A stretch of DNA of 64,000 nucleotides from Talinum fruticosum (lineage: Eukaryota; Streptophyta; Magnoliopsida; Caryophyllales; Talinaceae): contig JAITYX010000046.1 in the NCBI GenBank assembly GCA_021018815.1, positions 1,330,001 through 1,394,000 of the forward strand. The letters run 5' to 3'. Shown one piece after another: positions 1-64,000 of this stretch (positions are counted from its first letter, which is position 1; every line of letters begins with the position of its first letter). The notes below the pieces were generated by a model, which was not told where the DNA came from, searched no databases, and saw only the letters and a program-made list of their open reading frames with translations. The position numbers were made by a program, and so were the translations under genes.

Positions 1-1222
1 TTATTTGATCTAGTACTTCCTAACCGAGGTAACCTTTATAGCTAGGGACAAGCGAGTTGAGTTAACCCTTACAGCTCGAGTCAAGGGACCTTACTCAGAA
101 AGTAAGAATGAAAGTTGTGACTGATTACAACACTTTACAACTCGGAAAGATGTTAAATACGAGTTGGAGTTGTAAGTAGAAGATTGAATATGAATACAAA
201 GACTTTCGCTTAAGTATGTGTATTGACAATGGTTCTAGCAATCTTCAAGTCTTGAGGGTTGGCTTTTATTTATAGTTGACCAGGCGGTTTAGCCGTTGTG
301 ACTATCTTCGATTAGAAGTCCTCTGTGACCATTGTAACGGTTCTTCTAAGTCACTCAACAAAGATCCGTTGAGTTGTGAACGTTGTGTAATGGCTCTTGA
401 CTCCTTAGGATGTCCCAATCCACTGGTGGTGTCTCGAAAAGTAAGGTGGAAACCACCGTTGAGCTTAGCGTTGAAGATTTCTAGTTTTGAAAACGAGACA
501 ACCACGACACGGTTTCGAGCCTTGGTCGAAGTAGAAAAAGCCTTGTCTGCTGGTGATTTGACATCTTGAAGCCGGTTACTTTTGTAGTTCAAAAGTAGAA
601 TAACCTCGTTTAAACAAACCATAAAAGTAAATTAATTTTGGTTCTCAAAGTATAAAATACTTTGGTCCAAGATTAGACACATATAATAATTTAATTAAGA
701 TAATTAAGCGCGTAATTATCCGAGTCGAGAAAGGAATGGAATTTTTACGAGTCTATCATTATACTCAAATTCCATCTAAGTCATGTCCGGAGAAAGATCA
801 AGTTAGATAAATAATATCGAGTAAGAATACTTGATCTAGATAGATAAAGTTCAAACAAAACAAGGCGACTAGACGAGATGAACTAATGTCTGTAATTCAC
901 TTGAACTTGGAATATTAAGTCGGACCTTTGTTTAAGCGTGTTGGAGAGAGTGTTTGAACATGCGATAAATCCGAGTATTGTCCGAGTGACTCGGAACTAC
1001 AAATGTGAAATGATGAGCAAGAGTATGCTTTACGAGTCGAGTCAAAATGAAATGAAAACAAATGCAATAGTTTACGTAACACTCGAGAGAAGGTTTTGTA
1101 TCACTCATAAAACTTTCTATATCACATAGAATGACTTGTAATCAAAACTTATAAGAGATAAAGTTTGTACCTGATTCCTTAATAGTACTCGGAATGTTAT
1201 ATATGCTAAGTCCGAGTCTTCA
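1..1222 (-). repeat. Partial 3' LTR of element A
   Basis: Base 1 corresponds to about 7258 in the complete 5' LTR of the same element, so roughly 296 bp are cut off. The inner border is the terminal CTTCA at 1218-1222, directly followed by a polypurine tract read on the minus strand. A TATA-like box read on minus (264-275, complement of TTTTATTTATAG) precedes the likely transcript start. ORFs seen across 276-622 are LTR sequence in chance frames. Confidence 0.85.
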
Positions 1223-1626
1223 ACTCCCCTTTTTGATGAAAGGCATTCTTTACTCGGATAGAAACTTTGTTAGTGTTAAAGCCACGAGTTTTCATTCTTT
1301 CTTAACGAACATGTCGGAGAAACTAAAATTTAGTTTGCATCGAGCTAAAAGCTGAAATATCTCATAGAAATGAAGTGAATCAAACTTAGAGTATTGCTTA
1401 TATCGAGCACAAAAGAAATGTAAGCGAGTTGATAGATTAGAGTAAGAAAGAATAATAAGTTATTGAGTTGATATAATGGGGAAAGATGAACTCAAAAAAA
1501 TAAATTGAAACTTAGAAATCACTTCATTAATATTCACATAGAAAGATATATACACAAAAGAGGTGAGAGAAAATCTCCCCTAAACAAGACAACACAAATT
1601 TTCTAACTATTCTCCCCTTGCCTTTC
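1223..1626 (-). promoter_or_regulatory. Polypurine tracts and 3' noncoding region of element A
   Basis: Three purine tracts are read on the minus strand: one directly next to the 3' LTR (1223-1237, AAAAAGGGGAG core), one at 1574-1587 (TTTAGGGGAG core) and one at 1610-1626 (AAGGCAAGGGGAG core) that overlaps the ORF3 stop. The tract next to the LTR is the normal plus-strand primer site. Multiple tracts are a known Sirevirus trait. Between them nothing else is recognisable. Confidence 0.75.
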
Positions 1627-3371
1627 AAGAAAAAAAAAAAAAAAAACAAACAGGGGAAGAAAGTATCAAGAAGATACAAATTTGTATGTCCGGACAAACA
1701 AAAAACAAAAAAAAATAAAGAAAAGAAAAAAATTTAAGAAGGTGGAGATGGAGCAATCTGAGTCGAGGTGGAGGACCGAGCGGTGCGCCTTGCTTGGTAA
1801 GAGCATGAGAATGTTGAAGATCGAGGCGAGGGCAGCACTGGGATCTCGGGATGGGCTCAGCCACTGAATGGCGACCCAAAACCAGGTCGTCCGGAGGTTC
1901 ATCCTCTTGGAACTCGACCGAGGGAGGTGCTGGCTTGGGCTAGACGGCTGCCGACTAACCTTTGTCGGCGGCGTCTTCGACCCACTCGGACTGCATGTCC
2001 GAGCTGATCGGTTCCGGTTAGAGGACTAGAGCACCTTGTCCCTCTGCTGCTTCGGCTCCTTCGGCTCTTTTGGCTTCTTCCTTCTCTTCTTCTTCCTACT
2101 CCTCTTCCTCCTTCTCCTCGGATTGAGCTGCCTCAACCGCGAGGCTCCTCTTCTTTTCTTCTTCTTCCTCTCCTCCGGAGGAGGATTTGGCTGAGCTCGA
2201 GGATTCCTCATATGTGTCTTAGTTAACCGAGATCTGAGCGGCCTTGGAGCGCCTTTCTTTGAGGAGCTCTATCATCTCTTTCTGCTACTTGATAAGTGCC
2301 TTCAGCTCAAGAAGCACATCTTGCTGCTCTCGATTTGGGATTGAGCGAGTCTTTTGGTTGATGGTCATAGGCCGGAGGACAACTTTGAATGACCGGAGGG
2401 TGTCCTTGAGTTCGGTGGACACCGGGAGATCTTTTCCATTATGGAAGTGGACAAGGCTGAAGAGAGAACTCGAGAAACACCCGAGGTGGAGGCACCACCA
2501 AGTGGAGGAGGTAGAGAGAGAGGAGTTTGTGTGCGAGTCCGAGGCGGAGAAGGTGGCTCGAGTTCGAGCTATGAACCCGGACACCCGGTTAGGTCTCTTG
2601 GTATCCATACCCAAGAAGTTATTTTCCGCCAACAACAATGGCGGCCTCGAAACTACGTTAGGATCCGAGGGGAGAGGAACTTTGAATTGCTTAAAGATGA
2701 ATGTGAGAAGAGCCTCGAAAAGAAGTAGGGTGGATTTCTTAGGCGAGTGCGAGCGGCACGAGTGGACATCTTGTCGATTATGGCTGGAAAGAGGTCTACT
2801 TCGTAGCCCTTAAGGATATCATAAAGGGCTTTGAGATGCTTGGAGTTAGGGCTCTCCTTGCTTGAATGCTTGAGAGAAGAAGGTTCTCATCGGCAAGAAA
2901 CACGAAGTCGGGCTTCGGACTTTAGTTGAGTCATAGAGAAGTTTTGCGTGACTCGGGAAATTCTTTGGCGTACTTCTCAAAGAATTCATCAGCAACCTCA
3001 TTGAAAGGTATAGGATTTCTATTGAGGAAAGAGAAGATACTTTGAAAAGGCGGTGGAGGAGAGAGACGTTGACTCGGACCACAATGTTTTGAACTCTAGA
3101 GGTGAGTATACCCTCGGAGCTGGAAAGGTTAGAGTAAAACTCGAAACGAGTTACGGGTAGATGAACTCGCTGAAACATAGGAAATTGTAAACCCTATGGT
3201 TTTGATGTTGTTTAACCACGAAAACTTAGTGGTTAGAAAGAATTTGTCATCCAACGCTAGGTGTTGGGTGACAATGATTTTAGAGGGGTTTGAAGGACCC
3301 TCTTGGCTTTTTGTGCGAGGTTTCTTGGTGGCGGAACCAAGAAAGTCGGAGTGAGAACCTCTTTTCAGCAT
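1607..3371 (-). pseudogene. ORF3 (envelope-like position) of element A, frameshifted
   Basis: Start ATG at 3371 opens with MLKRGSHSDFLGSATKKPRT, where the other copies have MPKRG. It is followed by the conserved block VTQHLALDDKFF near residue 40 and by an EFYSNL...LTSRV block near residue 90. The region is about 588 codons with several frame changes (for example near 3160) and ends with a Glu-rich stretch (about 2030-2200) and a hydrophobic tail at the third polypurine tract. The FY-L...-SRV pattern resembles plant Sirevirus envelope-like ORFs and the Pfam 'putative plant transposon protein' domain. That assignment is from memory and moderate. Function is unknown; it lies in the slot of env but shows no signal peptide. 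Confidence 0.65.
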
Positions 3372-3621
3372 GTTTGAATGAGAAAAGAGAGAGGATGAAC
3401 TTTGAGAGAGAGATAGAGAGATAGCTCGAAGAAGGAGACAGAGAGTAAAAAGAAAATGAAAGAGTAGAAAGAGAGTCGAGAGCAATCGGAGCTTACTTAA
3501 GGTGCTTTTACTTGACTTGAGAGTCGGTTCGTTTCTTAAAAATAGTGAACTTGCTCGAGATGTAGTAAGCGAGAGAGAGAGTATGTAGAGAGTAAAGTAT
3601 CGAAATGAAGGAAAAAGGATG

Positions 3622-3719
3622 CTATTTATAGAGAAAGGATTTTCCTTCAATGTTCGTTATGACCCAGCTCTCCTACGGTTGCCTCGAACCGGTGTGACTA
3701 TTCCGCTCTCCAACGGTTA
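3622..3719 (-). promoter_or_regulatory. Putative internal promoter of ORF3 (element A)
   Basis: A TATA-like box (CTATAAATAGC on the minus strand, 3622-3633) lies about 250 bp before the ORF3 ATG. It is followed by a pyrimidine-rich (CT) leader on the coding strand. Upstream, at 3709-3719 on the plus strand, TCCAACGGTTA matches the plant MSA/MYB3R consensus YCYAACGGYYA. The box recurs at the same place in C, D and E and, mutated, in B. 3720-4029 is the remaining post-pol spacer, with nothing else recognised. Confidence 0.5.
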
Positions 3720-4029
3720 GAATTCCGGTGCTTGTCTCCCATGGCTAGTTCTCTCATTGATGTGCACGACGAGATAGAGAGAAAAAGGGAGATTTTAAAA
3801 GAAATTTCTGAAATTCTCCACTGATCTAGAGATGATTTCATAAGTTTGATTTCCATTTTTCTCAAAATGCGAATCTAACTCAGTAAAGTTTACGAGTGAC
3901 TCGAAACCGCAAACAAGTAATAACTCATAGCTCGGTATCACGAGATCAAGCTGAACTAATTATTATTAAACTAAAAACACTAGACATTTAACACACAAAC
4001 ATGCAAAGTAGTTCGAGAGAAGCACATAA

Positions 4030-6901
4030 TTATGCATTAATCATGCCAAGCTCATTCCTAATAAAGCAAAACCGATCCTCACTAAGTGGCGTAGTAAAGA
4101 TATCAGCTAATTGAAGTTTGGTAGGAATGAATTCAAGTTCAATATCACCTTTCTCAGAATGGTCTCTTAGAAAATAATACCGACCTCAATATGCTTTGTT
4201 TTTTAATGCTTGAACTGGATTCTTAGTTATGCTGATTACACTTTGATTGTCATACTTGATTGGAATTGATTTGAATGTAAGTCCAAGATCTCTCAAGTGT
4301 TGCTTGATCCTTAAAATCTGAGCACAACATGCTCTAGTTGCAATGTACTCATCTTTAGCGAGTTGCTAGAGCTACTGAGTTCTGTTTCTTTGAGTGCAAG
4401 GATATAAGGGATTGATCCCGAACCGGCGAGCTCTCGAAGTTTTTTCTATCAACTTTGTACCCGAGTATAGTCGGCATCCGAGTATCCGGTGAGAGTCAAT
4501 TCCGAGTCTCTTGACTACCATAGACCTAGATTCCGAGTCCCCACAAGATATCCGAAGATTCTCTTCACCACAATGAGATGTGATTCTTACGGATTAGCTT
4601 GAAATCTTGCACACGAGACATACACTAAACATTATGTCTAGTCTACTGGAAGTAAGATATAGTAGAGATCTAATCATACCTCGATAAAGTTTTTGATCTA
4701 CTACTTTAACTTTTTCGTCACGAGTCTATTTTTATGTTGCTTGCTCATAGGGGTTGCTTGCATGTTTTGCATCTTGAAGTTTGTACTTCTTCAGCGAGTC
4801 CTTGGTATACTTTGATTGATGGACATAGATGCCATCTTTGTCTTGCTTGATTTGTAGACCAAGGAAGAAATTGAGTTCTCCCATCATACGATTTAAAATT
4901 CTGTCTCATTAGCTCGGAAAAATCTCGACATAGAATTTCATTAGTGGCTCCAAAAATTATGTCATCAACATAGATCTAAGCAATAAGAAAGTTTTTGCCC
5001 TTGGTTTTTATAAAAAGAGTCTTGGATTTCTGACATATGGCGTGAACATCTACTGTCCGGTATCGGTGTCCTTTTGTTTTTTTCGAGCCACTGCAAGTCG
5101 AAACAAACTAACCTTTCTCACTTCCTCCGACGAACCCAGTAACTCCCTTTCTTGTGGTCCTTTTCGAGGAAGAAGACTCTTGGGAACCTAAATTTTAATA
5201 ACTTTGGGTTTGGTCCGATTCGAGTCTTTCTTTTAGAGAAGCTGAGTCCGTGTCTCTTTCTTTTGAAAATATTTTCTTTTATAAACTGGTGGAGAAGGTT
5301 TTCTCCAGTAAGCTGGTCTGGGCTTAATCCTCTTTTCATTCTTATGAATGGGACCATGCTCGGCCTTTCCGAACTTCACGAGTTACGGAATCATTTTGAA
5401 GAGCCCCGAGTAGGAATTTGATTCCTCCTTGTTGTTAAAACCGAGTCCTTCTTTTTGAAGGAGACACATTATGACCCTAAGAGCATGTCAAGGTTTTTCG
5501 ACCTTGAGTAAATTTCAAAACAAGTTCTTGAGACTCATTGAGCTTTTGCTTAAGATGCTCATTTTCTCTTCGAGTGACTCGGACTCGGTCTCATTGGATT
5601 AAGCATTAGTCTTGAGTTCTCTTAGAGTAAGTCTCGGTTTTTCTAATTCATTTTTCAAAGAAATGCTCTCGAAGTGATAGACTCAAGTTGTTCTTTAAAT
5701 TGAGAAGAGTCGAATTGGACTTCTCTTCCAAAGTATAGATGTATTTAGCTAAATCAACTTTAGAAAACTTAAGGAAATATTCAATTACCTCCTGAGGATT
5801 AGTTTCCTCATTGTCCGAGTTATCAGAATCTAACTCAAATTCAGCTTTTGAGTCTAATAGTGCCATCGAGACACTTTGAGTCATCCGAGTCTTCATCTTC
5901 TTCGAGATGAATCTTCATCACTCCATGTGGCCATCATAGCCTTCTTCTTCTTTCTGTCCCTTTTTCTTCTTGGATAGTCTTTGACTATATGATCCTTGCT
6001 TGCCATATTCAAAACAACCGAGTTCTTAGTTAAAGATAATTTTGAAGGGGAAGAGTGTTTACCTTTTTATCCTTCTTGTCTTTCTTGTAGAACTCTTCTT
6101 TTGACTGTTTATCCCATCTCTTGTGCTTCATCATTATTTTGAAGCCTCCGGAAATAAGTGCCATGGGATCTTCTTACGAGTCCGATGAACTCGGATTTTC
6201 TTCTCTGCTTTACGAGGCCTTCAGTGCAATATTCTTTTTGGTGCTGACCTCGGTGTCCTCTTCTCCTATATGGATCTCATGGGTGAGTAGCTTCCCAATG
6301 AGTTCGTCCGGCTTTAATAAAGAGAGGTTCCGAGCTTCCTCGATGGCTGTCACCTTTAGACCCCATCTTCTCTTGGGTAGGCTTCTTAATATTTTTCTGC
6401 ACATTTCCTCATGGGAAACCTTTCGACCTAGAGATTTGAGATTAGTAGTACCTCGGTGAAGCGGATGAACTCTTCCGGCTCCATCTTGAACAGCTCATAC
6501 TTGTGAAGATATTGGCTTATCTTCGCTTGTCTAACTTGGCTTGTGCCTTCATATGTGTTGACAAGGTATCCCACACTTCTTTGGCTGTGTCACAAGCTGA
6601 TACTCTGTTGTATTCCTCCGAGTTGATGGTGCACATCAGAATGTTCATGGCCTTGAAGTTCTTTCCGAACTTTTCGCCTCTTCAGTGGTGTACTCGACCT
6701 TTGCTTTAGACATGAGTCTTGTTTCTTCCATCTTCATTAGAATGTAGTTGCCTTCTTGTATGATGTTCCATACATCTTCATCATGATCCGAGTAGAAAGA
6801 ATTCCATGAGCTTCTTCCAAGTGTACAAAATTTGATCCTTTGAACTTTGGTTGTCTGCTTGGAAGATCTCCTTCATCAAACTCTCTATTGTTCTAAGCCA
6901 T
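4030..6901 (-). pseudogene. gag-pol remnant of element A (Gag, PR, RT C-terminus, RNase H)
   Basis: The start codon at 6901-6899 begins MA then an immediate TAG, where element D reads MARNNGEFDEG. Gag runs to about 5600, with an EEARNL...LLTHEIH block near 6330 and a coiled-coil tail. The protease DSGCSRHM-like motif is read around 5030-5060. At 5012-5023 the protease joins directly to RT (RT palm YVDD at 4961-4972 on minus), with integrase and the first half of RT missing. RNase H follows and the stop is TAA at 4032-4030 after ELGMINA. Length is 2.9 kb against 5.0 kb in B and D. Several further stops and frameshifts are present. Confidence 0.8.
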
Positions 6902-6947
6902 TTGATCTTTAAATCTTTAGATGGTTAGATCCTTTCTGAAAGGCTAG

Positions 6948-6960
6948 GGTTTGATACGAA
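6948..6960 (-). promoter_or_regulatory. Primer binding site of element A
   Basis: Read on minus, TTCGTATCAAACC is a mutated form of TGGTATCAGAGCC, the site complementary to the 3' end of initiator tRNA-Met. It lies directly inside the 5' LTR. Confidence 0.7.
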
Positions 6961-6961
6961 T

Positions 6962-8483
6962 TGAAGGTTTGCTCTTGGAGAGAATTAGTCACCTTAAAGG
7001 GGGTGAATAGGGTGATGAGGAAATTTGAACAATAAATGGAAGATTAAAGTTTAAAACAAACTTTAAGGCTTTCCGAGTAGAGATTGAACTCAGAATTTAC
7101 TTGGAAACCCTCTTGGGGCAGAAAACCACGGCCAGTGCTAATCCAAGCACCAAGTCAAATCCACTATTTTGAATCCACAGAATACACTAGACAAACTCAA
7201 CCAGAATTGCTCCCTTAGACAATTCCTAACAAGGGTTGCCTAGACTCGAAGTTCCCTTATCTAGTTTAGTACTTCCTAACTTCGGTAACCTTTACGAGTT
7301 AGGGACAAGCGAGCTGAGTTAACCTTTACAGACTAAGTCAAGGGACCTTACTCAGAAAGTAAGAATGAAAGTTATGACTGATTACAACACTTTACAACTC
7401 GGAAAGATGTTAAATATAGAGTTGGAGTTGTAAGTAGAAGATTGAATATGAATACAAAGACTTTCGCTTAAGTATGTGTATTGACAATGGTTCCAGCAAT
7501 CTTCAAGTCTTGAGAGTTGGCTTCTATTTATAGATGACCAGGCGGTTTAGCCGTTGTGACTATCTTCTTATTAGAAGTCCTCTATGACCATTGTAACGGT
7601 TCTTTTGAGTCACTCGAAAAGATCCGTTGAGTTGTGAACGTTGTGCAATGACTCTTGACTCCTTAGGATGTCCCAATCCACTAGTGGTGTCCGAAAAGTA
7701 AGGTGGAAACCATCGTTGAGCTTAGCGTTGAAGATTTTCAGTTTTGGAAACAAACAACCCTCACACGGTTTCTATGCCTTGGTTAGAAGTAGAAAAAACC
7801 TTGTCTCGCTGGTGATTTGACATCTTAAAACCGGTTACTTTTGTATTTCAAAAGTAGGATAACCTCGTTTAAATAACCTACAAAAGTAAATTAATTTTGG
7901 TTCTCAAAGTATAAAATACTTTGGTCCAAGATTAGACACAAATAATAATTTAATTAAGATAATTAAGCGCATAATTATCCGAGTCGAGAAAGGAATGGAA
8001 TTTTTCGAGTCTAATATTCATTATACTCAAATTCTATCTAAGTCTATCTGGAGAAAGATCAAGTTAGATAAAGAATATCGGAGTAAGAATACTTGATCTA
8101 GACAGATAAAGTTCAAACAAAACAAGCTGACTAGACGAGATGAACTAATGCTGTAATTCACCGAACTTCGAATATGAAGTCGGACACTGTGTTTAAGCGT
8201 GTTGGAGCGAGTATTTGAACATGCGATAAATCTAAGTGTTGTCCGAGTGACTCAGAACTACAAATGTGAAAAGATGAGCAAGAGTATGCTTTACGAGTCG
8301 GTCGGAATGAAATGAAAACAAATGCAATAGTTTACGTAATACTCGAGAGAAGGTTTTGTATCACTCATAAAAGTTTCTATATCACTTAGAATGACTTGTA
8401 ATCAAAACATATAAGAGATGAAGTTTGTACCTGATTCCTTGATAGTACTCGAGAATGTTATATATGCAAAGTCCGAGTCTTCA
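6962..8483 (-). repeat. 5' LTR of element A (1522 bp)
   Basis: Plus-strand borders are TGAAGGTTTGCTC at 6962 and GTCCGAGTCTTCA ending at 8483, so the LTR has TGAAG...CTTCA ends on the coding strand. A TATA box is at 7523-7533 (CTATAAATAG on minus). Upstream of it on the coding strand lie AACGG cores such as those at 7551, 7593 and 7623. It pairs with 1-1222 with many differences, so A is older than D. Confidence 0.85.
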
Positions 8484-9050
8484 TCCGGTCATCAAAATTT
8501 TTAGGACAATTTTTCTTAAAATGTCACTTATCCCCACAACCCCAACAGACAACCTCCCCGGGTTTTAGGACTTGCCCCTTTGGATTTTCCCGACTACTTT
8601 TCCCTTGTTTCTCCCTACCCCTTACATGAAATACACCCCCGATGACTCTAGAGTATCTTTCTTGCGAATGCTACCCGAACCTCATAAAACTATAATGCAT
8701 TTGAACCCCTAGCACCACTAGCTCGCAAACACTATGGTATTCCATGACTCGGGTAGCGAAGACAATAAGATTAAGGCCTTAACTTCATCATAAAGTTTAT
8801 ACTCATCGAAGCAAGATTAGAGATGATCATGTTAAACTTATTAATATGATCCACTACACTGATGCTAACACCCATTTTAAAATCAAACAATCAACGCATG
8901 AGATATACCTTATTTATTACCGAAATTTTCTCATAGAGATTGGACAACGCCTCCAACAACCCTTACGGTACAACAAGTCTTCCACTTGTATTTTCCGAAC
9001 GCAAAGTCCTTTCCATCGAACCTCTCAATCTTTACTTTACCGCTTTCCAT
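8484..9050 (-). pseudogene. Gag fragment of a Tork-like copia element
   Basis: ATG at 9050-9048 starts MESGKVKIERFDGKDFAF, which is typical of Tnt1/Tork-type Gag (KIEKFDG-x-F-W). It is followed by a block like 'ADHINKFNMIISNLAS' near 8830 and by a CX2CX4HX4C knuckle, CWGCGDK*HFKKNC, at 8547-8506. A stop lies just before the His and other frames are needed between the blocks, so it is dead, with an internal contraction. It is cut at 8484 by element A. Lineage by pattern memory; confident for copia, less so for Tork. Confidence 0.75.
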
Positions 9051-9075
9051 TTTGTGAACTCTCAATCTCAGCTAC

Positions 9076-9087
9076 GCTATGATACCA
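9076..9087 (-). promoter_or_regulatory. Primer binding site of the Tork-like element
   Basis: On minus the sequence is TGGTATCATAGC, one mismatch from the initiator-tRNA-Met site TGGTATCAGAGC, two bases inside the LTR at 9090. Confidence 0.8.
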
Positions 9088-9089
9088 GT

Positions 9090-9640
9090 TGTTAGGATTG
9101 GGGTTCACAACAATGAGACTTTGCACAAAAGAAAATGAAGAAGAATTCGAGACACAAAATTTTAACGTGGAAAAACCCAAACCAGGAAAAAAACCACAAA
9201 ATCGATGCACTAGAATATAAGTAATTTACAAGAATTTCTCTCTAGCTTATACACTTGTAATTCACTACTCACACACTTACAACAATGGAGGATAACACTG
9301 ATTATACAGCCATAACCGGTCAAACTACATTTACAAGCCTTAAACCAAGCACTAACACACATTAACATAAAGAAACGGATAGAAAAATGCTTCAAACCGT
9401 GCAGCCTAAAGCTCACACACCTAGCACGGCCCGTACCAGCAGCACGGGCTGCCCATGCTGCTGGCACGGGCCGTGTCACTGGACACGGCCAGCCCGTGTC
9501 CGGTGCTTGGTCCTTGTCGGCTGCATTGGTTTCATCCGACATGATTCGTGCTCGTTGCCTCTTGCTCGTGTTCACCGTTTCTTGCCTCGTGATGCGATTT
9601 CCCGAGCCTAAAACATCCATTAGACTCCATAATCCCAACA
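9090..9640 (-). repeat. 5' LTR of the Tork-like copia element (551 bp)
   Basis: Borders TGTTAGGATT (9090) and AATCCCAACA (ending 9640) form an imperfect terminal inverted repeat adjacent to the PBS and gag. The LTR contains two GC-rich hairpins at 9425-9501. ORFs on both strands here (for example 9387-9611) follow those hairpins and are not genes. The 3' LTR is not in the window. Confidence 0.75.
9425..9501. other. Two adjacent GC-rich hairpins inside the Tork-like LTR
   Basis: 9425-9444 and 9456-9475 are inverted copies over 20 bp with one mismatch and an 11-nt loop. 9481-9488 (GGACACGG) pairs perfectly with 9494-9501 (CCGTGTCC) across a 5-nt loop. The same word, CACGGCCCGTG-like, is used repeatedly. 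Confidence 0.8.
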
Positions 9641-10621
9641 ACAATGAGAGAGGCATAGAGGCGGAGGGAAGCAAAGGAATTAAACTACGAACTCGAGACA
9701 GTGAAGATTGGAATCTCCGTCGACGTTGAAAAGTCGCCAACTTCCACCATCATTTGTGAGAGTGGGTTAGCTAACTAAGTGCGATTGAGGGTGTAGATGT
9801 CGTAAGAGAGAGTGCGACTGGGGGTGGGATGTTGGCTGCTTGTTGGGAGGTAGATTGGGAAGGCAAGGGGAGAGGAGGAACAGCGAGTAATAGATAAATG
9901 AGGGGGAGAGACAAAATATTAGCATTACTTAAGGGTTTTTAATCAATCGTGCCTCATATTAAATCGAATCTAAAACTATATAGGTCTCATATCATAAATT
10001 AAAAATTAAAAATGTTAGAAATATTATAAATTAGTTCATGTTTCGGATTTAAAATTTAATTTTTAGAACCAAAATCGAAACTCGTTCAACGAGGTTCCTA
10101 AATTTTAGAAACCTTATTCGGAACCGTTTGATTGATTTTGATTTCAAAACCTTATTGTTTGATTTACTCCAGAATACTCATTAGCGAGTACTCGGCTTTA
10201 AAAATAGAACTTATTTTTTGCGCGTAATTTAAATTTGGTTTTAGATTATTCATGTGTAATAGTTAATTTGAAGTTAAACTAACTCTATTTTATTTATTTA
10301 TTTATTTTAATAGGTAGTTCAATCAGGAATCTCATTTCTCATAACTTTTTCATACTTAACTAAAATTATGAAACTTAATTCATTGGAAAGTAGACTTATT
10401 AAGTCTTTAGAAGAATCAAGAATAGCATCAATGTGAGAGCAAATGAGAAAGTTACGACTCAAATAAGTTTGCCACGAAATCCGGGCAAACTCCACGACCC
10501 ATGTCAAGGACTAGAAATCCAGTTGAGCAATAGAGAGCCACCACATTCATACCCATGGTCGTGAGGAAGATGGTGGCAACAGCCATGAGTTAAGCCACTA
10601 GCCATGTTAGGTTGGTTTTGC
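9641..10621. other. Unassigned sequence between the Tork-like LTR and element B
   Basis: No coding region or repeat pair was recognised. 9640-9900 is purine-rich; 9930-10310 is AT-rich with short words such as GGTTCC and GGAACC; 10316-10560 resembles retroelement noncoding sequence but has no partner in the window. No target duplication for element B was found here. Confidence 0.4.
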
Positions 10622-12081
10622 TCTAAATCTAAATCATTCGAGTACTACATTCGAGATATAAACCTCATCTCTTTTAAGTTTTGATTACAAGTTATTACGG
10701 GTGATATAGAAACTCCTGTATAAGTTTTTATTTGTTTCTCACTGACTTAGAAAACACATTCTCATATATCTTTTGCATTAGTGTTTCGACTCACTCGAGA
10801 CGAGCACTCGGATCTATAGCATGTTCAAATAATTTCTCTAACACTTTTATTCAAAGTTCGACTTTACATTTCAATGCAAAGTGAATTACAACATTAATTC
10901 TTCTTTCTAAGTCGGTTTGTTTGTTTGAGAAATATTTGTCCAAATTAAGTCTTTATACTCTAATGTTTTTACTCTTTCTAACTTGATCTTTCTTAGGATC
11001 GACTCTTATGGAATTTGAGTATATTGAATATTAGACTCGAGAAAATTCCACTCTTCTAGGCCTAAGATAATTATGCACTTAATTTTCTTAATTAAATTAT
11101 TATCCGTGCCTAATCTTGGACCAAGGTATTTTATACTTTGAGAACTAAAGTGGTTTACTTTTGTAGGTTATCCAAACGAGGCTATCTATTTTTTGAATTA
11201 CAAAAGTAGCTGGGATCAAGTCGTCAATCACCAGCAGACAAGGCTTATCTACTTTTAAATAAGGCTCGGACACCGTGTCGGGATTGTCTGTTTCCAAAAT
11301 TGGAAAACTTCAACGCTAAGCTCAACGGTGGTTTCCACCTTGCTTTTCGGACATCATTAGTTGGCTGGAGCACCTTTAGGAGCCAAGAGCCATTGCACAA
11401 CGTTCACATATCAACGGATCTTTTCTAAGCGGCGAGAGGGGTCATTACAACGACCGATAAAGACTTCGTTCAGAACCAAGACACAACGGTCACTTTGCTT
11501 GGTCATAAATAGAAGCCACTTCACAAGATTAGAAGATTGCTTAACACATTTGCTTGAAACTATATCTCTTAGTACAATACTCATTCAATCTTTTTCTTAC
11601 AATGCCAAGTTTGTACTAAATACTTTTCGAGTTGTAAAGTCTTGTAATCGAGTCACATACTTTTCTTACTTTCGAGTAAGGTCCCTTGACTAAGTCTGTA
11701 AGGGTTATCTCAGCTCGGTTGTCCCTAGCTGTAAAGATTACCTTAGTTAGGAAGTACTAGATCGAGATAAGGGAACTTCGAGTCTAGGAAAACTTTGTAA
11801 GGAATTGTCTAAGGGAGCAATTCTAGTTGAGTCAATCCGTTGTATTTTAAGGAGTCAAAATAGTGTATTTGACTTGGTGGTTGGACTAGCACTGTCCGTG
11901 GTTTCCTACCCCAGGAGAGTTTCCACGTATTTACGAGTGTATACTTTTCTCGGTCGAATCTACACTCGGATTCTGCTGTTTATCCTTTTCAAGCTTAAAT
12001 TCTCTAAGTTTGTTAAAATGTCCTCATCACCCTATTCACTCCCATCTAGGGTGACTTAAATTCTCCAAGAGCAAACTTTGA
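10622..12081 (+). repeat. 5' LTR of element B, first bases lost
   Basis: It aligns from CTCTAAATCTAAATC with base 13 or so of the 3' LTR (21377). A TATA-like CATAAATAGA lies at 11505-11514, AACGG cores lie upstream, and the end is CAAACTTTGA beside the PBS. Three ORFs read through it (for example 11361-11693, 11805-12059) only by chance. Confidence 0.85.
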
Positions 12082-12083
12082 AT

Positions 12084-12095
12084 TGGTATCGAGCC
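12084..12095 (+). promoter_or_regulatory. Primer binding site of element B
   Basis: TGGTATCGAGCC stands where the initiator-tRNA-Met site TGGTATCAGAGCC is expected; the only change is CAGAG contracted to CGAG. It starts two bases after the LTR. The same contracted form occurs independently in element F. Confidence 0.8.
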
Positions 12096-12140
12096 TAGCC
12101 TTTTAAAAAGGATCTAACAATCCAAAGGTCTAAAGATCAG

Positions 12141-15100
12141 ATGGCTCATAACATCGGAGAGTTCGATGAAGGAAGATCTTCCACCAGACCACCAAAGTTC
12201 AAAGGATCAAACTTTGTGCATTGAAAGAAGCTAATGGAATGCTTTCTACTTGGACAACGATGAAGATCTTTGGAACATCATCCAAGAAGGCAATTACATT
12301 CCAGTAAAGATAGAAGGTACAAGATCCGTGCCTAAAGAAAAGTTCGAGTACACCAATGAGGAGTCGGAGAAGTTTAGAAAGAACTTCAAAGCGATGAACA
12401 TTATGATGTGTGCTATCAGCTCGGAAGAGTACAACAGAGTGTCAACTCTGTTACATAGCTAAAGACGTGTGGGACACTCTTGTCAACACATATGAAGGTA
12501 CAAGCCAAGTGAAACAGGCGAAGATAAGTCAATATCTTCACAAATACGAGCTTTTCCAGATGGAGCAAGAATAAATCATCACTCGGATGTTTATACGCTT
12601 CACCGAGATTACAAACAATCTCAAATTTCGGGTAGAAAGATTTCCCATGAAGAAATATGTAGAAAAATTCTAAGGAATCTACCAAAGAGAAGATGGGGTC
12701 CCAAGGTGACAGCCATAGAGGAAGCTCGGAACCTCTCTCAACTAAAGCTAGACGAACCGATTGGGAAGGCTGCTTACCCATGAAATTCACGTGGAAGAAG
12801 AGGATGCCGAGGTCGGCACCAAAAAGAACATTGCGCTGAAAGCCTCGGAAAGCGAGAGGGAAAGTCCGAGTTCTTCGGACTCGGAAGAAGATCCAATGGC
12901 ACTCATTGGTTGAGGCTTCAAAAGGATGATGAAACACAAGAAATAGGAAAAGAGGCTAATGGAAGAGTTCTACAAGAAGGATAAAAAGGACGAGAAAAGG
13001 TAAATACTCTTCTCCTTCAAAGTTATCTTTAACTAAGAACTCTGGTTTTGAATGTGGCAGCAAAGATCATATAGTCAAGGACTGTCCAAGGAGAAAGAAG
13101 GATAGAAATAAGAAGAAGGCTATGATGGCCACATAGAGTGATGAAGACTCATCTGAAGAAGATGAAGATTCCGATGACTCAAAGTGTCCGATGGTACTAA
13201 CGGACTCGGAAGGCTGAATCCGAGTCGGACTCTAACAACTCGGACAATCTGTCGAGACAAGTCCTCGGGAGGTAATTGAATACTTTCTCAAGTTCTCCAA
13301 AGTTGATTTGGCTAAACATATTTATACTTTGGAAGAAAAGTCCAATTCTAATTCTTCTTAGTTCAAAGAACAACTTGTGTCTCTTACTTCGAGAGCAACT
13401 TGTTTGAAAAATGAATTGGAAAAGCCGAGACTAACTCCGAAAGAACTCAAGACTAGTACTCAAACTAATGAGACTGACTTTGAGTCACTTAGAAGAGAAA
13501 ATGAGCATCTGAAAAGAAAGCTCAATGAGTCTCAAGAGCTTGTTTTGAAATTTACTCAAGGTCACTAAAACCTTGACCTACTTTCGAGCTTTCAATGTGT
13601 CTCCTTCGGGAAAGAAGGACTTGGTTTTAATGAAAAGAAGGAATCTAATTCCTACTCAAATCTTTTAAAAAGGATTCCAGAATTGTGAAGTTCAGGAAGG
13701 CTGAGCATGGTCCTATTCATAAGAATGAAAGGAGGACTGAGCTCAAACAAGTTTACAAGAGAAAACCATCTCCACCTGTTTATAAAAGAAAAAATTTTCA
13801 AAAGAAAGAGACACGAGACTCAATTCTCTAGAAAGAAGACACAAAATCAGACTAAACCCAAAGTCATTCAAATCTGGGTTCCCAAGAGTCTTCTTCCTCA
13901 GAAAAGGACCATAGTAAAGGGAGTTAGTGGGTTCGTTAGAGGAAGTGAGAAGGGTTAGTGTGTTTCGACTTGCGGGTAACTCGGAAAAGGATGAAAGGTC
14001 ATTAGTACTTAGACAGTGGGTGCTCACGCCACATGTCGGGAGATTCAAGACTCTTTTCCGAGTTAGAGGATTACAAAGGAGGCAAAGTCACTTTTGGAGA
14101 TGACGAGTAAGGCAAAGATAGTTGGAATTGGCAAGATTGGGAAAGGAGACAACTTGGTCGGCCCAGTCTATCCTGTGAAGGGATTGAAGTACAATTTGCT
14201 CAGCATCTCTCAATTATGTGACAAAGGTCAAGAGGTAAGATTCACTCGGACCAATTGTTATATTTTTGATGCAAACAAAGAGACTAAGCTCTCTAGTAAG
14301 AGATCAGGTAATACTTATACTATTCCTCTTTCGATCCAAGTTAGAATTTATCTTGTTTAAAAGCATCATTGCATGATGATTCTTGGACATGGCATCGTAG
14401 ACTAGGTCATGTTAGCATGTATACTATCAAAAAGCTTGCATCTCATGGTTAAGGGTTTACCTAACTGTGCATTTAAGAAAGATAAAATCTATGAAGCATG
14501 CACAAAAGGAAACAGGTCAGATCATCCTCCAAACCTCTCAAAGCTGTTTCCACATCCAAAGTACTTGAATTAGGTCATATGGATTTATGTGGTGAAATAT
14601 CCGTAAAGAGTCTCGGAGGTAAATCATATGTACTTGTGATTGTTGATGACTACTCATGATTTACCTAGGTTTGTTTTCTCAAGAACAAAAATGAAGCTTT
14701 CAAAAAGTTCAGCAAGCTCTGCAGGAAAATTCAAGTAGAGTCTCGGACTCGGATTAGAAGTATTCGAACCGACCATGGAAGGGAGTTCGACTACTTAAAA
14801 TTTACAAATTTCTGCGACAAGAATGGTATCTCTCATAACTTCTCAGCACCCGGAACCCCTCAATAGAACGGGGTAGTGAGGAGAAAGAACCGAACTCTTG
14901 AAGAAATAGGAAGGACAATGATGATTGAACATGATCTACCTTACTATTTACGGGTTGAGGCGATCAACACAGACAAACTACACACTTAAAAGATACCTCA
15001 TCAAACCCATCTTAAAGAAAACTCCATACGAGCTTTGCATGGCCTCCACCCATTTAAGTTCATTTAGGGTCTCTAGTGCATTTCTAGGTTCGGTTAATGA

Positions 15101-17152
15101 TATGAATGCAGTGAATGCACATAGATTTTGTAAAAGAAGAGCGAGTTCTTACTCCACTTGTTGATGTCGAGACAAAATGTTCTCGAGTGGGTGACTCGAA
15201 GCATATTTGAATGCTCTACTTGTTCTCTGGTTTACCAAGTTTGTTGGTTGTACCGGTTGATCTTCGATAGTCTAAGCTTGTTGAGTTTTCTCATCTGCTT
15301 GTCCTTCACCATTCCGAGTTGGATCTTGAGCTGGTTCGATCCGAGTCATGATATTACGAGCCGCCTCATTCTAAGTTGCTTTCTTTTGACTTTGTCCGAG
15401 CTCGGCTTCAGCAAGATCATCATCATCTCGACTGAGTTTCAGATCCGAGAAGGTTGATTCACTTGTTTTTCCCTGATCAATCTCATCAAACACAACGTGG
15501 ATACTTTCTTCCACTTTGTTAGTTCTTTTATTAAAAACACGATATGCTTTACTTGTGAGATGAGTAACCCGGAAAGATACCTTCATCTAACTAAGCATCA
15601 AACTTGGTCAGGTGATCCTTACCATTGTTGTCAACAAAGCACTTACATCCGAAGGGTTTGAAATATGAAATATTAGGCCTCTTTAAAGAACTTAATCAAT
15701 TTGAGAGAAACCAAGTCCGGACTTTGACCAAATGACCTTCTCACCACCCAGTTATAGGAACCAAATGGGTTTTCAAGAACAAACTGGATGAGGATGGGTT
15801 GGTTATCGGAAATAAGGCTAGACTTGTGGCTCAAGGTTACAATCAAGAAGAAGGGATTGATTGTGAGGAAACCTTCGTACTGTTGCTAGAATTGAAGCAA
15901 TTAGAATCCTCTTAGCATTTGCATCAAGCATGAATAATAAATTGTATCAAATGGATGTCAAATGTTCTTTTCTAAATGGTTTCATTCAAGAGGAAGTCTA
16001 TATTGAGCAACCCCTTGGATTTGAAAACTCATAATTTACAAATCATGTTTTCAAATTGCAAAAGGCTCTTTATGGTCTTAAACAAGCTCCAAGAGCTTGG
16101 TATGAAAGACTCGAGTAGTTTCTTACAAAGAATGATTTCAAAAGAGGTCAGATTGACAAAACTCTTTTTATAAAAACCAAGGGGAGAGACTTTCTTATTG
16201 CTCATATTTATGTTGATGATATAATTTTTGGAGCTACTAATGAAAATCTCTGTCGAGAATTTTCTAAGTTGATCGGACAGGAATTCCAAATGAGCATGAT
16301 GGGAGAGCTTAATTTCTTTCTTTGTCTGCAAATCAGACAAGATAAAGATGGAATCTATGTCCATCAATCCAAGTATACCAAGGAATTGCTAAAGAAGTAC
16401 AAGCTTCAAGATGTGAAACATACAGCAACACCCATGAGTAGCATCATGAAACCGGACTCGGACGAAAAAGGTAAAGCAGTTGATCGAAACTCTATCAAGG
16501 TATGATTGGATCTCTACTATATCTCATATCCGTTAGGCCGGACATTTTGTTTAGTGTATGTCTGTGTGCAAGATTTCGAGCTAATCCAAAAGAATCACAT
16601 CTCACTGCGGTGAAGAGAATTTTCGAGATATCTTGCAGGGACTCGGAATCTTGGTCTATGGTTCTCAAGAGACTCGGAACTTACCCTCACTTCATATTCA
16701 GATGTTGATTACACTAGATACAAGGTTGATAGAAAGAGCATATCAGGAGCATGCCGGTTTCTAGGTCAATCCCTTATATCTTGGCACTCAAAGAAGCGAG
16801 AACTCGGTTGCTCTATCAATCTGCTGAAGCTAAGTACATTACAGCTGGAGCGTCGTTGTACTCAAATTCTATAGATCAAGCAACACTTGAAGCATCTTGG
16901 ACTTTCATTCAAATCTATCTCAATCAAGTGTGATAATCGAGTGCAATCACCATCACTAAGAATCCAGTTCAACACTTAAAGACAAACCATATTGAGGTCG
17001 AGTATCATTTTCCGAGAGACCTTTATGAGAAAGGTGATATTGAACTTGAATTCATTTCTACAAAATTTCAGTTAGTTGATGTTTTCACTAAGCCACTTAG
17101 TGAGGATTAGTTTTGCTTTATTAGGAATGAGCTTGGAATGATTAATGCATGA
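12141..17152 (+). pseudogene. gag-pol of element B (full length, frameshifted)
   Basis: The ATG at 12141 reads MAHNIGEFDEGRSSTRPPKF, then TGA replaces the Trp of 'FVHW'. Gag includes the knuckle at 13044-13085 with its first Cys changed to Gly, and a coiled-coil tail (13377-13560, heptad-like 'LRRENEHLKRKL'). Protease DSG is at 14012-14020. Integrase has the HRRLGH zinc region near 14395, catalytic Asp codons at 14582 and 14771 (63 residues apart), and Arg in place of Glu at 14879. RT has YVDD at 16209-16220. RNase H follows, ending ELGMINA and TGA at 17150-17152. PR-IN-RT-RH order is diagnostic of copia. At least ten stops or shifts are present, so it is not functional as read. Confidence 0.85.
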
Positions 17153-17227
17153 TTATGTGATTTTCTAAGTGAAATTGTCTTGCATGATTATGTGTTATAG
17201 GTTTTCTTTCTTTTCCTTAATAATAAT

Positions 17228-18777
17228 TGAAGACTCGGACTTTACATCTCCCTTTCTGAGTTACTGTCTAGGGAATCAGGTATAAGACCTTCTTACTTAC
17301 AAAGTTTTGATTCTAAGTCATTCCTTATGTCTTAGAAACTTTTACGAGTGATATAGTACTTTTTCTAAGTGTTATAGAATCTATCTCACGGATTTTTGCA
17401 TGACTCTACGTGACTCGAAATCATCTCTATATGGTTCACTCGGTTCCGAGTCACTTAACACTTAGACATATCGCATGATTCAAACAATATCTTTTCGCGG
17501 TCCGACTCCGGTATTTCAGTTTGAATTATGCTTAGTCTAGATCAAGTCTGTTTGCTCCGATATTTCATATTTGACTTGATTCACTTTTAGACTGACCCAG
17601 TGGAATTTTGAGTATCATGAATATTAGGCTCGGAAAATTCCATTCCTTTTCCGACTCGGATAATCAGTAAATTAATTATCTTAATTATATCATTATTTGT
17701 GTCTAATCTTGGACCAAAGTATTTTATACTTTGAGAACCAAATTGATTTACTTTTGTAGGTGATTCAAACAAGGCTATCATATATTTGAAATACAAAAGT
17801 AACCGGCTTCAAAACGTCAAATCACCAGCAGACAAGGCTTTTTCCACTACCGACCTAGCCTCGGACATCGTGTCGGGCTTGTCTGTTTCAGAAATGGAAA
17901 TCGCAACGCTAAGCTCAACGGTGGTTTCCACCTTACTTTTGAAGACACCGCCAGTGGTTTTAGGCACTTCCAAGGAAGACAAGAGCCGTTCTATAATGTT
18001 CACATATCAACGGATATTTTCTTAGTGACTCGGAAAATCCTACCCAACGATCATAAAGGAACTTCCGGTCGGAAGATGGACACAACGGCTAAGCTGCTTG
18101 GTCATCTATAAAAGGATGCCAACTCTCAAGACTTGAAGATTGCCGAACCTATTGTTAATACACATACTTGATCGAAGTCTTTGTATTCATTCTCAATCTT
18201 CTACTTACAACTCCCACTCTATAATTCATTATATTCCGAGTTGTAAGGTCTTCTACTTAGTTACAAACACTATCTTTCTTACTCTCTAAGCAAGGTCCCT
18301 TTACTGAGTTGTAAGGGTTAACTCAGCTCGGTTGTCCCTAGCTAGAAGGGTTATCTCGGTTAGGAAGTACTAGATTAGATAAGGGAATTTCGAGTCTAGG
18401 AAAACTTGTAAAGAGTTGTCTAAGGGAACAACTTGGGGTTCGGTCAGTCTACCGTATTTTATGGACTCAAAATAGTGGATTTGACTTCGTGCTTGGATTA
18501 GCACGGTCCGTGGTTTTCTACGCCTAGGAGGGTTTCCACGTACTTTCTGTATCTTCACTTTTTGAGTACATTCTAGACTCAAACAAACTCAAAGTTTTAG
18601 CTTAATTTGCTTCTTTACTCTTCTCTGTGTTTTGAGTTCATACTTTTCGACCTCAATATAGACTCGGAATCTACATTTGTTTGCACCTTGTTCAACGAGT
18701 TTGATTTTAAGAAAAATCTTCCACCACCCTATTCACCCCCTCTAGGGTGACTTAGTCTCTCCCTGAGCAAACCATCA
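17228..18777 (+). repeat. Solo Sirevirus LTR nested in element B
   Basis: A complete 1550-bp LTR starts TGAAGACTCGG at 17228 and ends GCAAACCATCA at 18777, with no PBS, gag or polypurine tract attached. It is flanked by ATAAT (17223-17227) and ACAAT (18778-18782), a 5-bp target duplication with one mismatch. Joining the flanks gives a continuous match to the post-pol spacer of element A (AATAATAATT-GTTCAG). TATA box CTATAAAAGG is at 18107-18115. It arose by LTR-LTR recombination of a full insertion. 17153-17227 is the first part of B's post-pol spacer. Confidence 0.85.
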
Positions 18778-19019
18778 ACAATTGGTTCAGTTGACCAAGT
18801 GAAACTGAGCTAGGAGTTATTATGTGTTTGTGTTTTCTCGTTACTCATAAACCATACTGAGTCAAACTCGGTTTTGAACAAATTGGACATCAAACTTACG
18901 TAATCATCTCTACATAAGTGCAGAATTTTAGAAATTTCTTTTAAAATTTCTCTTTCTCTCTCTCTCTACCGCGCACATCAATCAAAGAACTAGCCATTGG
19001 GAGAAAATCACTGGAATTC

Positions 19020-19116
19020 TAACCGTTGGAGAGCGGAAACGTCACACTGTTTGAGGCGACCGTTCGAGGTTTAGGTCGGACTGAACATCGAAGCACATTC
19101 CTTTTCGCTATGAATA
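19020..19116 (+). promoter_or_regulatory. Putative internal promoter of ORF3 (element B), TATA box mutated
   Basis: 19020-19030 on the minus strand reads TCCAACGGTTA, an exact MSA-type site. 19106-19116 reads CGCTATGAATAGC, where the other copies have a proper TATAAATAGC on the coding strand. A CT-rich leader with long (CT)n tracts (19199-19262) leads to the ATG. 18783-19019 is ordinary post-pol spacer shared with the other copies. Confidence 0.45.
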
Positions 19117-19203
19117 GCATCCCTTTACCTCCGTTTCGCTACTTACTCTCTGCTCACTTACTATCGTGCTTACTACTCCCACTCTCGAAGCTCTCGGTAC
19201 TCA

Positions 19204-19234
<31 letters not shown>

Positions 19235-19278
19235 CCCTTCGAGTTCACTCTCTCTCTCTCACTCTAAAATCTTCAGCC

Positions 19279-21018
19279 ATGCCTAAAAGAGGTTCAGCCT
19301 AAGATTTTCTAGGGTCTGCGACCAAGAAACCTCACACCAAACAACCACAAGAGGGTACCTCTTACCCCTTGAAAGTGTTCGTCACCCAACACCTCACTTT
19401 GGATGACAAGTTCTTCCCAACTACATCGTTTTCGTGGTTGGCTCACATCAAAACCACTGGAGTCTACAACATTCTATGCTTCGGTGAGTTCAAATACCTA
19501 GAACTCATTGCCGGGTTCTATTCTAACCTATCTTACTTTGAGGTAGTCATTACCTCACGAGTCCGGGACACGGTTGTTCGTATCAACCTTTCCCTCCCTC
19601 ACCAAATCTTCAAAGTTTCCTCTCTTTTCTTGAACCGCAATCTCATCCCTTTCAATGAGATTGTCAATGAGTTTTTCAAGAAATATGCCAAGGAGGTCCT
19701 TGAGTCACGCAAAAACTTTTACGTGACTCGGATGAGGACTCGAGGCTAGATTGCTTTGCTTTCTTCTTATGAGAACCTTCTACTCTCATCACTCGAGCAA
19801 AGAGAATCCTAATTCTAATATTCTCAAAGCTCTGTTTGATATCCTCGAGGGCTATGATGTCGACCTCTTCCCACCCATCCTTGAGAAAATGGCTACTATG
19901 ACAGTTCAATCCAAAAATCCTCTCCCTTCCCCTTCGGAGCCCTTCTAACTGTTATCTTTAAGTAGTTTAAGGTTCCCACCCCTCGGACCCAAACGCGGTG
20001 TTTGATGCTACCATAGTAGTGGGCGGGAAGGAATTTCCGGAATATGGGTACCAGGAAATCAAGCCTAGTGTCCGGGTTCATGGGTCAAAATTAAAGCCCC
20101 CTTCACCCCTCCTCGGACTCGGACTCGGACTCCCTAGCTTTCCCTCCTCCACCTGGTGGTGTATCCACCTCGGAACCACCTTCTGCAGCAATTGCTGCTT
20201 TGTCTACTATTTTGGTAGACAAACTCTCCTCGATGACCGAAGAATTTCGGGGCACTCTCCGTTCCTTCAAAACGTCCTTCGAGTATGGTCATCAACTAGA
20301 AGACGGCTCGGTCTCGAATCCTGGAGCACTAGGATCCGCTCCTCGAGATGAAGGGACTAATCAAGGAGCAACAAGAGCAACTTCAACCCCTCCAAGAAAG
20401 GAGATATAAGGTTTCTCAGGACCCGAAAGCTCGGACACTTCGAGGAGTCCTCGAGCCCAACCAAGTCCCCCTCCACGAGAGGCGAAAAAGACGAAGAAGT
20501 TGCGGCTAAAGCGGCTCAGCCTGAGGATAAGGAGGAAGAGAATGAAGAGGAGAAGGAGGAAACAGAAGAAGAGAAGGAGGAAGTCGCTCGGCAAGAGGGA
20601 CAAGGTGCTTGAAGTCCCCGAACCGGAGTTGATTAGCTCGGATAGCATTCCGAGTGGGTTAGAGGACCCTACGGACGTTGGTTAGTCCACGAGTGGTTAA
20701 AACTAAAGAAGCACCTCCCTTCGCGGTATTCCAGGAGGATGAGCCAAAGGATGACTTAGTTCAGGTCGGTCGGCCAAAGCCGAGCCGCTACCGATATCCC
20801 GGTGCTGCCGCCGCCACGATCTTCAACGTCATCACAAGCCTACCAGTGCTGGCACACTTGCTCGCTCATCCACCTCAGCACCTCAGCACCCCCAGCACCC
20901 CTGTCTTAATTTCTTTTCTTTAGTTTTTATCTTTTTGTCCAACATCAACTGTATCTTTTGATGCTTTCTTCCCTATTTTTGTTTTTTTTTTTGGTGAAAT
21001 GCAAGGGGAGAAAAATAG
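19279..21018 (+). pseudogene. ORF3 of element B
   Basis: The ATG at 19279 opens MPKRGSA then TAA, where other copies have H-S/P-DFLGS. The next block (19369-19749) is open for 126 codons and carries VTQHLTLDDKFFPTT, FSWLAHIKTTGVYN and a FYSNL...VITSRVRD motif. An ILEGYDVDLFPPILEKM block follows near 19840, then Ser/Pro-rich sequence with repeated (SD) near 20110. A Glu/Lys-rich segment follows at 20480-20610 in the correct frame (the Arg-rich reading of the same bases is a shadow). The end is a hydrophobic tail and a stop at 21016-21018 inside a polypurine tract. About 580 codons, like the other copies. Sirevirus envelope-like position; N-terminal KKPH/KKPRTK could be a nuclear signal. Function unknown. 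Confidence 0.7.
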
Positions 21019-21376
21019 AAAAATTGATGTTGTTATGTTTAGGGGAGCTCACCCTCTTTTTGTATTTTTTTCGTGTATATATGAATGAACTTTCCTTCTT
21101 TGAGCAGAATCATTTCGAGTTAACTCTTTCGAGTCGATCTCTTATGTTATTACTTTTACGCTCCGATATATCTATTCATATTCTTGGTAAATGTGTTATC
21201 CGCATAAATGTTCTAAGTAGTGATAGTATCTCGCAATGCCTTTATCCGAGTATGAAATACTTCACTTACTACTTCTTAATCTGATATGTTCTAGTTAGTG
21301 AGAATGAAAACTCATGTTTTACACTAATAAAGTTTCTATCTCGAGTGTGGAATGCCTTTCATCAAAAAGGGGAGAT
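21001..21376 (+). promoter_or_regulatory. Three polypurine tracts and 3' noncoding region of element B
   Basis: GCAAGGGGAGAAAAA at 21001-21015 overlaps the ORF3 stop. GTTTAGGGGAG is at 21037-21047. AAAAAGGGGAGAT at 21364-21376 is directly followed by the 3' LTR. The last is the canonical plus-strand primer; the others are extra tracts as known for Sireviruses. The stretch between 21048 and 21363 is AT-rich with nothing else seen. Confidence 0.75.
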
Positions 21377-22853
21377 TGAAGACTCGGACTCTAAATCTAA
21401 ATCATTCTTAGTACTACATGAAGACTCAAGTATAAACCTCATCTCTCTTAAGTTTTGATTACAAGTCATTCGAGTGATATAGAAACTCCCGTATAAGTTT
21501 TCATTTCTTTCCGAATGACTCGAAAACACATTTTCATATATCTTCTACATTAGTGTTTCGGACTCACTCGGATAGCACTCGGATCTATCGTATGTTCAAA
21601 TAATTTCTCTAACACGTTTATTTAGAGGTCCGACTTCACATTTCAATGCAAAGTGAATTACATCATTAATTCTTCTTTCTAAGCTAGTTTGTTTGTTTGA
21701 GAAATATTTGTCCGGATCAAGTCTTTATACACTGATATTTTTACTCTTTTTAACTTGATCTTTCTTAGGACTGACTCGATGAAATTTGAGTATATTGAAT
21801 ATTAAACTACAAAAATTCCACTCTTCTAGGCCTAAGATAATTATGCACTTAATTGTCTTAATTAAATTATTATCTGTGCCTAATCTTGGACTAAGGTATT
21901 TTATACTTTGAGAACCAAAGTGGTTTACTTTTGTAGGTTATCCAAATGAGGCTATCTATTTTTGAATTACAAAAGTAACCGGCTACAAGCTGTCAATCAC
22001 CAGCAGACAAGACTTATCTACTTCTAAACAAGGCTCGGACACCGTGTTAGGGTTGTCTATTTCAAAAATTGGAAAACTTTAACGCTAAGCTCAACGGTGG
22101 TTTTCACCTTACTTTTCAGACATCACAAGTTGATTAGAGTATCTTTAGGAGTCAAGAGCCATTACACAACGTTCACATCTCCATGGATCTTTTCCGAGCG
22201 ACTTAGAAGAGCAGTTATAACGGCCAGTAAAGACTTCGTTCGGAACCAAGACACAACGGTCACTCTGCTTGGTCATCTATAAATAGAAGCCACTTCACAA
22301 GACTAGAAGATTGCTGAACACATTTGCTGAAACTATATCTCTTAGTACAATACTCATTCAATCTTTTTCTTACAACTCCAAGTCTATACTTAATACTTTT
22401 CCGAGTTGTAAAGTCTTGTAATCAGTCACATACTTTTCTTACTTTACGAGTAAGGTCCCTTAACCGAGCTGTAAGGGTTATCTAAGCTCGGTTGTCCCTA
22501 GCTATAAAGGTTACCTCGATAACGAAGTATTAGATCGAGATAAGGGAACTTCTAAGTCTAGGAAAACTTTATAAGGAATTGTCTAAGGGAGCAATTCGGT
22601 TGAGTCGATCCATTGTATTTTGAGGATTCAAAATAGTGGATTTGACTAGGTGCTTAGACTATCACTGTCCCTGATTTTCTATCATAGGAAGGATTCCACG
22701 TATTTATGAGTGTATACTTTTCCGAGTCCAATCTAGACTCGGATTCTGCTGTTTATCCTTTTCAAGCTTAAATTCTATAAATTTGTTAAAATTTTCTCAT
22801 CACCCTATTTACCCCCTCTAGGATGACTTAAACCCTCCAAGAGTAAATCTTCA
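21377..22853 (+). repeat. 3' LTR of element B (1477 bp)
   Basis: Starts TGAAGACTCGGACTC and ends GTAAATCTTCA at 22853. TATA box CTATAAATAGA is at 22278-22287. Immediately upstream is the polypurine tract. It aligns along its length with 10622-12081. Confidence 0.9.
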
Positions 22854-24221
22854 CATAGTACTCAATTGCTTCCTCGTTTTCGCTATGTACTTCTTTGTTT
22901 TGGCTATTGAAAGGAAATTTTAGCATCACTCAATCCATCCACAAGCCTAGAGTAGGTTTTCCACCATTTTAGAATAGAATAAAAGAGTTTTGATGGAGAA
23001 GAAGAGGAAGGCTTGCAAAAGGTGGAGGATTAGGTGAGCATTGAAAAATTTAAGCATCCATCAAAACTAAGCACCTCTTTCTCATTAGATTAGTTTAGAT
23101 TGTATTTTTAAGCTTGAAATTTGAGAATTTTTGTAAAATTTTCATTATTGCTAGTTATTGAATCTTGAATTGAGTTGGTTGTTTGTTTAATCTATTGTAG
23201 ATGTTTTGTTTTTCAATCATTCTCTTGCTTAGATTTTAATTTTTATACGAAGTATTGAAAAGTTAAGTTTAATAGCGTAAAAACTAGAATTGAATGCGAT
23301 TGTGTGGAGTCTTGAGAAAGCCCCACCAATTGGGAGAGCAATTTAGATAATATTTACTCTTAATGGGTCTAGATTGATTAAAAATTACAAAAGTAAGTGC
23401 TTGATTGATTTTAGGAACTTTACTTGTGCAAGAGTAATGATACTTTGATTATTGCTTTTCAAATTAATTGACTCGTAAAAACATTCGCAATTGTTTGAAT
23501 TGAATTAACTTTTGTAATTAATTTTCTAGTTTTATTTTCTTTTGATTAATTATTTTTTAGTTTAATTTCATTTCTCAACCATCGATCCGCTTAGCAACTT
23601 TAGATGGAATATAATCCAATAAATTTACCTTGTCTCTATAAAGATGACCTTGATAATACTACCACATTTCGGATGTTTGCTTGCGGACCTATCGGGCATC
23701 TTGAACGAAAATCAAAGAGAACCATCACATATATGTCAAAAGAACCTAGTGCGAGTGCCCATATCAAAGCTGGAATAAGTGAACTCCAAAAAGTCATATA
23801 ACTTACATGATTAATCAATCAATTATGAAATTAGCATTAACGCATTTTTCACTAGTGGTTTAATATGATTTTCATATGTGCAATTTTGCATGCAAATGTT
23901 TGTTGTATAAAAATTGCAATGGGTCACTCTAAGATTTGGCTTTTTTTTTTCTTTTTGTTGCCTTGTACTAACGAGTATTTCTCTCAAAATGTTGGGAATT
24001 GAAGACTACCTCAAGGAAATTTTAAGCAAATTTGTGTATCTTCTTACTCAGCACCGAAAAGCCCACGATAAATGCACTCGGTAAAGACCTCTTACCAAGC
24101 AAGCATCAAAAGGTGAAGGTGCAAAGTAAAATGAGATGCGATAGTAACTTCACGCATCTCTATTTTTTCATAGTACTCAAATGTGTACCATACAATGAGA
24201 CACAATAAAGATTATCAATTT
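22854..24221. other. AT-rich unassigned sequence, partly like the end of a gypsy LTR
   Basis: No coding region was recognised; the 65-codon ORF at 23604-23801 has no family features. 23629-23662 (TTGTCTCTATAAAGATGACC then TTGATAATACTACC) resembles the 3' end common to many plant Ty3/gypsy LTRs. That resemblance is from memory, and no second LTR or PBS was found. A short T tract with CTTTTTGTTG is at 23941-23961. Confidence 0.35.
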
Positions 24222-24755
24222 TGTACGAAATAAAGCACTAATCGGTTCAATTGTTGTTCGTAACCCGTGAACAAATTCCTGAGTCACGGATACGCCAGTT
24301 TAATTGTATGTCCAAGTTCTGAATTACCGGTATAACCTGGTATAGTGTACCTGGCGGCTACCGAGTCGTTAGAAATAACCACGAATCAAACCCAAAGACC
24401 ACGAGATGGTGGGTCTAAACGTGAGAGAGAATGAGGAGAGAATCGTGTGGGTGTATTTATGTTTTTCTTAAATCACCAAGAAAAGCACTCAGCACTTCAA
24501 TTTGAACTGAGAAAACAACCCATAATTAAATGACATATTTAATCTCTCTTTAAATTGAAAATTGATTCCTTAATCAATTTTATTAAAACCATTATTGTGG
24601 CCATTACACAAAGGCCAGTCAACAACTCCTCTTGGGCCACATAGACCATAGGTTATACTCCTCTCTATGTAAATATATCTCTTCATGTTTCATACTAGGA
24701 ATGAGACGTGCAACCAAAAGTAAGTAGTAGTGTTATATTAGGTCACCATCTAACA
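24222..24755 (-). repeat. 3' LTR of element F (534 bp)
   Basis: Plus-strand start TGTACGAAATAAAG (24222) and end CACCATCTAACA (24755), giving TGTTAGATGGTG...TACA on the coding strand. The first about 390 bp align with 31137-31553. The right copy lacks the remaining part. Confidence 0.65.
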
Positions 24756-27700
24756 TTTTCACACAAAACGACACCCTAAAATATCCAAAACTTCATCTGA
24801 AGCATACACTTGTCCCTTTATACTTATAAGATATATTTTATGATTATATTCCAAATATAATCGTCCGAGGTTGATATGATGAAGATGGAAAAAATCTTCC
24901 TTAGATACTCATGATATTACATCTTAGTTTGGTTGCTTGCCTAATGTGATCCGCTGAACCGCAAACATCTTGGCCCTTAGAAATCACATTAAAATAACAA
25001 CACCAAAGCTTTTACTTAATACCATAGTTCTAAGTCAAAGGGTTTCGTAATCTTTAGACACAAAGTCCACAATGATCACACAATATCAAAGAAGGGATCC
25101 AATTGCCACTCTTATAGAGGTCGACAAGCACACACAATATGATATGTGTGTCATGGCATAGCTCCCACTAAGTTAAGCATGTCACTTCTATGTCATGTGA
25201 ATCATAAGTCTAATTCAATGGAAAAACTAACTGAAGCCACTAGATTAACATGACACTCAAGATTCGCCTTTAAGACTTTAATATGTAATCGGGACATTTC
25301 ACATTCCAAATCTACGAAGTCTCATCTTAGACTTACTAAGGCGACTCTAAGAAACAACTTATCATTTATACATCACAAGTATAAAAATAATATAACACTA
25401 ATGTTAACATTATTCAATCTCATCCTACCTACTACTTAAGCGTTAGGATGATTACCCATATGATAGGGTCCATGATAAGTCCGGTGACATTTTAACATGC
25501 CTAATCACGGAGTTATTAGTGTATAAGCATATAAAAAAGAATAACATCTTTTAATAAATGCTTTATACAAAACTAACATGTCCATCATAAAATAAGATTC
25601 ATCCATAAGATAAAAACATGTTCCCTAAATTTCAAAATGACAAGCAACAAATTTTGCTTACATAATCATGCTTCGATTATGCCTTGACATAGCTCATCCA
25701 CTAAGGATGAAAAATGCATTTTGAGATTGGTCACCTAAACTTGTCTAGGTTGCACCTATAGTCCACAATCGAGTATCATCTTATTGTTAAGTTTCCTTGA
25801 AAACTAAATAAAAAACAATTAGATTACTTATACCACAAAAATAATGCCAAAACATTTTCTCTTAACTTCCTACTAACGAGCGCGTTAAATGTTAAGTGAT
25901 GTACACAACATGCTAAACATTTAAGTTTTCTACACACTAACATAGACAACTTGTTCAACCTTCTTAAAGCATTTGATCAAAGTTTGATATTAAACTTTTA
26001 TCAATTGGAGTGTCAATGGATTCGGAATAATGTACTAGAGAACGTTCGAAGATTTCCTGAATGTGTACAAAATTAGCAATATCCCGGGAATTTCTTAGGA
26101 TGATTTCTGGTGCTTATTATTCCTATGACTAGGACATACCTAGCAACACTAGTGGCCTCTATCTTACGAATGGAAAACAACCACTACTTTATGGCTTCAA
26201 AAACATCTCCAATTAATTTCCAGCCAAGAATGTGTCAAAACAAAATTGAGAAACATAATCCATTTTATTGTTCTTGACACACACACAATCATAGTATCCA
26301 ATAGATTGTCCGAGACATTTTATATGAACTTTATAAGATGAAACATTTTGTCTTCTTGACTTTATTGTTAAAAAAAAACAGTTAAATCCATATAAATCTC
26401 TTCCTCAAAATCGTGATTTGAAGATAGTCTAAATGTCCATTTGAATTAACATTATGGTCCAAGTGAGCAACTGTAGCTAGAAGTAGTGAATAGAAACGTA
26501 GCCCAACATATAAAATTTTTACATAATCTGTACCCTACAATATGGGTAAAGACTTTCACCACTATATGGACCTTTAACTTATCAATTAATCCACTAGTCC
26601 GATGCTTATCTTGAAAAACACACTTGTTTTTCAAATGATTTACATTAGACGAGAAAAAGTCAATTCTCAAAACTGCGTACTTTACATATGAGTTCATTAT
26701 ACCCTTTAAAGCATATTTCCACTTCTTGTGATTTGGTGAATCATTAGCCTCTAAAAAGAGGTTAAATATTTCTATTTCTAAAAAGACCTATATATTTGCC
26801 TAATGTAATAGATGATTCCTTCCCCTTTCTCTTTAGAAAATCACTCCCACTATCCCTTAGGATGTGAGATCCTTAATGTGTAAACTAACTTCACATTAGG
26901 AGTTAAAGATTAAGAACAAAACTTATTCTCCAGGTAATTCTCCGAATCGGGACAAAATTCCACCATTTTGATCGGTAGGACTTTTCCTTTCTATTGATTT
27001 TATATGGAGGAATTTTACTATCCTTGGTGCCTTGATGAACACACAAATTCTCCCACTCACCGAGATAGTTGTATATTTTTATTGTAACTCACAATTTTAG
27101 GTCCTTTTAAATTCACCAATACTTATGGACTTATCCATAACAAGTTTGACATTTCTAATTTGTCAATTTCAGTCATGCTACCACCTAGATAGCTTTTAGA
27201 CCAAGTTTTAATATTTGTGGCGTAGTTGTGCATATAGCTACTAACCTCCAAAAATACAAAGAGGCCCAATAAGATTTTTACACTATTCCATGACTTTTCC
27301 GGTATAGTGAATATGTACTTAGCAACGCTTGTGTCATTAGCTTGACCATATCAAAAATGATGTGCAATTTCTACGTTTCACAACAACATACAAATGTTGA
27401 GCACGAGGAATTGCAAAGTAGTCTATATATATCCTTTTTTTCATTTAATTTTATAAACCCATCATAGAAAGATTCATTCACTATAACCAGTAGTTCAAAA
27501 GAGTCTTAACCCTTCATTCCGATTGACTCTACTCATGCCACAAAATGTTGAACACGTCTAACGCTTTGTGTCAATGAGACAATAGGTATTTATATCGATC
27601 TTGTGAATAGTCACTAAAATGAGAAAAATAAACTCTTTGACATTGACTTGTCATTTAAGGAACCGTAAATGTCTAAGTGGATTAACTATAAGGGTTTTGA

Positions 27701-28229
27701 TGCCATATAAGTCTTACTAAAAGTATTTCTTGATCAAAATGCTAACTAAACATGATACACATTTAGGTACTTAACCCTAGTGGATCGATCTCAAGAAAAA
27801 TTTAGCTAGCTAACTCAAATTATCTTAGCCAAAGAAGACCAAGTTTAGCAAGTCACTTAACAAATTCATAATCACAACCATAATGTGAAACTAAAGGCAA
27901 GCAATGAAATACATAAATAACATCTAAGTTAAGAAAGTTATTCAATCAAGTTTTCAATGAGCCACGACTAAAACACATCGCCATGTTAACAAGAAACAAA
28001 GACTACTGTTTTTTTAGGGGAAAAAAATTAGTTTCAATAAGTATGTAGAGAGTTGTATGAAAAAACAACATATTTTCTTCATATAGTCGTTGAAGTATGA
28101 TGTTACTAGTTCTAGATTTGACTTATTTCAAATTGATAGAAGAACTTGTCCTTACACGTTCTTCTTCTATCTCGAACTACATCTGAATTTGTGCGAAGGT
28201 TTTCAAATGTTCATTATGAGTCACAGTGC
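24756..28229 (-). pseudogene. Degenerate internal (pol) region of element F
   Basis: It lies between the 3' LTR and the gag remnant of F, where pol should be. AT-rich, with no open frame above about 80 codons; 26452-26697 (minus) is the longest and matches no family I know. I could not identify protease, integrase or RT motifs, so the assignment rests on position only. Confidence 0.4.
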
Positions 28230-28706
28230 GTTTAACCTTTTTCTCAATACACATTATCATTAGGAAAAGCTTGAATCACATTCATGACTTATTTTTCCTT
28301 AGATATTTCTCGTCCAGCAGTTTTAAGATCTCGAACCAATATACTCATGATTCACATATGCTTAGCTATACTGCTAATGGAATCCATTTGTTACTTCATC
28401 CACTTCATATGCAAAATATGTAATCTTGACGCGAGATGTCATATCAAGTCTCGTTTTGACTTTGTCCCATATGTCCTTAGCAATGAGACAATTTTCAAAC
28501 TCTCCGATCAAATCGTTATGCATGTTACACAACATAATATGTTGCACCTTACGATCCTTTTTCTCTAGGCATCATATGCCTTCGGATCCGGTTGATATTT
28601 CTCACTAGTTGTATTTACAAGCTTAGTCATAGTAGTCGTTAAGATTTTTAAAACCATCCAACATTTCACTAGTGGACAGACCACCAATAATACTATTTGG
28701 TGTCAT
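28230..28706 (-). pseudogene. gag remnant of element F
   Basis: ATG at 28706-28704 starts MTPNSIIGGLSTSEMLDGFK. After frame changes come 'HIMLCNMHNDLIGEFENC' and 'AKDIWDKVKTRLDMTSRVKI', the arrangement of the copia Gag (UBN2-type) core with its conserved A-K-x-(I/M)-W-D. Stops and shifts show it is dead. The plus-strand ORFs over the same bases (28226-28608) are shadows. Confidence 0.65.
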
Positions 28707-28789
28707 GTCTAGAAATATAAAAGAAGGACATTAGGCACACTCATTTAACTCGATTTATTTAAAATTCCATCATCCGTATCACACATTTG

Positions 28790-30120
28790 AAAATTTCGCT
28801 AAACTCATAATCATCACATGTAACATGAATTAAAAATTTTATAAATTAATTACATTGTACATGTTAAACACATTTAACAAAGGGTTTAATAATATCACAA
28901 AGATATTAAAATATATCTCATGTTCACATTATTTATACTAAAGGAATTAATATAATCACAAGCTCTTCCGTAAAACTAATTTACAGGATCAATTGGCTTT
29001 ATGTAAAATAAATTTACATACCATAGTAAAACTAATAAGTTTGTTCAATTGTCACTTAGATAAAATTGAATTTACCTTATGTTACGCAAAACACATTTAC
29101 ATAATGTTTTAAGTAATTGAAAATCACATAGTGTAATAAATTAAATCAAATGACATTATATAGAACGAAAAACTATATAATATTATATAAAACCAATCTA
29201 TATAATTTTAGCTATAGCGTAGGATAAATTTACACTACACCATATAAAACAAATTTATATAATCTTAATCAACTGACTAGATATGAAACGAATTCATATA
29301 AAATAATGTGATTAACTAATAGGATGTGAAACATATTCATATCATATAAAACAAATTTATATCTATATATATTTTTGATTGATAGCTTGACGTAAACATA
29401 TATACATCAAAAAATAAATAATACTAAATTACTTAATCAAAAATATTTTCTTGACATTATAAAAATGTATTTAACCTAGTATATATGAACATAGCATAAA
29501 ATTATAGATTAGGTAAAACTAATTTAATCTAATTATACATAAAATATATAACTATATATAAAACATATTTATTTAGCTTTCCATTATATAAAACTAATTC
29601 ATATAATTTAAAATCTAAGTGGATATTAGAAAAAATTTTTATACAATATTCACCTCACTTAGCATAATATCACATAGATGCTACAAATATGTTATAAATT
29701 CGCTATTTACAATATCACGTAGACATTAAAATTATTTTATGTAAAATAAATTTATAAATATAATATAGAACTAATTTATATTATTAACATTATATAAAAT
29801 AAATTTATATAATAACTACCATAACATAAAATTTTCAAGTACACAACAAGAATTTCATATTTAATTAAAACACATGTAGCATGGAACATGTTCACTTTAA
29901 ACAAATTAAAACATGTATGTATAATCTTAATTATAACATAAGCAAAACAAAATTGCATAATAATTATAAATGAGTTACATGCTTCATACTACCAATAAAA
30001 TGAATTCACACAAAATTCAAAACATTATAAAATTAAGCATAAATTGATACACATAATTTAACTAATAAAAACTTATACAGTTAAATTAATAAACATCATA
30101 ATTTAAATAAGTCAACCAAC
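28790..30120. repeat. AT-rich array of short inverted words in the leader of F
   Basis: Many degenerate copies of a self-complementary word like TATATAAAACAAATTTATATA recur at irregular 30-80 bp spacing (examples near 29185, 29245, 29360, 29590, 29795). It lies between gag and the PBS of F, so it belongs to the untranslated leader if nothing is inserted there. No coding content; the 60-codon ORF at 29776-29958 is chance. Confidence 0.55.
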
Positions 30121-31123
30121 TCAAAAAAATAAAATAAACTTTAAGAAATTAAAAGAAAGGAAATGGGCCGAAGGAGGCACAAAACCTCTAGCCCACTGTC
30201 TCCCTCCAGAAACCCCCTCTCTCTCTCTAATACTTCACTTCTTCAACCTCTCACTGCCCTTTTCGCCACACCCTCTCCCCCATCGGCCCTCTCTCTCCTC
30301 TCTCCTCTCTGGACAGCCATAACTGTCGTGAGGAGACCCAAAAAGGAAGCCGACTTCTGCTGCTTTCATGGCCATCAATTTTAGCCACTAAAACCAGCAC
30401 CCAAATGATGCTTTAACTAACTCCTTCTCCCTCGAGTAAATGAGACAAACAAGCATTATCTCTACTATTACGACGAAACCACCACCACTAAGGTGTAGAT
30501 CGGTCGCCTATTAACCGTTTGACCCTAGAAGCGAATTTAGGTGGCGGCGCGTGTATTCACGCGCCTCCTTCATGATTTTCTTTTCACGGAATCTTGTTGC
30601 GATGGCATAGATCAGTGTCGGAGAAGAGGATTTACAGGAAGAAGACGGACAAAAAAGTCTTTGACGGCAGCGCGTGTCCCTCACACGCTCCTCTCGGCGG
30701 TTCTATGATGAGTAAGACTCAGTTCTCTTTCTCTCCTCTCATTCTACTTCTACCCATCTATCTAGGAGTTTAGTGAGGGAAAGTTAGGGTTGCCAAACCT
30801 AGGGTTAGATCTAGTCGGTGATGAGCCACTGAGGTCACGCTGTGGTGGTGGAGGGGTGGACGCCACAAAGGCAATATGACAAGGCGTTGGGCCACTGAGG
30901 CCACGCCACAGTGATTAGGGGGCTGCCACGAGGCAGTTTGCCAATGCAATGAGGTTGAGTCAAGGGATGTTAGATCCAAAAGTATAGAAATGAAAAGCAT
31001 GCTACAGATAGGCACATAAGTGAATCAGGCCAGTAGACGAGCATGCTAATAAAAATATGAACAAATCTGGCCTAAATCTTGCCTAAACTAATAAGGCTAA
31101 TCGGGCTAGAATCATGCAATTTA
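30121..31123. other. GC-richer proximal leader of element F
   Basis: Noncoding sequence between the AT-rich array and the PBS. It holds a CT-rich block (30180-30310) and two short hairpins with GCGTG words (30546-30565 and 30672-30688). ORFs at 30163-30384 (plus) and 30770-31015 (minus) are low-complexity and match nothing known. A captured host fragment is possible but unproven. Confidence 0.4.
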
Positions 31124-31135
31124 GGCTCGATACCA
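31124..31135 (-). promoter_or_regulatory. Primer binding site of element F
   Basis: On minus, TGGTATCGAGCC next to the right LTR; same contracted form of TGGTATCAGAGCC as in element B although the two families are unrelated. Confidence 0.75.
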
Positions 31136-31136
31136 C

Positions 31137-31553
31137 TATAGGAAATAAAGGACTAACCTTAGCGTGGAAGCGATCGGCTCGATTGTTGTTCGGTAGCCCA
31201 CGAGCGAATTATCGAGTCACGGACACACCAATCTGGTTGTATGTCCAAGTTTCGAATTACCAACATTACCCGATATAGTGTACCCGACGGCTACCAAAGT
31301 CGCTGGAAACAACCACGAATCAAACGCAAAGACCATAAGATGGTGAGTTTAAACATGAGAGAGAATGAGGAAGGAATCATGTGGGTGTATTTCTATTTTT
31401 CTTAATTCACCGAGAAAAGCACTAAACACTTCAATTTGAACTGAGAAAACAACCCATAATTAAATGATAGATTTGGTCTCACTTTAAATTGAAAATTGAT
31501 TACTTAATCAATTTCATTGAAACCACTATTGTGCCCGTTACACAAAAGCCAGT
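31137..31553 (-). repeat. 5' LTR of element F, truncated
   Basis: Aligns with 24222-24616 from GAAATAAAG through ACACAAAAGCCAGTCAA. Similarity stops abruptly near 31553, where the left copy continues for about 140 bp more. The left copy starts TG; here the border reads TA. Confidence 0.7.
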
Positions 31554-33126
31554 CAATAAATTTTGATACTCCTTTATTTTTAAGACTAAACACTTTTCTC
31601 TCTTATATGTTATATTATTTAACACTAAAAATCATCAAACTTACTTTTTTCATATGTATTATAACATTATTTAATTATATTATTTGCTTTTGTTCTTAGT
31701 TCTTATAAAAGTTACTATTATACTCTAAATTTGTACTATATATAAAAGTAATATTTTTATAAATATCAGGTATGAGAGTGAATTTAGGAGATGTATGAAA
31801 TATGTGTCGTTGATTAAATGTAGCAAGTCTAACCTATGTGATTGATTAAAGCAAAATAAAAACAATTACAATTTGTTGTTGAAAAAAATTACGCCACTTA
31901 TCTTTGGACTCTATGTAGGTTGATCTTGTCCTATTTGATTTAATTTGAAATTATTATTGAGATTCAACAACAGTATAAATTATCCAATAATTTGAATAGT
32001 TCACCCAACAAACTAAAGAAATAAGAGGGATCGTTCTCGATCTACGTCTGATTTTGTTTTGTGGGCTTATCTTGAAAGCAAACTCCATCTTCAAAGTGAG
32101 TTATTCATCATTATTTCAAGTTTTGGTTTGATTTTCTTGATATCCGACGAGATAACAACCAAAGCGGAGATCAGAGAATCAAATTGTGTGTGAGGGCTCA
32201 AAATTGTACATATTTAATTATATAGTTATGGGTGGATGAATCAAATATTTTATTAGCTAGGAAAATTTGAGATGTTTGTTCTTCTTTTCCACTAAAATAT
32301 ATTGCAAAAATGTAGCAGTAGCTTATGACATTGTTAAGTTTGTGGTCTGCTAGGAAGATGTGGTCGAGGTGGCTAAAGAAGAGGTTATAGAGGCATCTGT
32401 TTCAAACTAATTTAAATTAGTAGCTTCGGGTTTTGAAAGTGGTTAGACCTTTTGTGGCATTGGTGTTATGATCTCTTGTGCATATTTGTTTACTGAAAAT
32501 AATAGTAATATAGGAGTTTTAGTTCCTTTTTTAATTTTTTTATTTGTTTAATATGTTTTGTATTAGCTCAAATTTACTACTTTGATCCATTTTGTTTATT
32601 TTATTTTTGAGTTCTAAGTTTCTTTTAAATTAATTAATTAAAAGAGAAAACGAACAATTGTGTTTTTTCTTATTTGTTGTTTATATAGACATGTATGATG
32701 CATCTATGTGCATGTTTATTTTTTAAAAATATATTTAAATATTGAAATGCACCATGTTTTAGCTATTCTAAAAGTTTGGATATTTACATAATGGTAGCTA
32801 GCTTTATTTAAACTTTAATTATTAAATTTTTTTTTACTTGCCCAAGATACGTGTTTCTTTATTATTTCAAATTTTGAATTTTTATTATGAAGCTATGTTA
32901 ATTTATCATTATGATGTCTATCTTTTAATTATGTTTGGTTTGAGCATATTCAAACCTATAATTTGGATTTTTGTGAGGCTTTCTTTTCAAAATTTTCATT
33001 TGGTAAGTCCTTATTACTTCAGCAGGAGATCGGGTTAATTGGAGCAAGTCTGTTATGATTAAGGTATAATTTTAATTGCTTATTTTCTATTTTTATTTTA
33101 ATATATAAATTTTTCTAATTTGGTTT
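31554..33126. other. AT-rich unassigned sequence
   Basis: No repeat pair, RNA gene or coding region recognised. Short ORFs (31517-31699, 32838-33038) are in T-rich sequence and look random. Confidence 0.4.
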
Positions 33127-33134
33127 GTTGGATC

Positions 33135-33628
33135 TAGCGCTGGCAAAAATTTGTCCGACCTAATTGTCCGAATTTGTCCGACCCGAAAAAATCAATTTCG
33201 ATCATAAAATTTTTATCCGAATTTAAAATTTGGACAATCGGTCATATCCTTATTAGAATTCAGATCGGTTCGGGTTTGACAATTTGGGCCAGGTTGTCCG
33301 AATTTTGTAACTAATTCGAGTTCGGATAAACGGACAATCGGGTTCGGACATTCGAGTCTTTTAAGCTTAGGTGTAATTTAGTCAAAAATTTATAAAATTC
33401 TCAATAAAAAATTCGGACATTCGGGTTTGGCCATATACATAATTTCCGTCTAATTTTTAAAATTTCAAATCACAAATTCGGGCATTCGGATTCGAATATC
33501 GGTCACTCGAGTTCGAGTTCGAGTTCGAGTCTAGTCGGGGTGTCCGAATATGAAATTTGAACAGGGTTAAGTATAAGGTTTTTGTCCGAATGTCCAAATT
33601 GTCCGAACCCGAATTTTTGCCAACGCTA
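33135..33628. mobile_element. hAT-type nonautonomous element (494 bp)
   Basis: Termini TAGCGCTGGCAAAAATT (33135) and AATTTTTGCCAACGCTA (ending 33628) are inverted with one mismatch and begin like plant hAT/Ac elements (TAG-x-GCTGGCAAA). Flanks are GTTGGATC (33127-33134) and ATTGGATC (33629-33636), an 8-bp target duplication with one mismatch, the length used by hAT transposases. The interior is full of TCCGAA/TTCGGA words in both directions, with a short GAGTTC repeat at about 33508-33529. It has no transposase. Confidence 0.8.
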
Positions 33629-33636
33629 ATTGGATC

Positions 33637-34423
33637 ATGGTTTTCTCTATCTCTCTGCTTATTTTATAATTTCGTGTCTATTCTATCCCTAATTGTTTGC
33701 CTTAATTTTAAAGAATCTTAACATATAAGCTAAATCAAACCCAAATTTAAGCTCAATATTTACTCAATATTAATCCAATTGATATCTTGCGGTTGCAAAA
33801 AATAATGTTCATAAATTGTATATTTACTTATCACTCGGAGATATTCTCTACATTTGCATCGTGTTTACTACGCCCTCCATTGTTTTTCTTTTCATTTTCT
33901 CGGTCCCATTTTTTTCTTATTGTTTAATTTAATTCTTTTTAAGGATAAGTTTCATCAAATGGTGGACATATATAAATAACTTGGAGAAATATGCAACATA
34001 AAAAAAGTGTCTAATATTATAGAGTATGAGCTCTTTTATTTGGATTGGTTGCGACAATGGGAAGAAATATTGTTCTGTCCAAATAATACATTATTTATAC
34101 TCTTATTTTTTTAGTTTTTAACTCATAAAATAATATAATTTTAGGGTTTTTACTTGTTTTTTTACTTTTGTAGTTAATAAATTAAATTGAGTCACTAGCA
34201 AAAAGTTTGGGAAAGGAAGAAAAACATGGATGATAATGGTGTGCATAGACACCTGTCCAAACGCGCACAATCATGCAAATCTTCGGACAAAGAGAATAAA
34301 TCAAGGAAAAAGCCGCATAGTCACCATAAGGCTGCGTGGACGTGCTAGAAGCTACAAGGCAGTTGATGTCATGCACGGGCACTTGTGCGAGCTCGCACAA
34401 TCGTGCGGATTGAACAAATGGGA
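33637..34423. other. Unassigned sequence left of element C, with a perfect palindrome
   Basis: 33637-34180 is AT-rich with nothing recognised. 34220-34423 is GC-richer, with CGCAC/GTGCG words and an 18-bp perfect palindrome at 34383-34400. It may be the same host repeat that resumes at 53511 on the other side of element C. Confidence 0.4.
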
Positions 34424-36042
34424 TGAAGGTTTGCTCTTGGAGATTATAAATCACTCTAGAGGAGGTTGAATAGGATGATGAGGAAACTTGCTTGAAAAAT
34501 TAAAACAGATATGAATATGAGTTGAGTGAGAGGCAAGGATAAACTCGGAAAAGTGCTAACTCGTAATTCAGTGAAGAGTGAAGAAACAGATTAAGCGAAA
34601 CTTTGAAACGAGTCCGAGTCTAAAGTGCACTCGGAAAAGTAATTACACGAAGTTACGTGGAAACCCTCATGGGGCAGAAAACCACGGGCCGTGCTAATCC
34701 AAGCACGAAGTCAACCACTATTTTGAGTCCACCAAATTTAGTAGACTGACTCAACCCGAGTTGCTCCCTTAGACAACTCCTTACAAGTTTTTCCTAGAGT
34801 CGAAATTACCTTATCCGATATAATACTTCCTAACCGAGATCACCCTTACAAGTTAAGGACAACCGAGCTGAGTTAACTTTTACAGCTCAGTCAAGGGATC
34901 TTACTTAGAGAGTAAGAAAGAGAGTGCTTGTAATCGAGTACAAGACCTTACAACTCGGAAAATTATTAAATACGGAATTGGAGTTGTCGGTAGAAGATTG
35001 AGAATGAATACAATGACTTTTTGCTCAAGTATGTGTATTAACAATAGATTCGACAATCTTCAAGTCTTGGAAGTTAGCTTCTATTTATTGATGACCAAGC
35101 AGCCTAGCCGTTGTGTCCATCTTCTCATTGGAAGTCCTTTGTGACTCGTTGTAAGGGATTTTCCGAGTCACTCAGAAAATATCCGTTGAGATATGAACAT
35201 TGAGCAACGGTTCTTGACTCCTTTAGAAGTCCCAAAACCACTGGTGGTGTCTTTAAAAATAAGGTGGAAACCATCGATGAGCTTGGTGTTGCGGTTTTCT
35301 AGTTTTGGAAACGAGACAACCCCGACACGATGTATCGGGGCTAGGTCGGAGGTGGAAAAAGCCTTGTCTCGCTGGTGATTTGACGTTTTGAAGCCGGTTA
35401 CTTTTGCAATTCAAAAATAGGATAGCCTCGTTTGAATAACCTACAAAAGTAAATCAATTTGGTTCTCAAAGTATAAAATACTTTGGTCCATGATTAGACA
35501 CGAGATAATAACATAATTAAGATAATTAAATGACTAATTATCCGAGTCGGAAAAGGAATGGAATTTTTTGAGTCTAATATCCATGATACTCAAAATTCCA
35601 TCCGAGTCGATCTAAAAGAGAATCAAGTTAGATAAAGAATATTAGAGTGAACAACCTTGATCTATACTAAACAAAGTTTAAACAAAATATGCTCGACTTA
35701 GAGGAATGAATTAACATGGTAATTCTTGGAACACATAGTCGAGTCCGAGTTTATGTGCGTGGAATAAAGTGTTTGAACATGCAATATACCCGAGTGTGGA
35801 GTGACTCGGAACCGAGTGTGAAGAGGCATGTAGACGCAAGCTTTCCGAGTCAATCGGTCAGTCGAAATCAATCGGAAACATATATACTAGATTCTATAAC
35901 ACTCGGATAGAGTGTTATATCACTCAAAAAGTTTCTAAGGTACATGGAATGGCTTGGAATCAAAACTCTATAGGAGAAGAGGTTTTATACCTGATTCCTC
36001 GATGGAACTCAGAAAAGAGTAAGTATATAGTCCGAGTCTTCA
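34424..36042 (-). repeat. 3' LTR of element C (1619 bp)
   Basis: Starts TGAAGGTTTGCTCTTGG (plus) and ends GTCCGAGTCTTCA at 36042, next to the polypurine tract. TATA-like box on minus at 35079-35090. AACGG cores (35104, 35180, 35203) lie on its coding-strand upstream side. The ORFs at 35193-35910 are LTR sequence. Confidence 0.85.
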
Positions 36043-36310
36043 ATCTCCCCTTTTGATGAAAGGCATTCCATACTTAGACAGAAACTTTGTTAGTGATAAA
36101 AGTCCGATTATATAAACTTGCTCGGAAAGTGACTTGAGAGTTTATAGCAAGAGCGAAAGTAACAGAGCAAGAAATGAGATAAAATCAAATAGATACTCAA
36201 CAATTAATAAAGAAATGCATTGCTTCATTATCATCAGAAAAATATTTACGAGAGGGTGAGAGAGACTCCCCTAAACAAGACAACAAATGTTTTCTATTCT
36301 CCCCTCGTCT
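36043..36310 (-). promoter_or_regulatory. Polypurine tracts of element C
   Basis: On minus: AAAAGGGGAGAT at 36043-36056 beside the LTR, TTTAGGGGAGT at 36265-36278 and ACGAGGGGAGAAT at 36294-36310, the last overlapping the ORF3 stop. Confidence 0.7.
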
Positions 36311-38029
36311 TCCAAAGAAAAACAACAAAAAATGGGAAGAATTCAATAAGAAGTACATATCCGATGTTTGGACAAAAAAAATGAAATGAAACATTGTAAA
36401 TAAAAGACTAAGAAACTCGGGGTGGGAAGGATTAGTCGGGGTTGAGAAGGAAGGACGAGAGGTGCACCAGCGCTGATAAGATCTTGACGATGTGCTTGAG
36501 TGTACCGGAGGAAGTACAGGGATCTCCGGCATCGGCTCGGTTCCGAGTGGCTGACCCGGAACATCCGGAGGCTCGTCCTCTTGGAACTCAGCGACCGGAG
36601 GGGTGTGCTCCGGCTGACCTGCTGCCGACTTTCCTTGATCAGCGAGGTTCTTCGACCCATTCGGATTGTTGTCCGAGCCGATCACCTCTGGTTGCGCTTC
36701 AGGAGCACTCGGACCCTCAATTGCTGGTCCTGAACCTTCTTGTTCTTCTTGCCCTTCTGTTTCTCCTTGACTAGAAGGAGCTGCCTCAGCCGCGAGCTCC
36801 TCTCGCTTCTTCTTCTTCTTCTCCTCTCTTTGAGGAGGACTTTGCGGGACTCGAGGATTCCTCGGAGGTGTCCGAGTCTCCTTGATCCTGAGCTTCCTTG
36901 GATCGTCTCTCCTAAAAGAGCTCGATCAACTCCCTCTGCTCTTTCACCAGAGCCTTCATCTCAAGGAGCACGTCCTACTGCTCTCGAAGTTGAGATTGGG
37001 CGGTTTTCGGTTAATGGTCATGAGACTGCAAGACAATCTTGAATGACTCGGAGAAGGTTCTTGAGTTCCAAGGACACATAAGAAATTTTGTCCATGAAAA
37101 TAGTGGACAAAATAGAAGAAAGAGTTTTAGAAGCACCTGAGGTGGAGGTGCCACCAAGTGGAGCAGGAAGAGAAAGAGGGCGTCTTTACGAGTCCGAGGT
37201 GGAGAAGGTGGCCTCGGCTTCGAGCTGTGAACCCGGACACCGAGGTTGGGTTTCCGATATCCGTAGCCCGAAGTTCCTTTTTGCCAACTACAATGGCAGC
37301 CTTAGAAACTGCGTTCACATCGAAGGGAAGAGGAACTTTGAATTTTTGAAAATGAGAGTGAGAAGAGCACCGAAAGGGAGAGGAGTGTTCTTCTTGTTCG
37401 AGTTTGAGCTGGCACATCTGCCATTTCCTCAATGATGGAATGAAAGAGGTATACTTCGTAGCTCTCTAGGATGTCAAAAAGAGCTTTAAGATGCTTGGAG
37501 TTAGGGTTCTCCTTGTTGGAGTACTTGTGATAAGAAGGTTCTCATCAGCAAGAAACATAGAAGGCGAGCTTCGACTTTAGTTGGGTCACGAAAAGTTTTT
37601 GCGTGACCCGGGGAACTCTTTTGCATACTTTTCAAAGAAGTCGTCATCGACCTCATTGAAAGGTATTGGATTGCTTGTTCAAGAAGAGGGAAGATACTTT
37701 GAACAGGACGATGGAGGAGGGAAGTATTGATTCGAACGAGTTATATTCGATCTCTGGAGGTTAGAATACCTTCAGAGCTGGAATGATGAGTGTAAAACTT
37801 AGAAACGAGTTCGGGATAGATGAACTCACTAAAGCAAAGAAAACTGTAGACCCCGATCGATCGTATGTGAGGCAACCACGAAAATTTTGAGGTTGGGAAG
37901 AATTTATCATCTAGCGCAAGATGCTTGGGTGACAAGGGGTTTAGAATTTGAGGGGCCTTCTTGGCTTTTTGTGCGGGGTTTCTTTGTAGCCGAGCCAAGA
38001 AAATCAGGGTGAGAACCTCTTTTTGGCAT
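36294..38029 (-). pseudogene. ORF3 of element C
   Basis: The ATG at 38029-38027 opens MPKRGSHPDFLGSATKKPRT. The next blocks are LALDDKFFPTSKFSWLPHI and ELVSKFYTHHSSSEGILTSR, read across two frames. Downstream, near 37440-37130, are weaker blocks of the same family (Ala/Val-rich with VGKKELRATD). Near 36600 a PPVAEFQEDEPPDVPGQP motif is shared with B. The end is a hydrophobic stretch and a stop at 36296-36294. 579 codons overall with several shifts. The same description as envelope-like ORF3 elsewhere applies; no active-site motif is visible. Confidence 0.7.
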
Positions 38030-38278
38030 ATTGAAGGAGAAAAGAGAGAGTAGATAAGCTTGAGAGAGAGTAGAAGAAAAGAGCTCGAAGAGAGTGAAAG
38101 ATAAAAGGAAAAAGTAGAAGAAGAATGAGTTTGAGAGCAATAGAGCTTACTTGAGATGTTCTTCACGAAGTTTGAGAGCGCTGTGTGTCGCTTTTAGTAA
38201 CCGAGAGCGTGGTCACGAGGATTTGATTTCGAGAGAGAGAGTAAGCGAAAAGTAAAGTAAAGAAATAAAGGTGAATAG

Positions 38279-38380
38279 GCGCTATTTATAAGAAAAATGA
38301 ACGTCCTTCAGTATTCGTTCGACTCAGCTCTTTCAACGGTCACCTTAGACCGGTGTGACTATTCTCTTCCACAATGGTTA
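38279..38380 (-). promoter_or_regulatory. Putative internal promoter of ORF3 (element C)
   Basis: TATAAATAGCGCC on minus at about 38277-38288, 250 bp before the ATG and followed by a CT-rich leader. The MSA-like site is degenerate here (CCACAATGGTTA, 38369-38380). 38381-38659 is post-pol spacer. Confidence 0.45.
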
Positions 38381-38659
38381 TAATTCCAGCGGTTTGTCTC
38401 CCAACGACTAGTTGTCCGATCGTCGTGCGCGAGAGATAAAAAAAATTGAAAACAAATTCCAAAATTCTCCACTTGTCTAGAGATGATTTCAAAAGTTTGA
38501 TGTCCATTTTTTCTCAACGTCCGAGTCCGACTCGAAACTGGAAATAAATAATAATTATCGGCTCAATATCGGTAAATCAACCGAACTAATGGTTATTTCG
38601 AAGTGAAATCACATATCACATAATCATGCAATAATAAATTTCATATAGAACGCAGATAA

Positions 38660-39622
38660 TTATGCATTCAACATGCCAAGCTCATTCCTAATAAAGCAAA
38701 ACTGATCCTCACTAAGTTGTTTAGTAAAGATATCAGCTAATTGAAGATTGGTAGGAATGAATTCAAGTTCAATATCTCCTTTCTTAGAATGGTCTCTTAG
38801 GAAATGATACCCGACCTCAATAAGTTTCGTCTTTGAGTGCTTGAACTGGATTTTTGGTGATGCTGATTGCACTCTAATGATCACACTTGATTGGAATTGA
38901 TTTGAAAGAAAGTCCAAGATCTTACAAGTGTTGCTTTATCCATAAAATCCGAGCACAACATGCTCCAGGTTGTAACATACTCGGCCTCGATAGCTGATAG
39001 AGCTACCGAGTTTTGCTTCTTTGAGTGCCAAGATATTAAGGATTGACCTAGAAATTGGCAAGCTCCTGAGGTGCTCTTTCTATCAACTTTGTATCCAGCG
39101 TAATCAGCATCCGAGTATCCAGTGAGAGTCGGTTCCGAGACTCGGGAGTACCATAGACTTAAATTCCGAGTCCTGCAAGATATCCGAATATTCTCTTCAC
39201 CACAATGAGATGTGATTCTTTTGGATTAGCTTGGAATCTTACGCATAGACGGACACTAAACATTATATCCGGTCTACTGGAAGTAAGATATAACAAAGAT
39301 CCAATCATACCTCGATAGAGTTTCGATCTATTGCTTTACCTTTATCGTCCGAGTCCGGTTTCAAGCTACTGCTCATAGGTGTTGCTTGCATGCTTCGCAT
39401 CTTGAAGTTTATACTTTTTCAGCGGCTCCTTGGTGTACTTTGATTGATGGACATAGATTTCATCTTTGTCTTGCTTAATTTGTAGACCAAGGAAGAAATT
39501 AAGTTCTCCCATCATACTCATTTGAAATTCCTGTCTCATTAACTCAAAAAATCTCGACACGTGAATTTCATTAGTAGCTCCAAATATTATGTCATCAACA
39601 TATATCCGAGCGATAAGGAAAT
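38660..39622 (-). pseudogene. RT C-terminus and RNase H of element C
   Basis: Continues the RT interrupted at 39622: YVDD at 39602-39591, then GELNFFLGLQIKQDKDEIYV, then RNase H with an open 85-codon end (38917-38660) including HSKTKLIEVGYHFLRDH and the end ELGMLNA. TAA stop at 38662-38660. Frames change between 39360 and 38920. Confidence 0.85.
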
Positions 39623-41226
39623 TGAAGGTTTGCTCGGGGAGAGTCCGAGTCACCCTAGAGGGGGTGAATAGGGTGATGGAGGATTTTCATGAAGATTGAG
39701 CTCTTTTTGCCAAAGTAGAGACAGAAACTGATTCCGAGTCTAAAACAAGGTCGAAAAGTATAAACTCGGAATCTCAGTAAAAAGTAAGGAAGTAGATTCA
39801 AGTCGCGACTCGGTATGTCCGAGTCTAGAATGAACTCAGAAAGTAAATACACGGATATTACGTGGAAACCCTCTTGGGGCGAGAAAACCACGGACCGTGG
39901 TAATCCAAGCACGAAGTCAAATCCACTATTTTGAGTCCACAAAGTACCGTAGACGGATCGAACTTGAGTTGCTCCATTCGACAACTCTTTACAAGTTTTC
40001 CTAGACTCGAAGTTCCCTTATCTCGATTTAGTACTTCCTAGCCGAGATAAACCTTACGAGTTAGGGACAACTAAGCTGAGTTACCCTTTACAGCTCGGTC
40101 AAGGGACCTTACTTAGAAAGTAAGAAGAAAGTGATTGTAACGAATTACAAGACCTTACAACTCGGAATATAATGAATTACGAGTGGGAGTTGTAAGTAGA
40201 AGATTGAAAGTGAATACAATGACTTTTGCTCAAGTATGTATTAACAATAGATTCGGCAATCTTCAAGTCTTGTGAGTTGGCTTCCTTTTATAGATGACCA
40301 GGCAGAGTAGCCGTTATCTCCATCTTCGACTGGAAGTCCTTTGTGACCATTGTTAACGACTTTCGAGTCACTTAGAAAGTATCCGTTGAAATATAAACGT
40401 TGGACAACGGTTCTTAATTTCTTTTGAAGTCCTAAAACCACTCGGCGTTGTCTTAAAAGATAAGGTGAAAACCACCGTTAAGCTTGGCATTTCGGTTTTC
40501 CAGATTTGGAAACAGACAGCCACGACACAATCTTACGGGGCTAGGTCGGAGAAGGGGAAAAGCCATGTCTCGCTGGTGATTTGACGTCTTTGAAGCTAGG
40601 TTACTTTTGTATTTCAAAAAGTGTATCCTCGTTTGAATAACCTACAAAAGTAAATCAAATTGGTTCTCAAAGTATAAAATACTTTGGTCCAAGATTAGAC
40701 ATAGATAATAATATAATTAAGATAATTAACCGACTAATTATCCGAGTCGGAAAAGGAATGGGATTTTCCGAGTCTAATATCCATGAAACTCAAAATTTCA
40801 TCCGAGTTAGTCTAAGCGAGAATCAAGTTATACAATGAATATCGAGTGAAACAAACTTGATTTAGACTAAGGATGGTTCGGACTAGAAGCGCCGACTACA
40901 ACGGAATAGGACTTATAACATGAAGTCGGACTCGAGTGCGGTTAAGCGAAATACTAGTCACTTCAACATGCGATAAATCTAAGTGATGAGGGACTCAAAA
41001 CTGAGTAAGACAGCGTGAGTGCATATCTCGTTTTCCGAGTCACTTACGGACAAGCAAGAAATACATGAAGTCAATGTCATATCACTTAGAGAAAATACTA
41101 TATCACTCGGAAAAGTTTCTAAGGTACGAGAGAATGCCTTGGAATCAAAACTCTATAAGTGAGAAATTCTTATACCGATTCCTTTGTTAGAACTCAGAAT
41201 TGTGCTGAGTCAAGTCCGAGTCTTCA
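39623..41226 (-). repeat. 3' LTR of element D (1604 bp)
   Basis: Starts TGAAGGTTTGCTCGGGG and ends GTCCGAGTCTTCA at 41226. TATA-like box on minus at 40284-40293 (CTATAAAAGG). AACGG cores at about 40310, 40383 and 40407. Differs from 48942-50545 mainly at CAG/CTG positions. Confidence 0.92.
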
Positions 41227-41531
41227 ATCTCCCCTTTTTGATTAAAAGTCATTCCATACTTAGACAGAAACTTTGTTAATGATAAAGATCTGCTTTTGAA
41301 TACTTGCGCATGAAATCGAGATAAGTAAAGCAAGCTTAATGTATCAGATCATAAAGAATATATATTCTTAGCAATGAAATAATGTTAACTCGAAATGGTT
41401 GCAATAATCAATAATCACAGAGAAAATTGAAGAGAAAGCATTAATTCATTGAAATTAAAGAGAGTACACAGATGAAGAAACTCCCAGTAAACAAGACAAC
41501 AAATTTTCTATCTATATTCTCCCCTTGCCTT
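41227..41531 (-). promoter_or_regulatory. Polypurine tracts of element D
   Basis: AAAAAGGGGAGAT beside the LTR (41227-41240), a damaged second tract near 41481-41495 and AAGGCAAGGGGAG at 41517-41531 overlapping the ORF3 end. Confidence 0.7.
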
Positions 41532-43263
41532 TCAGCAAAAACAAAAAATAGGAATAATACAACAAGTAGTACATATTTGATGTCCGGACAAAATAAAAAT
41601 TTTTAGAAAGAAGAAGAATTTGGCGGACTGTGGAATTGTGACACGAGTGCATGGCGCCTACGAGAGAGAGGGAGATGTGTGAGTGGAAGAGGAGGGATGA
41701 GAGGTACGCCGGCGCTGGTAGGATCTTGATGATGTGCTTGAGCGCTGCGGAGGGAGGACCGGGATTGCCTGTCAAGGGCTCGGCTCCGAGTGGCTGACCC
41801 GGAACTAGAGGATCTAGAGGTTCCTCCCTGTGGACCTCGATAGCTGGAGGAGTCCGCTCGGTCCGACCCGCTCCCTTTGTGCTGGGAGTAGCAAGGTCTT
41901 CCGACCCACTTAGACTACTCGTCCGAGCCGAGTATTGCCACTTGAGCTTGAGGAGCGGTTTTCCCTCAGCCGTCTTTCCTTCTTCTTCTTTGTGAGCCTC
42001 CCCTGCCCGGAAGGAGCTGCCTCAACCGCAGGCTCCTCGGCGTCCGCTTCTTCTTCCTCCCCGCTTTCGAGGAGGTCATGGCCGGGCTCGAGGACGCTTC
42101 GAACTGCTCGGGTCGCCACGGTCCCGAGCCGCCTTGGACCTTCTCTCCTGGAGGAGCTCAACCAGCTCCTTTTGCTCCATCACCAAGCCCTTCATCTCAA
42201 CAACCAGTTCTTGCTGCTCTCGAATTTGAGACCGGGCTATTTTTGGTTGATGGTCATGGACTGATAGACATTTTTAAATGGTCGGAGCATGTCCTTGAAA
42301 TCTAAGGACACGGAATTAATTTTGTCCAGGAAAGCGAGAGGACAAAATGGCGGAGAGAGACTTAGAAGCACCTGAGGTGGAAGCACCAATAGGTGGGGCA
42401 GGGAGAGAGAGAGGGGTTTCTTTCGAGTCCGAGGCGGAGAAGGAGGCCTCGGCTCCGAGTTGTGTACCCGGATACCGAGGTTGAGTTTCCCGATACCCGT
42501 ACCCCGGAGTTCCTTTTGCCGACCACAACGGCAGCCTCGAAGCACCGTTTGGGTCTAAGGGGATAGGAACCTTGAATTGTTTGAAAACAAGGGTGAGAAG
42601 AGCAACGAAGGGAAGAGGGGTGTTCTTCTTATTGTGGAGTTGAGTCAGCACGACTACCATCCGCTCGATTATTGAGGGGAAGAGGTCTACTTCGTAGCCC
42701 TCAAGAATGTCAAAAAGAGCTTTTAAATGCTTGGAGTTGGGGTTCTCCTTGCTGGAATGCTGAAAGAAAAATGTTCTCATCACCAAGAAGCACTGAAGGC
42801 ATGCTTCGACTTCAACCGAGTCACTGAAAAATTTTTCCGTGACTCGGGGAACTCTTTGGCGAATTTTTCAAAGAAGTCATCGGCGACTTCGAGTGAAAGG
42901 AATAGGGTTGTTGTTCAAGAAAAGAGAAGAAACCTTGAACAGGCAGTGGAGGAGAGAGGTGTTTATGTGAGTAGTAATGTTATAAACCCCGGAGGTTAGA
43001 ACACCTTCGAGTGAGTGAGGTGAGTGTAAAACTCGAAACGAGTTCGAGGGTAAATGAACTCGCTGAAACAAAGAAAATTATATACACCGGTGGTTTGAAT
43101 GTGGGGCAACCACGAAAATTTTGTGGTTGGAAAGAACTTGTCGTCCGAGTGTGAGATGCTAGGTGACAACCGGTTTAGAAGATGTTAAGCCTTCTTGGCT
43201 TTTGGTGCGTGGCTTCTTAGAGGAGGAGCCAAGAAAGTCGGGATGATTACCTCTCTTGGGCAT
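41512..43263 (-). pseudogene. ORF3 of element D
   Basis: ATG at 43263-43261 (MPKRGNHPDFLGSS by reading, with KKPRTK nearby). Blocks: FYTH/SLEGVLTSGVYN (42877-43071), NSKHLKALFDILEGYEVDL and FPSIIERMVVVLTQ (42786-42600), Ser/Pro-rich 'SASDSKETPLSLPAPP', a Lys/Glu segment near 42160-41930 and a last open stretch 41775-41512. That stretch ends in a hydrophobic run (YYLLYYSYFLFLL) and the basic tail KGKGRI. About 584 codons with frame changes. The family has no known enzymatic role; the hydrophobic tail could be a membrane anchor or merely the T-rich tract before a polypurine primer. Confidence 0.7.
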
Positions 43264-43508
43264 TTTGTGAGGAAGAGTAGAAAAGAATGAAACCTTCAGG
43301 AAGAGAAGAGAAGAGAGTAGGTAACCGAGAGTGAAAGAAAAGAGTAGAAGAAAGAGTTGAGACCAGTCGAGCTTACTTGAGATGATCTTTACGTCGCTTG
43401 AAAATGTCCAGAGACCACTTGTAGACTTAGAAAGCTTCCGCGAGAAGTTTTTCTTATGAGAGAGAGATAGTAAATGAAATGTGAAATAACAAGACGAAGA
43501 TGAATAGG

Positions 43509-43610
43509 CGCTATTTATAGAAAGATAAACGTCCGTTAACTATCCATTTTGACTCGGCTCGTCCATCGGTCACCTTAGACCGGTGTGACGGTTCTCTTCT
43601 TCAACGGTTA
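43509..43610 (-). promoter_or_regulatory. Putative internal promoter of ORF3 (element D)
   Basis: CTATAAATAGCGCC on minus at 43508-43519. TTCAACGGTTA (plus, 43600-43610) differs by one base from the MSA consensus. The leader to the ATG is CT-rich on the coding strand. 43611-43923 is post-pol spacer. Confidence 0.5.
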
Positions 43611-43923
43611 GGATTCAAGTGGTTTGAAATCCATCGGCTAGCGTTTGATCACAGTTTGCAAAAGAGAAAGAGAGAGAAAAGATTTTGAAAATAAAGTCCG
43701 AAATTCTCCACTTATCTACGAGATGATCCCGGAGATTTGATGTCCATTTTTCTCAAAAATCTGAGTCCGACTCGACTAAGTTTTCCGAGTAAGTCGAAAC
43801 TTCACATAAATAATAACTATCGGCTCAGTATCACTGAATCAACTTATCCAATGGTTATTAACAATTTGAACGCACATAACTCATAATCATGCAATGAATA
43901 TTTTCACATAAGAGAGCACATGA

Positions 43924-46900
43924 TTATGCATTTAACATGCCAAGCTCATTCCGCCTAAAACAAAACTGATCTTCACCAAGAGGTTTAGTAAAGATATCGG
44001 CTAGTTGAAGATTAGTAGGAATGAACTCAAGCTCAATATCACCTTTCTCGGAATGGTCTCTTAAGAAATGATAGCCGACCTCAATATGTTTTGTCTTTGA
44101 GTGCTGAACTGGATTTTTGTGATGCTGATTGCACTTTGATTATCGCACTTGATTGGAACAGATTTGAAAGATAGTCCCGGATCTCTCAAGTGTTGCTTGA
44201 TCTATAAAATCCGAGCACGAGCATGCTCCAGCTGCAATATACTCGCTTCGGCGAGTTGATAGAGCCACTGAATTTTGCTTCTTTCAGTGCCAAGATATTA
44301 GGGATTGACCCGAAATTGGCAAGCTCCTGAAGTGCTTTTTCTATCAACTTTGTATCCAGCGGAATCCACATCCGAGTATCCAATGAGAGTCGGCTCCGAG
44401 TCTCTTGAGTACCATAGACCTAATTTCGAGTTCCTGCAAGATATATGAATATTCTCTTCACCGCAGTGAGATGTGATTCTTTTGGATTAGCTTGGAATCT
44501 TGCGCATAAACAAACACCGAACATTATATCCGGTCGGCTGGAAGTAAGATATAGCAATGATCCAATCATACCTCGATAGAGTTTCGATATTGCTTTACCT
44601 TTCTCGTCCGAGTCAAGTTTTATACTCGTTGCTCATGGGTGTAGATGCATGCTTTGCATCTTGAAGTTGGTATTTCTTCAGCATAGATTTCATCTTTGTC
44701 TTGTTTGATTTGTAGACCAAGGAAGAAATTGAGTTCTCCCATCATGCTCATTTGAAATTCCCGACTCATTAACTCGGAAAATTCTCGGCACGGAAATTCA
44801 TTAGTAGCTCCAAAAATAATATCATCAACATAGATTTGAACAATAAGGAAATCTTTCCCCTTGGTTTTTAGAAAGAGAGTCTTGTCGATCCGACCTCTTC
44901 TAAAATCATTTTGAACCAAGAAATTGCTCGAGTCTTTCATACCAAACTTGGAGAGCTTGTTTAAGACCATAAAGAGCTTTTTGGAGTTTGAAAACATAAT
45001 CTGGAAACTCTGAGTTTTCAAAACCAGGAGGTTGCTCGACATAGACTTCCTCTTCAATAAAACCATTGAGAAAGGCACACTTAACATCCATTTGATATAA
45101 TTTGATATTCATGCTAGATGCAAATGTTAACAATATTCTAATAGCTTCAATTCAGCTACAGGTGCAAAGGTTTCCCCACAATCAATCCCTTCTTCTTGAT
45201 TGTATCCTTGAGCCACAAGTCTAGCCTTGTTTCGACTACCACCCCACCTTCATCCAGCTTGTTCTTGAAAACCCATTTGGTTCCTATGACTGGGTGGTCG
45301 GAAGGTCGTTTGGTCGAGTCCGGACTTGGTTTCTTTCGAATTGATTGAGTTCCTCTTGCATGGCCTCTACCCATTCAGGTTCATTTAGGGCCTCTAGTGC
45401 ATTTCGGGTTCGAGTTAATGAAATGAATGCGGTGAATGCACATAGATTTTGAAGAGAGGAACGAGTTCTTACCCCACTTGTTGATACCGAGATAGTTTGT
45501 TTTCTAGTGGATGACTAGAAGTGAACTTGAATGCTCTATCTGTTCTCCGATTCAAAAGATTTGTGGGCTGAGCTACCTGATCTTCGAAGCTTGTTCGAGT
45601 GATCTTCTTCATTAGCTTGTTCGTTACGAGCGAGGCTCTTGAATTGTCTCATTCCGAGTCACTTCGTTATGAGTGACTTCATTCCGAGCTGGTTGAGCTT
45701 GAGTCTTATGTTCATCATTATCATCTTCTCTATTGAGCTTCAAGTCCGAGTATGAAGACTCACTTGGTTTCTCCTATTTCATCTCGATCAAACACAACGT
45801 GGATGCTTTCTTCCACTTTGTTAATTCTCTTGTTAAAAATGCGATAAGCTTTGCTCTGAGATGAATAACCCGGAAAAATACCTTCATCTGACCGAGCATC
45901 AAACTTGGTCGAGTGATCCTTACCATTGTTGTGAACGAAACACTTACATCCAAATGGTCCGAAATAGGAAATATTTGGTTTCTTCCCTTTGTAGAGCTCA
46001 TAAGGTGTTTTCTTCAGAATGGGTCCGATGAGGCATCTACTTAGAGTGTAGTTGGTTGTGTTGACTACCTCAGCCCATAAATAATAAGGTAAGTTGTGCT
46101 CAATCATCATTGTCCTTGCTATTTCTTCAAGAGTTCGGTTCTTTCTCTCTACTACTCCATTTTGTTGAGGAGTTCGGGAGCTGAAAAGTTGTGAGAGACT
46201 CCATTCTTATCGCAAAACTCCGAGAATTCCGAGTAATCAAACTCTCTTCCATGGTCGGTTTTGATTCTCTAAATGCGAGTCTGCGACTCAACTTAGATTT
46301 TTCTGCGAGCTTGCTTGAACTCTTTGAATGCTTCATTTTTGTGCTTAAGAAAACACACCCAGGTAAATCGTGAATAATCATCAATAATAACAAATATATA
46401 TAATTTACCTCCGAGACTCTTAAGCGGGATTTGACCACATAAATCCATATGTAGCAGCTCAAGCACTTTGGATGTGGAAACTGTCTTCGAGAGATTTGAA
46501 TGAACATTTGACTTGTTTCCTTCTTGTGCATGCTTCACAAACTTTATCTTTTTCAAAAGCATAGTTAGGTAAACCTCTAACCAAACCATGAGATGCCAAT
46601 TTCTTGATAGTATGCATGCTAATATGGCCTAGTCTACGATGCCATGTCCATAAGTCATCATGAAGAGATGCTTTTAAGCAAGATAAATTCTGACTCGGGT
46701 CGAAAGAGGAATAATATAAGTGTTACCTGATCTTTTAACCGATAGTTTGATCTCCTTGGTGGTAACATTAGAAATGTAACAGTTGGTCTAAGTGAATCTT
46801 ACCTCTTGACCTTTATCGCACAGTTGAGAGATGCTAAGCGGATTGTACTTTAATCCTTTGACAAGGTAAACTGGGCTGACCAGATTGCATCCTTTTCCAA

Positions 46901-48881
46901 TCTTGCCTATCCCAACTATCTTGCCTTTGCTTGTCATCCCCAAAAGTGACCTTTCTTCCTTTATGTTTTTCTAACTCGGAAAAGAGTCCTGAGTCTCCGA
47001 CATGTGACACGAACATCCACTATCAAGGTATCAATGTCCTTTTGATCTCTTACGAGTGACCTGCAAAACAGAGACAATCTAACCCTTCTCACTCCTTCTA
47101 ACGAACCTAGTAACACTCTTTCTTGTGGTCCTTTTCGAGGAAGAAGGTTTTCGGAACCCAGATTTGAATGACTTTGGGTTTAGTCCGATGCTAAGTCTTT
47201 TCTTTAAAGAAGCGAGTCTATGTCTCTTTCTTTTTGAAAACTTTTCCTTTGGAGACTGGAGAATATGGTTTCTTCTTGTAAGCTGCTCTGGGCTTAGTCC
47301 TCTCTTCATTTTTATGAACGGGACCATGCTCAGCTTTCTGAACTTTACGGTTCGGAATCCTTTTGAAGAGCTCCGAGTAGGAATTGGATTCCTCCTCTTT
47401 GTTGAAACCAAGACCTTCTTTTACGAAGGAGACACATTGAGATCCTAAGAGCATGTCAAGGTTTTTCGACCTTGAGTGAATTTTAAAACAAGATCTTGAG
47501 ACTCGGTAAGCTTTTGCTTTAGCTGCTCATTTTCTTTTCTGAGTAACTCGGACTCAGTCTCATTGGATTGAACACTAGTCTTGAGTTCTCTCGAGTGTAA
47601 GTCTCGGTTTTCCAATTCATTCTTCAAAGATATGCTCTCGGAGGAAATTGACTCTAGTTGTTCTGTGAAATGAGAAGAGTCGAATTGGACTTTTCTTCCA
47701 AAGTAAAAATATACTTAGCCAAATCAACTTTGGAGAATTTGAGGAAATATTCAATTACCTCTTGAGGATTAGAATCCTCATTGTCGATTCCGAGTCGACT
47801 CTCTTTCAGCTTACGAGTCGGAGATTGCCATCGGACATTTTGAGTCGTCCGAGTCCTCGTCATCTTCCGACGAGTTCTCATCGCTCCATGTTGCCATCAT
47901 AGCCTTTTTCTTCTTTCTGTCCCCTTTTCTCTTTGAACAGTCTTTGACTATGTGGTCTTTGCTGCCACACTCAAAACATCCGAGAATTCTTGGTTAAAGA
48001 TAACTTTGAAGGAGAAGAATACTTACCTTTCTGTCCTTCTTATCTTTCTTATAGAATTCTTCTTTTGGCCTTTTATACCATCTTTTGTGCTTCATTATTC
48101 TCTTAAAACCTCTTGCAATAAGTGCCATGGGATCCTCTTCGAGTTAGAGGAACTCAGATTTGCTTCTCGGGTTTCTAAGGCTTTCGGTGCTATGTTCTTT
48201 TTGGTGCTTGCCGTCGGCATCCTCCTCTTCCGAGTGGATTTCATGAGTGAGAAGCTTCCCAATGAGCTCGTCCGGCTTTAGAAGTGATAGGTTACTGAGC
48301 CTCCTCTATGGCGATCACCTTGGGACCCCATCTTCTCTTAGGTAGGCTTTTGAGTATCTTTCTGCACATTTCCTCGTGGGTAATCTTCCTACCCGGAGAT
48401 TTGAGATTGTTGGTAATCTCGGTAAATCGAATAAACATTTGAGTGATGTTCTCTTCGGCTCCATCTTAAATAGCTCATATTTATGAGGATATTGACTGAT
48501 CTTCGCTTGTCCGACCTGGCTTGTGCCTTCATAAGTTTTGACCAGTGTGTCCCACACTTCTTTGGCTGAATCACGGGTAGATACTCGATTGTATTCTTCT
48601 AGGCTGATGGTGCACATCGGAATGTTCATTGCCTTGAAGTTCTTTTTGAACTTCTCCGCTTCACCGGAGTAAACTCGGCCTTAGTCTTGGAAATGATTCT
48701 AAATTCTTCTGTCTTCATGGGAATGTAGTTTCCTTGTTGTATGATGTCCCAAACATCTTCATCATGATCCAGGAGGAAACATTCCATGAGTTTCTTCCGA
48801 GTGCACGAAATTTGATCCTTTGAATTTTGGTGGTCTGCTGGAAGATCTTCCTTCATCGAACTCTCCGTTGTTACGAGCCAT
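43924..48881 (-). pseudogene. gag-pol of element D (full length, interrupted)
   Basis: ATG at 48881-48879 reads MARNNGEFDEG. Gag knuckle CFECGSKDHIVKDC is intact at 47978-47937, followed by a coiled-coil tail (47627-47445, 'LLRKENEQLKQKL'). Protease DSG is at 47024-47016. Integrase catalytic Asp codons are at 46445-46443 and 46256-46254, and an in-frame TAA follows ARRKI; the C-terminal half (46110-45760) is open with MMIEHNLPYYLWAE. RT has '[20 protein letters not shown]' (45133-44906) and YVDD at 44832-44821. A 29-bp deletion near 44682 then shifts the frame before RNase H. Stop TAA at 43926-43924. 4958 bp against 5012 in B. Confidence 0.88.
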
Positions 48882-48926
48882 TTGATCTTTAAACCTTTGG
48901 ATGGTTAGATCCTTTACGAAAGGGTA

Positions 48927-48939
48927 GGCTCTAACACCA
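48927..48939 (-). promoter_or_regulatory. Primer binding site of element D
   Basis: TGGTGTTAGAGCC on minus, two transitions from TGGTATCAGAGCC, two bases inside the 5' LTR. Confidence 0.8.
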
Positions 48940-48941
48940 AT

Positions 48942-50545
48942 TGAAGGTTTGCTCGGGGAGAGTCCGAGTCACCCTAGAAGGGGGTTAATAGGGTTATGGA
49001 GGATTTTCGTGAACATTGAGCTCTTTTTGCCAAAGTAGAGACAAAAGCAGATTACGAGTCTAAACAAGGTCCGAAAAGTATAAACTCATAATCTCGGTAA
49101 AAAGTAAGGAAGTAGATTCAAGCTGCGACTCGGTATGTCCGAGTCTAGAATGACCTCGAAAGTAAATACACGAGATATTACGTGGAAACCCTCCTGGGGC
49201 AGAAAACCACGGACCGTGGTAATCCAAGCACGAAGTCAAATCCACTATTTTGAGTCCACAAAGTACCGTGGACTGGTCGAACCCGAGTTGCTCCATTCGA
49301 CAACTCTTTACAAGCTTTTCCTAGACTCGAAGTTCCCTTATCCGATCTAGTACTTCCTAGCTGAGATAAACCTTACAGCTAGGGACAACTAGGCTGAGTT
49401 ACCCTTTACGGCTCGGTCAAGGGACCTTACTTAGAAAGTAAGAAGAAAGTGATTGTAACGAAGTACAAGACCTTACAACTCGAGAATATAATGAATTAGA
49501 GAGTGGGAGTTGTAAGTAGAAGATTGAAAGTGAATACAATGACTTTTACTCAAGTATGTATTAACAATAGATTCGGCAATCTTCAAGTCTTGTGAGTTGG
49601 CTTCCTTTTATAGATGACCGAGCGAGTAGCCGTTATCTCCATCTTCGACTGGAAGTCCTTTGTGACCATTGTTAACGACTTTACGAGTCACTTAGAAAGT
49701 ATCCGTTGAAATATAAACGTTGGACAACGGTTCTTAATTTCTTTTGAAGTCCTAAAACCACCTGGCGTTGTCTTAAAAGATAAGGTGAAAACCACCGTTA
49801 AGCTTGGCATTTCGGTTTTCAGATTTGGAAACAGACAGCCACGACACAATCTTCGGGGCTAGGTTAGAGAAGGGGAAAAGTCATGTCTACTGGTGATTTG
49901 ACGTCTTTGAAGCGAGTTACTTTTGTATTTCAAAAGTGTATCTTCGTTTGAATAACCTACAAAAGTAAATCAAATTGGTTCTCAAAGTATAAAATACTTT
50001 AGTCCAAGATTAGACACGAGATAATAATATAATTAAGATAATTGATCGACTAATTATCCGAGTCGAGAAAAGGAATGGGATTTTACGAGTCTAATATCCA
50101 TGAAACTCAAAATTTCATCCGAGTTAGTCTAAACGAGAATCAAGTTATACAACGAATATCGAGTGAAACAAACTTGATCTAGCCTAAGGATGGTTCGGAC
50201 TAGAAGCGCCGACTACAACAGAATAGGACTTATAACATGAAGTCGGACCTGAGTGCGGTTAAGCGAAATACTAGTCACTTCAACATGCGATAAATCTAAG
50301 TGATGAGGGACTCATAAGCTGAGTGAGACAGCGTGAGTGCATATCTGTTTTCCGAGTCACTTAGAGACAAGCAAGAAATATATGAAGTCAATGTCATATC
50401 ACTTAGAGAAAATACTATATCACTTAGAAAAGTTTCTAAGGTACGAGAGAATGCCTTGGAATCAAAACTCTATAAGTGAGAAATTCTTATACTCGATTCC
50501 TTTGTTAGAACTCGGAATTGTGCTTGAGTAAAGTCCGAGTCTTCA
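48942..50545 (-). repeat. 5' LTR of element D (1604 bp)
   Basis: Starts TGAAGGTTTGCTCGGGG at 48942 and ends GTCCGAGTCTTCA at 50545. TATA-like box on minus at 49604-49613. Same length as 39623-41226; the visible differences include CCGAGCGAGTAG here against CCAGGCAGAGTAG there. Confidence 0.92.
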
Positions 50546-53510
50546 AAAATCTTTCCCCTTGGTTTTTATAAAGAAAGTCTTGTCAATCGACCTCTTCTAA
50601 AATCATTTTAAACCAAAAAATTGCTCAATCTTTCATACCAAGTTCGTGGTGCTTGTTTAAGACCATAAAGAGCTTTTGAAGCTTGAAAACATGATTTGGA
50701 AAATCTGAGTTTTCAAATCCGAGGGCTAATCAACATAGACTTCCTCTTCGATAAAACCATTGAGAAAAGCACACTTAACATCCATTTGATATAACTTAAC
50801 ATTCATGCTAGATGCAAATGACAACGATATTCTAATGGCTTCAATTCAGCTATGGGTGCAAAGGTTTCCCCACAATCAATCCCTTCTTCCTGATTATAAC
50901 CTTGAGCCACAAGTCTAGCCTTGTTTCGACTACCAATCCACCTTCATCTAGTTTGTTCTTGAAAACGCACTTAGTTCCTATGACTGGATGGTCGGAAGGT
51001 CGTTTGGTCGGAGTCCGGACTTGGTTTCTTTCGAATTGATTGAGTTCCTCTTGCATTGCCTCTACCCATTCAGGTTCATTTAGTGCTTTTAGTGCATTTT
51101 TAGGTTCGATTAATGAAATGAATGCGGTGAATGCATATAAATTCTGAAGAGAGGAACAAGTTCTTACACACTATTGATATCGGATAATATGTTTTCTAGT
51201 GGATGACTAGAAGCATACTTGAATGCTTTACTGTTCTCCGATTCACCGGATCTGTAGGCTGAAATGCTTGATCTTAAGAAGCTTCTTCCGAGTGATCCTG
51301 TTCATCAGATTGTCCTTCATCATTCTTAGTGGGTTCTTGAGTTGTCTCATTCTAAGTCACTTCGTTACGAGTGTCTTCATTCTAAGTCTGGTTGCGTTTG
51401 ATTCCTAATAGGCTCACTTTCATCACGATTATCATTTCTGCAGAGCTTTAGGTCCGAGAATGTTGAGTCACTTGATTTTTCCTGTTCAAGTTCATCAAAT
51501 ACAACGTGGATGCTTTCTTCCACTTTGTTAGTTCTCTTATTAAAAATGCGATAAGCTTTACTATGAGATGAATAATCCGAGAAAAATACCTTCATCCGAC
51601 CGAGCATCAAACTTGGTCGGGTGATCCTTACCATTGTTGTGAACAAAACACTTACATCCGAAGGGTTTAAAGTATTAAATATTGGGTTTCTTCCCTTTGT
51701 AGAGCTAGTACGGTGTTTTCTTCAGAATGGGTCCGATGAGGCATCTATTGAAGGTGTAGTTGGTTGTGTTGACCGCCTCGGCCCGAAATAGTAGGGTAGA
51801 TTGTGTTCAATCATCATTGTCCTAGCTATTTCTTCAAGAGTTCTGTTCTTTCTCTCCACTACTCCATTTTGTTGAGGAGTTCTTGATGCTTGAGAAGTTG
51901 TGGGAGATGCCATTCTTGTCACAAAACTGTGCAAATTTCTAAGTAGTCGAACTCCCTACCATGGTCGGTTCAAATTCTTTGAATCCGAGTCCGAGACTCA
52001 ACTTGGATTTTCTGCAGAGCTTGCTTGAACTCTTTGGATGCTTCATTTTTGTGCTTAAGAAAACACACCCAGGTAAATCGTGAGTAATCATCAACAATAA
52101 CAAGTACATATGATTTACCTCCAAGACTCTTAACGGGGATTTCACCACATAGATCCATATGTAGTATTTCGAGCACTTTGGATGTGGAAACTGTCTTTAG
52201 AGATTTGAAAGTTGATTTGACTCGTTTTCCTTTTGTGCAAGCTTCACGAGATCTTATCTTTTTGAAAGCACAATTAGGCAATCCTCTAACTAACCCATGA
52301 GATGCCGGTTTCTTAATAGTATGCATGCTAACATGACCTAATCTGCGATGCCATGTCCATGAGTCATCAAGAAGTGATGCTTTTAAACAAGATAGATTCG
52401 ACTCGGGTCGAAATAGGAATAATATAAGTGTTACCCGATCTCTTACCTGAAAGCCTAATCTCCTTGGTAGTGTCATCGGAAATGTAACAGTTGGTTTGAG
52501 TGAATCTTACCTCTTGACCTTTATCACACTATTGAGAAATGCTAAGCGGGTTGTACTTTAATCCTTTGACAAGATATACTTGGGCTGACTAGATTTCCTC
52601 CCTTTCCAACCTTGCATATCCCAATTATCTTGCCTTTTCTGTCATCTCCAAATGTGACTTTTCCTCCTTTGTACTCTTCTAACTCAAAAAAGAGTCTTGA
52701 GTCTCCCGACATGTGGCGTGAACATCCACTGTCCAGGTACCAATGCCCTTTTGATCTTTTACGAGTGGCCTGCAAAGCATAAACAAACTAATCCTTCTTA
52801 CTTCCTCTAACGAACCCAGGTAACACCTTTTACTGAGGTCCTTTTACGAGGAAGAACGTTTTTGAACCCGATTTGAATGACTTTGGATCCGGTCCGATTC
52901 CGAGTCTTCTGTTTAGAGAACCGAGTCTGTGTCTCTTTCTTTTGACAAACTTTTCTTTTATAAGTCGGTGGAGATGGTTTTCTCCTATAAGTTGGTCCAG
53001 GCTCAATCCTCCTTTTATTTTTATGAATGAGATCGTGCTCAGCCTTCTTGAACTTTACTGTTACGGAATCCTTTTTGAAAAGCTCTAAGTAGGAATTGGA
53101 TTCCTCCTCTTTGTTAAAACCAAGATCTTCTTTTCGAAGGAGACACATTGAGATCCCAAGAGCATATCAAGGTTCTTTTGACCTTGAGTAAACTTTAAAA
53201 CAAGATCTTAAGACTCGTTGAGCTTTTGCTTTAGTTGCTCATTTTCTTTTACGAGTAACTCGGACTCAATCTCATTGGATTGAGCACTAGTCTTGAGTTC
53301 TCCGAGTGTAAGCCTCAGCTTTTCCAATTCATTTTTCAATGATATGCTCTCATAAGAAATTGACTCAAGTTGTTCTTTGAATCGAGAGGAGTCGAATTGG
53401 ACTTTTCTTCCAAAGTAAAAATGTATTTAGCTAGATCAACTTTGGAGAATTTGAGGAAGTATTCAATTACCTCTTGAGGATTAGTTTCCTCATTGTCCGA
53501 GTCCGAGTCA
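50546..53510 (-). pseudogene. Gag tail, protease, integrase and RT N-terminus of element C
   Basis: Read from 53510 leftwards: Gag coiled-coil tail, then basic Gag-PR linker (53148-52807). Protease is open for 77 codons with WYLDSGCSRHMSGDSRLF (DSG at 52733-52725). Integrase is open for 168 codons (52476-51970) with WHRRLGH, NCAFKK and HMDLCGEIPVKSLGG, then PQQNGVVERKNRTLEEIA with the catalytic Glu kept (51934-51722). RT N-terminus follows with [19 protein letters not shown] (51056-50850). Continuity with 39622 after removing D shows one gene. The Gag N-terminus is missing. Confidence 0.87.
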
Positions 53511-54730
53511 CACGGTCGTGCAGGAAGGCCGCACGGCTATGCATGAAGGTCGCATAGCCGTGCATGAAGGCCGCACGACCTGCGTTCTAAGGCTATGCGG
53601 TTTTCGTTCGATTTTTGCATTTTTAAGTAGGGACTTTAGGCAAGATTTTAGGGAGCTCGGTTTTTGAGGATTTTAGACTTGCTTAGCCAAAATAAAACCC
53701 CATTAGGGGGATTAATTTATAATTTTGTACAAAATTTTGGATTCAAGCCTTCAATTTCAATTCAAGCATAAGTTTTCTCTTTCTCTTTTCCTCTTTACCT
53801 CAAGTTTATTATTTTGATTGCTCAATTTAGTTGACGATTTGATTTTTATTAGTTTAGATGTTAATGAAAATTATATTGATTGCTTGTTTTCATGTTTAAG
53901 TTTAATTATCTAGTTTATGTTCTTGTTCAGCTTCGATTTGCGTTAGTGTGTTCTTTAGTATAGTTTTATATTTATTTTCATGCTTTTATGGTAATTAGTT
54001 GTTAAAGTTGGTTGCTTTGGTTGTAATTAGCCTCTCTAATAGCTAATTGATCTCGTTTAAGGCTTAACCCATATAGTTTATACTTGTTATTTGGGATTGT
54101 TTCTCGTGCCCACCACATGTTCGATGAAATTCTTGAAAGGGATTTTCATCTTGATTTTTGGGTTATTGGTCTATCATTGAAAAGTAGAGCTAATTTGTTA
54201 GCATGGGTATAGAGAATAGTCGGGATTTTGGTATGAAAATAGCATGAATCCTAGCTAGATCCATAGGTTGCTATTCATGTAGTCTAATTGGACTAACCCC
54301 ACGAAAGTAGGTATTTAGAACAATTAGATTAGCTCATGACCCTTGAAAGTGTGGCTCGAGTGGCCTTTGATGATGCAATTGACCACTCCTAAATACTTGT
54401 ATAAGTTTGGACAGGTTTAGGCTTAGCTTGATTAGTTAGTTTATTAAGTGGTAAAATCAAAACCCGAGCATTCCTTTATTACTTTTTAGGATTATATTAG
54501 TCATCGTATCTCTCACTCTCCCGATTCTCCTGGATAGAAATTTAAGATAGTTTTGATATTTGAAACACAACTCTCTGTAACCGGGATAAGTTGAACTTGA
54601 ACAAACTGAACCAAGTGAGCATATTCTCACTGTTTTTCAGCAAATTAATAGAAAAGTGTGTTTGAAACTCCACCGGGCAGTACCACCAATATGGTAACAC
54701 GTAACAGTTTTGGGTCCCTAGAAAGGGACC
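53511..54730. other. Palindrome-bearing sequence, probably a gypsy-type LTR plus LINE 5' region
   Basis: 53531-53542 (GCACGGCTATGC) and 53552-53563 (GCATAGCCGTGC) are perfect inverted repeats, and GAAGGCCGCACG occurs twice nearby. After 53620 come AT-rich leader-like sequences. From about 54540 to 54730 the sequence leads into the LINE ORF. The GC palindromes followed by T-rich sequence recall plant Ty3/gypsy LTRs, an inference without a paired LTR. Confidence 0.4.
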
Positions 54731-57078
54731 ATGGATAGGGTCGGATTCTGGAACATATGTGGCCTTAATGGCCTAAATAAGCAAGCAACAGTTAGAAGGT
54801 TCTTGCAAAACAATAAATGCCCCTTAATAGGGATTGTAGAAACCAAGACCAGTTGCAATAATGAAGAAGAAATTAGGCGAAATATCAACCCCACTAGAGA
54901 ATGATATCTAATGCTTCTTCAGTATCCAAAAGCATAATTTGGATCTTGTGGAATGATCGGATTATAGATATGGACATTATCATTGTGGACTCATAGTTCA
55001 TTCACTTAAGGAGCAAAAGCTGGAATGACAAAACAATATACAATATAGTGGTCTATTATTCTAATGATAGTACTAAGAGGAAGTTACTATGACGAACATG
55101 GTTCAAATCGGTGACGAGAATGGAGGAAACTTTGATAATTGGAGGGGACTTCAATAGCTTGCTTAGCCCCGAGGAGAGGCTAGGAGGGGATGAAATTCAT
55201 GGGGAGAACTAGTTGACTTTGCAGAATGCATCGAGTCATTGCTATCTCCAAGAGGCGAGACATGCGAGTCCAAAATACACCTAGAGTAACAAACAAGGAA
55301 GGACAAGGATATTCTCTAAACTAGACAGGGTTTTTAATCAATGGAGAAGGCATCACAAACTTCCCGAAATGGAGTACCAAATTCTTCCAAAGGAGATTTC
55401 GGATCATACTCCTCTCTTGGTGTAGATGAGAACAGGTAATAATAGAGTGATGTCCAGCTTTAAATTTTGTAATATGTAAGCAAAATGTAGTGAATTTGCC
55501 CATATTGTTAACAATTCCTGGTCACGGGAAGTGAGGGGTTTACCAATGTTTCATCTCATGATAAAACTAAAGAGCCTTAAACAGACCTCTAAAGCTTCGA
55601 ATAAAAGCAAATTCAATGGAATACAAGTTAGAGCTGCAGAAGCACTCGTCCAAATTGCACTTAATTCAACATGATATTCATAATAACCCTACGGACGGGG
55701 GCTGTATAAGAAGGAAGAAGTTGCTCTTACTGAATACAAGGCAATGGCAAAGGCTTAAAAGACTTTTTATGCCGGAAAAGCAAGGAAACTTGGTTGAGGA
55801 AGGGAGACTAGAATACCTCATACTTTTATGCTACCTTGGCACACAAAAAGTATAACATGGCAATAAAAAGAATGGAAATCAATAGGCAGTGATGAAATAT
55901 GAGCGAGGATGAAATAGGGAATTAACAATAGCATATTTTGCTGACTTCTTAGGCTGTGAGCCCCCAACAACAAAAACAGATCTATGAGGTCTTCATACAG
56001 GAGCATGTTCCGAGTCGGCACCAAAGGGAGGAGCTAATGGAACCTTGAGCTAATGCAGAAATCAAAGCTGCAATGTTCGAGTATAGGGGATGAAAAAAGC
56101 CCTAGACCAGATGGGTATGGAAGTTTTTTTCTTCAAAACCACATGGGAGATTACTAGTCCAAGTGTTTGCAAGGTTGTCGGAGATTTGTTTTGCAAGTGG
56201 AAAGTCTGTTTAAGCAAATGAATGCTACTACTCGGTAATGATCCCAAAGGTACGTAATACATCTAAACCTTGTGAACTTAGACCCATTGGCTCATGTAAT
56301 TCTATGTATAAATGCATTACTAAGTTGATTTGTTAAAGGCTCAAAAGAGTTATGTCTTGCTTAGTGGACCAATATCAAGGGGCTTTTATCTCAAGTAGAT
56401 CAATCCTGCATAATATCATGATTTGTGAGGATTTGATCAAATTGTACCATAGAAATAAGGTATCCCCAAGATGCATTATGAAAGCGGACTTGAAAAAGCC
56501 TATGACAGCTTAAATTGGGGATTCATCACTGAATTATTATATGGCTATGGTTTTCCGTACAACTAACTAGATGCATTGTGATGTACATATCTACAGACTA
56601 GTTTCTCGGTTAAAATCAATTGCCAAACATATGGATATTTGCAGAGCAAGAGAGGGTTGAGACAAGGAGACCCAATGTCCCCATTGATTTTTGTACCGGC
56701 AATGGAATATCTTAATAGAACCCTCAAGGTTTCCATAACACAATAGGGTTTTAAATTCCAACCAAGTTGCAAGCAACTGAATCTTTGCATGCTCAACTTT
56801 GCGAGATGACTCGCTTTTGTTTTGTAAAGCCCACAAATTTAGCATCCAATGTATTATGTGTGCCTTTCACCACTTTTTTATTGTTACGGGCGGGAAGCCA
56901 ATCCGGGTAAATCTCAAATTGTCTTTGCTGGGGTAAAGGAGGATATGGTGGAGAAACTACAACAAATTACAGGGTTCAATATGGATCTTTGCCTTTCAAG
57001 TACTTAGGAGTTTTTGTGAAACCACAAAAGCTTGGGACATTGGACTGTCAAATCCTTACAAAAAGGATAACGAAAGAA
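54731..57078 (+). pseudogene. LINE (L1-type) endonuclease-RT ORF, interrupted by element E
   Basis: ATG at 54731 opens MDRVGFWNICGLNGLNKQAT, then CPLIGIVETKT: the start of an APE-type endonuclease. GGDFNSLLSPEERLGGDE (GDFN at 55144-55155) and 'KLDRVFNQWRRH' follow in shifted frames. RT motifs: KALGPDGYG near 56095, ADLEKAYDSLNWGF near 56490-56525, [13 protein letters not shown] near 56650-56690 and the catalytic FADD at 56798-56810, where TTTGCGAGATGAC is read instead of TTTGCAGATGAC, one extra base. The ORF is broken many times and ends at 57078 where element E's LTR begins; the 3' part would lie beyond E. Confidence 0.85.
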
Positions 57079-58628
57079 TGAAGGTTTGCTCGGGGAGAGT
57101 CCGAGTCACCCTAGAGGGGGTGAATAGGGTGATGGAGGATTTTCGTAGAAATCCAAACTCTTTTACAAAAGTAGAGACAGAAACAGATTCCGAGTCAAAA
57201 GCTTGGTTAGAAAAGTACGGAATCGAAATGTCTGTAAAGAGTACGAAGCAAATTAAACTAATGCTTTGAGGTTGTCCGAGTCTAGAATGAACTCGGAAAG
57301 TGAGTACTCGGAGATTACGTGGAAACCCTCCTGGGCGAGAAAACCACGGACCGTGCTAATCCAAGCACGAAGTCAAATCCACTATTTTGAGTCCACAAAA
57401 TACCGTAGACTGACCGAACTCGAGTTGCTCCCTTAGACAACTCTTTACAAGTTTTCCTAGACTCAAAAATTCCCTTATCCGATCTAGTAGTTCCTAGTTG
57501 AGATAACCCTTACAGACTAGGGACAACTAAGCTGAGTTAACCTTTACTGACTTAGTCAAGGGACCTTACTCGGAAAGTAAGAAAGAGTTTGTAACTAAGT
57601 ACAAGACCTTACAACTCGAAAGTAATGAATTACAGAGTGGGAGTTGTAAGTGGAAGATTGAGAGTAAATACAATGCCTTTTCTCAAGTACGTGTATTAAC
57701 GATAGATTCGATAATCCTCAAGTCTTGTGAGTTGGCTTCTATTTAAAGATGACCAGGCGAGTAGTCGTTATCTCCATCTGCTGACCGAGAGTCCTTTGTG
57801 ACCGTTGATAAGGGCTTTACGAGACACTCGAGAGTATCCGTTGTGATATGAACGTTGGGGAACGGTTTAACTCTCTTGGAAGTCCCAAAACCACTCGGCG
57901 GTGTCTTGAAAGATAAGGTGGAAACCACCGTTAAGCTTGGCGTTTTAGTTTTCCAGATTTGGAAACAGACAGCCACGACACAATCTTACGGGACTCGGGA
58001 CGAGAGAAGAGGAAAAGCCATGTCTGCTTGGTGATTTGACGTTTTGAAGCCAGGTTACTTTTGTTATTTCGAGAAGTGTATCCTCGTTTGAATAACCTAC
58101 AAAAGTAAATCAAATTTTGGTTCTCAAAGTATAAAATACTTTGGTCCAAGATTAGACACGAGATAATAAAATAATTAAGATGATTAAGCAACTAATTATC
58201 CGAGTCGGAAAGAGAGTGGAATATTACGAGTCTAATATCCATGAAACTCAAAATTCCATCTAACTTAGTCTAAGTGAAGAGTCAAGTCACATAAAGAATA
58301 TCATAGTGAAATAACTTGATATAGACTAAGCTTGAATCGGACTAGAAGCCACGACTCCAACGAAATAGAACTTATAACATGAAGTCGGATCCGAATGAGA
58401 TGAAGCGAAATACTAGTCTATTCAGCATGCAATATATCTAAGTCACACAGAGACACGCAAGAATACGAGAAGTAAATTCTATATCACATAGAAAATATAC
58501 TATATCACTCGGAAAAGTCTCTAAAGTACGAGAGAATGCCTTGGAATCAAAACTCTATAAGTAAGAAATTCTTATACTCGATTCCTTCAATACAACTCGA
58601 AATGTGTTGAGCAATGTCCGAGTCTTCA
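57079..58628 (-). repeat. 3' LTR of element E (1550 bp)
   Basis: Starts TGAAGGTTTGCTCGGGG, ends GTCCGAGTCTTCA at 58628 beside the polypurine tract. Its TATA region on minus is weakened (CTTTAAATAGA, 57738-57748). Closest to the LTRs of D by shared wording, with small indels. Confidence 0.9.
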
Positions 58629-58915
58629 ATCTCCCCTTTTTGATGATAGGCATTCCATAATTAGGCAAGAACTTTGTTAGTGAAAAGATCCGATTTTGGA
58701 TACTTGCTCATGTAGTCGGATGAGTAAAGCAAGCTTAATGTATCGAGCAAAAGGAAAAAAATATGTTTAACAATGAAATAATGTTAACTCGAAATGGTTG
58801 CTTTGTGAACACAATTAATTCATTGAAATTAAAAATGAGTACACAGATTGATAAGGAAATCTCCCCTAAACAAGATAACAAATTTTTGTGACTCTATTTC
58901 TCCCCGTTGCCTTTC
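58629..58915 (-). promoter_or_regulatory. Polypurine tracts of element E
   Basis: AAAAAGGGGAGAT at 58629-58642, TTTAGGGGAGAT at 58860-58873 and AAGGCAACGGGGAG at 58899-58915, the last at the ORF3 stop. Confidence 0.7.
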
Positions 58916-60634
58916 AGTAAAAACAACAAAGAAAGTGGGAAGAAAAGAATATTTAGTACAAGTTTGATGTCCGGACAAAAAAAAATTCTCGAAAGAAGAA
59001 GAATCGGCGGACGAGGAATTGTGACTCGGTGCATGGCGCCTACGAGGGAGAGGGGATGCCCGAGTGGAAGCGGAGGGCTTGGAGGTACGCCGAGCACTGG
59101 TAGGATCTTGACGATGTGCTTGAGTGCGGCGGAGGGAAACCAGGATCGCCGCTAAGGGCTCATCTCCGAGTGGGCGACCCGGAACAAGAGGATCTAGAGG
59201 TTTCTCCTCGTGGACCACGGTAGGCTGGAGGAGTGCCGCTCGGTCCGACCGGCTGGTGCAGCGAGGTCTTCGACCCACTCGAGGCTGTCATGCGAGCTGA
59301 GTACTTGCTATTTGAGCTTGAGGAGCGATCGACCCTCAACGGTTCTCGCTGCCTCTTCGTTGTGTTCCACCCCTTGCCCAGGTGGAGCTGCCTCGCCGCG
59401 AGCTCCTTGGCGTCTCGTCGCTTCATTGTCTGCAGCTTCTTCTTCTTCTTCCCGCTGTCCGAGGAGGTTAGGCTCGGGCTCGAAGACGTTTCGAGATGCG
59501 TCCGAGTCGCCACGGTCTGAGCCGCCTTAGACCTTCTCTCTCCGAGAAGCTCGACCAGCTCCTTACGCTCCTTCACCAGCTCCCTTATCTCAAGAACCAT
59601 TGTTTCTCTGCTCTCGGATTTGGGATTGGGCGGTTTTGGTGGAGGAACAAAGAATGATAGATAGATTTGAGTGAGCCGAGCGAGTGTCTTGAATTCGAGA
59701 GGACACGAGTTGATTTTGTCCAAGAAAGTAGGGGACAAAATAGCAGAGAGAGATTTTGAGGCACCTGAGGTGGAAGCACCAACAGGTGGGGCGGGAGAGA
59801 GAGAGGGGTTTCTTTACGAGTCCGAGGCGGAGAAGGAGGCCTCGGCTCGAGTTGTGCACCCGGACACCGAGGTTGAGTTTCCTAGTATCCGTACCCTGAA
59901 GTTCCTTCTTGCCAACAACAATGGCGGCCTCGGACACGGCAGTGGGGTCCGAGGGGAGAGGAACCTTGAATTGTTTGAAGACAAGGGTGAGAAGAGCACC
60001 GAAGGGAAGGGAGGTGTTCTTCTTGTTTTGGAGTTGAGCTGGCACAACTGCCATCCGCTCAATTATTGAAGGGAAGAGGTCTACTTCATAGCCCTCAAGA
60101 ATGTCAAAAAGAGCTTTCAAATGCTTGGAGTTGGGGTTCTCCTTGCTAGAATGCTTGAGAGAAAAAGGTTCTCATCGGCAGAAAGCACGAAGGCGTGCTT
60201 CGACTTCAGCCGAGTCATCGAAAAATTTTTCCGTGACTTAGGAAACTCTTTAGCGTATTTTTCAAAGAAGTCATCGGCGACTTCGAGTGAAAGGAATGGG
60301 ATTGCTGTTCAAGAAAAGAGAGGAAACCTTCAACGAGCGGTGGAGGAGAGAGGTGTTGATGCAAACAGTCACATTTTGAACTCCGGAGGTGAGTGTAGAA
60401 CTCATAAACAAGTTCGAGGATAAATGAACTCGCTAAAACAAAGAAAGTTATACGCCCGGTGGTTTGAATGTGAGCCAACCAAGAAAATTTGGTTGTAGGG
60501 AAGAACTTGTCGTCTAGCGCGAGATGCTTTGGGTGACAATGGGTTTAGAGGGGTTGAGCTTTACGGGTTTTTGGTGTGAGGCTTTTGGAGGAGGAAGAGA
60601 CACGAAAGTCTAGATGATTACCTCTCTTAGGCAT
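58894..60634 (-). pseudogene. ORF3 of element E
   Basis: ATG at 60634-60632 (MPKRG then frame changes). Blocks: ELVYEFYTHLRSS (60478-60215), MKALFDILEGYEVDLFPSI then IERMAVVPAQLQ (60120-59590, open 176 codons), and a coiled-coil-like stretch MVLEIRELVKERKELVELL near 59600. A Ser/Lys-rich segment with GKKKKK follows at about 59455, then a C-terminal hydrophobic run (NILFFPLSLLFLL) and the tail KGNGEK, stop at 58896-58894. 580 codons in total. This is the best-preserved copy for the middle domain. Envelope-like by position; biochemical role unknown. Confidence 0.72.
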
Positions 60635-60869
60635 TTCGAGTATGAGAAAGAAAGATGAAACTTTCTAAGAAAGAGAAGAGAAGAGTAGGTAGACGAGAGC
60701 AAAAGAAAAAGCAGTAGAAGAAAGAGATGAGAGCGAGTCGAACTTACTTGAGATGAACTCTTACGTCGCTTGAAGAAGTTCAAAGATCACTTGTGTATGT
60801 AGAAAGCTTCCGCGAAAAGTTTCGTTTGAGAGAGAGATGAAATGTAGAGTATCGAGACGAAGATGAATA

Positions 60870-60987
60870 GGCGCTATTTATAGAAGAAATACACGCCCGT
60901 CAACTATCCGTTAAGTATAACTCCGTTCGATTCGGCTTGTCCATCGGTCATCGTAGACCGGTGTGACGGTTCTCTTCTCAACGGTTA
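60870..60987 (-). promoter_or_regulatory. Putative internal promoter of ORF3 (element E)
   Basis: CTATAAATAGCGCC on minus at 60870-60883, about 240 bp before the ATG. CTCAACGGTTA (plus, 60977-60987) is one base from the MSA consensus. 60988-61296 is post-pol spacer. Confidence 0.5.
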
Positions 60988-61296
60988 AGATTCTAGCGAG
61001 TTTGAGATCCACGGCTAGCATCTGATCACAACGCCCAAGAGAGAGAGAGAAAAGATTTTGAAAATATATTACGAACTTCTCCACTGATCTAGAGATGAAT
61101 TCGGAAAATTTAAAGACCAAATTTTTCTCGACGTCCGAGTATGACTCATAATGGTTTCGAGTGACTTAGAAACTACAAAGAATTAATAACTACTAACCCG
61201 AGTGTCACTGGATCAAGCTGAGCTAATGGTTATAAAAAATTGAAAACACATAACACATAATAATGTAATGAGATTATCACAAAGATAGCTCACGAG

Positions 61297-64000
61297 TTAT
61301 GCATTTAACATACCAAGCTCATTCCTAATGAAACAAAACTGATCTTCACCAAGAGGCTTAGTAAAGATATCAGCTAATTGAAGATTAGTAGGAATGAATT
61401 CAAGTTCATTATCACCTTTCTCGGAATGGTCTCGTAAGAAATGATATCCGACCTCGATATGCTTTGTCTTTGAGTGCTTGAACTAGATTCTTTGTGATGC
61501 TTATTGCACTCGATTGTCACACTTGATTGGAACGGATTTGAAAGAAAGTCCAAGATCTCTCAAGTGTTGCTTTATCCATAGAATCCGAGTGCAACATGCT
61601 CTAGCTGCAATATACTCGGCTTCAACGGTTGATAAAGCTACTGAGTTACGCTTCTTTGAGTGCTAAGAGATTAGGGATTGACCCAGAAATTGACAAGCTC
61701 CGAAGTGCTCTTTCTATCAACTTTGCATCCAGCGTAGTCCGCGTCCGAGTATCCGGTGAGGGTCGGTTCCGAGTCTCTTGAGTACCAGAGACCTAAGTTA
61801 CGAGTTCCTGCAAGATATCCGAATATTCTCTTCACCGCAATGAGATGTGATTCTTTTGGATTAGCTTGAAATCTTGCACATAAACAAACACTCGAACATT
61901 ATATCTGGCCGGCTGGAAGTAAGATATAGCAATGATCCAATCATACTTCGATAGAGTTTCGATCTATAGCTTTACCTTTCTTGTCCGAGTCAAGCTTTAT
62001 ACTGCTTGCTCATGGGTGTAGATGCGTGCTTTGCATCTTGAAGTTTGTATTTCTTCAGCGGTTCCATGGTATACTTTGATTAATGGACATAGATTCCATC
62101 TTTGTCTTGTTTGATTTGTAAACCAAGGAAGAAATTGAGGTCTCCCATCATACTCATTTGAAATTCCCGACTCATCAACTCGAGAAAATTCTCGGCACGA
62201 GATATTCATTAGTTGCATCGAAGATAATATCATTAACATAGATTTGAACAATAAGGAAATCTTTCCCCTTGGTTTTTATAAAGAGAGTCTTGTCGATCCG
62301 ACCTCTTTTAAAGTCATTTTGAACCAGGAAACCGCTCGGTCTTTCATACCAAGCTCGAGGAGCTTGTTTAAGACCATAGAGAGCCTTTTGAAGTTTGAAA
62401 ACATAATCTAGAAATTCTAAGTTTTCAAAACCCGGAGGTCTGCTCGACATAGACTTTCTCTTTAATAAAACCATTGAGAAATGCACACTTAACATCCATT
62501 TGATATAATTTAATATGCATGCTTGGATGCAAATGCCAACAATATTCTAATAGCTTCGATTACGGCAACAGGTGCAAAGGTTTCCCCACAATCAATTCCT
62601 TCTTCTTGATTGTAACCTTGAGCCACAAGTCTAGCCTTATTTCGACTTTCACTCCACCCTCATCCGCTTTGTTTTTAAAACCCATTTGGTTCCTACAACT
62701 GGGTGGTCGGAAGGTCGGTTGGTCGAGTCCAAACTTGGTTTCTTTTGAATTGATTGAGTTCCTCTTGCATGGCCTTTACCCATTCAGGTTCATTAAGGGC
62801 CTCTAGTGCATTTTGGGTTCGGTTAATGAAATGAATGCAATGCATGCACATAGATTTTGAAGAGAGGAACGAGTTCTTACCCCACTTGTTGATATCGGAT
62901 ATTATGTTTTCTAGTGGGTGACTAGAAATAAACATGAATGCTTTACCAGTTCTACGATTCACAAGATTTGTGGGCTGAGCTACCTGATCTTCGAAGCTTG
63001 TTACGAGTGATCTTCTTCATTAGCTTGTTCATTACGAGCGAGCTCTTGAATTGTCTCATTCCGAGTCACTTCGTTACGAGTGACTTCATTTTGAGCCGAT
63101 TGAGTTTGAGTCTTTGTGGGCTCGGTTTCATCATCTTCTCTGCTGAGCTTCAATTCGAGTATGAAGACTCGCTTGGTTTCTCCTGTTCAAGCTCATCAAA
63201 CACAACGTGGATGCTCTCTTCCACTTTGTTAGTTTTCTTATTGAAGATGCGATAAGCTTTCTTTGTGAGAAGAATAACCCGGAAAAATACCTTCATCCGA
63301 CCGAGCATCAAACTTGGTTAGGTGATCGTTACCATTGTTGTGAACGAAACATTTACATCCAAATGGTCACGAAATAGGAAATATTTGGTTTCTTCCCTTT
63401 GTAGAGCTCATAAGGTGTTTTCTTCAATATGGGTCCGATGAGGCATCTATTCAAAGTATAGTTGGCTGTGTTGATCGCCTCGGCCCATAAATAGTAAGGC
63501 AAGTTGCGCTCAATCATCATAGTCCTTGCTATTTCTTCAAGAGTTCTGTTCTTTCTCTCCACTACTCCATTTTGTTGACGAGTTCTTGGTGCTGAGAAGT
63601 TGTGAGAGATGCCATTTTTGTCACAAAACTACGAGAATTCGAGTAGTCGAACTCCCTTCCATGGTCGGTTCGAATTCTCTAGATCCGAGTCTAAGACTCA
63701 ACTTGGATTTTTCTACGAGCTTGATGAACTCCTTGAATGCTTCATTTTTGTGCTTAAGAAAACACACCCGGGTAAATCGTGAATAATCATCAATAATAAC
63801 AAATATATATGATTTACCTCCAAGGCTCTTAATAGGGATTTCACCACATAAATCCATATGCAGTAGCTCAAGCACTTTGGATGTGGAAACTATCTTTAGA
63901 GATTTGAATGAAGATCTAACTTGTTTCCCTTTGGTGCATGCTTCACAAACTTTATCCTTCTCAAAAACACAGTTAGGTAAACCCCTAACCGGACTATGAG
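61297..64000 (-). pseudogene. pol of element E (integrase, RT, RNase H), 5' part outside
   Basis: From the right: zinc-region Cys pair (DKVCEACTKG-like) near 63945, HMDLCGEIPIKSLGGKSYIF (63875-63621), then MERKNRTLEEIARTMMIERN with the catalytic Glu kept (63562-63353). RT has ALYGLKQAPRAWYERP (62495-62175) and YVND instead of YVDD around 62245-62234, an Asp to Asn change at a metal-binding residue. RNase H runs to TAA at 61299-61297. Several shifts, e.g. before YVND. The Asp to Asn change alone would inactivate RT if real. Confidence 0.87.

What the first reader, a model, noticed from the sequence alone, without database searches (positions are those of the whole stretch)
1..64000. Small indels and swaps concentrated at CAG/CTG triplets across unrelated repeats
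Homologous sites read differently exactly where CAG or CTG is expected. LTR word TCTGCTGG (545) is TCTCGCTGG at 7804, 35369 and 40567, TCTACTGG at 49886 and TCTGCTTGG at 58023. Integrase word CCAGAAC is CCGGAAC in B (14860), and its complement TTCTGGGTGC is TTCGGGAGC in D, TTCTTGATGC in C and TTCTTGGTGC in E. CAGAG becomes CGAG in the PBS of B and of the unrelated F. The LINE FADD codons carry CAG to CGAG. Plant DNA methylates C in CHG, and CAG/CTG is a known weak context for long-read basecalling. Deamination would give only substitutions, not these length changes. Many 'frameshifts' here may therefore be artefacts.
Basis: partly seen in the sequence, partly recalled or inferred. Interest (0 to 1): 0.8.

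Follow-up and report, generated by a model that had tools for sequence, protein, structure and literature searches.

The report
Likely sequencing errors at methylated sites
In a stretch of plant DNA packed with old copies of one mobile element, the copies differ by many single missing or extra letters at the sites that plants usually methylate; the number of these does not grow with the age of the copies, so most of them are probably sequencing mistakes, and the broken genes seen here should not be trusted without other reads.

Summary
In three LTR pairs of one copia-type family, 67 of 70 indels are 1 bp. They concentrate at CGA/TCG (33 of 67, 6.0 expected); CAG/CTG is third of 32 triplets (17, 5.8 expected). 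Five gap scorings agree, and simulated decay does not reproduce the CGA excess. A few conversions recur: CGGA/CGAGA, TTCG/TTACG, CAG/CGAG.

The best clue is age. In five non-overlapping copy pairs, picked after seeing all 14 (which range 10.9-23.7 per kb), 1-bp indels stay at 15-17 per kb from 37 to 167 substitutions per kb; proportionality is rejected (p 4e-7), while transversions do follow age. Over the 14 pairs, 1-bp indels near CGA fall with divergence; the others rise, as true mutations would. So errors at CG-type sites, most simply nanopore misreading of 5-methylcytosine, are the best reading, over ordinary decay.

Limits: platform, species and methylation unknown; no reads; the genome search did not complete; a CG-coupling test showed no signal; two of three coding tests were not significant; many CAG substitutions are plain deamination.

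The parts
1..1222 (-). LTR of element A, cut by the window edge; mate of 7087-8483
   Evidence: self-BLAST 92.3% over 11-1222/7267-8483; 19 one-base and one 4-base indel; strand inferred from the flanking sequence
7087..8483 (-). second LTR of element A
10621..12075 (+). LTR of element B; TATCGAGC primer-site variant follows at 12087
   Evidence: 24 one-base of 26 indels against 21389-22847
21389..22847 (+). second LTR of element B
17226..18778 (+). single LTR (S) lying inside B
34548..36043 (-). LTR of element D
39620..41227 (-). LTR of element C, the youngest pair (96.3% identity)
   Evidence: 24 of 24 indels against 48939-50546 are 1 bp
48939..50546 (-). second LTR of element C
57079..58629 (-). 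LTR of element E; the element runs off the window
44849..47796 (-). C coding region compared with D 50547-53509
   Evidence: 48 one-base of 57 indels; 16.5 per kb at 12.2% divergence
50547..53509 (-). D coding region; gag_pre-integrs and rve domains in the reading frame 51970-52506
   Evidence: Pfam
44620..45108 (-). copia-type reverse transcriptase piece of C (RVT_2)
   Evidence: Pfam 2.9e-13
   Evidence: alignment of nine LTR copies
56798..56810 (+). LINE FADD codons with one extra base in a CAG
   Evidence: motif recalled
24241..24625 (-). LTR-like end of unrelated element F; mate at 31173-31559
   Evidence: 2 one-base gaps in 385 bp
31173..31559 (-). second LTR-like end of F; TATCGAGC at 31132 lies just inside

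Best explanation
The window is a nest of old copies of one copia-type LTR retrotransposon in an unidentified plant. Most single-base indels at CG-type sites between the copies are errors of the consensus sequence, not mutations. Shown: indels in the LTR pairs are almost all 1 bp, lie at CGA/CGAG and secondarily CAG/CTG, recur as a few fixed conversions, are scattered against the tree more than transversions, and near CGA do not rise with age. Inferred: the cytosines in these CG and CHG sites are methylated, native DNA was read by a nanopore whose model misreads 5-methylcytosine, and short-read polishing failed in the repeats. On top of this there is ordinary decay: CG and CAG/CTG transitions, longer indels, and some true 1-bp indels elsewhere.
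For: Size: 67 of 70 indels in the three LTR pairs are 1 bp. Context: CGA/TCG 5.5x and CAG/CTG 2.9x over random placement; 5.1-5.8x and 2.8-3.1x under five gap scorings over all 1-bp gaps, 5.2-5.7x and 3.0-3.2x when only isolated gaps are kept; 40 simulations with CpG/CHG-hot substitutions and uniform indels gave at most 9 CGA events (33 seen) and at most 13 CAG events (17 seen). Age: over 14 partly overlapping pairs the weighted slope of 1-bp indels on substitutions is -0.008, near CGA -0.043 with intercept 13.7 per kb. Five non-overlapping pairs, picked, have 24, 19, 24, 48 and 25 one-base indels: constant per kb X2 0.19, proportional to substitutions X2 35.3 (p 4e-7); transversions fit the clock (X2 2.4) and reject constancy (p 1e-13). 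Recurrence: CGGA/CGAGA 6 of 59 (0.18 expected), TTCG/TTACG 5 (0.13), CTGC/CTCGC 3 (0.05), ACAG/ACGAG 3 (0.12). Homoplasy: 8 of 25 one-step against 71 of 88 for transversions, p 9e-6. Private:shared 23:12 against 160:213 for substitutions, p 0.012. Literature: for then-current ONT basecallers with default models about 70% of consensus errors, about 0.4% error, lay in the 5mC motif CCAGG/CCTGG of Klebsiella (PMC6591954, passages), the same order as the roughly 0.8% per copy implied here if all 1-bp differences were errors.
Against: Platform, species and methylation state are unknown. There is no excess in homopolymers (3 of 59, about the 6.4% expected), although homopolymer errors are usual for nanopore data. 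22 of 59 isolated 1-bp indels lie in neither context, and 1-bp indels not near CGA rise with divergence (slope +0.035), so the flat total is partly a fall of one class against a rise of the other. The 14 pairs range from 10.9 to 23.7 per kb, and 300-bp blocks from 0 to 14. A test of whether length variation depends on a nearby CG in the same copy showed no pattern, though it was conditioned on variable columns and so weak. Frameshifts in the integrase region lie near CG or CAG/CTG in 9 of 12 cases with one reference protein (p 0.003) but only 5 of 10 and 5 of 9 with two others (p 0.17, 0.06). The unrelated F pair has only 2 gaps in 385 bp. One-base columns are not significantly more homoplasious than transitions (p 0.09), and columns of longer gaps are homoplasious too (15 of 27 one-step). 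Of 23 private changes 20 are insertions, a bias I do not explain.
Confidence: 0.78

Rival explanations
1. Real mutation: methylated CG and CHG sites in plant transposons are hotspots for true 1-bp indels, for example through faulty repair after a 5-methylcytosine glycosylase (DME/ROS1 type, recalled) or T:G repair cuts the strand.
For: The context fits methylation; the same conversions recur; no homopolymer excess.
Against: The near-CGA count does not grow with divergence and the total fits a constant in five pairs. It would need reversible hypermutation already saturated at 3.7% divergence, yet 80 of 119 CGA triplet comparisons in the C pair are unchanged. Several events change the base beside the CG, not the cytosine.
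Confidence: 0.08
2. Ordinary decay plus selective reading: deamination at CG and CHG makes these triplets look unstable, and the aligner or the reader places gaps there.
For: CAG is kept in only 38 of 94 triplet comparisons, and 25 of its 42 substitutions stand against CGG, TAG or CAA. CAG is at 0.38-0.51 of expectation in all seven regions tested. 1-bp indels away from CGA do rise with divergence.
Against: Simulated CpG/CHG-hot substitutions with uniform indels do not reproduce the CGA excess, and the excess stays when only isolated gaps are kept.
Confidence: 0.09
3. Errors of another platform or of repeat collapse, for example PacBio CLR or a chimeric consensus of several repeat copies.
For: It would also give 1-bp changes unrelated to age.
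Against: Collapse and CLR noise should not prefer CGA and CAG contexts (inference); the context preference is strong.
Confidence: 0.05

Closest known systems
Dcm-motif consensus errors of nanopore basecallers (Wick et al. 2019, PMC6591954; passages seen)
   Same: Errors cluster at a 5-methylcytosine motif (CCAGG/CCTGG, which contains CAG/CTG) and survive consensus; similar order of rate.
   Different: Bacterial motif; here the leading context is CGA/CGAG, and the errors are read from paralogues, not from a reference.
Plant-specific basecalling loss (PMC9749173 and the plant ONT review PMC7501810; passages seen)
   Same: Both hold that plant DNA modification lowers native-DNA basecalling; the review says unpolished long-read assemblies often hold many small indels.
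   Different: The passages seen give no motif table and no conversions such as CGGA to CGAGA.
Modification-mediated nanopore errors (Chiou et al. 2023, PMC10687267; passages seen)
   Same: Systematic, locus-bound errors not removed by read consensus, reduced by whole-genome amplification.
   Different: Listeria with other modifications; that removal test could not be run here.
CpG/CHG deamination of plant transposons (recalled)
   Same: Explains many CAG/CGG/TAG/CAA swaps and fits the low CAG frequency.
   Different: Gives substitutions only, not length changes.

Membership tests
Modification-mediated nanopore consensus error | Errors concentrated at motifs that can carry the modification | tested here: met
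   CGA/TCG 5.5x, CAG/CTG 2.9x; that these sites are methylated is inferred
Modification-mediated nanopore consensus error | Independent of evolutionary age of the copies | tested here: met
   near CGA slope -0.043 over 14 pairs; five pairs constant per kb X2 0.19, proportional rejected p 4e-7; 1-bp indels away from CGA do rise
Modification-mediated nanopore consensus error | Same local word misread in the same way repeatedly | tested here: met
   four conversions at about 25-60 times expectation, small counts of 3 to 6
Modification-mediated nanopore consensus error | Frameshifts in coding sequence at the same contexts | tested here: inconclusive
   9 of 12, 5 of 10, 5 of 9 by three reference proteins
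Modification-mediated nanopore consensus error | Length variant depends on an intact CG in the same copy | tested here: inconclusive
   no pattern in a test conditioned on variable columns
Modification-mediated nanopore consensus error | Accompanying homopolymer-length errors (usual, not obligatory) | tested here: not met
   3 of 59, about expectation
Modification-mediated nanopore consensus error | Data come from native DNA on a nanopore | not testable with these tools
   no metadata; the genome search unanswered 12 times
Modification-mediated nanopore consensus error | Vanishes in short reads, HiFi or amplified DNA | not testable with these tools
   no reads available
True indel hotspot at methylcytosine | Number of events grows with divergence unless saturated | tested here: not met
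Ty1/copia LTR retrotransposon | Copia-type RT (RVT_2), integrase with GAG-pre-integrase, paired LTRs | tested here: met
   Pfam, LTR pairs

The most novel reading that the evidence does not exclude
Methylated CG and CAG/CTG sites in plant transposons suffer a real, reversible and very fast 1-bp indel process with fixed products (CGGA to CGAGA, TTCG to TTACG, CAG to CGAG), saturated within the age of the youngest LTR pair; methylation would then break transposon reading frames directly as well as by deamination.
Probability: 0.06. Interest if true: 0.85.

Novelty: new member of a known kind. Interest (0 to 1): 0.3.

Why it matters
If this is error, frameshift-based statements about these elements (dead genes, lost primer sites, ages that count gaps) are unsafe, and LTR pairs offer a read-free way to gauge consensus error in a plant assembly: fit 1-bp indels per kb against substitutions, by context, and read the intercept. 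If it is not error, it would be a new mutational hotspot.

Tried and rejected
CAG/CTG as the primary motif: rejected, third and second of 32. The integrase example as stated: rejected. Alignment artefact from CpG decay as the source of the CGA excess: rejected by simulation. Homopolymer error: no excess. Coupling of length variants to an intact CG in the same copy: the test, conditioned on gapped columns, showed 55 of 140 pairs differing when both have CG, 98 of 313 when one has, 29 of 53 with CHG only, and 340 of 923 when neither has CG or CHG, so no signal; an impression of coupling from reading the LTR alignment is therefore not claimed. tblastn frame counts read B and C in one frame over about 600-820 bp with P0001, P0003 and P0011, where the frame-aware alignment found shifts with P0001 and P0003 (P0011 was not run there). 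Plant copia controls from other sources: viral contigs gave no relative, 13 pattern matches none confirmed; genome contigs gave one locus of 114 pattern matches, L001, recorded as Labilibacter, CAG 1.16 of expected, one unmatched sequence and not used as a control for rate. Species: of the 120 proteins listed out of 889, the first with any name is recorded as Acinetobacter (49% identical) and the first named as a plant is Dendrobium catenatum (59% over 65% of the query), too far to name the host.

Papers: six seen in passages; the rest seen only as listings. I saw no report of the CGGA/CGAGA type of conversion in plants in these; that is not a full literature search.

Changed on re-checking: the fall of near-CGA and rise of other 1-bp indels, the post-hoc choice of the five pairs and the longer-gap homoplasy are now told; confidence was lowered from 0.80 to 0.78 for this.
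Full report
WHAT THE WINDOW IS. Self-comparison shows one family of LTR elements in several copies: A (LTRs 1-1222 and 7087-8483), B (10621-12075 and 21389-22847), C (39620-41227 and 48939-50546), and single LTRs S (17226-18778), D (34548-36043) and E (57079-58629); C appears nested in D. Coding pieces match gag_pre-integrs, rve and RVT_2 (2 of 8 reading frames scanned gave matches), so this is a Ty1/copia-type element. The first database relative named as a plant is from the orchid Dendrobium catenatum, 59% identical over 65% of the query. The host is a plant that I could not identify.

CHECK OF THE EXAMPLES. The six LTR forms are present within 2 bp of the stated places. The integrase words CCAGAAC and TTCTGGGTGC are absent from the window; the homologous copies in E and B read CCAAGAAC and CCGGAAC, though C and D carry one-base length changes beside the site. 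The B and F primer sites read TATCGAGC. The LINE FADD site at 56798 carries an extra base in CAG (motif recalled).

IS IT MORE THAN CHANCE. I aligned the three LTR pairs and counted every gap. 67 of 70 are 1 bp: 24 of 24 in C, 19 of 20 in A, 24 of 26 in B. Against random placement of the same events, CGA/TCG is changed in 33 (6.0 expected), CTC/GAG in 25 (9.0), CAG/CTG in 17 (5.8); the four-letter leaders are CGAG/CTCG, 26 (4.1), and TCGA, 18 (2.6). In six further copy pairs with 259 events, which partly share sequence, the order is CGA/TCG 88 (23.9), CAG/CTG 61 (24.2), CCG/CGG 50 (17.8). Five gap scorings and restriction to isolated gaps change little, and simulated decay with uniform indels does not reproduce the CGA count.

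ERROR OR MUTATION. Three tests bear on this. First, age. Over 14 pairs, partly overlapping, 1-bp indels range from 10.9 to 23.7 per kb with no trend (slope -0.008). Split by context, those near CGA fall with divergence (intercept 13.7 per kb, slope -0.043) and the others rise (4.6 per kb, +0.035). That is what errors tied to CG sites that themselves decay, plus some true mutation elsewhere, would give. Five non-overlapping pairs chosen after that call (C LTR, A LTR, B LTR, C/D coding, B/E coding) have 15.0, 15.8, 16.7, 16.5 and 16.6 per kb at 37, 58, 99, 122 and 167 substitutions per kb. A constant fits with X2 0.19; proportionality to substitutions fails with X2 35.3. Transversions behave the opposite way; the 16 indels of 2 bp or more are better fitted by the clock (X2 2.3 against 6.7), but constancy is not rejected for them. 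The youngest pair has no indel above 1 bp. Second, distribution on the tree: one-base columns need more than one step in 17 of 25 informative cases against 17 of 88 for transversions (p 9e-6); the difference from transitions (85 of 177) is not significant (p 0.09), and longer-gap columns also need more than one step in 12 of 27. Private to shared changes are 23:12 against 160:213 for substitutions (p 0.012; columns without a 75% majority among the other copies were left out). Third, fixed conversions: CGAGA/CGGA 6, CGTAA/CGAA 5, CTCGC/CTGC 3 and ACGAG/ACAG 3 of 59, each expected at most 0.18 times (picked as the commonest seen); the first two are again the commonest in other pairs, 12 and 12 of 258.

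A CODING YARDSTICK. Aligning the integrase region of B, C, D and E to intact proteins with frameshifts allowed gives 12 shifts in 2882 bp (P0001), 10 in 2678 (P0007) and 9 in 2319 (P0003), while the one outside locus L001 has none. Shifts near CG or CAG/CTG are 9 of 12, 5 of 10 and 5 of 9, against backgrounds of about 0.26-0.32; only the first is significant. I expect that the method hides close compensating pairs and so undercounts. It supports many frame breaks but decides the context only weakly.

WHAT IS ORDINARY. CAG is unstable partly because it decays: of 42 substituted CAG, 25 stand against CGG, TAG or CAA, and CAG stands at 0.38-0.51 of expectation in all seven regions, also outside the copia copies. 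Deamination of methylated CHG and CG would give this. Whether misreading adds to the depletion cannot be told without reads.

HOW IT MOST LIKELY WORKS. Shown: context, size, lack of growth with age near CGA, recurrence. Inferred: a basecaller not trained on plant 5-methylcytosine misreads the signal around mCG and mCHG in a word-specific way, so that reads err alike and the consensus keeps the error; short-read polishing then fails in repeats. Published passages support links in other material: about 70% of consensus errors and about 0.4% error at Dcm sites with default models (PMC6591954); poorer calling of modified plant DNA (PMC9749173; PMC7501810); modification errors reduced by amplification (PMC10687267). 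A polished 12 Gb plant nanopore assembly reports about 7 errors per 10 kb (PMC10473749), well below the roughly 80 per 10 kb implied here if all 1-bp differences are errors, so this would have to be a poorly polished stretch.

WEAK POINTS. No reads, no platform, no species. No homopolymer excess. 22 of 59 isolated events fit neither context. Blocks of 300 bp range from 0 to 14 one-base indels. The F pair has 2 gaps in 385 bp, fewer than the roughly 6 that the family rate would give; two gaps are too few to settle it. The insertion bias (20 of 23 private changes) is unexplained. The CG-coupling test showed nothing. A saturated real hotspot cannot be excluded by sequence alone.

VERDICT. The concentration is confirmed and its motif corrected. 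The artefact reading, for the indels at CG-type sites, is the best one, at about 0.78. As biology it is ordinary; as a caution and as a read-free error gauge it is useful.

Noticed in passing
15035-15683: A 650 bp piece inside element B matches C 45356-45984 in the opposite sense to both of its flanks, an internal inversion not far from the single LTR at 17226-18778.
   Followed up: no
1-64000: CAG/CTG stands at 0.38-0.51 of its Markov expectation in all seven regions tested, also in DNA unrelated to the copia copies.
   Followed up: partly
24241-31559: An unrelated LTR-like element F with 385 bp ends, 15% diverged, carries only 2 one-base gaps between its ends, fewer per kb than the copia LTR pairs.
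   Followed up: partly
L001: A contig recorded as Labilibacter sediminis encodes a copia integrase relative with no frameshift found; possibly contaminating eukaryotic DNA.
   Followed up: no
6951-7087: The LTR of A at 7087-8483 seems to lack about 155 bp near its inner end compared with C and E.
   Followed up: no
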